Shown here piece after piece: positions 1-34,577 of a stretch of 34,577 nt of DNA (position 1 is its first letter; every line of letters starts with the position of its first letter). Origin of the DNA: Acidobacteriota bacterium (lineage in GTDB: Bacteria; Acidobacteriota; Vicinamibacteria; Vicinamibacterales; 2-12-FULL-66-21); the NCBI GenBank assembly GCA_003222675.1, contig QHWT01000082.1, positions 1 through 34,577 of the forward strand, given 5' to 3'. The translations under genes were made by a program, and so were the position numbers. Below the pieces are notes generated by a model. It made no database searches and was not told the DNA's origin. It worked only from the letters and a program-made list of their open reading frames with translations.

Positions 1-406
1 CCGATCCATAGAACGGGTGACGCACCCACCGATATGGACCGTGAGTAACGAGCACGTGGTTCTTCCGCGTGACGACCGTGTCGGTGATGTTCGTGCCGAT
101 CGATCGAAACGTCCAGGTGAGAAGTCCGCCGCCAGCGAGCGCGAGCACGACCCCCGCCCAGCGCAGCCACACGGACAGCGGCAGCGACGACCACGCCATC
201 GAGCGTGGACTGATCACGTACGCCACCACGCTCACCGACAGCAGCAGCCCAATCGGGCGCAGCGTCGCGAGGATGAAGAGTCCTTCCTGGCGGCGATCGA
301 GCTTCTCGCCCGTCGCCTGGGATCTGATGCGGTGATACAGGCCTATCGGCATCACCACGCCGGTCACCGCAATCACCGCGATGCGAAAAATCTCGTCGTG
401 GCTCAT
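1..406 (-). CDS. Isoprenylcysteine carboxyl methyltransferase (ICMT)-family membrane protein, 3' part missing
   Basis: The reading frame opens with ATG at 406 (MSHDEIFRIAV) and runs off the left edge after 135 codons, so the C-terminal part is outside the window. Three or four hydrophobic segments can be seen (about residues 7-20, 43-62 and 74-92). The end carries the motif HGPYRWVRHPFY, which is typical of the ICMT/PEMT-like methyltransferases, where this region begins the SAM-binding C-terminal half. Members are integral membrane methyltransferases. In bacteria the substrate is usually unknown, so I name only the family. The frame has no stop inside the window. Downstream in transcription order it follows the desaturase on the same strand, with 102 bp and a hairpin between them. 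No strong Shine-Dalgarno sequence is visible. Confidence 0.8.
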   Translation of the reverse strand, partial: MSHDEIFRIAVIAVTGVVMPIGLYHRIRSQATGEKLDRRQEGLFILATLRPIGLLLSVSVVAYVISPRSMAWSSLPLSVWLRWAGVVLALAGGGLLTWTFRSIGTNITDTVVTRKNHVLVTHGPYRWVRHPFYGS

Positions 407-467
407 GCCGGGAAAAAGAAAGGACCGGCTTGCGCCTTCGCAAGTCGGCCCGGTGGTTTCCAGCTGA

Positions 468-487
468 CTTCCGCCTGAAGGCGGAAG
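468..487 (-). terminator. Hairpin just downstream of the desaturase gene
   Basis: A perfect 8-bp inverted repeat, CTTCCGCC / GGCGGAAG, is separated by a 4-nt loop. It lies 21 bp beyond the desaturase stop codon and before the ICMT-like gene. There is no clear U-tract on the minus strand after the stem, so intrinsic termination is uncertain. It could instead be an mRNA-stabilising stem. Confidence 0.35.
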
Positions 488-508
488 CCACATGATGTTG
501 TGAGGACG

Positions 509-1372
509 CTACGCCGCTTCTTCCACAGGAAGCGGCTGAGGGATCTTTGCGACCTTCAGATCCGACACGAGCCCAATCGCGTTGAACATCTTCAACGTGA
601 TCCAGCTGATATCGAATTCGTACCACGCCAGGCCGTGCCGGGCGGAGACGGGGTGCGCGTGATGGTTGTTGTGCCAGCCCTCGCCGAACGTCAGGAGCGC
701 GACCCACCAGCTGTTGCGCGAATCGTCGCGCGTTTCGAAGCGGCGAGAGCCCCACATATGCGTCGCGGAGTTCACGAGCCACGTCGCGTGCAGGCCGAAC
801 ACGACCCGCAGGAAGATGCCCCAGAGCACCATCGGCCAGCCGCCGATCGCGAGGAGGATCAGTCCAACCGTGGTCAGCGGAACGTAGTGGAATGTGTTCA
901 GCCACCGATAGAAGGGGTCGCGGCTGAGGTCTGGCGCGTACTTGCCCATCAACTCGGTGTTGTTGTGATGGGTGTCGCCGAAAAGAATCCAGCCGATGTG
1001 CGCCCAGAATCCACCGTCGCGCGGGCTGTGCGGGTCACCCTCGTGATCCGACAGCTGGTGATGCTGCCGATGCGTGGCCACCCAGAAAATCGGACCGCCT
1101 TCGAGCGTCAGCGTGCCGCAGAGGGCAAGGAAATATTCGAACGGCTTGGAGGTCTTGAACCCGCGATGCGTATGAAGCCGGTGATAACCGAGGCTGATGC
1201 CGAAACCCACCCCTATCCAGTTCAGCGCAATCGCGACCGCGAGGTTCGTCCAGGAAAACGACCAGAACGCCGCGACGGCAAGCACATGGAACAGGACCAT
1301 GAACCCCGCGGTGATCCAGTTGAGTGTCGTCAGTGAATAAGCTGTCCGAACGGCTGCGCGCAGTGTCGTCAA
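509..1372 (-). CDS. Acyl-CoA / fatty-acid desaturase (delta-9 type, membrane di-iron)
   Basis: The 287-aa protein introduces a double bond into fatty acyl chains in the membrane using a di-iron centre and O2. The three histidine boxes of the family are present: HRLHTH at 64-69, HRQHH at 101-105 and HNNHH at 234-238. An extra conserved-looking NSATHMWG stands at 201-208. Hydrophobic spans flank the boxes (about 22-62, 80-100, 165-195). Length and box spacing match stearoyl-CoA-desaturase-like bacterial proteins. The start is a TTG at 1372, chosen because GAGGAG lies five bases upstream and no in-frame ATG fits before the first membrane span. It likely adjusts membrane fluidity. It follows serC by 104 bp on the same strand, but a functional link is not evident. 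Confidence 0.93.
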   Translation of the reverse strand: MTTLRAAVRTAYSLTTLNWITAGFMVLFHVLAVAAFWSFSWTNLAVAIALNWIGVGFGISLGYHRLHTHRGFKTSKPFEYFLALCGTLTLEGGPIFWVATHRQHHQLSDHEGDPHSPRDGGFWAHIGWILFGDTHHNNTELMGKYAPDLSRDPFYRWLNTFHYVPLTTVGLILLAIGGWPMVLWGIFLRVVFGLHATWLVNSATHMWGSRRFETRDDSRNSWWVALLTFGEGWHNNHHAHPVSARHGLAWYEFDISWITLKMFNAIGLVSDLKVAKIPQPLPVEEAA

Positions 1373-1377
1373 CGTGG

Positions 1378-1383
1378 CTCCTC
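1378..1383 (-). promoter_or_regulatory. Ribosome binding site setting a TTG start for the desaturase
   Basis: GAGGAG on the minus strand is separated by five bases from a TTG codon at 1372. No ATG or GTG competes at suitable spacing, so this site decides the start. Confidence 0.6.
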
Positions 1384-1476
1384 AAAAGGGGAACAGACGA
1401 CAAAAGTAGCAGGTCCGGACAGCCTTGTTTGTAAGACTTCTGTACGCAGCTAAGTCCCTGCAACGGAGAGGCTTGC

Positions 1477-2571
1477 CTACCCGTTTCTGCGCTCGAATTC
1501 CTTCATGAAGTCGACCAGCGCGTCAATTCCCGATTCGGGGAACCCGTTGTAGATCGAGGCGCGCATGCCGCCGACGGACCGGTGCCCCTTGAGGCCGTCG
1601 AGGCCCGCTGTGGTCGCCTCTTTCGCGAATTTCTTCTCGAGCTCCTCGCTCGACAGCCGGAACGTGACGTTCATGCGGGACCGGCTGTCCTTCTGCGCAT
1701 GCCCGCGGTAGTAGCCGGTGCGATCGATCTCCGCGTACAGCTTGTCCGCCTTGCGACGATTTACCTTGTCGATGGCGGCGAGGCCGCCCTGCTTCTGCAG
1801 CCACGTCATGACGAGTCGCATGATGTAGATCGCAAACACGGGCGGCGTGTTGTACAGCGACTGGTTCTCCGCGTGCACGGTGTAATTCAACATCGTCGGG
1901 AGCGACGCCGGCGATCGCTGCAGCATGTCTTCGCGGATGATGACGATGGTGACGCCGGCCGGAGCAAGGTTCTTCTGCGCGCCGGCATAGATGAGTGCGT
2001 GGTTCGCGACATCGATCGGGCCACTGAACATGTCTGAAGACGTGTCTGACACGAGCGGCACGGTCCCGACATCCGGCAGGTACTGCCACTCGGTCCCGAA
2101 GATGGTGTTGTTCGACGTCATGTGCACGAAAGCGGCGTTCGGGTCGAGCTTCAACTCGTTCTGCTTCGGGACGCGCGTGAAGTTCTCGCTCTCGGTCGAT
2201 GCGGCCACTTTCACGGCGCCGACGCGTTTTGCTTCCTTTGCTGCCTTCTGCGACCACGCGCCTGTGATGATGTAGTCGGCCGACCCGCCGGCGGGCAGCA
2301 GGTTCATCGGCACCATCGAGAACTGCAGGCTCGCGCCCCCCTGAAGGAACAAGACTTTGTAATTCGACGGGATGTTGGCGAGCGCGCGCATGTCCGCCTC
2401 ACACCCCTGGATGATGTCGTCGAACGTCTTCGAGCGATGACTCATCTCGAGGATCGACATCCCGACGCCGGGGTACGAGAGCAGATTCTGCTGCGCTTCC
2501 TCGAGCACTTCGACGGGCAGCACGGCGGGGCCGGCAGAAAAGTTGAAAATACGTGCAGTAGTCGTAGGCAT
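1477..2571 (-). CDS. serC: Phosphoserine aminotransferase
   Basis: This PLP enzyme (364 aa) converts 3-phosphohydroxypyruvate and glutamate to O-phosphoserine and 2-oxoglutarate, the second step of serine synthesis. It begins MPTTTARIFNFSAGPA, with the family's N-terminal FSAGPAxLP. A phosphate/PLP-binding FLQGGASLQF lies at 75-84, SDTSSDMFS at 175-183, and the Schiff-base lysine K200 sits in AGAQKN. The C-terminus carries HRSVGGMRASIYN, usual for SerC. The frame is open for 27 more codons upstream, but the ATG at 2571 has an AGAAGGA ribosome site 3 bp away and matches the family N-terminus. serA and the DUF1015 gene lie upstream on the same strand. Confidence 0.96.
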   Translation of the reverse strand: MPTTTARIFNFSAGPAVLPVEVLEEAQQNLLSYPGVGMSILEMSHRSKTFDDIIQGCEADMRALANIPSNYKVLFLQGGASLQFSMVPMNLLPAGGSADYIITGAWSQKAAKEAKRVGAVKVAASTESENFTRVPKQNELKLDPNAAFVHMTSNNTIFGTEWQYLPDVGTVPLVSDTSSDMFSGPIDVANHALIYAGAQKNLAPAGVTIVIIREDMLQRSPASLPTMLNYTVHAENQSLYNTPPVFAIYIMRLVMTWLQKQGGLAAIDKVNRRKADKLYAEIDRTGYYRGHAQKDSRSRMNVTFRLSSEELEKKFAKEATTAGLDGLKGHRSVGGMRASIYNGFPESGIDALVDFMKEFERRNG

Positions 2572-2574
2572 ATG

Positions 2575-2581
2575 TCCTTCT
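2575..2581 (-). promoter_or_regulatory. Ribosome binding site for serC
   Basis: AGAAGGA on the minus strand precedes the ATG at 2571 by three bases. It fixes the start of serC at this ATG rather than at the upstream end of the open frame at 2652. Confidence 0.6.
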
Positions 2582-2661
2582 TGAGGTGAATAGGAGAGGA
2601 GCTCAGAGCCAAGAGTTGGAGAGTCTTGCCTGTTGCTATTCACGCCTTTCACTTGTCACGT

Positions 2662-2833
2662 ACGGTCTCACGCGCAGGCGCCGAGGCGCAGAGCACGGGG
2701 AGAAGACAACTGAAGAAGCGGCTGCCATGCGGCGCATCGCCAGCCCCGCGCTTTCGCGCGGGCCGGCTCGCAGGCTCCTCGCCGTCCTCTGCTCCTCTGG
2801 CATTTTCTCTGCGTGAGACCGTCTTCTCCCCGT
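2662..2833. repeat. Intergenic repeat island between serC and serA with two sets of inverted words
   Basis: The gap between serC and serA (2572-2892) has no convincing gene. It contains ACGGTCTCACGC at 2662-2673 with its exact complement at 2811-2822, and ACGGGGAGAAGAC at 2695-2707 with its exact complement at 2821-2833. The left half between these words is a degenerate run of GGCGC/GAGGCGCAGAG-like units (2675-2696). Because the order is A-B...A'-B', the two pairs cannot nest in one simple hairpin; they look like two copies of one element in opposite orientation. Short open frames here on both strands have no ribosome site or family resemblance, so I do not call them. Confidence 0.7.
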
Positions 2834-2892
2834 GAAGTGCGCGTTTCGCCGCAGCATTGTGCAACGCTAGCATCGCTCCCGGCTCCCAGCTT

Positions 2893-4143
2893 CTACAGCT
2901 TCACGAGATGCAGATCCAGCACGTCCGCGTTTCCACGTTTAATGGTGTCACACAGCGGCGAGGGCGGTTCGGCGTCGAGATTGATGCGTGCTACTGCCGC
3001 CTCAGCGCCTTCGAAGACGATGTTCTCCGTCTCCTGCACGTTGAGGTTCGCTTGCCGCAGATGGCTGAACACGTGCGCGAGGACGCCCGGTCGATCGCGA
3101 TGACGGACGACGAGCATGTGCGTCGCGGGCGTGCGGCGTGCAAGGTTCACCACGTTCGGCACGTGCCCTGTTTCCTTGTAGCTTCGGATGATGCGAATGG
3201 TTTCGGCCGCGATGGCCTCCTGCGCCTGTTCCGTTGAGGCGCCGATGTGGTGCGTGCCGTAAACGCCTGGAAGGGCGGTGAGCTCATCCTGGAATGGGCC
3301 GGTGGCGCTGGCCGGCTCATTCGCATAAACGTCGAGGCCGACGCGGAGGTTGCGCTCCTTCACCGCTGCCGCGAGGGCCCTGTAATCGACGACCTCGCCG
3401 CGGGCGGTATTCAGAAAGAGAGAGCCCGGTTTGAGCTTCGCGAGCAGTGCCGCGTTGACGAGCCCTTTCGTTTCGGGCGCAAGCGCAACATGAACGCTGA
3501 GCACGTCCGCGCGCGACGCGACGTCGGACGGCGTCGGGGCCAGCTCGATGTTGATCGCGCGCATCGCGCCTTCGATGCCGAGCTCTCGCGCTTCAACGTC
3601 GGTGATCGGCCGCCGTTCGCCGTCGAACCGGCGGCTCCACATCACGACGCTCATGCCGAACCCCGCGGCGCGGCGAATCATCTCGCGCCCGATGCTGCCG
3701 ACGCCGAGCAGGCCGAGCGTCCGGCCGTAGAGGCCCTGCGCCTTGGAGTACTCCTTCTTGTTCCAGCTTCCGCCGCGAAGCTCCGTGACGTTATCGGGGA
3801 TGCGGCGGTCGAGTGCCAGGATCAAGCCAAAGGCGAGCTCCGCGACGGCAATCGCGTTCTTGCCCGGGCAGTTGGATACGTAAATGCCACGACTGGATGC
3901 GCCGGCGACGTCGATAGTGTTATACCCGGCGCCGGCCCGGACGATGAGCGAGAGGTGCCCGGCGTCGAGCATTGATGCGGTGACCTTCGTGCCGCGGACG
4001 ACCAGCACGTCGGCGCCGCTCGCCGCGATGGCCTCGGTCAGCGGATCGTCCTTCAGATCGGGTTCGTATATAACGTCGCAACCGGCCGCCTTCAGCCCTT
4101 CGATTCCGCTCTTCTCGAATTTGTCCGCGACGAGCACTTTCAT
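2893..4143 (-). CDS. serA: D-3-phosphoglycerate dehydrogenase with C-terminal ACT domain
   Basis: The 416-aa NAD-dependent enzyme catalyses the first committed step of serine synthesis, oxidising 3-phosphoglycerate to 3-phosphohydroxypyruvate. The 2-hydroxyacid dehydrogenase fold is clear. The substrate-binding RAGAGYNTID is at 69-78, the nucleotide-binding GLLGVGSIG at 144-152, and the catalytic triad is R248 (NTARGE), E276 (YANEPA) and H299 (GTHHIGAS). Residues from about 342 to 416 form an ACT domain (VVRHRDRPGVLAHV), usually the serine-feedback site. An insertion at about 172-206 lengthens the cofactor domain compared with short SerA forms. The ATG at 4143 starts directly at the first strand (MKVLVADKF). 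Its neighbours serC downstream and DUF1015 upstream share its strand and probably its transcript. Confidence 0.95.
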   Translation of the reverse strand: MKVLVADKFEKSGIEGLKAAGCDVIYEPDLKDDPLTEAIAASGADVLVVRGTKVTASMLDAGHLSLIVRAGAGYNTIDVAGASSRGIYVSNCPGKNAIAVAELAFGLILALDRRIPDNVTELRGGSWNKKEYSKAQGLYGRTLGLLGVGSIGREMIRRAAGFGMSVVMWSRRFDGERRPITDVEARELGIEGAMRAINIELAPTPSDVASRADVLSVHVALAPETKGLVNAALLAKLKPGSLFLNTARGEVVDYRALAAAVKERNLRVGLDVYANEPASATGPFQDELTALPGVYGTHHIGASTEQAQEAIAAETIRIIRSYKETGHVPNVVNLARRTPATHMLVVRHRDRPGVLAHVFSHLRQANLNVQETENIVFEGAEAAVARINLDAEPPSPLCDTIKRGNADVLDLHLVKL

Positions 4144-4156
4144 CTGTCTATTGCAA

Positions 4157-4275
4157 TCGAAGGGTCGAAGGAATACCGACGTATCGAAGGATCGTCCGTT
4201 AGTTTAGTCGAAGGATCCTTCGACCGATTGAACGAAGGGTCCTTCGATTCCTTCGTTTTCCTGCGAAGCCTTCGA
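4157..4275. repeat. TCGAAGG word island, opposing arms, between DUF1015 and serA
   Basis: Four copies of TCGAAGG (4157, 4165, 4184, 4208) are followed by three copies of the complement CCTTCGA (4217, 4241, 4269). The junction is an 18-bp perfect palindrome at 4207-4224 (GTCGAAGGATCCTTCGAC). The island fills nearly the whole 136-bp gap and would fold into a long imperfect hairpin in the mRNA joining the two genes. The same word recurs at 8561-8640. It may act as an attenuator, a processing site or a mobile repeat. Confidence 0.8.
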
Positions 4276-4279
4276 TTGT

Positions 4280-5449
4280 TCAGATCAGGTGCACCAATAG
4301 CCCGTCGCGCAGCTTGGGTTCAAACCAGGTTGACTTCGGCGGCATGATGCCTCCCTCGTCCGCGATCGACATCAGGTCGTCAATCGTGACAGGGTGCATT
4401 GCGAACGCGACGGCAGCCTTGCCTCCGTTGACCGCGGCCTCGAGCGCGGCGGTACCGCGCGCACCCCCGATGAAGTCTATCCGCTTGTCCGTGCGCACGT
4501 CGCCCATCTTCAGGTGTGGCTCGAGGACGTGCTGCTGCAGCAGCGCCACGTCGAGGCCGCTCGCGCGCGACCGATCGGCGGGCGGGGCTGCCGAAAGATC
4601 CACTGCGTACCACTTCCCCGCCAGGAACATCGAGACCTCTCCCTTGCCGCGCGGCGTCGGACGTCCGTCGCGGACAGGCAGTCGCGCGCGAAGCGCGGCA
4701 AGGAACTGCTCGGGCGTCGCGCCCGCGAGATCCTTCACGGTCCGGTTGTACGGAAGAATCTGCATCTGGATCTCAGGGAACGCGACCGCGATAAACGCGT
4801 CCGCGTCGTTCGAGTTGCCGCGCGTCCGCATTTCCGCTCGCGCCCGGGCCGCGCTCGCGGCGCGGTGATGCCCGTCGGCAATGTAAAGGGCCGGGATGCT
4901 CCTGAAAGCGTCCACGAGACAGGCGGCTTCTGCCGTGCCAGCCTTCCACACCGTGTGGTGCACGCCGTCCTCCGCCCTGAAATCGTAAAGGGGCGCATCG
5001 GCCGTGACCGCGCGCGCGCAGCGGTCGATTTCATCCGTGGACCGATACGTGAGAAACACCACGCCGGTCTGCGCGCCGAGCTCGATGATGTGCCGCGTGC
5101 GATCGTCTTCCTTATCGCGGCGCGTCCGCTCGTGCTTCTTGATTTGCTCGTGCGCGCCCATCCGCAGCCGATAGAAGTACAGCGACGGCGAATCTTCCTC
5201 CACCATCGGCGCCTGTTCGCGCAGCGCGGCGAAGTTCTCTCGCGCCTTGGCGTACACCTGGTCTGCGTAGGGTTCCGTGCCCGAGGGTAGATCGATCTCC
5301 GAGCGCGTGACGCGGAGAAAGCTCAGCGGATTGCCTGCCGCAATCTGCCGGGCTTCGTCAATGCTGACCACGTCGTACGGAACAGAGGAGACGCGCCCGG
5401 CGCGATCACGCGCGGGGCGCAACGCGCGGAACGGACGGATTGTGGCCAT
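4280..5449 (-). CDS. DUF1015 family protein linked to serine biosynthesis
   Basis: The 389-aa protein matches the DUF1015 (COG4198) family over its full length. It starts IRPFRALRP, then VSSVPYDVVS at 20-29, NPLSFLRVTRSEID at 40-53, PSLYFYR at 88-94, KHERTR...KEDDR at 105-117, IADGHHRAASA at 190-200, QMQILPYNRTV at 228-238, and ends RDGLLVHLI. DGHHR at 192-196 resembles the nucleotide-binding signature of ParB/sulfiredoxin-fold proteins, a fold that includes the free-serine kinases SerK and SbnI. The biochemical role is not established. The gene is commonly found beside serA/serC, as here, and no serB-like phosphatase is present in this block. A kinase or phosphatase acting on serine/phosphoserine, or a pathway regulator, would fit; this is inference. 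The start is ATG at 5449 with only a weak ribosome site. Confidence 0.88.
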   Translation of the reverse strand: MATIRPFRALRPARDRAGRVSSVPYDVVSIDEARQIAAGNPLSFLRVTRSEIDLPSGTEPYADQVYAKARENFAALREQAPMVEEDSPSLYFYRLRMGAHEQIKKHERTRRDKEDDRTRHIIELGAQTGVVFLTYRSTDEIDRCARAVTADAPLYDFRAEDGVHHTVWKAGTAEAACLVDAFRSIPALYIADGHHRAASAARARAEMRTRGNSNDADAFIAVAFPEIQMQILPYNRTVKDLAGATPEQFLAALRARLPVRDGRPTPRGKGEVSMFLAGKWYAVDLSAAPPADRSRASGLDVALLQQHVLEPHLKMGDVRTDKRIDFIGGARGTAALEAAVNGGKAAVAFAMHPVTIDDLMSIADEGGIMPPKSTWFEPKLRDGLLVHLI

Positions 5450-5477
5450 CCCGCTATTTTAGTGGAGGAAAAAGTTG

Positions 5478-5545
5478 GAAGACGGAAGAAAGAAGAAGGA
5501 TGTGCTTCAGTCTCGCAGCTTCCGTCTTCAGCTTCCTTCTTTCGT
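5478..5545. repeat. GGAAGAC/GGAAGAA word island with inverted arms
   Basis: A purine run with 7-bp period (GGAAGAC, GGAAGAA, AGAAGAA) is followed 30 bp later by a pyrimidine run. GAAGACGGAAG at 5478-5488 is the exact complement of CTTCCGTCTTC at 5519-5529, giving an 11-bp stem with a 30-nt loop, extended imperfectly by CTTCCTTCTTTCG. It lies in the divergent gap between the DUF1015 gene and the TonB receptor, just upstream of a likely promoter. Confidence 0.65.
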
Positions 5546-5552
5546 CTCTCCA

Positions 5553-5581
5553 TTGACACCGCGTGTACTGACCGGTACGCT
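5553..5581 (+). promoter_or_regulatory. Candidate sigma-70 promoter for the first TonB-dependent receptor
   Basis: A perfect TTGACA at 5553-5558 is followed by 17 bp and TACGCT at 5576-5581, a weak -10. The receptor start codon is at 5619, which would give a leader of about 30 nt carrying GGAGGA at 5611-5616. The -35 and spacing are good and the -10 is poor, so confidence is moderate. Confidence 0.4.
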
Positions 5582-5618
5582 CGCTTGTTCTCTTCTACCA
5601 AATCGAATCGGGAGGAAT

Positions 5619-8555
5619 ATGCGTATTCGTCTGCTGGCCGGACTTGTCGCGGCGGTCCTGTCACTCTCTGTGCCCGCGTACGCACAAAGCACCTCGGGCT
5701 CCATCGACGGCGTAGTCGTTGACACGACCGGCGCCGTGCTACCGGGCGTCGCCGTCACCATCACCCACCAGGCCACCGCCGTCACTCGCGAGGTCGTCAG
5801 CGACGCGGAAGGCGTCTTCCGCGCGCCGGTGCTGCCTGTCGGACAGTACACCGTGAAAGCACAACTGAGCGGCTTCAAGATCGTCGAGCAGCGCGACGTC
5901 ACGCTGAACGTCGGGCAAACGCTGACGCTACGGCTCGAGATGACGGTATCGACCGTGGCCGAGAACGTCACGGTCAGCGGCAGCACGCCCGTGATCGAGA
6001 CGAGCCGGAGTCAGATCAGCTCCACCGTGAGTGAGACGTCGGTGCAGAACCTGCCGGTCAACGGCCGCAACTTCATCGACTTCGCGCTGCTCACGCCGGG
6101 CGTCACCAGAGACGTCCGGACGGGCGACATCAGCTTCGCGGGCCAGCGCGGCACCCTCAACAGCCTCGTTGTCGACGGCGCCGACAACAACAATACGTTC
6201 TTCGGGCAGACGCTCGGCCGCACGGGTTCAGGACGCGCGCCATACCAGTTCAGCCAGGACGCCGTGCAGGAGTTCCAGGTCAACTCCAACGCATACTCCG
6301 CCGAGTACGGACGCGCCGGCGGCGCCGTCATCAACGTCGTGACCAAGTCGGGGACGAACGACGTGCGGGGATCCGCATTCGAGTTCTACCGTGACAAGGC
6401 GCTCAACTCGAACGACGCGATCAACGCGCTGAATAACCGCGCGAAGTCCCCGTATCACTACAACCAGTTCGGCGGCACCGTCGGCGGCCCGCTCCAGCGC
6501 GATCGGCATTTCTTCTTCGCGAACTACGACGGCCAGCGGAACACGCAGCCGAACGACGTGTTCCTGAACGTGCCGGCCGGCACTCCCAACGATGCGGCGA
6601 CACAGGCGGCGCTCGCGCGCCTGCAACCGCTCGCGACGAGCTGGACGCGGACGCAGAACCAGGACGTCTTCCTTGCGAAGACCGATTCGCAGTTGACCGC
6701 GAACCACCGGCTCACCATCCGCTACAACCACCAGAATTTCACCGGCGAGGGGTTCGAGAACGGTGGACCGCAGAATTCGCTGGAGCACACGGGCGCATCG
6801 AACGTGCGCACGCGCACGATCAATGGGGGCGTGACGAGCGTGTTCCGGCCGACGCTGCTCAACGAGGCGCGCGCGCAGTGGGCACGCGATCAGGAGCCAG
6901 GCTTCGCGAACAGCGCGAACCCGGAGGCGACGATCCGCCAGGGCGTCTCGACGGTGCTGATCATCGGGCGCAACAACTTCAGCCCGCGCGAGACGACGAT
7001 CAAGCGCTTCCAGGCGGCGGACGCGATTACCTGGATTGCCGGCGCGCACAAAGTGAAGACAGGCATGGACCTGCAGTTCGATCGCATCCTGAACTTCTTT
7101 CCGGGCAATTTCTCCGGGAACTACCTGTTCAACAGCCTCGCGTCGTTCACGGGCGGCCAGCCCAGCGGACCGGGCGAACGCTACACGCAGGCGTTCGCGG
7201 GCGAGGGGACCACGGGCCCCGAGACACATCCTGATATCGACGAGTACTCGTTCTTCGCGCAGGACGAGTGGCGTCTGTCGAGCGATCTGACGGCGAACGT
7301 GGGCATCCGCTACGATCTGCAGCGCTTCGCGCAGCCAGCGGTGAAGAATCCCGACGCGCAGCTCGCCGGCGCCGGAATCGACACCAGCCGTCTGAACACC
7401 GACGCGAACAACTGGGGCCCGCGGGTCGGCCTCGCGTGGAGCCCGAAAGGACGCCGCTACGTGGCGCGCGCCGGCTACGGCCTGTTCTACGGCCGCACAC
7501 CGTCAATCATGGTGGGCACGGCGCACTCGAACAATGGCATCAACGTGCAGACGATCACCTTTACGGGTGCGCAGGTGCCGACCTATCCAAAGACCTTCGC
7601 CTCGATCCCGAGCGGCGCCACGATCCCGAAGCCGACGATTTTCGTGTTCGATCCCGGCTACGAGAACCCGCGTGTGCAGCAGGCGAGCGCGGGCGTCGAC
7701 TTCGCGTTGAATCCCGCGACGTCGGTTTCGGTGAGCTACCTTTTCGTGCACGGCGATCAGTTGTCGCGCTCGACGGACATCAACATCGGCGCTTCGACGC
7801 CGATCGCATTCACGACCACCACCGGGGAATCGCTCCCGTATTACCAGTTCGCAGCCGGACCGTTCACGAACTTCGGACGCATCATCGCGTTCCAGAGTTC
7901 CGCCGTCTCGACCTACAACGGGATGACGCTGGAGCTGAATCGCCGCTTCATACACGGCTTCCAGGGGCGCGCGGCCTACACGCTGGGCAAGGTAGAAGAT
8001 ACCGTGCCGGACGCGACGGCGGTAGTGCCGGGCGGCGGTGACGATGCGAAGTTCGCGTCAAACCCGGCGAACTTCGACGCGGACCGCGCACCCGGGAACA
8101 ACGATCAGCGCCAACGTCTGGTGCTGAGCGGCGTCTACACGACGAACGCGCATGGATCGAGCGCGCTCGTCGAGCGGCTGACGCATGGATGGACGTTCGC
8201 CGCGATCTTCACTGCGGCGTCGGGACAGCCGTACAGCGCTTACGTCAGCGCGGACATCAATCGCGATGGGAATAACCGCAACGACATCGCGCCCGGCACG
8301 TTGCGCAACCAGTTCCGGCTGCCGTCGCAGGTCTCGCTCGATCCGCGCATCGCGCGCGACATCGCCGCGGGGCGCGCGAAGATCCAGGTGATTTGGGAAG
8401 CGTTCAACCTGCTGAATCGCGACAACATCAGCTCGGTGCGCAACGGACTGTACACCGCGAACGGCACAGTGCTGACGCGCGCATCGAACTTCCAGGAGCC
8501 GCTGACCTCGTCGGGCCCCCGTATCATGCAGCTGGCGATGAAGGTCAGTTTCTAA
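5619..8555 (+). CDS. TonB-dependent receptor with N-terminal carboxypeptidase-regulatory-like domain (Oar-like)
   Basis: The 978-aa outer-membrane receptor probably imports or binds a large substrate using TonB energy; the substrate cannot be read from the sequence. A signal peptide (MRIRLLAGLVAAVLSLSVPAYAQ) is followed by a beta-sandwich regulatory domain (about 27-110, with GAVLPGVAVTIT and LSGFK). Next comes a plug domain (about 115-260, with LPVNGRNFIDF, VDGADNN and AEYGRAGGAVINVVTKSGTN), then a long beta-barrel ending MQLAMKVSF with the terminal aromatic residue of outer-membrane proteins. The frame is open 48 codons further upstream to 5475, but that stretch is repeat sequence. The ATG at 5619 has GGAGGA just before it and begins the signal peptide. 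It stands alone between divergent and convergent neighbours, so it is likely monocistronic. Confidence 0.93.
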   Translation: MRIRLLAGLVAAVLSLSVPAYAQSTSGSIDGVVVDTTGAVLPGVAVTITHQATAVTREVVSDAEGVFRAPVLPVGQYTVKAQLSGFKIVEQRDVTLNVGQTLTLRLEMTVSTVAENVTVSGSTPVIETSRSQISSTVSETSVQNLPVNGRNFIDFALLTPGVTRDVRTGDISFAGQRGTLNSLVVDGADNNNTFFGQTLGRTGSGRAPYQFSQDAVQEFQVNSNAYSAEYGRAGGAVINVVTKSGTNDVRGSAFEFYRDKALNSNDAINALNNRAKSPYHYNQFGGTVGGPLQRDRHFFFANYDGQRNTQPNDVFLNVPAGTPNDAATQAALARLQPLATSWTRTQNQDVFLAKTDSQLTANHRLTIRYNHQNFTGEGFENGGPQNSLEHTGASNVRTRTINGGVTSVFRPTLLNEARAQWARDQEPGFANSANPEATIRQGVSTVLIIGRNNFSPRETTIKRFQAADAITWIAGAHKVKTGMDLQFDRILNFFPGNFSGNYLFNSLASFTGGQPSGPGERYTQAFAGEGTTGPETHPDIDEYSFFAQDEWRLSSDLTANVGIRYDLQRFAQPAVKNPDAQLAGAGIDTSRLNTDANNWGPRVGLAWSPKGRRYVARAGYGLFYGRTPSIMVGTAHSNNGINVQTITFTGAQVPTYPKTFASIPSGATIPKPTIFVFDPGYENPRVQQASAGVDFALNPATSVSVSYLFVHGDQLSRSTDINIGASTPIAFTTTTGESLPYYQFAAGPFTNFGRIIAFQSSAVSTYNGMTLELNRRFIHGFQGRAAYTLGKVEDTVPDATAVVPGGGDDAKFASNPANFDADRAPGNNDQRQRLVLSGVYTTNAHGSSALVERLTHGWTFAAIFTAASGQPYSAYVSADINRDGNNRNDIAPGTLRNQFRLPSQVSLDPRIARDIAAGRAKIQVIWEAFNLLNRDNISSVRNGLYTANGTVLTRASNFQEPLTSSGPRIMQLAMKVSF

Positions 8556-8654
8556 CAATCGAAGATTCGCAGCAGAAGCGAAGGAATCGAAGGAGCCAAC
8601 ATGAATTTTGATGATTCCTTCGAACCTTCGGTCTTCCTTCAACTTCTCCGATTG
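8556..8654. repeat. TCGAAGG word island between convergent genes, possible bidirectional terminator
   Basis: The gap between the receptor stop and the M23 gene stop contains AATCGAAG, GCGAAGGAATCGAAGGA (8579-8595), then the complementary words ATTCCTTCGAACCTTCGG (8613-8630) and TTCTCCGATTG. The opposing arms can form an imperfect stem with a central loop around 8596-8612. It is the same word family as the island at 4157-4275. Placement between two converging genes would suit termination on both strands, but no U-tract proves it. Confidence 0.7.
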
Positions 8655-8657
8655 AAA

Positions 8658-9935
8658 TTAGCGCCGCGCAGCGGCGCGTTCCGCGTCGGGTTTGGGCGCT
8701 GCCGCTGCGGCAAGGGCGGTCGACAGGTTCGCGAGCAGCGTGTCGCGCGTCGCGCGGAACGCCGCGAGGTGCACGGCCGGAATCGGCTCACCCGGCGCTT
8801 GCCGCGAGTGCACGGCGAGCGGATTGACGAATACGCCGTTTTTCTTCAACCGGTAGTCCAGGTGCGGACCCGTCGCCGCGCCGGTTGCGCCGACGCGGCC
8901 GATCACCTGTCCCTGCTCGACACGCGCGCCCGGCCGAATGCCTTTTCCAAACGCGGAAAGGTGCAGATAGTACGTCTCGAAGCCCCCCGGGTGTTTCAGG
9001 CGCACCATGTTGCCGCCTGCGCCGCTGTAGCCCGCCGACACCACGACGGCGCTCGCGACCGCGACGACAGCCGACCCGATCGGCGCGCCATAATCGACGC
9101 CAAGGTGCGCGCGATAGACGTGATCGATCGGATGCAGCCGGCGCAATGAGAATCGTGAGGTGATGCGCGGCTCGAATTTCAGCGGCGATCGCAGGAAGAA
9201 GCGCTTGAGCGACCGGCCGTCTTCGTCGTAGTAGCCCGTCTTTCCTGTCGCCCGATCCTGCCACCGGAACGCCTGCTGCCGATGACCCTCGACGTCGATC
9301 GCGGCGCCAAGGATGGCGCCATAGTCCGAGAACGCACCATCGTGCGAGTGCTTCTCGAACAGCACGCGGAACGAATCACCTGCCTGCAGGTCGCTCTGGA
9401 AATCGATCGTGCCGCTGAAGATGTCGGCGAGCGCCATCGCGAGCTGCACGTTTTCTCCCGATTCATCGATTGCCGCGATCAGCGAAGGATGGTCGCTGTC
9501 GATCGTCGCGTCGATCGCGACCACCTCCGTCTGCTTCTCGTACGGGACCACCTCCGCGTCGAGCATGCCCCGGTCTTCGCCGCGATGGCTCACGATGCGC
9601 AGGAAACGGTCGGTGTCGATTTGATATTCGAACTCGCGCAGCAGACCGTCGATCGTGCGAACGAGTCGATACGGCTGGTCGGCGCGAAGGCGCCGCGGAT
9701 CGAAGACCGCGCGGGCCGCATTCACCGCATCGACTACGAACGTCTCCTGCAGATTGTGCGCGCGCAACAGCGTGTCGAGCGTCGCATGACGCGGCACGCG
9801 TGCCTCGATGGTTTCGATTTCCGATGTGAGGCGAACGTCAGGATGCGGCAGTGTCTGCCTGACCGGCTCGTGCCGGCTGCAGGAAGCCACTGCCAGCGCG
9901 CACACTGCGACGAGGGAAAGGCTCCGGGTCTTCAA
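8658..9935 (-). CDS. M23 family metallopeptidase, lipoprotein (murein endopeptidase-like)
   Basis: The 425-aa envelope protein probably cleaves peptidoglycan cross-links. The N-terminus is a lipoprotein signal with lipobox VASC, lipidated at C19. Residues about 35-130 resemble the LysM-like/OapA-type region seen before M23 domains (RVPRHATLDTLLRAHNL). The LytM/M23 domain spans about 250-375, with zinc ligands H277 and D281 (HLGVDYGAP), H325 (YYLHLS) and the GATGAATGPHLDYR segment at 349-362. The usual HLH of that last motif is HLD (H358, D360), so the expected third ligand is Asp rather than His. An alanine-rich tail follows. The start is TTG at 9935, as no in-frame ATG precedes the signal peptide. 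It is transcribed in the same direction as the genes from 15607 down. Confidence 0.9.
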   Translation of the reverse strand: MKTRSLSLVAVCALAVASCSRHEPVRQTLPHPDVRLTSEIETIEARVPRHATLDTLLRAHNLQETFVVDAVNAARAVFDPRRLRADQPYRLVRTIDGLLREFEYQIDTDRFLRIVSHRGEDRGMLDAEVVPYEKQTEVVAIDATIDSDHPSLIAAIDESGENVQLAMALADIFSGTIDFQSDLQAGDSFRVLFEKHSHDGAFSDYGAILGAAIDVEGHRQQAFRWQDRATGKTGYYDEDGRSLKRFFLRSPLKFEPRITSRFSLRRLHPIDHVYRAHLGVDYGAPIGSAVVAVASAVVVSAGYSGAGGNMVRLKHPGGFETYYLHLSAFGKGIRPGARVEQGQVIGRVGATGAATGPHLDYRLKKNGVFVNPLAVHSRQAPGEPIPAVHLAAFRATRDTLLANLSTALAAAAAPKPDAERAAARR

Positions 9936-9979
9936 TATGCCCGGAGCATAGCAGAATCCGGGGGAGCCTATGATCTTAC

Positions 9980-10060
9980 GATTTGGTGATCTCGCAATTT
10001 CGTGATTTGGTGATTTGGTGATTCCTCAAATCACCAAACTGGCAAATCACCCAATCACCA
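9980..10060. repeat. GATTTGGTGA word island with opposing arms
   Basis: Between the M23 gene and the propeller gene the 8-bp word TTTGGTGA repeats at exact 8-bp period (10004-10022) with degenerate copies from 9980. It then appears as its complement in AAATCACCAAAC and AAATCACCCAATCACC (10028-10060). Bases 10014-10023 pair perfectly with 10029-10038 around a 5-nt loop. The island begins four bases past the stop codon of the propeller gene. Related words are found at 15878-15935, 22566-22653 and 29845-29862. Confidence 0.85.
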
Positions 10061-10063
10061 GAC

Positions 10064-11989
10064 CTATTGGCCCGACACCCACACGCCCCACCCGCCCGTC
10101 TTGTGGCTGTGGAACGCGACGCGATGACCATCGGGCGCCCACGTGTACTCCTCCGCGGTCGGATCGTCCAGCACGCGGCGCATCGATCCGTTTCGTAGAT
10201 CGAGGAGCCACGCGCCATCCCGGTAGACCTGGAAGATGATGCGCCGGCCGTCGGGAGACACGGCAGGCGTACGCACGAGGCGGCCGCGGATCGGGGTCGT
10301 GAACACGCGCCGCGCGCCGGTTTCGAGGTTCATCACCACCAGGTCGGTCTCGTGGCTGTACGCGATTCGCGATCCGTCAGGAAACCATGAGCCGCCCCAT
10401 GGTTGGCCGTAGTCGTAGGACGTGAGACGCTGCAGCTTGCCGCTCTCGAGATCCGTCGCCCACAGATTCCACACGCGGGGATTCGTCGCCTCCCCCTTGA
10501 CGAACGCGAGCCGCGACCCGTCGGGCGACCAGCTTGGCACTGCCGCGAAACCATCGCCGCTGACCCGGTGGACATTGTGGCCGTCGGCGTCGGCGACGAA
10601 CACCGCGCGCGTACCTTCACGATCCGAATCGAAGGCGATGGAGGCGCCGTCGGGTGACGGGCGCACATGGAAGTTCTGCGCGGTGTCGTCGACGATGCGA
10701 GTGATCTTCAAGACTTCGCCGCGGGCGCCGGTATCGGCGCGCACGAGCGCGCTGCCGGTGCGATCCTGCTCGTGGAAGAAAATCGCAGTCCCGGTGTTCG
10801 AGAACGTCGGCGAGTACGACACGGGCTGCGTAATCGCGCGCGGCAGTTCCTGCGAACGATCCTGCGGCGCGGGCATATCGACGGCGCGCAAGTTCGTCCC
10901 GGTCGGAGTGCGGGCGGTCTCGGCCGCAGAGCTCTCGACGGCGCGGCCCTCGGGTGCGGGGCTCCCGGCTGTCGGCACCTGGTTCCGAACTTCCCTGGCC
11001 GAGACGGTCTCGGCCGGCACGGCTGGACGCTGCACGTGCTCCCACACCGCCGGCACGAAGGCGAGCGCGAGCATGGCCGCTGCGACTGCTGCAATCCAGA
11101 TCCCGCGGGCGCGGCGGCGAAGCGGCTCGATTGTTTCAACCTCGGCGTCGATCACATCGACATCGCGTCGCTCGACGGCATGAGGACCGTACGGCACGAG
11201 CGCTTCGATAGGCCGCTCCGCCGGTACCGGTGCAGATTTCTCCGGACCGCGCACCGCGACCGCCTCTTCGAGCAGCGGCCATGCGACGTTGACCACGACG
11301 GACTCATCGAGGCCGGCGGCGCGGGCGTAGCGCACCATTTGAGATCGACCGTACAAGCCTTCCGGCCAGTTACGCAGATACCCCCATTCGAGCTCGCGCA
11401 GCAGGTGTGCGGGGATACGCGCACGCGTCGAGACTTCCTCCAGCGACAAGCCCGTTGCGCGCCGCGCGCGTCTGACGTCCGAAATCGTCAATGCCTCGCG
11501 CGCTGGAAGATCGATCGGAACGGGTGCGGCATGCGGCGCGGACGCCGCGTGTTCTCGCTCGATCTGAGCCGCGGCCGTCGCGAACAGATTCCGCACGACC
11601 TGTTCGAGATTCGGTGCCGCAAAACGATTGATGGCACCGCAAAATTCCTCGAGTGAGGCGTACGGCGGGAGATCCAGCGTTCCAAGCGCGCGCGCAACTA
11701 CGAGCCGCAAGGCGCCTGGAGCGCGATACTCTACCGGCGCGTCGAACTGCTCCAGCAGCTCATCGAGGAGCGCAGCGGCGCCTGCCACGGGCGGCCGATC
11801 CGTATTGACCGGTCCCTCGACCACAACCGTGCCCTGCTCTGTCAGGCGAACGATGTGCGCCGACGGGATCCCACGCAGCACTCCTTGATCCCGCTGCCGG
11901 CAGATTTCCGACACGATGGCCACGGCATCGGCGGCGCGCAGGCGCACGCCCGAGGCGGCCAGCTCAGATAATGAAACTCGGGTGGGCAT
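10064..11989 (-). CDS. Pseudokinase remnant / RodZ-like HTH / TM / PD40 beta-propeller fusion protein
   Basis: The 641-aa protein has an unusual domain order. Residues 1-125 resemble the middle of a protein-kinase C-lobe without catalytic residues: RGIPSAHIVRLTEQGTVVVEG at 39-59 occupies the place of HRDLKPxN...DFG, and GTLDLPPYASLEEF follows. A RodZ-like helix-turn-helix lies at about 165-232 (ISDVRRARRATGLSLEEVS, then RELEWGYLRNWPEGLYGRSQMVRYAR). A membrane helix spans about 297-315. Residues about 390-641 carry TolB/PD40-type blades (RPSPDGASIAFDSDREG, SWSPDGSRLAF, SWFPDGSRIAY, AVSPDGRRIIF, TWAPDGHRVAFHS). Topology would put the HTH in the cytoplasm and the propeller in the periplasm. The start is taken as ATG 11989; a GTG at 12022 is possible. 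It lies on the same strand as the TonB-like and PEGA pseudokinase genes. Confidence 0.8.
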   Translation of the reverse strand: MPTRVSLSELAASGVRLRAADAVAIVSEICRQRDQGVLRGIPSAHIVRLTEQGTVVVEGPVNTDRPPVAGAAALLDELLEQFDAPVEYRAPGALRLVVARALGTLDLPPYASLEEFCGAINRFAAPNLEQVVRNLFATAAAQIEREHAASAPHAAPVPIDLPAREALTISDVRRARRATGLSLEEVSTRARIPAHLLRELEWGYLRNWPEGLYGRSQMVRYARAAGLDESVVVNVAWPLLEEAVAVRGPEKSAPVPAERPIEALVPYGPHAVERRDVDVIDAEVETIEPLRRRARGIWIAAVAAAMLALAFVPAVWEHVQRPAVPAETVSAREVRNQVPTAGSPAPEGRAVESSAAETARTPTGTNLRAVDMPAPQDRSQELPRAITQPVSYSPTFSNTGTAIFFHEQDRTGSALVRADTGARGEVLKITRIVDDTAQNFHVRPSPDGASIAFDSDREGTRAVFVADADGHNVHRVSGDGFAAVPSWSPDGSRLAFVKGEATNPRVWNLWATDLESGKLQRLTSYDYGQPWGGSWFPDGSRIAYSHETDLVVMNLETGARRVFTTPIRGRLVRTPAVSPDGRRIIFQVYRDGAWLLDLRNGSMRRVLDDPTAEEYTWAPDGHRVAFHSHKTGGWGVWVSGQ

Positions 11990-12250
11990 CTCGGCGCATT
12001 CGCTGTGCGAGATTGCTGCCACGCACCGGAGTTTTCAATTGTAATACGCGAGATGCATTTGCGCAGATGAGGCAACCTGCTTCGGAGCTATTGATGAGCG
12101 GGAAACAGGCCAGTCGTCACCAAAATTACACGCCCCGACAGCCGTCTCTGCCAATCACTCGGAAGGCCCGATGCGACACGCAGCACGAAAGCTGTGAAAG
12201 CGCATGCCCTGAGAGAAACGGAAGTGACGCTCGAGATGGAAACCCGTTAC

Positions 12251-13174
12251 TCAGGACGCGCGGACGTTTACTTGGATCATCTTGCGGAACCGCACGGGCT
12301 TGCCTTGCAATGTCGCGGGCTGATAGCGCCAGTCCTTCGCCGCGGTCAGCAGGAGCGCGTCGTACATCGGATGCACCGACTGGCGAATCGCCATCGAGAT
12401 CACGCGGCCCATTTCATCGATAACGAGCTCGAGAATGCCGCGCTCACGCGCCTGCCTCGCGATCCCGGGAGGCACGCGCGGCAGCTCCTGGCGGACGGCG
12501 ACTGGCGGCGTCACGTTTCGATCATCGCTCGTGTAGATTCGAGTCGTTGCCGGCTGAGAGTCGAGTTGTGGCGGAGCCGCGGCGACCGGCTCCTTTTTCG
12601 GTTCGGATGGAGGCACGGCGGCCGCGACGCTGAGATCCAGGAATCCGGACGATAGCATTCGCAGATCGCCAAGACGGCCGCCCATGTCGGGGTCGTCGAG
12701 CAGCGAGAGCACACGGCGGAATTGCTTTACTGCGCCGCCGTAATCCTTTCGATCGTAGGCCACCTTCGCTTGGGTGTACCGGATCGTTGCAATCTCGGGC
12801 AGCAGCCGGCGCCGCACCTCGGAAAACGCGGAGCGCACGCGCGGCGACGCTTCCGTCTCGCTCGGCTGATATGACGGGTCCGCCGTCACGACCGCACCGA
12901 TTGCGCCTTCGGCTTCAGCTTCGCGCCCGAGCGCCAGCAGGCAGAGCGAGCGGTACTGCTCGATCGATCGTCGGTCGGTGATGGGCGTCGTATCCGTCGG
13001 TTTCAAGTCGTTGAGCACGGCGAGCGCTTCGTCGTAGCGCGCCGACGCATACAACTCGCGCGCGGCCCCGACCGGATCCTTGCCGGACGGCACCTGACCG
13101 AATGCCATGCGCGCGACGGATCCGGCGAGCAGGAGAGGAACGAGGATTCGACGTGCTCGACTGGACATGATCAT
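12251..13174 (-). CDS. TonB-like energy transducer / TonB C-terminal domain protein with TPR-like region
   Basis: The 307-aa secreted or anchored protein has an N-terminal hydrophobic segment (about 8-26, ending AFGQ). A helical TPR-like region follows (about 33-175; ARELYASARYDEALAVLNDL and KVAYDRKDYGGAVKQFRRVL are repeat-like), then a proline-rich linker (about 187-240). A TonB C-terminal fold lies at about 228-305 (VPPGIARQARERGILELVIDEMGRV, KDWRYQPATLQGKPV). The family transfers force or binds partners across the periplasm. The placement suggests work with the flanking pseudokinase proteins rather than with a specific receptor. Its start lies six bases past the stop of the PEGA pseudokinase gene, so co-transcription is likely. 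ATG 13174 and ATG 13168 are both possible starts. Confidence 0.82.
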   Translation of the reverse strand: MIMSSRARRILVPLLLAGSVARMAFGQVPSGKDPVGAARELYASARYDEALAVLNDLKPTDTTPITDRRSIEQYRSLCLLALGREAEAEGAIGAVVTADPSYQPSETEASPRVRSAFSEVRRRLLPEIATIRYTQAKVAYDRKDYGGAVKQFRRVLSLLDDPDMGGRLGDLRMLSSGFLDLSVAAAVPPSEPKKEPVAAAPPQLDSQPATTRIYTSDDRNVTPPVAVRQELPRVPPGIARQARERGILELVIDEMGRVISMAIRQSVHPMYDALLLTAAKDWRYQPATLQGKPVRFRKMIQVNVRAS

Positions 13175-13180
13175 CCCCGC

Positions 13181-15607
13181 CTATTTCATGTCGACGCTCA
13201 ACCGTACGGGCGCGTTCATCGTTACCGACACCGCCTGTTTCTTCTCGCCGAACTGCGGATGGCGGAACAGGATCTCGTGCGGTCCGATGGGGATGGCGAG
13301 ATTGCCGATCGGCGTCTCACCGACCCGTCGGCCGTCGATCCAGACTTCGGCCCACGGCGATGCGTTGAGATTGATCGTGCCTTGGGGCAACTCGATCGCG
13401 AGCGGGGCAACCTTCCCCGCCGGTATTTGGATGACTTTGGTAGCGCGATACCCGAGCGTGTCGTTCACGAGCTCTACCTCGTGCCGGCCCGTGCTCATCA
13501 TCAGGCGATCAGAATCAGTTGTCCCAATCAGCCGTCCGCCTTCCTTGATCTCCATCATCACCGGCGCTTTGACAGAGAGCCATCCGGAGACGGGACCCTG
13601 CGCTGCCGCGACCGGCGCGAGCACCGATGACGTGACGCCCGCCTGGATCACGACGCGCTGCCGGACGGGAGCGCCGCGCTGGGCCTGGAGCACGACTTCG
13701 TGATCGCCGGGTGTGAGATCGGCGATGCTCACGGGCGCGACGCCGTGCTCGACGCCGTCAACCGTCACACGCGCGCCCGGCGGGTCGGATTGCACGAGAA
13801 GACTGCCAGCGGCCGGTGTTTCAGGCAGCTCGAGGTACTGCGACACCTCCGCGCCAGCGGTGACATTCACCGGAATGACACGCGGCACACCGCGCCCGCG
13901 CAGCTCCAGAATGTGCGAACCGGTGCCGAGCGAGAGGCGCGCTGGTGTATTCCCGCGAGCGTCGCCGTCGACAAACACCGCGACGCCCGGCGGGTTCGTC
14001 TGCACGGACAACATGCCGTTGGTTGGCACGCCTGGCTTGGATCCGCGCAACGCGATCACCGCGCCTTCCCCGATCGCGATGAGCACCAGAATCGCGACCG
14101 CGATACGACGCCACCGCGATCCGCCGCTGCGCGTCTTCGCCGGCTCCGGCTCGAACATCCGCTCTTCGTCGAAGCGCGAGGGTTCGATCCTGAGCGGGGC
14201 GGACGAGGCATCGATCGATCGCAGCAGCTCGGTGATGTCGGGTGGCTCGATCGGCGTCGTCGCGACCGGCGCAGCAGGCTTGACGACCGGCGCCTCGACG
14301 CGTGCCGACGGATTCGCGGCGGCCGGCTTGCCTGGTTCAGTGACGACGGATTTCCGCGGAGGCGCGGCGCTGACGACCCGCTTCGCGGGCGCGTCGGTCG
14401 TCGCAGTTCTTCGCGCCGAGACTTCGGCGGCCGCTTTCTTGACCGCGGGCTTCTCCGACGGAACTCGCGACGGGAGCCACGCCGTGGCTGCCTGCACCGA
14501 GTCCGGCTCGGGCGTTTCGGCCAGCGCCTCGACGAATTCCGCCTTCAGCGCCGCCATATCGTTGCGTGATGGCTTGGTGGCCGGGATGTCTGCTGTGACC
14601 TGTACGGCGGACGCTGGAGCGGAGAAGGAAGACGGTTCGGCGTAGGCCGGCTTCACCACCGTGGTATCGACGACGGCAGGCTTGGCCGCGCTAGTGTCAA
14701 CGACCGGTTCGAGGAGCGCCGTGATATAGCGCGAGAGGAATGTTTCGAGCGCGACCGGCGCCGCGACGAACCCGCTGTCTTCGAACAGCACCTCTTCGAA
14801 TGCAGTCTGCGCTTCGAGCGCGGACGCGAAGCCGTTGCGCGGATCGATCTGCACTGCGCGCGCCACCCACCCACGGAGCGAGGCGGGCAACGGCTGTTCT
14901 TCGCCAAGCGCCGAGCGCGCAACTGCCGCGCCCAGAAGCGCGCTCACGCGCTGCGGATATTCCTCCGCGCGGAGCGGGCGGCCAAGGATCAACGCGAGCG
15001 CGACCAGCCCCATCGCCGTGACGTCCGCGCGATGGTCGAATCGCGGCGGACCCGCCGTCGCCGGCATCGCTACGCGCAGTTCCTGCCAGAGCCGCTCGCG
15101 GTTGAACTGCAACTGCTCCACAGCGGATCCCACCACGTGCTCTGCGACGACAAGGCGCGCGTGCGGCGTCACGATGAGACGCTCGGCGGCGATCGCGCCG
15201 TGCGCGACGTCGCGTGCGTTCTCGTGCAGCACTGCCACCGCGGGCACGAGCTGGCGAATGAGGCACAGCGCGGCGTTGAGATCGAGTTGCAGCCGTCGCT
15301 CGGACGCGGCGCGCAGGATGTCCGAGAGGCGCGTGCCCTCGACGTGATCCGAAACAATCGCCAGCCCACCCGGGTGACGGTCGATGCGGCGAACGCGTGC
15401 GTAGTAGGCGTGGCGGAAATTCGCCAGGCGCGCCGCGCGCTCGCGCAGCGCGAACTCGAACGACGGCACCGCGAGCAACTGCGGCCGCAGACGGAGAATC
15501 TGCAGCAGGTCCCCCGTCGCGCCGTCCACGGCGACGACGCGGTCACCGAGGCCATCGGAAAAAAGCGGCGCCTCGGGACGCTCGGACGGGGCCGACAGGC
15601 TATTCAT
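13181..15607 (-). CDS. Membrane-anchored pseudokinase with periplasmic PEGA repeats
   Basis: The 808-aa protein has a kinase-like N-terminal region (about 20-275) lacking the catalytic set. There is no glycine loop or VAIK lysine. HRDLKPxN is replaced by HGAIAAER (136-143) and DFG by EHV (156-158). The later kinase landmark DVTAMGLVALALILGRPL (195-212) is retained. A long Ala/Pro/Val/Lys-rich linker follows (about 300-490), then one membrane helix (501-520). Four PEGA-type beta repeats come after it: about 532-593, 602-665, 675-739 and 743-806, with TNPPGVAVFVDG and SDPPGARVTVDG as the clearest. PEGA domains are usually extracytoplasmic and surface-associated. A signalling scaffold or mechanical coupler is plausible; enzymatic kinase activity is unlikely. 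It is first in the minus-strand group running to the TonB-like gene. Confidence 0.85.
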   Translation of the reverse strand: MNSLSAPSERPEAPLFSDGLGDRVVAVDGATGDLLQILRLRPQLLAVPSFEFALRERAARLANFRHAYYARVRRIDRHPGGLAIVSDHVEGTRLSDILRAASERRLQLDLNAALCLIRQLVPAVAVLHENARDVAHGAIAAERLIVTPHARLVVAEHVVGSAVEQLQFNRERLWQELRVAMPATAGPPRFDHRADVTAMGLVALALILGRPLRAEEYPQRVSALLGAAVARSALGEEQPLPASLRGWVARAVQIDPRNGFASALEAQTAFEEVLFEDSGFVAAPVALETFLSRYITALLEPVVDTSAAKPAVVDTTVVKPAYAEPSSFSAPASAVQVTADIPATKPSRNDMAALKAEFVEALAETPEPDSVQAATAWLPSRVPSEKPAVKKAAAEVSARRTATTDAPAKRVVSAAPPRKSVVTEPGKPAAANPSARVEAPVVKPAAPVATTPIEPPDITELLRSIDASSAPLRIEPSRFDEERMFEPEPAKTRSGGSRWRRIAVAILVLIAIGEGAVIALRGSKPGVPTNGMLSVQTNPPGVAVFVDGDARGNTPARLSLGTGSHILELRGRGVPRVIPVNVTAGAEVSQYLELPETPAAGSLLVQSDPPGARVTVDGVEHGVAPVSIADLTPGDHEVVLQAQRGAPVRQRVVIQAGVTSSVLAPVAAAQGPVSGWLSVKAPVMMEIKEGGRLIGTTDSDRLMMSTGRHEVELVNDTLGYRATKVIQIPAGKVAPLAIELPQGTINLNASPWAEVWIDGRRVGETPIGNLAIPIGPHEILFRHPQFGEKKQAVSVTMNAPVRLSVDMK

Positions 15608-15877
15608 ACGCGTCGCGCGGCTGCAACGGTGGGACCACGCCTCTCATGAATCGGGCCAACGTCCGCAAACGACGGGGGCCGCGACACTTCATGCCCGTTC
15701 GGACCGCGCGGCGGCCCTCGCGTCGGTTTACAGGCCTGTCGGTACGATCACGATTGTGCAACTCAGAATTGTTGTTTTGGTGGTTCAGAGATGGGTTGAT
15801 TTGACTGATGAATCAGCGATGGGCACGCGCCGCGTACTGGCCGCGCTTTGAAGCGCGCGCGGGAGCGCGTGCGACAA

Positions 15878-15935
15878 GATCACCAAATCACGAAAATCAC
15901 CAAGTCACGTCACCAAATCACCAAGTCACCAGATC
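15878..15935. repeat. AAATCACC word island upstream of the GT-C operon
   Basis: About seven degenerate 8-9 bp units of the word TCACCAAA/TCACGAAA/TCACCAAG run in one direction. They are the complement of the TTTGGTGA word at 9980-10060 and 22566-22653. Unlike the island at 9980, all copies here face the same way. The array ends 35 bp before the ribosome site of the small ORF, so it would lie in the leader or promoter of that operon. Confidence 0.8.
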
Positions 15936-15969
15936 CCAAGTATGCTGGCTTGATTGGCCCCCGCAGCAC

Positions 15970-15980
15970 GGAGGAGAAGG
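15970..15980 (+). promoter_or_regulatory. Strong ribosome binding site before the small ORF
   Basis: GGAGGAGAAGG directly precedes the ATG at 15981. The core GGAGG (15970-15974) sits six bases from the start codon. This is among the best ribosome sites in the window and supports translation of the short frame that follows. Confidence 0.65.
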
Positions 15981-16091
15981 ATGAAGAACGCGACGATCAT
16001 CACGGCGTTCGCGTGTCTCGCGGCGAACCGTGAGGAGAAGCTGCGGCGCAAACCGCTGCCCGCGGCGGCGGCCGGACGCGCAACACGGTGA
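15981..16091 (+). CDS. Small 36-residue ORF translationally coupled to the GT-C-like gene
   Basis: The short frame runs from ATG 15981 to TGA 16089-16091. It encodes a basic, alanine- and arginine-rich peptide beginning MKNATIITAFACLAANREEK and ending AGRATR. I recognise no family. Two things support it: the strong GGAGG ribosome site six bases upstream, and its stop codon overlapping the GTG start of the next gene in a GTGA sequence (16088-16091), a typical translational-coupling arrangement. The GT-C-like gene has no ribosome site of its own outside this frame. It could be a leader peptide that loads ribosomes onto the membrane-protein gene, or a small partner protein. The first 14 residues are mildly hydrophobic but too short for a clear signal or membrane helix. 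Confidence 0.55.
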   Translation: MKNATIITAFACLAANREEKLRRKPLPAAAAGRATR

Positions 16092-18022
16092 TCTCGAACG
16101 GGCAGTCGCGGGCATGGCCGCCCGCGGCCGTGTATCTGCTGCTGGCCCTCGCCTGGTCCTGGCCGCTCCCTCTTCATCTCTCGAATCGCCTTACCCACGA
16201 TCCCGGGGACCCGCTGCTCGTCACCTACCTGCTGTGGTGGAACGCACACGCCGTGCCCCTGACGCGCGCGTGGTGGAACGCGCCGTTCTTCTGGCCGATG
16301 ACCGATGCGCTCGCGCTGACCGAGCATCTTGCCGGCCTGTCGCCGATCTCGACCCCGATTCAACGACTCGGCGGCTCTCCGATCCTCGCGTATAACGTCA
16401 TCCTGATCTGCGCGACGTGGTGGTCGGGCCTGGCGACACACGCGCTCGTGCGCCGCCTGACATCGAATGAGCTGGCGGCATACTGCGGCGGAATTGCATT
16501 CGCGCTCGCGCCCTATCGAACCTCGCAACTTGCGCACCTGCAGATCTACGCGTCGTGGTGGCTCCCCGTGACGCTATGGGCGCTGCACGCCTATTACGAC
16601 GAGGGCCGGCGTCGATGGCTTGCGCTCTTCGGCATCGCCTGGCTGATGCAGACGTTGACGTACGGATACAGCGTGTTCTTTGTACCGCTGTTGTTGATCG
16701 CCTGGATCGCGTGGTTCACGCCCTGGCGCACGGATTCGAAGCGCAGCTTGCCGATCCTCGCGACGTGGACGGTCTGTTCGATGCCGCTCCTCCCCGTGCT
16801 GCTCGAGTATCACCGCGTGCAGGCGCAGCTCGGCCTGGTGCGCACGCGAGACCAGATGATCTTCTACAGCGCAAACTGGAGCGCGTTCGTGTCGCCAGCG
16901 CCTCAACTCTGGCTCTGGCCGAAAGTCGAGCGGACGACGACCGAAGCGTATCTGTTTCCCGGACTCACAGTGCTCGTTCTCATCATCGCGGCCGCGGCAA
17001 CAGGGCTTCGGCGCGGCGCCTTCGCTTTTTACATCCTGGTTGCCGTCCTGGCCGCGTGGCTGTGCGTGGGACCGACCGCGGACGGCATCTCGCTCGCGTC
17101 GCTGTGGCATCCCTACGACTGGATCGTGTGGCTTCCCGGTTTCAATGGCATCCGTGTCCCGCCGCGGTTCTTTCTGCTGAGTGCGCTCTGCCTGGCCATT
17201 GCGGCTTCCCTTGCGCTCGCGCACCTGAACCTGGTGATACGGCGCGGCCGACGCGTCGTTGCCGCAATCGTGTTCGCCGGTTTCATCGCGGACGGGGCGA
17301 TCCCCGGCATGCAGCTCGGCGTGCCTCCCGGCAGCTTCGCATCGATGACGCCGGACGGACGAGTAATCGAGCTGCCGTTCGATGATGCCTACGTGCACAT
17401 CTACGCGATGTATCGATCGATAACGCACCGGATGCCGGTGGTGAATGGTTATGCGGGCTACATTCCGCCCGTCGCGGACGTGATTCAGTGGGCGCTCCGC
17501 CGCCGCGATCCTTCGATCCTCATGGAGCTTCGCCGCGGCCGTCCTTTATACGTCGTGGTGGCGTCGAGACCCGAGGCGGAGACATGGACGCGGTTCATGG
17601 ACGCGCAGAACGATACGCAATTGCTTGGCGTGTCGGGAAGCGGTCGCGTGTATCGAATGCCGCCCGCGGCGTTTCCCAGGCAGGTGACAACCGGGCCGGT
17701 GCTGCCTTCGGCCTCGATCGAGCCGCGTGACGGCTGGCTCGTTGCAGACCTCGGGCAGCCGCAGACCGTACGCGCGGTGGAGATCCGCACGAACGGTGAT
17801 CTCGTGCGGCTGCCCGCCATGATCCGCATCGAGACGTCCGCGGATGGATCCGCGTGGTCGCTCGCGCTCGAGGAAGCCCCCGGCGCGCTGGCTCTTGCTG
17901 GTGCGCTCGCCCAGCCGCGGGCGATTCCGCTTCGGCTGATCCTCCCCGACGTGCGCACACGTTACCTCAGGATCAACGCTGGCAGATTCCACACGAACGC
18001 AGTTACGATGTTCGGCCGATGA
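16088..18022 (+). CDS. GT-C-like multi-pass membrane glycosyltransferase-type protein with C-terminal discoidin-like domain
   Basis: The 644-aa protein has about ten hydrophobic spans in residues 10-420. The first extracytoplasmic loop carries DPGDPLLVTYLLWWNAHA (38-55), followed by WPMTDALALTEHLAGLSP (69-86) and AYNVILI. This pattern, with acidic D41 and the EH at 79-80, resembles GT-C-fold polyprenol-sugar-dependent glycosyltransferases and related unnamed membrane proteins. The donor and acceptor are unknown. After the last membrane span a soluble region ends in a beta-rich domain at about 540-640 (GWLVADLGQPQTVRAVEIRT, RYLRINAGRF), resembling F5/8 type C/discoidin modules that often bind sugars. 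Translation starts at GTG 16088, overlapping the stop of the small ORF. The stop overlaps the ATG of the MmcQ-like gene (ATGA). Confidence 0.75.
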   Translation: MISNGQSRAWPPAAVYLLLALAWSWPLPLHLSNRLTHDPGDPLLVTYLLWWNAHAVPLTRAWWNAPFFWPMTDALALTEHLAGLSPISTPIQRLGGSPILAYNVILICATWWSGLATHALVRRLTSNELAAYCGGIAFALAPYRTSQLAHLQIYASWWLPVTLWALHAYYDEGRRRWLALFGIAWLMQTLTYGYSVFFVPLLLIAWIAWFTPWRTDSKRSLPILATWTVCSMPLLPVLLEYHRVQAQLGLVRTRDQMIFYSANWSAFVSPAPQLWLWPKVERTTTEAYLFPGLTVLVLIIAAAATGLRRGAFAFYILVAVLAAWLCVGPTADGISLASLWHPYDWIVWLPGFNGIRVPPRFFLLSALCLAIAASLALAHLNLVIRRGRRVVAAIVFAGFIADGAIPGMQLGVPPGSFASMTPDGRVIELPFDDAYVHIYAMYRSITHRMPVVNGYAGYIPPVADVIQWALRRRDPSILMELRRGRPLYVVVASRPEAETWTRFMDAQNDTQLLGVSGSGRVYRMPPAAFPRQVTTGPVLPSASIEPRDGWLVADLGQPQTVRAVEIRTNGDLVRLPAMIRIETSADGSAWSLALEEAPGALALAGALAQPRAIPLRLILPDVRTRYLRINAGRFHTNAVTMFGR

Positions 18023-18438
18023 ACATCGAACGCTTCCGGCAGCTGTGCCTTTCGATGCCCGGCGCGACCGAGCGCGTCCAGTGGGGCAATGACCTCGTCT
18101 TCAAGGTCGGCGGACGGATGTTCGCCGTTGCCGCGCTGGACGCGGGCGCCAGCCATCGCGTCTCGTTCAAGTGCTCCGAGGACCACTTCGTCGAGCTGCA
18201 GGAAAATGAGGGCGTCGTTCCCGCGCCTTATCTCGCGCGGGCGAAATGGGTCGCGCTGGAGCGGTTCGATGCGCTCGACGATCGAACGATCGACGCCTGC
18301 GTGCGCGAGGCGCACGCGCTGGTGAAGTCGAAGCTCACCAAAAAGGAACAGGCGGCGCTCGACGCTACTTCGCGACGGTCTCCCGCAAGGCCTCGAACAG
18401 GATCTGGATCGCGGGCGCGATCGCGTCGGTCGGGATGA
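18019..18438 (+). CDS. MmcQ/YjbR family protein
   Basis: The 139-aa cytoplasmic protein fits the MmcQ/YjbR family (double-wing-like fold, often labelled DNA-binding, role not established). Family landmarks are FRQLCLSMPGATERVQWGND at 5-24, KVGGRMFAVAAL, VSFKCSEDHFVEL, APYLARAKWVAL and the C-terminal REAHALVKSKLTKKEQ. The ATG at 18019 overlaps the stop of the GT-C-like gene (ATGA), so expression is probably coupled; the open frame further upstream is a shadow. The natural family end is near residue 115. The remaining ~25 residues are Arg/Ser-rich and lie inside the convergent M20 gene, with which it overlaps by 74 bp. That tail may be recent extension. Confidence 0.8.
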   Translation: MNIERFRQLCLSMPGATERVQWGNDLVFKVGGRMFAVAALDAGASHRVSFKCSEDHFVELQENEGVVPAPYLARAKWVALERFDALDDRTIDACVREAHALVKSKLTKKEQAALDATSRRSPARPRTGSGSRARSRRSG

Positions 18439-19702
18439 ACTCCGCGTCGCCGTGCATCGACCCGATCGCCGCCGCGGAAGCGATGCCTGGAAAGAAGCCG
18501 TAGCTGTTCACGCCTTTGGCACGGAAGCCATTCGCATCCGTCCCGTACGGCACGACCATCGGCGTGACCACGGCATCCGGATGATGGCGCTTCACCGCGG
18601 ATTCGAGCGCGCGATAGAACCGCGTGTCCTGCGGCGTCACGACCGGGTCGTCGCCCTCATAGATCACTTCGATCTTGATCGTCTGGTCCGCCAGCCGGCG
18701 TTCGACCTCTTTGATCCACTGCGCGGCCGAAGTCCCGGGAAGGACGCGGCAGTCGATCGTCGCCTCGGCAACCGACGGGATCACGTTCGCTCTCGGAGGA
18801 TCGCCGACGCCGGATCGGAGGCTGGTGATCGAGATCGTCGACTGCTGAATCGCGTTGTTGAACTTGTTGTCCGCAAGGGGCCCGATGCGCGCCTTCATCG
18901 TTTCGATGACGGCGAACCGGCCCGCGGGCATCGGCTCGCTGAGTAGCCGGTTCAGCGCCCGCATGAGGTGATCGTTGGGGTTCATGGGGTGCGGCTGCGA
19001 TCCGTGTCCAGCGACGCCTTCCGCGCGGACCCGCAGCCACATGATCTTCTTCTCCGCAACCGAGATGCCGAACACCAGCTTGCCGGGCGTGAACATGTCG
19101 CGGCTGCCGAAGCCCCCTTCATCCAGGACGTATTCGGGATCGAGCTCGTCATAGTGATTGGCGCGCATCCACTGCGCGCCCAGCGCGCCGCCCACCTCCT
19201 CGTCGGGAACCGCCAGCAGGATGACGGCGCGCGCGAGCGGGACCTTCAGGCGGTGCAGGAGCAGGAACGCGTAGATCTGCGTGACGCCAATGCCTTTCAT
19301 GTCCATCGCCCCGCGTCCCCACAATTTGCCGTCAGCGATCTCGGCGGCGAATGGACCACGCACCCACCGGCTGGCGTCAGCCGCGACGACATCCATGTGA
19401 TGCTCGAGCAGGAGTGCTTTCGCGCCTGAACCGCTGCCCTTCAAGCGGGCGAGGACAATGGACCGTCCGGGAGCCGACTCGTAGCGTTTCACCTCGATTC
19501 CCTCGCGCTTCAGCAGGTCGACGAGGAAATCCGCTGCCCTGGTCACGTCACCGGGCGGGTTCGACGTATTGATGCGCACGTACGCCTGCAGCGTCGTGAG
19601 CGCCTCGGATTCAATCTGCTTCCAATCGGGTGTCTGCGCGAAGAGCCGCGGTGCGATCAGCAGCAGACTGGTAGCCATGCAGAAGCGAGCCAACATGCGC
19701 AT
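18365..19702 (-). CDS. Secreted M20/M25/M40 family metallopeptidase
   Basis: The 445-aa protein is an exopeptidase or amidohydrolase that probably trims peptides in the periplasm. A signal peptide begins MRMLARFCMATSLLLIAPRLFAQ. The two-zinc site of the M20 family is visible (numbering from this start): H102 and D104 (LLEHHMDVV), D134 (GRGAMDMKG), the catalytic E168 with E169 (VPDEEVGG), D194/E195 (LDEGG) and H417 (SMHGDAEF). The dimerisation/lid domain lies around 220-335 (GVAGHGSQPHPMNP). ATG 19702 is preferred over ATG 19726 because GAAGGAG lies nine bases before it and the signal peptide then starts cleanly. Its 3' end overlaps the convergent MmcQ-like gene. Confidence 0.9.
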   Translation of the reverse strand: MRMLARFCMATSLLLIAPRLFAQTPDWKQIESEALTTLQAYVRINTSNPPGDVTRAADFLVDLLKREGIEVKRYESAPGRSIVLARLKGSGSGAKALLLEHHMDVVAADASRWVRGPFAAEIADGKLWGRGAMDMKGIGVTQIYAFLLLHRLKVPLARAVILLAVPDEEVGGALGAQWMRANHYDELDPEYVLDEGGFGSRDMFTPGKLVFGISVAEKKIMWLRVRAEGVAGHGSQPHPMNPNDHLMRALNRLLSEPMPAGRFAVIETMKARIGPLADNKFNNAIQQSTISITSLRSGVGDPPRANVIPSVAEATIDCRVLPGTSAAQWIKEVERRLADQTIKIEVIYEGDDPVVTPQDTRFYRALESAVKRHHPDAVVTPMVVPYGTDANGFRAKGVNSYGFFPGIASAAAIGSMHGDAEFIPTDAIAPAIQILFEALRETVAK

Positions 19703-19711
19703 TGCCGCCAT

Positions 19712-19718
19712 CTCCTTC
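19712..19718 (-). promoter_or_regulatory. Ribosome binding site choosing the start of the secreted M20 peptidase
   Basis: GAAGGAG on the minus strand is nine bases from ATG 19702. It lies inside the frame opened by ATG 19726, which argues for the downstream start. Confidence 0.5.
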
Positions 19719-19816
19719 GTGGCCATCTATCAGATCAACATCTATCGATCTGGAGAGGAAAGCCGAGCACGTCTACCACAACTGATAACCATTGACCTGA
19801 CGCGACGCAACCCGCG

Positions 19817-21385
19817 TTACAGCCGATGGAACTCGCGCGCGAGGCCGTGGAGGAAGCGAGCGCGCTCGCGGGCCTGCGGCTCCTGCAAGAGATCTTCGAC
19901 GGGCCACGGCAGCCGCCAGCACCAGTTGACGTCGCTGATCAGAGCGGGGACATTGATCCGATCGCGCCAGCCGAAAATGTCCTGGATCGGCAGCAGCGCG
20001 ATGGCGGATCCTGATTCGAAGAGCGCGCGCAGAATCGCGTCTCGCGTGTCGTCGCCGAACGGCGCGGCGGGATCGCATCCCGCGCTCTGAAGCGCGGCCA
20101 GCGTCGCGACGGCGGACCGCTCATCGCCGGGGGCCGTGTCCCACCACTCCGCCAGGGTTTCAGTGTCGTGTGTCCCGCTCGTCGCCACCGACATGGGAGG
20201 GTAGGTGAGCGGATCGCGAAAGGGCTGCCGTCTCTGGTCCCACTCGCGCTCCCAGCGCAGCACCTTGTAGCCGGGGATGCCGGTGCGTTTCAGCGTGTCG
20301 CGCACGAATTTTGGAATCACGCCGAGGTCTTCTGCGATGACGCGCGAGCCCGTGGATCCAAACAGCGTCAGCAGCCGTTCCCCCTGCGCGATCTGTGACG
20401 GCTCGTCGGACGGTACGAACGCGGCGGATCCATCCTGCTCGCGCACGTAGGTGCGGAAAAACCCGACGAGATGATCGACGCGGTAGCCGTCGTACAGCTC
20501 CGCGCTGCGGCGCGCGCGTGCCATCAGCCAGGCATCTCCTTCCGCGGCGATCTTCGACCATCGGTATGCCGGAAAGCCCCAGTCCTGCCCGGTTTCGGAG
20601 AAGGCGTCAGGAGGGGCGCCGACGGACGCGTCGAGGCGGAAGTCGCCTTGCCGGGACCAGACGTCCGCGCTGTCGCCGCTTACCATGAACGGAAAGTCGC
20701 CGAACAGGCCGATGCCCGATCGCTCGCGCGCATCGGCCCACTGCTCCGCGGCGACCCACTGCAGGTACGCGTAGAACAGACGCTCGCCGGCGAACGCCTG
20801 ACGCGCGTGCTCGAGCGCCCGTGGCTCACGGTCGCGCAGCCCCGGTTCCCACGCTTTCCAGTGACGGCGGCCTTCGCGCGCATGGATCGCGTGAAACAGC
20901 GTGTAGTCATCGAGCCACCAGCGTTCGCGCTGGATGTATTCCGTCAGCCGCGCGGCGCGGTGCGACTGCGCGCTCCATTCATCCGCCATGAAGCGATCGA
21001 ATGCCGCGTTGAACACCCGGTTCTTGATCGCTCGCACCGTGGGGTAGTGGATGGCCGGCGCCTCACGCGCCGTGCGCAGCGCCGACTGCTCCTCGTCGGT
21101 CAACGAGGCTTCGCCCCCGAGCGCTTCGATATCCGGCACCCGAGAAGGAGCAATGAACAGCGGATCGACGGCCATCGCACTGAGCGCGGAGTACGGCGAG
21201 TACTGTCCCTCGGCCATCTCGTTCAGCGGGAGCAGTTGCACGAAGCTGAAGCCGGCTTCGCGCATCCAGCAGCCAATGCGAATGAGGTCGGGAATCTCGC
21301 CGATGCCCCAGCTCTCCCTCGAGGGGATCGAGAACAGCGGCACCAGCAGGCCGGCGTGTCGGCCGGTGAAGAAGTCACGCGGCAT
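19817..21385 (-). CDS. malQ: 4-alpha-glucanotransferase (amylomaltase, GH77)
   Basis: The 522-aa cytoplasmic enzyme transfers alpha-1,4-glucan segments between maltodextrins, supporting maltose or glycogen metabolism. GH77 features are clear: GLLVPLFSIPSRESWGIGE at 12-30, VQLLPLNEM at 49-57, SPYSALSAMAVDPLFI at 63-78, the nucleophile D304 in YRVDHLVGFFR, the acid/base E352 in VIAEDLGVIP, and D407 in SGTHDTETLAEWW. Length is normal for MalQ of the compact bacterial type. The ATG at 21385 lies inside the 3' end of the aminotransferase gene (11-bp overlap) with GGAG upstream at suitable spacing, so the two are probably translated from one message. No other glycogen gene is in the window. Confidence 0.95.
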   Translation of the reverse strand: MPRDFFTGRHAGLLVPLFSIPSRESWGIGEIPDLIRIGCWMREAGFSFVQLLPLNEMAEGQYSPYSALSAMAVDPLFIAPSRVPDIEALGGEASLTDEEQSALRTAREAPAIHYPTVRAIKNRVFNAAFDRFMADEWSAQSHRAARLTEYIQRERWWLDDYTLFHAIHAREGRRHWKAWEPGLRDREPRALEHARQAFAGERLFYAYLQWVAAEQWADARERSGIGLFGDFPFMVSGDSADVWSRQGDFRLDASVGAPPDAFSETGQDWGFPAYRWSKIAAEGDAWLMARARRSAELYDGYRVDHLVGFFRTYVREQDGSAAFVPSDEPSQIAQGERLLTLFGSTGSRVIAEDLGVIPKFVRDTLKRTGIPGYKVLRWEREWDQRRQPFRDPLTYPPMSVATSGTHDTETLAEWWDTAPGDERSAVATLAALQSAGCDPAAPFGDDTRDAILRALFESGSAIALLPIQDIFGWRDRINVPALISDVNWCWRLPWPVEDLLQEPQARERARFLHGLAREFHRL

Positions 21386-22550
21386 GCACGCGCTCCAATA
21401 TCAGGTACACACCGCGGGCGAACGTGTCCGGCTGCGGCAGCAGACTCACGACGAGAAAGGCTTCGTGCGGGAAGTCGAAGAAGAAGCCGGGATGCGCCAC
21501 CACGCCGTCGCGCGTGAGGAGATCGAGCGCGAGCGCCTCCTCGCTTGCGATCGCCGGCACGCGCAGGACGGCGGACCAGCCGCCGTCGGCCGCGAGCACG
21601 CTGACGCCCGCGTCACTCTCCGCCACCGCCCGATGCAACGCGCGGTAATTGTGGCGCACCCGATCGCGGATCTGATCGCGAATCGGAGATGTGGCCGCGA
21701 GCAGCGCCGGCGCGGCAACCTGCACTGGCATCGAGACGGACAAGTACGTGTCGCAAATCAGCTCGAGGCGGTCCGCGGCTTCATCGACGAGACGAGTGGG
21801 TCCGCTGACGGCGATCCAACCAAGTTTGAGTTGCGGAAGACCGGCCGTCTTCGACAACCCGCCCAGACGGAACAGCAGGCAGTCTCCGCGCTCAAGCGCC
21901 GGCGGGTCGAGGAGCGGCGCCTCAGCGAACGGATAATCGCAGAACACTTCGTCCAGCATGAGCGCGACGCGGCGCTCCGCGCAACGATTTACGAGCTCAT
22001 CCGCGTCACGCGCGGTCAGTGCCGACCCGGTCGGATTGTTCGGCGATACGGCAAGCACCGCGCGCGTGTCGGGCGTCCATGCACGGTCGAGGTCTCCACA
22101 CTCGACCTCCCATGCACCGTGATACGCAAGCGCGTAGCGGCGATCGGTAACCGCATCGAGGCGTGTCAGGTGATCAAATAAAGGATAGCTGGGGACCGGC
22201 GTGAGCACGCTCGACTGTCCTGCGTCGCAGAGCAGCTTGAACAGCAGCGAGTAGGCTTCGCTGGTGCTGGCGGTCAGCATGATGCGATCGGGTGCTATGC
22301 GAACACCGCGCCGGAGATACATTTCGGCGACGGCCTCGCGCGCTTCGCGCAGGCCGAACGGCTCAGGGCGATACGTGAGCGCGCGCGCGTCGGCCAGCGC
22401 CGCGAGCAGCGTCTCGGGGTAGTAAATCCCTACGCGCGTGGGATTCGACACGGTCAGATCGATCAACGGGACGCCGCGGCGCCGGAGATCGGCGAGCACG
22501 GCCGCGAGACGGTTCGGCCGCCGATCGTCGGGAACGCGCCGAGAGAACAT
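21375..22550 (-). CDS. PLP-dependent aminotransferase, fold type I (class I/II)
   Basis: The 391-aa protein carries the aspartate-aminotransferase-fold signatures: LIDLTVSNPTR at 29-39, the substrate/cofactor loop VPSYPLFDHL at 119-128, SPNNPTGS at 169-176, D200 in LMLDEVF, and the Schiff-base lysine K234 in GGLSKTAGLPQLKLGW. The C-terminal segment where most members keep an arginine for the substrate carboxylate (often RLSF/RLNF) reads LVVSLLPQP (366-374), so the usual arginine appears absent or displaced. The substrate is therefore not predicted. The ATG at 22550 follows CTACGAGG, with the GAGG too close for a good ribosome site. TATTCT ends only six bases before the codon, so the message might be leaderless. 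The stop overlaps malQ by 11 bp. A much longer open frame upstream is a shadow of the M16 gene. Confidence 0.9.
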   Translation of the reverse strand: MFSRRVPDDRRPNRLAAVLADLRRRGVPLIDLTVSNPTRVGIYYPETLLAALADARALTYRPEPFGLREAREAVAEMYLRRGVRIAPDRIMLTASTSEAYSLLFKLLCDAGQSSVLTPVPSYPLFDHLTRLDAVTDRRYALAYHGAWEVECGDLDRAWTPDTRAVLAVSPNNPTGSALTARDADELVNRCAERRVALMLDEVFCDYPFAEAPLLDPPALERGDCLLFRLGGLSKTAGLPQLKLGWIAVSGPTRLVDEAADRLELICDTYLSVSMPVQVAAPALLAATSPIRDQIRDRVRHNYRALHRAVAESDAGVSVLAADGGWSAVLRVPAIASEEALALDLLTRDGVVAHPGFFFDFPHEAFLVVSLLPQPDTFARGVYLILERVHAA

Positions 22551-22565
22551 CCTCGTAGAATATTT

Positions 22566-22653
22566 GATTTGGTGATCGGGTAAGTTAGTGATTCGGTGAG
22601 TGCACGGTTTGGTGATTTGGTGATTGAACAATTTGGTGATTTGGTGAGTGAAC
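22566..22653. repeat. GATTTGGTGA word island filling a divergent promoter gap
   Basis: About nine degenerate copies of the 8-bp word (GATTTGGTGA, GATTCGGTGA, GGTTTGGTGA, GATTTGGTGA, AATTTGGTGA, GATTTGGTGA) occupy almost all of the 108-bp space between the divergent aminotransferase and M16 genes. Any promoter for either gene must therefore lie within or next to the repeat. The array reads in frame as repeated FGDLV residues upstream of the M16 start, which explains a spurious N-terminal extension. Confidence 0.85.
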
Positions 22654-22658
22654 GATTC

Positions 22659-24101
22659 ATGCCTCGTCCGGTGTTGTCGATCGTCGGCCTCCTCGCTCTT
22701 GCATCTTCCTTGACGCTGACGACAGTCAGAAGCGGCATGGTCGCTCACCTGCAAGCGAGCGCCGCGAGCGCGCAGCGCGGTGGGGTCGGGGCCCCACCGA
22801 GCGAAGTGAAAATCGAGATCCCCTACACGCAGTTCACGCTGCCGAACGGCCTGCACGTGATCCTGCACGAGGATCACACTGTGCCGCTGCTGACGGTGAA
22901 CGTGTGGTACCACGTCGGCTCGGCCCGGGAAAAACCCGGCCGCACCGGGTTCGCGCATCTCTTCGAGCACCTGATGTTCGAAGGCTCCGGGCACGTGAAG
23001 GAGGGGCAGTTCGACGAGCTGCTCGAGGCGGCGGGGGCGACCAACAACGGATCCACGGAGAACGACCGCACGAATTACTACATCGACGCGCCGTCGAACG
23101 CGCTCGATCTCGCGTTGTTCCTCGAATCCGATCGCATGGGCTACCTGCTCGACGCGATGTCGCCTGCCCGCGTCAACGGGCAGCGCGATGTCGTCAAGAA
23201 CGAGCGGCGGCAGAGTTACGAGAACGCGCCGTACGGCATGGCCTCGATCGCGATCGGAGAGATGCTCTATCCACAAGGACATCCGTACCACTGGCCGACG
23301 ATCGGCTACATGGAAGATCTCACCGCGGCGAGCTACGAGGATGTCGTCGACTTCTTCAAGAAGTACTACCAGCCGGCGAATGCCAGCCTGGTCGTTGCAG
23401 GCGACATCGATCCCGCAAAGGCGCGCGCGGGGATCGAGAAGTGGTTTTCCGATGTGAAGCCGGGGACCGGCGTTGTCCCTCCAATCGACTACCCGCACGC
23501 GTTGCTCACGGAAGCGAAGCGGAAGACGATCCAGGATCGGGTGCAGTTGCCGCGCCTGTACCTGGACTGGATCACGCCCGCGCACTTCGCGCCGGGAGAC
23601 GCCGAGCTCGACGTGGTGTCGATCCTCCTCGCAGGCGGAAAGAATTCGCGACTGTACAAGCGGCTCGTGTACGACCTCCAGATTGCGCAGGACGTCTCCG
23701 CGGTGCAGCAGTCGATGGCGCTCAACTCGCAATACGAGATCGCCGTGACGGCACGCCCGGGCACTGACGGCGCCACCGCGGCCGCAACAATCGAACGCAT
23801 TCGCGGCATCGTGGACGAAGAGATTCGCGCACTGCAGCAGGCGCCGCCGGACGCGCGCGAGTTCCGCCGCGCGCTCAACCAGATCGAATCGTCGTTCTAC
23901 AACCGGCTGGAAAGGGTCGGCGGATTCGGCGGCGTGGGCGATCAGCTCAACGCCTACTACTTCGCTGCGGGGAATCCCGGCTACTTCAACGAGGATTTGT
24001 CCCGGTATGCCGCGCTGTCGCCAGCAGCCATCCAGGCCGCGGCGGCGCGCTTCCTGCCGCTGGATAAACGAGTGGAGCTCGTCGTGGAGGCCGCGAAGTG
24101 A
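22659..24101 (+). CDS. M16 family (insulinase-like) zinc peptidase, catalytic subunit, secreted
   Basis: The 480-aa protein is a pitrilysin/insulinase-type peptidase, probably periplasmic. The inverted zinc motif HLFEH lies at residues 100-104 (H100, E103, H104), with the distal ligand E182 in KNERRQSYEN. The first M16 domain (about 50-230) is followed by the second (about 235-480, with LYLDWITPAH and LLAGGKNSRLYKRLVYDLQIAQ). A signal peptide begins MPRPVLSIVGLLALASSL. ATG 22659 is chosen because the 21 codons upstream (to 22596) are repeat-encoded. The stop overlaps the GTG start of the second M16 gene (GTGA), as in two-gene M16 heterodimers where one subunit is catalytic. Confidence 0.92.
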   Translation: MPRPVLSIVGLLALASSLTLTTVRSGMVAHLQASAASAQRGGVGAPPSEVKIEIPYTQFTLPNGLHVILHEDHTVPLLTVNVWYHVGSAREKPGRTGFAHLFEHLMFEGSGHVKEGQFDELLEAAGATNNGSTENDRTNYYIDAPSNALDLALFLESDRMGYLLDAMSPARVNGQRDVVKNERRQSYENAPYGMASIAIGEMLYPQGHPYHWPTIGYMEDLTAASYEDVVDFFKKYYQPANASLVVAGDIDPAKARAGIEKWFSDVKPGTGVVPPIDYPHALLTEAKRKTIQDRVQLPRLYLDWITPAHFAPGDAELDVVSILLAGGKNSRLYKRLVYDLQIAQDVSAVQQSMALNSQYEIAVTARPGTDGATAAATIERIRGIVDEEIRALQQAPPDAREFRRALNQIESSFYNRLERVGGFGGVGDQLNAYYFAAGNPGYFNEDLSRYAALSPAAIQAAAARFLPLDKRVELVVEAAK

Positions 24102-25553
24102 TCCCTCGGTCTTCGTTTCTTCGCCGCCTCTGTGTACCGGCTGCCGCCGCTGCCTTGTGTGGTGTCGGGCTTCACGCCGGTCAGCAGCCCGATCGTTCGA
24201 AGGCTCCTGCGATCGGCGCGCCGCCGGAGCTGCACCTTCCCGCAATCGAGAAGAGCACGCTCTCGAATGGTCTTCAGGTCTGGATCGTCGCAGAGCACAA
24301 GGTGCCGGTGGCTCACGTCGAGCTCGCGCTCGCCTCGGGAAGCGGCGCGGACCCGGCACAGAAGTTCGGCCTTGCGAGCCTCACCGCCGACATGCTCGAT
24401 GAAGGCGCCGGTTCCCGCTCGGCGCTCGAGATTTCGGACACGGTCGACTATCTCGGCGCAGAGCTCGAAACGTCGAGCTCCAGCGACGCCTCGTATGTCG
24501 ACCTGCACGTCCCGGTTGCCCGGTTGGGCGACGCATTGCCGGTGATGGCCGATGTCATCGCACACCCCGACGTTCCCCGACGCCGAATTGAAGCGGCTCC
24601 GCGAAGAACGGATCACCTCGCTGCTCCAGGCCGAGGACGATCCGGGGCAATTGATACAGTTCGCGTTTCCGCGCCTGGTGTACGGAGCGGTGCACCGTTA
24701 CGGGACGGCATCCATCGGGACCGCCGCGTCGCTGCGCGGCTTCACGCGGGCCGACCTCGTCTCGTTTCACGCGGCGGTGTATCGACCGCAGAACGCAATG
24801 CTTGTCGTGACGGGGGACGTGATCGCGGCCAATGTCATCCCGATGCTCGAGACCACGCTCGGTCAGTGGAAGGGGAACCCCGCCGCGCCGCCGCCCGGAC
24901 TCAGCGACGCTCGTCAGCTGACCGCGCGCCATGTGTACCTCATCGACAAGCCGGGCGCGGCGCAGTCGCAAATCCGCATCGGGTGGATTGGCGTCCCGCG
25001 CTCAACGCCTGATTACTTCGCGTTGCGGGTCCTGAATACGATCCTCGGCGGTGCGTTCACGTCGCATCTGAATCAGAACCTGCGCGAGGAGCACGGATAT
25101 GCTTACGGCGCTTCGTCCGCATTCGACACGCGGCGTCGGGCGGGGCCCTTCTTCGCAGCCGCGGGCGTGCAGACCGACAAGACCGCCGATGCGCTGAAGG
25201 AGTTCTTCAACGAGCTGAACCGCATCCACGAGCCTGTCGGCGTCGAGGAGATCGAAAAGGCGAAGAACTATCTGTCGCTGCTGCTGCCGCGGAACTTCGA
25301 GACCACGCGTGCCACCGCGAACGCACTGGTGCAGATCGCCGTGTACGATCTTCCGCAGGATTTCTACGAGACATACGGACAGCGGGTGCGCGCCGTCACA
25401 GCCGCTGACGTCAGGCGCGTCGCCGACAAGTACATCCAGCCCGCGAAGTTCGCCGTGGTGATCGTCGGCGATCGGAAAGCGATCGAACCTGGCGTCCGCG
25501 CGTTGAACCTGGGACCGGTAACCATCGTGGAAGCTGCGGACGTAATGAAGTAA
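24098..25553 (+). pseudogene. M16 family non-catalytic partner subunit, interrupted by a single-base frameshift
   Basis: The first frame (GTG 24098) encodes a signal peptide (MIPRSSFLRRLCVPAAAAALCG) and an M16 N-terminal domain, TLSNGLQVWIVAEHKVPVAHV. GLASLTADMLDEGAG then occupies the place of HxxEH and has no zinc ligands. Homology stops at ADVIAHP near 24568 and resumes one base later in another frame as TFPDAELKRLREERITSL, continuing to MK at 25553. That part includes the R/Y-type region LREEHGYAYGASSAF. Removing one base in ACACCCCGACG (24563-24573) would give one protein of about 484 aa. This is either a sequencing/assembly indel in a C-run or a recent inactivating mutation. It would normally pair with the catalytic subunit immediately upstream, to which it is coupled by a GTGA overlap. 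Confidence 0.85.
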
Positions 25554-25564
25554 CTACACACCTC

Positions 25565-25603
25565 GGACCCCGGACCCCGGACCCCGGACCTCGAACCTCG
25601 AAC
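25565..25603. repeat. GGACCCC heptamer tandem repeat before the DinB-like gene
   Basis: The exact 7-bp unit GGACCCC occurs three times (25565, 25572, 25579). It decays to GGACCTC (25586), GAACCTC (25593) and GAAC, so the period is kept for about 5.6 units. It fills most of the 50-bp gap and abuts the ATG of the DinB-like gene, leaving no room for a normal ribosome site. Confidence 0.85.
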
Positions 25604-26092
25604 ATGCATCTGGAATTCGACGAATTCGTCCGCTACACCAACGGGGAACGCGACAAGTGGCGCGCGTGGTTCGGCGCGCATCCCGAGGCGATGGCGACCG
25701 AAGTGCAGCCGGGCGGGCGGTTCGTAACGGTGGGCGCGCTAATCGATCACATCTTCCTCGTCGAACGGCGTCACCTGCAGCGGCTCACGGGCACGAAACT
25801 GGACGAGCGCACGGGACTCAGCGGCCATCACGCGCCGCCATTGTTCGATTACGGCGCGTCGGTGCGGCGGGAGCTCGAAAAGTTCGTGTCCGATCTGGAC
25901 TCCGACGAAGCGGATCAACCAACATTCACGGTGCAGAGTGGCGGCGAGTTCAGCCTGACGCCGCGGAAGCTGCTCTTCCACTGCCTGCTGCACGAAACCC
26001 ACCACTGGGCGCAGATCGCGCTCTCGCTGCGTCGCGCGGGCCTCGAACCTCCCGGCAATCACGATCTGTTCTATTCGCGGGCACTTCGCTGA
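25604..26092 (+). CDS. DinB-like domain protein (DinB/YfiT four-helix-bundle, putative metal-dependent)
   Basis: The 162-aa cytoplasmic protein fits the DinB superfamily, whose members use a three-histidine metal site and include thiol-transferases with bacillithiol or mycothiol; for most the substrate is unknown. The likely ligands are H49 (LIDHIFLVERRH) and H130/H134 in LLHETHHWAQIALSLRRAG. Helix pattern and length are normal. It follows the M16 pair on the same strand by 50 bp, which consist of a heptamer repeat. The start ATG 25604 has no Shine-Dalgarno sequence because the repeat occupies that position. The link to its neighbours is not obvious. Confidence 0.85.
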   Translation: MHLEFDEFVRYTNGERDKWRAWFGAHPEAMATEVQPGGRFVTVGALIDHIFLVERRHLQRLTGTKLDERTGLSGHHAPPLFDYGASVRRELEKFVSDLDSDEADQPTFTVQSGGEFSLTPRKLLFHCLLHETHHWAQIALSLRRAGLEPPGNHDLFYSRALR

Positions 26093-26107
26093 CGCGAATA
26101 ATGTCCA

Positions 26108-26180
26108 TGCGGAAGGTCGAGTGCTGAATGCTCAACGGTTCTTCCGCAATTCGTCATTCAGCATTCAGCATTCTTCAGCA
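26108..26180. repeat. ATTCAGC heptamer island with inverted words between convergent genes
   Basis: The word ATTCAGC repeats in CATTCAGCATTCAGCATTC (26155-26173) and once more as TTCAGCAT. GCTGAATGC at 26123-26131 is the exact complement of GCATTCAGC at 26161-26169. TGCGGAAG at 26108-26115 is the complement of CTTCCGCA at 26141-26148. The island lies between the stops of the DinB-like gene (plus) and the class III aminotransferase (minus), and supplies the last codons and stop of the latter. It may serve as a bidirectional terminator. Confidence 0.75.
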
Positions 26181-27495
26181 TCGACAAGCCTCTCTCGATG
26201 ATGCCGAACCCGTGGCGCAGCTCCTCCTCGCTGATCGACAGCGGCGGATTGGTGAAGAACGTGTTCCAGCGGACAAACGTGTAGAGCCCTTCCTCGCGGA
26301 AGAACTTTCCGAGTCGCTTCATTGGTTCCGAGGTACCGTTGAATGGCGCCAGCGGTTCCATGGACGATCGATTCTTCACCAGCTCCACGATCCCGAAGAG
26401 TCCGATCGCGCGCGTGGCGCCGACGATCGCGTGGCGCGACGCGAGACCGTCCATCAGTCCTTTCATGATCCCGCCCATCCGTCGCGCGTTCTGAATCAGA
26501 CCGTCCTCTTCGTATACCTGCAGCGTTGCCAGCGCGGTCGCGCACGCCAGCGGATGGCTGTTGTAGGTGAGGCCGCCGAAGAACACCTTGTCGCGGAAGT
26601 GCTCCGCGATCGCGTGCCGCATGCCGACGGCCCCGAGCGGCACATACGCGCTCGTCAGGCCCTTCGCCATCGTCAACAGATCCGGCACGACGCGCCAGTT
26701 GTCGACGGCGAACCACTCGCCGGTCCGGCCGAAGCCGGACATCACCTCGTCGGCGATCATCAGGATTCCGTGTTTCGTACAGATCTCACGCACGCCCTGA
26801 AGGTAACCGTCGGGCGGCACGAGCACGCCGTTCGTGCCGACGACGGGTTCGAGGATGAAGGCGGCGATCGTCTGCGCGCCTTCGAGCTGGATCGTCTCCT
26901 CGAGATCCGCGAGCGCCTTCTCCGTCGTGTCCCACCCGCGCTGAATGCCGTGATACGGATTGAGCAGATGAACGACGCCGGCCATGCCGGGCTCGGAGGC
27001 CCACCGGCGCGGATCCCCTGTCAGGATCATCGCGCCCGCCGTCGCGCCGTGATACGAGCGATAGAACGAGAGGATCTTGTGACGGCCGGTGAACTGGCGC
27101 GCGAGCTTGACGGCGTTCTCGTTGGCCTCGGCGCCGCCGTTCGTGAAGAAGAACGTGTCGATGTCTCCTGGCGTGATCTCGGCGAGCTTCTGTCCGAGCC
27201 TCGCGCGCGGCTCGGTGGCCATGAACGGATTGGCATACGCGAGCGTCTCGACCTGACGCTGGATGGCACGAACGACCCGTTCGTGGCCGTGGCCGATGTT
27301 GACGCACATCAACTGGCTGTTGAAATCGAGAAAGCGCTTTCCTTCCGGCGTCCAGAACCAGCAGCCTTTCGCGCCGGCCACCGGAATCGGATCGACTGCT
27401 CCCTGCGCGGACCACTCGAACAACGTATGCCGGCGCGTGAGGTCGACAATCGTCTGCCCATCGAGGCCGGCCGTCGTGCTGTCTGCGATCTTCAT
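26158..27495 (-). CDS. Class III aminotransferase (omega-transaminase type)
   Basis: The 445-aa PLP enzyme transfers an amino group between an amine or omega-amino acid and a keto acid. Visible features (from this start): WSAQGAVDPIPV at 29-40, NIGHGHERVV, FFTNGGAEANENAVKLAR (115-133), SFYRSYHGAT (143-152), E216 in ILEPVVGTNG, D249 in LMIADEVMSGFGRTGEW, and the Schiff-base lysine K278 in MAKGLTSAYVPLGAV. The N-terminal WSAQGAV pattern recalls taurine- or beta-alanine-type transaminases, but the substrate is inference. ATG 27495 is chosen over an upstream ATG at 27516 because GGAG stands five bases before it. The last residues (NAEC) are encoded by the ATTCAGC repeat. It follows the SDR and symporter genes on the same strand. 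Confidence 0.92.
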   Translation of the reverse strand: MKIADSTTAGLDGQTIVDLTRRHTLFEWSAQGAVDPIPVAGAKGCWFWTPEGKRFLDFNSQLMCVNIGHGHERVVRAIQRQVETLAYANPFMATEPRARLGQKLAEITPGDIDTFFFTNGGAEANENAVKLARQFTGRHKILSFYRSYHGATAGAMILTGDPRRWASEPGMAGVVHLLNPYHGIQRGWDTTEKALADLEETIQLEGAQTIAAFILEPVVGTNGVLVPPDGYLQGVREICTKHGILMIADEVMSGFGRTGEWFAVDNWRVVPDLLTMAKGLTSAYVPLGAVGMRHAIAEHFRDKVFFGGLTYNSHPLACATALATLQVYEEDGLIQNARRMGGIMKGLMDGLASRHAIVGATRAIGLFGIVELVKNRSSMEPLAPFNGTSEPMKRLGKFFREEGLYTFVRWNTFFTNPPLSISEEELRHGFGIIERGLSMLKNAEC

Positions 27496-27500
27496 GTTGG

Positions 27501-27504
27501 CTCC
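27501..27504 (-). promoter_or_regulatory. Ribosome binding site for the class III aminotransferase
   Basis: GGAG on the minus strand lies five bases before ATG 27495, favouring this start over ATG 27516. The adjoining 27508-27531 contains another word-like run, TGGCTCATGACTTAATGACTCA-like in appearance, too short to call as a repeat. Confidence 0.5.
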
Positions 27505-27552
27505 TGAATGGCTCATGACTTAATGACTCAGGGGCGCATGCCGGCTCACGGC

Positions 27553-28338
27553 TTACATGCCCGGAGGGGTGAACCTGCCGTCCGCCGCCAGCCAGCCGCC
27601 GTCGGCAAAGAGTACTGTGCCGGTGACGTAACTCGCCGCATCGGACGCAAGAAATACCGACGGTCCCACCATCTCCTCCGGCTGCCCCCAGCGATTGAAC
27701 ACGCTCTTCGCTGCATACGCCTGGTACCAGTCCTTGTTCGCCTTGATCGGCGCGGTCAGGGGCGTCTCAATCACGCCCGGCCCGATCGCGTTCACGCGGA
27801 CGCCGTGCGGCCCGAACTCCGCGGCGGCCGTCTTCACCATCTGGACGATTGCCGCCTTCGTCGCAGCATAGACGCTCTGGCCGGGCTCGACGACCTGCGA
27901 TCGCACGGAGGAAAAGAGAATGATGCTCCCTTTCTTCCTCGGCGTCATCACGCGACCGGCGGATCGCAGCACGTTGAAGTTCCCCTTGATGTTCACATCG
28001 AGCACGCGCGACACCTCGTCGTCGGTATATTTCAGGATCGGCTTGCGCACGTTGATGCTTGGCGTGCAGATGACGATGTCGAGGCCGTGCTGGGAGGCGA
28101 GGCGATCGAAAACCGCGTCGACCGCGGCCGAATTCCTGATGTCGAGCGCGCCCGCTTCGCACGCACATCCTTCGCTCGCCGCACGCGCCGCCACTTTGCC
28201 TGCCGCCGCTTCGTTGACGTCGAGGCACATCACGCGTGCGCCCTGACGGGCGCAGCCGAGCGCCACGGCTTCACCGATTCCGGACGCGCCGCCAATCACC
28301 GCCGCGGTCTTTCCCGTCAGATCGAACAGCCCGCCCAA
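27553..28338 (-). CDS. Short-chain dehydrogenase/reductase (SDR)
   Basis: The 261-aa NAD(P)-dependent oxidoreductase has the classical SDR pattern: GGASGIG at 16-22, D40 after the second strand (MCLDVNE, suggesting NAD preference), N116 (VNIKGNF), the catalytic S144 (ILFSSVRS), Y157 and K161 (YAATK), and the C-terminal SDAASYVTGTVLFADGGW. The usual NNAG after strand four is replaced by CTPS (CTPSINVRKP). The start is taken as TTG 28338, because GGGGG lies seven bases upstream and no in-frame ATG or GTG fits; the result begins (M)GGLFDLTGKTAAV, like its relatives. It begins 11 bp after the symporter stop and is probably co-transcribed with it and the transaminase. The substrate is unknown. Confidence 0.9.
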   Translation of the reverse strand: MGGLFDLTGKTAAVIGGASGIGEAVALGCARQGARVMCLDVNEAAAGKVAARAASEGCACEAGALDIRNSAAVDAVFDRLASQHGLDIVICTPSINVRKPILKYTDDEVSRVLDVNIKGNFNVLRSAGRVMTPRKKGSIILFSSVRSQVVEPGQSVYAATKAAIVQMVKTAAAEFGPHGVRVNAIGPGVIETPLTAPIKANKDWYQAYAAKSVFNRWGQPEEMVGPSVFLASDAASYVTGTVLFADGGWLAADGRFTPPGM

Positions 28339-28349
28339 CAGAGATCCCC

Positions 28350-29762
28350 CTAGCTGCTCGCCGCCGCCGGCGTTGGTGAAGAAGGACGCCCGGTTAGAAA
28401 GGCGGCGGCCGCAAAGGCCATCACGGCCGCGCCAAGCCCGCACATCGCGGGCGTGAAGATGCCGATCGGTTTGCCGCCGTTCCATAGTTGCGCCGCCACG
28501 ACCGCAACGAGCCCTCCGGCGATCGCCGCGAGCGCGTCGAATGCGCGCACGCGCCGCATGAACAGCCCGGCCACGATGGGCACGAACAGGCTGACACCCA
28601 GCAGCGTGTAGAAGATGCTGAGCGCATCCACGACGGTGTCCGACAGGGACGCGACGAGAATGCCGAGCAGACCGCCCGCGACCGACGCCGCCCGCGCGAC
28701 GGTGAGTACCTGCGTGTCGGTCGCCGCTGGATTCACGAAGCGTTTATAGAGGTCCTGGGAGAGCGACGTCGCCAGCATGAACAGGATCGTATCGGCGGCG
28801 CTCACTTCTGCCGAGAACACCGCCGCCAGGCCGAGGGCTCCCACCCAGAACGGCAGGTCGTGCATGAACAGCATCGGGAGCGCGAGCTCGCGATTCGAAA
28901 GGTCCGGGTGCAGCACGTGCGCGATCATGCCGAGCAGCGCCGGCATCAGCGCGTATCCGAACAGCGCTGCCGCGTTCAGGCCAACGCCTATGCGCACAGT
29001 GCGATCGTCACGCGCGCCGTACACTTTCTGCAGGAGACCGGGCGACACGACGAACGCAGGCGTCAGCATCGCGACGTACATCCATCCAGATTCGCCGTTT
29101 TCCCACGGGTTCCACATCGCCGCGTCGGGAAGCGCGGTTCGCAGCGCATGGACGCCGCCGACCCCATGCAGCGCGAGCGGCAGCGCGACGACGAAGCCGA
29201 GGACCTTGACGGTCAGCTGCACGACGTTGACGGCAGCCGACGATTTGAGTCCACCCGCTCCGAAGTACGCCGTCACCACGCCGGCGCCGATCACGCAGCC
29301 GACGATCTTCGGAAGCCCGATGACGACGGTCAGGACCCGGGCGAGGCCGATCAACTGTCCCGCAAGAATCGCGATCGTAGCCATCCACAGCAGGATGGCA
29401 ATCGTGGCGCGCACGCGCCGGTCGTATCGCCATTCGAGGAAATCGCCAACGGTCCGGAGATCGTGCGCCGCGGCAATGCGGCGGATCCGAGGCCCGACCC
29501 ACAGCGCGAGAATGATGGATCCAATTCCCGCGGAACCCACCCACCACCAGCCGGCCAGTCCGTCACGGTAGCCGAGGCCCGTGGCCCCGATCGTCGACCC
29601 ACCGCCAATGTTGGCGGCAAGGAACGTGGCAAACAGCAGCCCCGGGCCGAGGCTGCGTCCCGCGACGAAGAAGTCGCGAGATCCCTGCACGCGCCGCGCG
29701 ACCCAGATCCCCAGCGCGATCTGCGCCAGCGAGTACAAGATGATGATCAGCAGGTACGCCAT
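28350..29762 (-). CDS. Sodium:solute symporter (SSS family)
   Basis: The 470-aa inner-membrane transporter has about 13 hydrophobic helices and imports a small solute with Na+. Family marks are RSLGPGLLFATFLAANIGGGSTIGATG (about 36-62) and SAEVSAADTILFMLATSLSQDLYKRF (317-342), the helix that normally forms the sodium-2 site and ends with D-[IL]-Y-K. A third is the Q-containing loop SPGLLQKVYGARDDRTVRIG (240-259). Length is somewhat shorter than PutP-type members. The substrate cannot be read directly. The downstream SDR and class III transaminase suggest an amino- or hydroxy-compound that is oxidised and transaminated after uptake. It is first gene of the operon, divergent from the M20 deacylase gene. 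Confidence 0.92.
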   Translation of the reverse strand: MAYLLIIILYSLAQIALGIWVARRVQGSRDFFVAGRSLGPGLLFATFLAANIGGGSTIGATGLGYRDGLAGWWWVGSAGIGSIILALWVGPRIRRIAAAHDLRTVGDFLEWRYDRRVRATIAILLWMATIAILAGQLIGLARVLTVVIGLPKIVGCVIGAGVVTAYFGAGGLKSSAAVNVVQLTVKVLGFVVALPLALHGVGGVHALRTALPDAAMWNPWENGESGWMYVAMLTPAFVVSPGLLQKVYGARDDRTVRIGVGLNAAALFGYALMPALLGMIAHVLHPDLSNRELALPMLFMHDLPFWVGALGLAAVFSAEVSAADTILFMLATSLSQDLYKRFVNPAATDTQVLTVARAASVAGGLLGILVASLSDTVVDALSIFYTLLGVSLFVPIVAGLFMRRVRAFDALAAIAGGLVAVVAAQLWNGGKPIGIFTPAMCGLGAAVMAFAAAAFLTGRPSSPTPAAASS

Positions 29763-29801
29763 CAGATCAAGAGGACGTGTATGGGGTGGCTGCCGAGTCG
29801 T

Positions 29802-29817
29802 ATTGTACCGGTATAGT
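29802..29817. promoter_or_regulatory. Back-to-back candidate -10 elements in a divergent gap
   Basis: TACAAT on the minus strand (29802-29807) and TATAGT on the plus strand (29812-29817) flank a short palindrome TACCGGTA (29806-29813), between the symporter and M20 deacylase genes. Neither has a recognisable -35 at 16-18 bp. The palindrome could be an operator half-site, but this is tentative. Confidence 0.3.
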
Positions 29818-29844
29818 CGATGCGATTCTCAATCGGCATTCACG

Positions 29845-29862
29845 GAGTCACTAAATCACCAC
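29845..29862. repeat. Short AAATCACC word remnant
   Basis: GAGTCACTAAATCACCAC consists of two degenerate units of the TCACCAAA word found in the islands at 9980, 15878 and 22566. It ends six bases before the start of the M20 deacylase gene. Confidence 0.5.
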
Positions 29863-29868
29863 GTGCCG

Positions 29869-31140
29869 ATGACCGGTTCGATTGATCGCGTTCTCGCTGC
29901 CGTTGATGACGCCGCGGACGAAGCCGTGGCGTTCGCGGCGGACCTCGTGCGCGTGCCGACCGTCAACCCTCCGGGCGAGCTGTACGACGACTGCGCGCGC
30001 CTGATTGGCAGAATGCTCGGCTCATGCGGATTCGAGCTCGAGTACCACGCTGCCGAAGGCCGCCCCGAGCACACGCCAATCCACCCACGTATCAACGTCA
30101 TCGGCACCCGTCGGGGAAAATCGTCGCGGCCGGTCGTTCATTTGAACGGCCATTTCGACGTGGTGCCGGCGGGCGCGGGCTGGACGGTCGATCCGTTTGG
30201 CGGCGAGGTTCGCGACGGACGTATCTGGGGCCGCGGCGCGTGCGACATGAAGGCCGGCATCGCGGCGGCGATCTTTGCCGCCGAGGCTATCCGGCGCGCT
30301 GGCATCGATCTCAACGGAACCCTCGAGATCAGCGGCACCGTTGACGAAGAGAGCGGAGGCTTCGCCGGCGTCGCCTGGCTTGCGGAACACGGGCGGCTCA
30401 GCCGCGAACGGACCGATTACGTGATCATCCCCGAGCCGCTCTACGTGGATCGGATCTGCATCGGTCATCGCGGCGTCTACTGGTTCGAGGTGGAGACCGT
30501 GGGACGCACCGCGCACGGCAGCATGCCGTTTCACGGCATCAACGCGATCGATCAGATGGGTATCTTCTTCGAGCGCGTGCGGAGGGAGCTCGAACCGAGG
30601 CTCGCCGAGCGCCACACGGAAGTCCCTGTCGCCCCGGCGGGCGCGCGTCACGCCACGATCAATATCAATGGCGTCATCGGCGGTCAGCCGGTCGACGGCA
30701 TCCAGACGCCCTGCGTCGCCGACACATGTCGGGCAGTGTTCGACCGTCGCTTCCTGCTCGAAGAAGGATTCGACCGAACCAAGACGGAAATCGTCGCGCT
30801 GCTCGAGTCGATCGCCGCTGACGTGCCGGACTTCAAGTACTCGATACAGGATCTGATGGTCGTCCACCCGACGCGCACGCCGGATGATTCTCCGGTGATC
30901 GGCGCGCTGGATCGCGCGCTGCACCGCGTGCTCGGAAGAAGCGGCGGCCTCGTCGCGAGTCCCGGCACATACGATCAGAAGCATGTCGCGAGGATCGCCG
31001 GCGTGCCAGACTGTGTGGCGTATGGCCCCGGCATTCTCGACCTCGCTCATCAGCCGGACGAATATTGCGACATCGCGGATCTCGTGAACGCCACGAAAGT
31101 GATTGCCCTTGCGGTGCTGGAGTTGACCGGAACCAGCTGA
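29869..31140 (+). CDS. M20 family deacylase (acetylornithine deacetylase / succinyl-diaminopimelate desuccinylase-like)
   Basis: The 423-aa cytoplasmic zinc hydrolase, without a signal peptide, probably removes an acyl or aminoacyl group from an amino acid. Metal and catalytic residues: H95 and D97 (NGHFDVVP), D126 (GRGACDMKAG), the catalytic E160 with E161 (VDEESGG), E189 (IIPEPLYV) and H394 (LAHQPDEY). The dimerisation domain begins near 212 (GRTAHGSMPFHGINA). The substrate within the ArgE/DapE group is not determined. The ATG at 29869 opens the protein at the family N-terminus; the frame is open much further upstream inside the symporter, which is a shadow. It precedes the TonB-dependent receptor by 10 bp, so uptake and hydrolysis are probably linked. 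Confidence 0.92.
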   Translation: MTGSIDRVLAAVDDAADEAVAFAADLVRVPTVNPPGELYDDCARLIGRMLGSCGFELEYHAAEGRPEHTPIHPRINVIGTRRGKSSRPVVHLNGHFDVVPAGAGWTVDPFGGEVRDGRIWGRGACDMKAGIAAAIFAAEAIRRAGIDLNGTLEISGTVDEESGGFAGVAWLAEHGRLSRERTDYVIIPEPLYVDRICIGHRGVYWFEVETVGRTAHGSMPFHGINAIDQMGIFFERVRRELEPRLAERHTEVPVAPAGARHATININGVIGGQPVDGIQTPCVADTCRAVFDRRFLLEEGFDRTKTEIVALLESIAADVPDFKYSIQDLMVVHPTRTPDDSPVIGALDRALHRVLGRSGGLVASPGTYDQKHVARIAGVPDCVAYGPGILDLAHQPDEYCDIADLVNATKVIALAVLELTGTS

Positions 31141-31150
31141 CGGAGACCAG

Positions 31151-34100
31151 ATGACGAAACGACTGGCAGCCCTGTTCGCGATTGCCGTGCTGGGCCTCGC
31201 GCCCCGAGCCGCCTACGCACAGGCGACGGGCAGCATCGCCGGCGTGATCAGCGATGAGTCGGGCGCCGTGCTGCCCGGAGTCACTGTCGAAGTCGCCAAT
31301 ACCGCGACCGGCCAGCTGCGCACGGCGGTCACCGGCGACGACGGCTACTACACCATTCCTCTGTTACAGCCGGGGCCGTACGACGTAAAGGCCACGCTCT
31401 CCGGCTTCAAACCGATGCTGCGCAAGGGGAACACCGTCACCGTCGGCGACACGGCGCGCGTCGATCTGAAGCTCGCCATCGGCGGCCTCGAAGAGAGCGT
31501 CACCGTCGCGGGCGAGTCGCCACTCGTCGAGACCTCGCACGCGACACTCGGCATCACGATCGATCACCAGAAGGTCGTCGATCTGCCGCTCAACGGCCGC
31601 AACTTCACGCAGCTCGGGCCGCTGATTCCGGGCGTCATCGCGCCGCCGGCGGGTCTCGGCGGCGCAGCCGGTGATGCAACACCAGGCGGATTCGGCGCCG
31701 TGACGGCCGGCTTCAGCGTCAACGGCATGCGCAACCAGTCGAACAACTTCCTGCTCGACGGAGCCAGCAACAACGACACGTTCAACACAGGCTTCATCAT
31801 GCGCCCGCCACCGGACGCGATTCAGGAATTCAAGATCCAGACGCACTCTTACAATGCGGAGTTCGGCCGCAATTCCGGTTCGGTCGTGAACGTCGTCACC
31901 AAGTCCGGCACCAATGCGCTGCACGGCGCCGCCTGGGAGTTCAATCGCGACGACGCGCTGCAGGCGAGGAACTTCTTCGCGCCGGCAAATCAGGCGAAGC
32001 CGAAGCTCAAACAAAACCAGTTCGGCGGCAGCATCGGCGGTCCGATCATGAAGAACCGTCTCTTCGGGTTCGGCTACTACGACGGATACCGCAACACTCA
32101 CGGCAGCACGACGAGCGTCGTGGTCCTCTCGGATGCACAGCGGGTCGGCAACTTCGGGTCCACGACGATTCGCGATCCGCAGACCGGCCTGCCGTTTTCA
32201 AATAACACGATTCCGGCGGACCGGATGAGCGCCGCGGCCGTGAAGCTGATCGATCGGTTCGTGCCCGAGGCGAATCTCGGCGCGAACCGCTACGTCGCGT
32301 CTCCCGACACGATCGACAATCGCGATTCGCTCGGCACGCGCCTCGACTATCAGTTGTCGCAGCGCCACTCCGTCCTCGGCCGCTACCTGCAGACGAAGAC
32401 CAACGCCAGGACGCCGGCCATCACGACCGCGATCGGGAACACGTCGAAGGCGACGCTCGGCGACTACATGGGCTCGGACACCGTCATCTTGTCGCCTCAC
32501 GCCATCAACGTGGCGCGGTTTTCCTACAACCGGATTGACGCCCACCCGGCCGTCACGAGCGGGCTGAGGAACGAGGATTACGGCATCAACGTGCCGAACA
32601 CGAACGCGCTCGCGCAGGGGCTCGCCTCGATCGCGATCACCGGGTTCTTCAACCTTGGCGACGCGCAGCAGCCGTTCGTCAAGCGCGTCAACGAGGTGTT
32701 CCAGGTCACCGACGATTTCACGTGGACGCGCGGCCGTCACGGACTCAAGTTCGGCGCGGACATCCGCAAGGAACACATGGTCATCGCGTTCATCAACCGG
32801 CCGAACGGCGACTTCACGTTCAACGGCGTCAACTCGGGCAACGCTGCCGCGGACTTCCTCCTCGGCGTGCCGTCGCAATTCCGACGGACGACAACGAACC
32901 AGGCGCAGGATGGCGTGGGCTGGTTGTCCTCGGTGTACGCGCAGGACGAGTGGCGTACGAGTCCGCACCTGACCGTCAGCGCCGGTGTACGCTACGAACT
33001 GCCGCAGCCGTTCGTCGACAAGAACGATGCCCTCAACGCATTCCATCCTGGCGTGCAGTCGCAACGTTTTCCCAATGCGCCTGTCGGTCTCGTCTATCCC
33101 GGCGATCCCGGCGTGCCGCGCGGGACATATGCGGCCGACAAGAACAATCTCGCCCCACGCGTCGGCGCAGTATGGGATCCGGTCGGCGACGGCAAGACGA
33201 CGGCGAGAGCGGCGTGGGGCATCTTCTATGACGCACTGGCGGGACAGGGAGATTTCTTCCAGAACGGCGTCCTGGCGCCGCCGTTCACTCCGCTCGTCGA
33301 GGTGAATTCACCACCGGCGGCGATCACGCTCGACAATCCGCTCAGTGTCATCACGGGCGGACCCACCGCATTTCCCCCCGGGCTGACGATCATCGGCTGG
33401 GGTGAGAACTTCGAGACGCCGTACTCGTATCATTTCAACCTCACCGTGCAGCGGCAGATGGGCAGTTATCTCGGCGCGGAGCTCGGCTACGTGGGGTCCC
33501 GCGGCGAGCACCTCCCGATCTTCATCGAGGTCAATCCGGGCCTGTTCACACCGGGCCAGACCACGCCGAGCAGGCGTCTCTTGCCGGCGTACGCGCTGGT
33601 GCGCCCGACATTTTCCGCCGCGAAGTCGAAGTACGACTCGCTGCAGACGAGCGTGCGCATGCGGCCGAATCACGGGATCAACTTCCTCGCGTCCTATACG
33701 CTCGGCCACGCGATGGATCACGTGTCGGGCCTGAACATCGGCGGTGAGCCACGACCGGTGTTGCCGGTGACGATCGGAGACGAGGCGACGTTCGATCGCG
33801 CCCTGTCATTCGAATGGGGTGACGCGCTCTTCGACGTGCGTCACCGTTTCGTCCTGAGCTTCGGCGCGGAACTGCCGACGCCCGAGAACATGGGCGCTGT
33901 GGTAAAGCACGTGGTCGGCGGCTGGCAGTTGAACGGGATCGTTCAGACGCAGACCGGGTTCCCGCTGTCGGTCACGAACTCGCAGCTCGACATCCGGTTT
34001 CTGACGAACCGTCCGGATGCGACGTGCGACCCAAATGCGAACGCGCCGCACACGACCGACCAGTGGTTCGACACCTCCTGTTTCGTCGTCCGTCCGCTGG

Positions 34101-34360
34101 CGCAGACGGGCGAGCGCCCGGGCAACGCCGGCCGCAACACGATCCGCGGCCCCGGCTTTGCGTCGACCGACCTGTCGCTCTTCAAGAACATTGACTTCGG
34201 TGCCAGCCGCCGCATTCAGCTGCGCGTCGAGGCGTTCAACGTGTTCAACCAGGCCCACTTCAACAATCCGAGCGGCGTAATCAATACCGTGACCTTCGGC
34301 CACATCACGTCGGCGCAGGACGGGCGCGTGATGCAGCTCGCGATAAAGTACTTGTTCTAA
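31151..34360 (+). CDS. TonB-dependent receptor with N-terminal carboxypeptidase-regulatory-like domain (Oar-like)
   Basis: The 1069-aa outer-membrane receptor is a paralogue-like relative of the one at 5619. A signal peptide (MTKRLAALFAIAVLGLAPRAAYAQ) precedes a regulatory beta-sandwich (about 25-110, GAVLPGVTVEV and ATLSGFKP). The plug follows (about 115-270, LPLNGRNFTQLGPLIPGV, LLDGASNNDTFN, AEFGRNSGSVVNVVTKSGTN), then the barrel, ending MQLAIKYLF with a terminal aromatic residue. GGAG at 31142-31145 lies five bases before the ATG. The position just after an M20 deacylase and before a P1-type peptidase suggests import of peptides or acylated amino acids; the ligand itself is not predictable. 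Confidence 0.93.
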   Translation: MTKRLAALFAIAVLGLAPRAAYAQATGSIAGVISDESGAVLPGVTVEVANTATGQLRTAVTGDDGYYTIPLLQPGPYDVKATLSGFKPMLRKGNTVTVGDTARVDLKLAIGGLEESVTVAGESPLVETSHATLGITIDHQKVVDLPLNGRNFTQLGPLIPGVIAPPAGLGGAAGDATPGGFGAVTAGFSVNGMRNQSNNFLLDGASNNDTFNTGFIMRPPPDAIQEFKIQTHSYNAEFGRNSGSVVNVVTKSGTNALHGAAWEFNRDDALQARNFFAPANQAKPKLKQNQFGGSIGGPIMKNRLFGFGYYDGYRNTHGSTTSVVVLSDAQRVGNFGSTTIRDPQTGLPFSNNTIPADRMSAAAVKLIDRFVPEANLGANRYVASPDTIDNRDSLGTRLDYQLSQRHSVLGRYLQTKTNARTPAITTAIGNTSKATLGDYMGSDTVILSPHAINVARFSYNRIDAHPAVTSGLRNEDYGINVPNTNALAQGLASIAITGFFNLGDAQQPFVKRVNEVFQVTDDFTWTRGRHGLKFGADIRKEHMVIAFINRPNGDFTFNGVNSGNAAADFLLGVPSQFRRTTTNQAQDGVGWLSSVYAQDEWRTSPHLTVSAGVRYELPQPFVDKNDALNAFHPGVQSQRFPNAPVGLVYPGDPGVPRGTYAADKNNLAPRVGAVWDPVGDGKTTARAAWGIFYDALAGQGDFFQNGVLAPPFTPLVEVNSPPAAITLDNPLSVITGGPTAFPPGLTIIGWGENFETPYSYHFNLTVQRQMGSYLGAELGYVGSRGEHLPIFIEVNPGLFTPGQTTPSRRLLPAYALVRPTFSAAKSKYDSLQTSVRMRPNHGINFLASYTLGHAMDHVSGLNIGGEPRPVLPVTIGDEATFDRALSFEWGDALFDVRHRFVLSFGAELPTPENMGAVVKHVVGGWQLNGIVQTQTGFPLSVTNSQLDIRFLTNRPDATCDPNANAPHTTDQWFDTSCFVVRPLAQTGERPGNAGRNTIRGPGFASTDLSLFKNIDFGASRRIQLRVEAFNVFNQAHFNNPSGVINTVTFGHITSAQDGRVMQLAIKYLF

Positions 34361-34377
34361 GGTCAGTAGCGGTGCAT

Positions 34378-34577
34378 ATGAAGGTCCCACACATCGCACT
34401 CGGAGTAGTCATCGCCGCGGCGGTTGGCTTGTCGGGCGCCGCGATGGCGCAGAAACCGTCAGCTCCACTGCAGCAGTCTCAGATCGTCACACCCGATCCA
34501 AAAGCGGCAGCGTTCGCCAAACCGGCGGCCGACAACACGACGTTGACGGCCGTGGAAGGACTCAAGGTCGGGCACGT
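34378..34577 (+). CDS. P1/S58 family peptidase (DmpA-like), N-terminal part only
   Basis: The frame starts at ATG 34378 and leaves the window after 66 codons. It has a signal peptide (MKVPHIALGVVIAAAVGLSGAAMAQ), a Pro/Ala/Lys-rich spacer, and then NTTLTAVEGLKVGH. That last motif matches the start of the mature fold in P1/S58 (DmpA, L-aminopeptidase D-Ala-esterase) proteins, whose family begins with an NxIT-V-G-[IL]-KVGH pattern. These autoprocessed N-terminal-nucleophile hydrolases release N-terminal residues from peptides. The gene begins 17 bp after the TonB receptor stop, so it is likely in the same operon. The catalytic serine lies beyond the window, so activity cannot be judged. Confidence 0.75.
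   Translation, partial: MKVPHIALGVVIAAAVGLSGAAMAQKPSAPLQQSQIVTPDPKAAAFAKPAADNTTLTAVEGLKVGH

Follow-up and report, generated by a model that had tools for sequence, protein, structure and literature searches.

The STRR heptads of heterocystous cyanobacteria are 7-bp tandem units located in the gaps between genes, and the foldback (FB) elements of Drosophila, which are kilobases long, have inverted arms of short tandem repeats and unrelated loops. Heptameric repeats are on record from several phyla, and their origin and role are left open in the accounts of Rehm et al. (2015; PMC4692102) and MacGregor (2015; PMC4679880). As described in PMC4692102, the GGGAATC heptads of Xanthomonas and the GGGGA(C/T)T heptads of Nostoc are mostly intergenic, rare between divergent genes, variable in length and sequence between related species and of unknown function; two Xanthomonas genomes hold 70 and 75 convergent (inverted) GGGAATC pairs, and the repeats lie mostly between the same genes in both. 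That account deals with one word family per genome, studied as G-quadruplexes, and mentions three repetitive heptanucleotides in Calothrix. In the Beggiatoaceae, a single word, TAACTGA, is placed by PMC4679880 just upstream of start codons, in some cases inside ribosomal protein operons, with 169 sets of direct repeats and one indirect. Among the LSSRs, as summarised in the same two papers, heptanucleotides outnumber the other long units in most genomes, and slippage has been proposed as their origin (Mrazek et al., 2007). REP and REPIN sequences are described as GTAG-tagged palindromes with a conserved core, some of them linked to a Y1 transposase (PMC3733652).

Here, we analyzed a 34,577-nt stretch of DNA (the window) from an Acidobacteriota genome of 7.16 Mb, for which a preliminary description had reported arrays with a period of 7-8 bp at ten places in gene gaps, one of them a remnant, the word differing between gaps. 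The described letters are present at all ten places (Table 1), but the sites are of unequal strength, as judged by 500 Markov shuffles per gap and three statistics (best array, inverted pairs, and 4-mers at distance 7 or 8). The sites at 9980, 15878, 22566 and 25565 are clear (best-array p 0.002-0.010) and those at 4157, 5478 and 8556 are supported, as is 2662 by the 4-mer count only, whereas those at 26108 and 29845 are non-significant inside their own gaps. One of five control gaps in the window (24102-24551) reached p 0.03 on one statistic. The opposing arms that had been reported for several arrays are visible by eye at 2662, 4157, 5478, 8556, 9980 and 26108; 22566 and 25565 are single arrays with no opposed arm. 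Several unrelated words are indeed present, but the octad TTTGGTGA/TGATTTGG is common to 9980, 15878, 22566 and the weak 29845 site, and TCGAAGG to 4157 and 8556, so that there are fewer words than one per gap. By eye, the loop text GAGAAGACAACTGAAG of the 2662 island recurs in a second GCAGAG island of the source genome (contig C4, ~130.3 kb). The word CATTCAG of 26108 runs into the 3' end of the adjoining gene, in which TRF identifies 2.7 perfect copies. Searches of the window with Rfam covariance models gave 0 matches that reached the gathering score. Most islands of the window are degenerate and only two exceed the threshold of the genome survey, which makes the genome counts below conservative.

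Table 1. Repeat islands of the window, with the state of the equivalent gap in the congener G001.
Position	Feature	Strand	Setting	Support	Equivalent place in G001
2662..2836	two-arm island, GCAGAG(GC)-like word, long GC-rich loop	.	between serC-like gene (1477-2652) and serA-like gene (2893-4143)	by eye and shuffles; 4-mers at distance 7/8 p 0.004, array p 0.10, inverted pairs p 0.10	single-arm TCCTGTC array instead
4155..4276	two-arm island TCGAAGG ... CCTTCGA	.	serA/DUF1015 gap	array p 0.042, inverted pairs p 0.002	no array called
5473..5552	two-arm island GGAAGAA/GGAAGAC ... GTCTTCC	.	divergent gap preceding outer-membrane protein gene 5619-8555	shuffles, by eye; array p 0.008	lone GGAAG motifs, no array called
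8556..8655	two-arm island TCGAAGG ... CCTTCGA	.	convergent gap	shuffles; array p 0.028, inverted pairs p 0.016	gap of 19 nt
9971..10064	two-arm octad island TGATTTGG ... CCAAATCA	.		shuffles, by eye	no island
15771..15942	octad island: weak 5' arm, loop (GC-rich double palindrome), 3' arm AAATCACC	.			island at edge of a 2.6-kb stretch absent from G001
22564..22660	octad array TTTGGTGA, single orientation, 24-bp higher order	+		shuffles	array absent
25558..25603	heptad array GGACCCC/GGACCTC, single orientation	+		shuffles	
26108..26190	weak two-arm island TGCTGAATGC ... CATTCAGCATTC	.	touches 3' end of gene 26158-27495(-)	gap statistics non-significant; array p 0.35, inverted pairs p 0.05	
29845..29862	possible octad-word remnant (AGTCACTAAATCACC)	.		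non-significant; array p 0.44	

The preliminary observation is largely right, and what the window shows is the edge of a feature that extends across the genome. Over 1.22 Mb of the source genome, the density of period-7 arrays between genes is ~42 times that within called genes, with 135 arrays in 154 kb of intergenic DNA (0.88/kb) and 22 in 1068 kb of called coding DNA (0.02/kb); as the genes were called with an in-house script, part of the coding arrays may reflect calling errors, and coding sequence may be counted in some of the gap lengths. The proposed confinement to gaps is thus nearly right for the genome, apart from these 22 arrays, and the islands share with STRR and LSSR repeats both a tandem 7-bp unit beyond chance and a preference for non-coding DNA. 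Arrays are depleted in divergent gaps (11 of 110 vs 124 of 483, p 2e-4), and the congener has arrays of its own at 0.72/kb of intergenic DNA. One set of period-7 arrays has 65 entries, one of which is a run of N, leaving 64 real arrays. The preliminary description had named two outcomes that would speak against it, equal word frequencies in shuffled gaps and orthologous gaps conserved base by base; shuffles do not produce the arrays, and orthologous gaps are not conserved in this manner.

Contig C60 carries genes that, from their order and lengths, we take to be the S10-spc-alpha ribosomal operon, and tblastn with its proteins recovered the identical gene order in relatives. Integron attC sites had been suggested by the regular islands between short genes on this contig, and were rejected because these genes have the order and lengths of the ribosomal operon and the order is repeated in relatives. 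Across 21 genomes, arrays were identified in 131 of 288 operon gaps, against 5.4 +/- 2.6 in shuffled sequences, in a set that takes in three fusA-rpsJ "gaps" longer than 1.3 kb as well as the rplE-rpsH and infA-rpsM classes (together 36 gaps and 15 calls), which contain a small gene absent from the query set. These two classes were kept in the word-sharing and island-position analyses and in the polarity test of the order against other Acidobacteriota, and left out of the 41-genome count, the counts made alongside that polarity test and the gap-label permutation. The operon is free of arrays in 11 of 41 genomes of the order, a count in which some G036 calls are doubtful (one is a poly-A run) and several operons are cut by contig ends. 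The operon islands (n = 157) start at a median of 4 nt past the stop codon and end at a median of 16 nt before the next start, and thus sit between the stop codon and the start region of the next gene; the mean fold z of operon gaps with islands (n = 104) is -2.28. The conserved operon acts as a fixed reference against which the gain and loss of islands and the switching of words can be followed in each gap. That so much foldback DNA is tolerated between ribosome genes also makes it a useful case for studies of operon function and genome stability.

The periodicity is strongest at 7, followed by 8 and weakly by 9, with none at other distances from 3 to 13; 5-mer pairs number 1295 at distance 7, where 48 are expected, 278 at 8 and 127 at 9. 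Many islands have a common layout of a word array, a loop and the reverse complement of the array, in support of the suggestion that unrelated words share one layout. Of 114 operon islands, 85 have an opposite arm, where 7.6 would be expected, at a loose threshold that the words of other islands pass in 584 of 1843 trials when both orientations are allowed. Furthermore, the polarity of each word is constant: 527 of 602 comparable pairs agree (null 301 +/- 12), as do 290 of 342 between genomes (171 +/- 10) and 322 of 353 when words containing AGCT are set aside (177 +/- 9), while 119 of 157 between this order and other Acidobacteriota (78.6 +/- 19) lend moderate support only. The order of units is not matched base by base between the arms (115 islands, mean z -0.01, p 0.87), as expected if each arm is written separately. 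Neighbouring units resemble each other slightly more than distant units do (0.765 vs 0.742, p 0.10), and a difference between stop-side and start-side arms, seen by eye in genome G086, was not found in the pooled set.

With at most one mismatch among 138 period-7 islands from 28 genomes, words are in common at 28.8% within the same genome, 14.4% within the same family and 3.8% between families, compared with 2.1-2.4% for letter-shuffled words. Within a family, the same gap does no better than different gaps (18 of 113 vs 278 of 1948; Fisher p 0.58, label permutation p 0.11). The words are genome- and family-specific, yet there are dozens of them, and the word repertoire follows genome and family and hardly the gap. 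Regional word dialects, with clustering within 30 kb, were also considered and rejected, as the effect is gone without the ribosomal operon stretch (p 0.81 and 0.33); the 30-100 kb class is still at p 0.04 without it.

The comparison with the congener covered 20 stretches of 18 contigs. Among 48 orthologous gaps, 11 hold an island in the source genome only, 1 in the congener only and 0 in both, a ratio biased by over-sampling of source-genome islands, because the non-window query stretches were picked for such islands and further contigs by matching those. By eye, gap C6:155222 seems to hold a degenerate island common to both. The serA/DUF1015 gap measures ~16 nt in L029 and holds an AAGCGGA array in L030, and five of the gaps that carry islands in G086 measure 2-29 nt in its family relative G096. 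Between congeners, islands are present, absent or different.

In G086, a 31-nt arm sequence occurs exactly at five places and once inverted. The loops of this genome (n = 12) resemble one another no more than shuffled loops do (6.08 vs 6.02 +/- 0.21); at the five sites one of ten loop pairs is somewhat alike, and by eye the rpsJ-rplC and rpsC-rplP loops look alike. Arms can thus be identical where loops differ. The loops of the TGATTTGG octad family are related and REPIN-like, with a loop score of at least 26 in 19% of 78 pairs, and one hairpin tip recurs at four places within one 25-kb stretch. Within genomes, loops reach a score of at least 20 in 8.2% of 73 pairs with the same word vs 1.1% of 948 pairs with different words. 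These observations suggest that whole hairpins are sometimes copied. The loops of the other words are mostly unrelated, and a conserved palindromic core of the REP/REPIN type was found only in the octad family. The loop motif AACGGA, noticed by eye, is present at 6 places in 3.8 kb of loops, vs 0.62/kb in intergenic DNA.

The hypothesis that we put forward, and to which we give about an even chance, is that the islands form a dispersed family of small inverted (foldback) repeats with arms made of arrays of a 7- or 8-bp word, and that they spread by copied arms. The ends of a broken or stalled gap would take islands at other places as donors and copy ~30 nt of their heptads, inward from the outer side of the hairpin to the loop, which would yield two inward-facing arms. 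The loop would correspond to the junction and may be remade later, for example by SbcCD-type cleavage of the hairpin tip followed by repair, and 7-bp slippage may afterwards homogenise each arm. The islands are probably near-neutral passengers, tolerated where promoters and reading frames stay unbroken; an effect on mRNA may exist but would be secondary. Speaking against this hypothesis are the related octad loops, the recurring hairpin tip and the like loops of same-word islands, and neither an enzyme for the copying, among the three families searched, nor an intermediate emerged. The single process envisaged in the preliminary description is supported, in that gain, loss and word switching bear signs of a common origin, but not as local slippage alone: a word common to distant gaps of one genome, with constant polarity, makes purely local slippage insufficient. 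Local polymerase slippage with a preferred 7-bp step, as in the LSSR view, combined with template switching in quasi-palindromes for the second arm, would explain the dominant period, the variable arm lengths and the slight likeness of neighbouring units. Under this view, however, each gap would seed its own words and polarity would be random, whereas the words are common across the gaps of genome and family, the polarity is constant, the 31-nt arm is identical at five loci and orthologous gaps in relatives lack islands; we find this combination rather improbable and disfavor slippage as the sole cause.

We also considered the possibility that the islands are non-autonomous mobile elements moved by a transposase (REPIN/RAYT-like or MITE), the arrays being expanded ends. 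Their presence and absence between relatives, the fixed polarity, the REPIN-like cores of the TGATTTGG family and 2 Y1_Tnp matches in the source genome are as one would expect of such elements, but the Y1 transposase associated with REP/REPIN has no match in 5 of 21 incomplete genomes, among them the island-rich G003 and G029 (93% and 97% complete). Nor did the target-site duplication of MITE/DDE elements emerge from 143 islands with approximate arm borders, in which the longest direct match between flanks was 3.64 vs 3.61 +/- 0.06; the inverted match was longer than expected (3.78 vs 3.53 +/- 0.07), which would fit arms that extend beyond the borders assigned to them. The loops are also unrelated for most words, and with Y1 as the transposase family covered by the search, we judge transposition unlikely. 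It is likewise doubtful that the islands are selected RNA hairpins (intercistronic stabilisers, processing sites, terminators or translational elements) in which the word is irrelevant. Arms that remain complementary while words change, the place between stop and start within the ribosomal operon, the avoidance of divergent gaps and the low fold z all argue for such hairpins, but pairing is not optimised at the unit level, this essential operon lacks arrays in part of the order, G096 has very short gaps where G086 has islands, and a word-independent role explains neither the polarity nor the preference for 7. Least probable, in our opinion, is a dedicated or opportunistic activity that extends both 3' ends of a break in a gene gap by ~30 nt of a heptad word specific to the genome. 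If true, heptad writing would be a telomere-like healing of internal breaks, with constant polarity marking the synthesised strand and the word repertoire representing the template pool of the activity. The three families searched (Y1 transposase, RVT_1 and Ku) gave no pointer to a repeat-targeted nuclease or a dedicated templating enzyme, and for RVT_1 (reverse transcriptase) as well as for Ku, some genomes with islands gave no match.

These results turn the heptad curiosity into testable statements: arms can be copied without the loop, words follow genome and family, and polarity is fixed. We consider the islands a variant of the heptameric STRR/LSSR kind, with a polarity, a repertoire, a turnover and identical arms around unlike loops that go beyond the preliminary description. 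Its parallel to STRR repeats is apt, in that both consist of 7-bp tandem units between genes, although the phylum and the word set differ. By description only, the inverted arms of short repeats also resemble FB elements, unlike which the islands are bacterial and not kilobases long. No earlier description of such islands in Acidobacteria was found in open-licence full text. Arm polarity and a genome-wide word repertoire set the islands apart from the LSSR account as summarised in PMC4679880 and PMC4692102. With REP/REPIN sequences as described in PMC3733652 they share the form of small intergenic foldbacks, and the cores of the TGATTTGG family look alike, but most islands have no conserved core and some island-rich genomes no Y1 match. 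Like the TAACTGA repeats of the Beggiatoaceae in PMC4679880, they are heptads near starts and inside ribosomal operons, but with many words and commonly two arms. The heptads of Xanthomonas and Nostoc, as presented in PMC4692102, are likewise mostly intergenic and rare in divergent gaps, and those of Xanthomonas are found in inverted pairs; here, by comparison, dozens of words, most of them not G-runs, share one layout, and their location, unlike that in Xanthomonas, is hardly conserved between relatives.

The source genome of the window is assembled to 7.16 Mb in 152 contigs, with the window on contig C86, and the DUF1015 protein has its closest named relatives in two Acidobacteria metagenome genomes (69% and 65% amino-acid identity). 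The islands of the window, which the preliminary description had presented as differing 7-8 bp words with a shared layout, were borne out by TRF, direct reading and shuffling, though they are of unequal strength. Searching the genome for the octad pattern TGATTTGGTGATTTGG gave 28 matches, of which some overlap one another within one array, and no match for its reversed control. In a survey of the window and about 1.19 Mb from six contigs (C60, C151, C6, C152, C4 and C37), 135 period-7 arrays were found in 154 kb of intergenic DNA versus 22 in 1068 kb called coding, such that the described confinement to gene gaps very nearly holds. Two heptad arrays lie within long called ORFs (Table); they may be in-frame islands that are tolerated, or the genes may be miscalled. 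When periods 5-12 were scanned, the survey threshold was also reached in intergenic DNA by 13 arrays of period 8, nine of period 9 and two of period 10, and by none of periods 5, 6, 11 or 12. A smaller earlier survey yielded 65 arrays, including a single run of N, versus 0.7 in shuffles, and 139 intergenic islands were listed with their words. Among gaps of 30-600 nt, arrays were present in 101/389 co-directional, 23/94 convergent and 11/110 divergent gaps, with a lower frequency in the divergent gaps than in the rest (p 2e-4).

The S10-spc-alpha operon on contig C60 (Table), whose gene names we presume from the customary order and lengths of these genes rather than from annotation, served as a fixed frame. 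With its proteins as tblastn queries the same gene order was recovered in relatives. The operon, partly cut by contig ends, was taken from 20 relatives and then from 20 more genomes of the same order (Vicinamibacterales). Arrays occur in 18 of the 22 operon gaps of at least 40 nt in the source genome, and in the first 21 genomes they exceed chance, with 131 of 288 gaps called versus 5.4 ± 2.6 in shuffled gaps; in 11 of the 41 genomes the operon gaps seen held no array. The islands start at a median of 4 nt past the stop codon and end at a median of 16 nt before the next start (n = 157). In the same gap of different genomes the word changes and the sequence adjacent to the start codon is often retained, as at rplW-rplB, where AGGATCA or similar stands ahead of the ATG in several genomes.

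In 85 of 114 operon islands, versus 7.6 expected, the word recurs as its reverse complement in a second arm; outside the operon this holds for 47/88 co-directional (6.4 expected), 10/22 convergent (1.1) and 12/17 divergent (2.9) islands. Any one arm call is not safe by itself at this threshold, since the words of other islands, in either orientation, reach it in 584 of 1843 trials. The fold was no poorer when the units of the 3' arm were permuted (mean z -0.01 and p 0.87 over 115 islands), and thus both arms carry the same word, not the same order of its variants. The rpsD-rpoA gap of G036 (L155) holds an island of two arms whose unit is longer, with AACAAAAGAACAAAT-type repeats opposite their complement, which suggests that the layout goes beyond units of 7-9 bp.

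The strand of the word that stands in the 5' arm is largely constant. It agrees in 527 of 602 same-word island pairs (301 ± 12 under random flips), including 290 of the 342 pairs between genomes (171 ± 10). Among the 75 exceptions, 44 involve a near-palindromic AGCT-containing word and 22 involve one 177-bp array, C151:62737, that was split by the script into two arms; without AGCT words, 322/353 pairs agree (177 ± 9). The array itself consists of about 25 near-perfect AGCTGGG copies in a single orientation within a convergent gap. The 5' arm has G > C in 25 and G < C in 8 of 40 distinct words. Furthermore, six of 20 Acidobacteriota genomes outside the order have operon arrays by the gap test; polarity agrees in 47/58 pairs within this set (null 29 ± 4) and, less firmly, in 119/157 pairs between it and the order (null 78.6 ± 19).

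G086 is a genome from outside the order. Of its 13 gaps of at least 40 nt, 11 carry arrays, every one two-armed, and a 31-nt arm sequence is found exactly at five places and inverted at one more. The loops of 12 islands in this genome are similar only at the shuffled level (6.08 vs 6.02 ± 0.21); some likeness is seen in one of the ten loop pairs from the five 31-nt sites, and the rpsJ-rplC and rpsC-rplP loops are alike by eye. Among 95 loops in the order, those of the same word in different genomes score about as those of different words (mean 10.3 vs 10.0), whereas within a genome loops of the same word score higher than those of different words (mean 12.5 vs 11.2; 8.2% vs 1.1% with a score of at least 20). 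The TGATTTGG octads are exceptional in that their loops hold a REPIN-like double palindrome with CTACC/GGTAG at the tips. The CCAGCAGCWAGCTGG hairpin tip occurs at four places, all inside 25 kb. Palindromes of the CCGGGTCTGAAGACCCGGCCTAC and GGCGGACCTTCAGGTCCGCC types likewise recur inside islands of the source genome, three times with GGCTCA/TGAGCC words.

Table. Positions of selected features in the source genome (G000)
Feature	Contig or locus	Position
S10-spc-alpha operon	C60	11.8-32.4 kb
TGATTTGG island, double-palindrome loop	L014	
TGATTTGG island, double-palindrome loop	L018	
TGATTTGG island, double-palindrome loop	L028	
TGATTTGG island, double-palindrome loop	window	15800-15875
CCGGGTCTGAAGACCCGGCCTAC/GGCGGACCTTCAGGTCCGCC-type palindrome	C60	79.0 kb
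CCGGGTCTGAAGACCCGGCCTAC/GGCGGACCTTCAGGTCCGCC-type palindrome	C4	65.4 kb
CCGGGTCTGAAGACCCGGCCTAC/GGCGGACCTTCAGGTCCGCC-type palindrome	C151	151.6 kb
CCGGGTCTGAAGACCCGGCCTAC/GGCGGACCTTCAGGTCCGCC-type palindrome	C6	177.1 kb
AGCTGGG array	C151	62737-62913
Heptad array in long called ORF	C6	167252-167325
Heptad array in long called ORF	C152	42783-42965

Words are shared by 28.8% of pairs in the same genome, 14.4% in the same family and 3.8% between families, versus 2.1-2.4% for shuffled letters. Within families, sharing is found in 18/113 pairs from the same gap and 278/1948 from different gaps, and when gap labels were permuted inside genomes, same-gap sharing (17/111, 15.3%) was compatible with the permuted 11.5 ± 2.6% (p 0.11). 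The word repertoire tracks lineage and hardly the gap position.

Gain, loss and differences in words, which the preliminary description had proposed looking for, were seen between orthologous gaps of relatives. The comparison with the congener G001, which matches the source genome at 72-87% DNA identity, covered the window up to 22.9 kb, and the congener is colinear with 509-22922. It has no called array at the sites of islands 4157, 5478, 8556 and 9980, none was seen at 22566, and a different, one-armed array lies in the 2662 gap. The 15878 island lies at the edge of a stretch of about 2.6 kb (15755-18370) that is absent from the congener, in which about 98 nt separate the matches on either side. 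Within this stretch falls a 644-aa ORF (16088-18022), which matches F5/8 type C weakly. Across 48 orthologous gaps, islands were called in 11 only in the source genome, in one only in the congener and in none in both, a ratio biased by the choice of congener stretches, made partly for source-genome islands. By eye, the C6:155222 gap holds a degenerate island in both. In 16.7 kb of intergenic sequence the congener has 12 arrays of its own, mostly of other words. Pairs inside the order point the same way: at rplV-rpsC, G060 has an extra block before a leader of 12 nt that is the same in G014 and G027, although the upstream gene also ends differently, and G015 and G028, whose identity in three ribosomal genes is about 94%, have different words in rpoA-rplQ. 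In the family of G086, the relative G096 has gaps of only 2-29 nt at rpsQ-rplN, rplF-rplR, rplX-rplE, rpmC-rpsQ and rplW-rplB, where G086 has islands, and both have islands with different words at rpsJ-rplC and rpmD-rplO. A block in the rplF-rplR gap of G028 (L142), flanked relative to G015 by the 7-bp direct repeat ACTGAGT, looks like a separate, classical mobile insertion.

That the islands disperse within a genome is well supported. No target duplication was seen at islands, and the inverted match of their flanks is raised, as if the arms extend beyond the called borders. Y1 transposase has two matches in the source genome and none in 5/21 genomes, including the island-rich G003 and G029; RVT_1 has no match in 25/37 genomes (among them G008, G003 and G052) and Ku none in 8/37 (among them G016 and G033). 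We favor a model in which the arms would be copied during repair from the outside towards the loop, which may then be rewritten. Such a process would account for the polarity, the independence of the arms and the unrelated loops. SbcCD acts on hairpins.

In the open-licence literature we found no earlier account of such islands in Acidobacteria. The heptads of Xanthomonas and Nostoc form convergent pairs, avoid divergent gaps and have no known function (Rehm et al., 2015; PMC4692102), and TAACTGA stands ahead of ribosomal genes (MacGregor, 2015; PMC4679880). Compared with both systems, as they are described there, the islands studied here have more words, a common two-arm form, a tested polarity and a near-absent positional inheritance.
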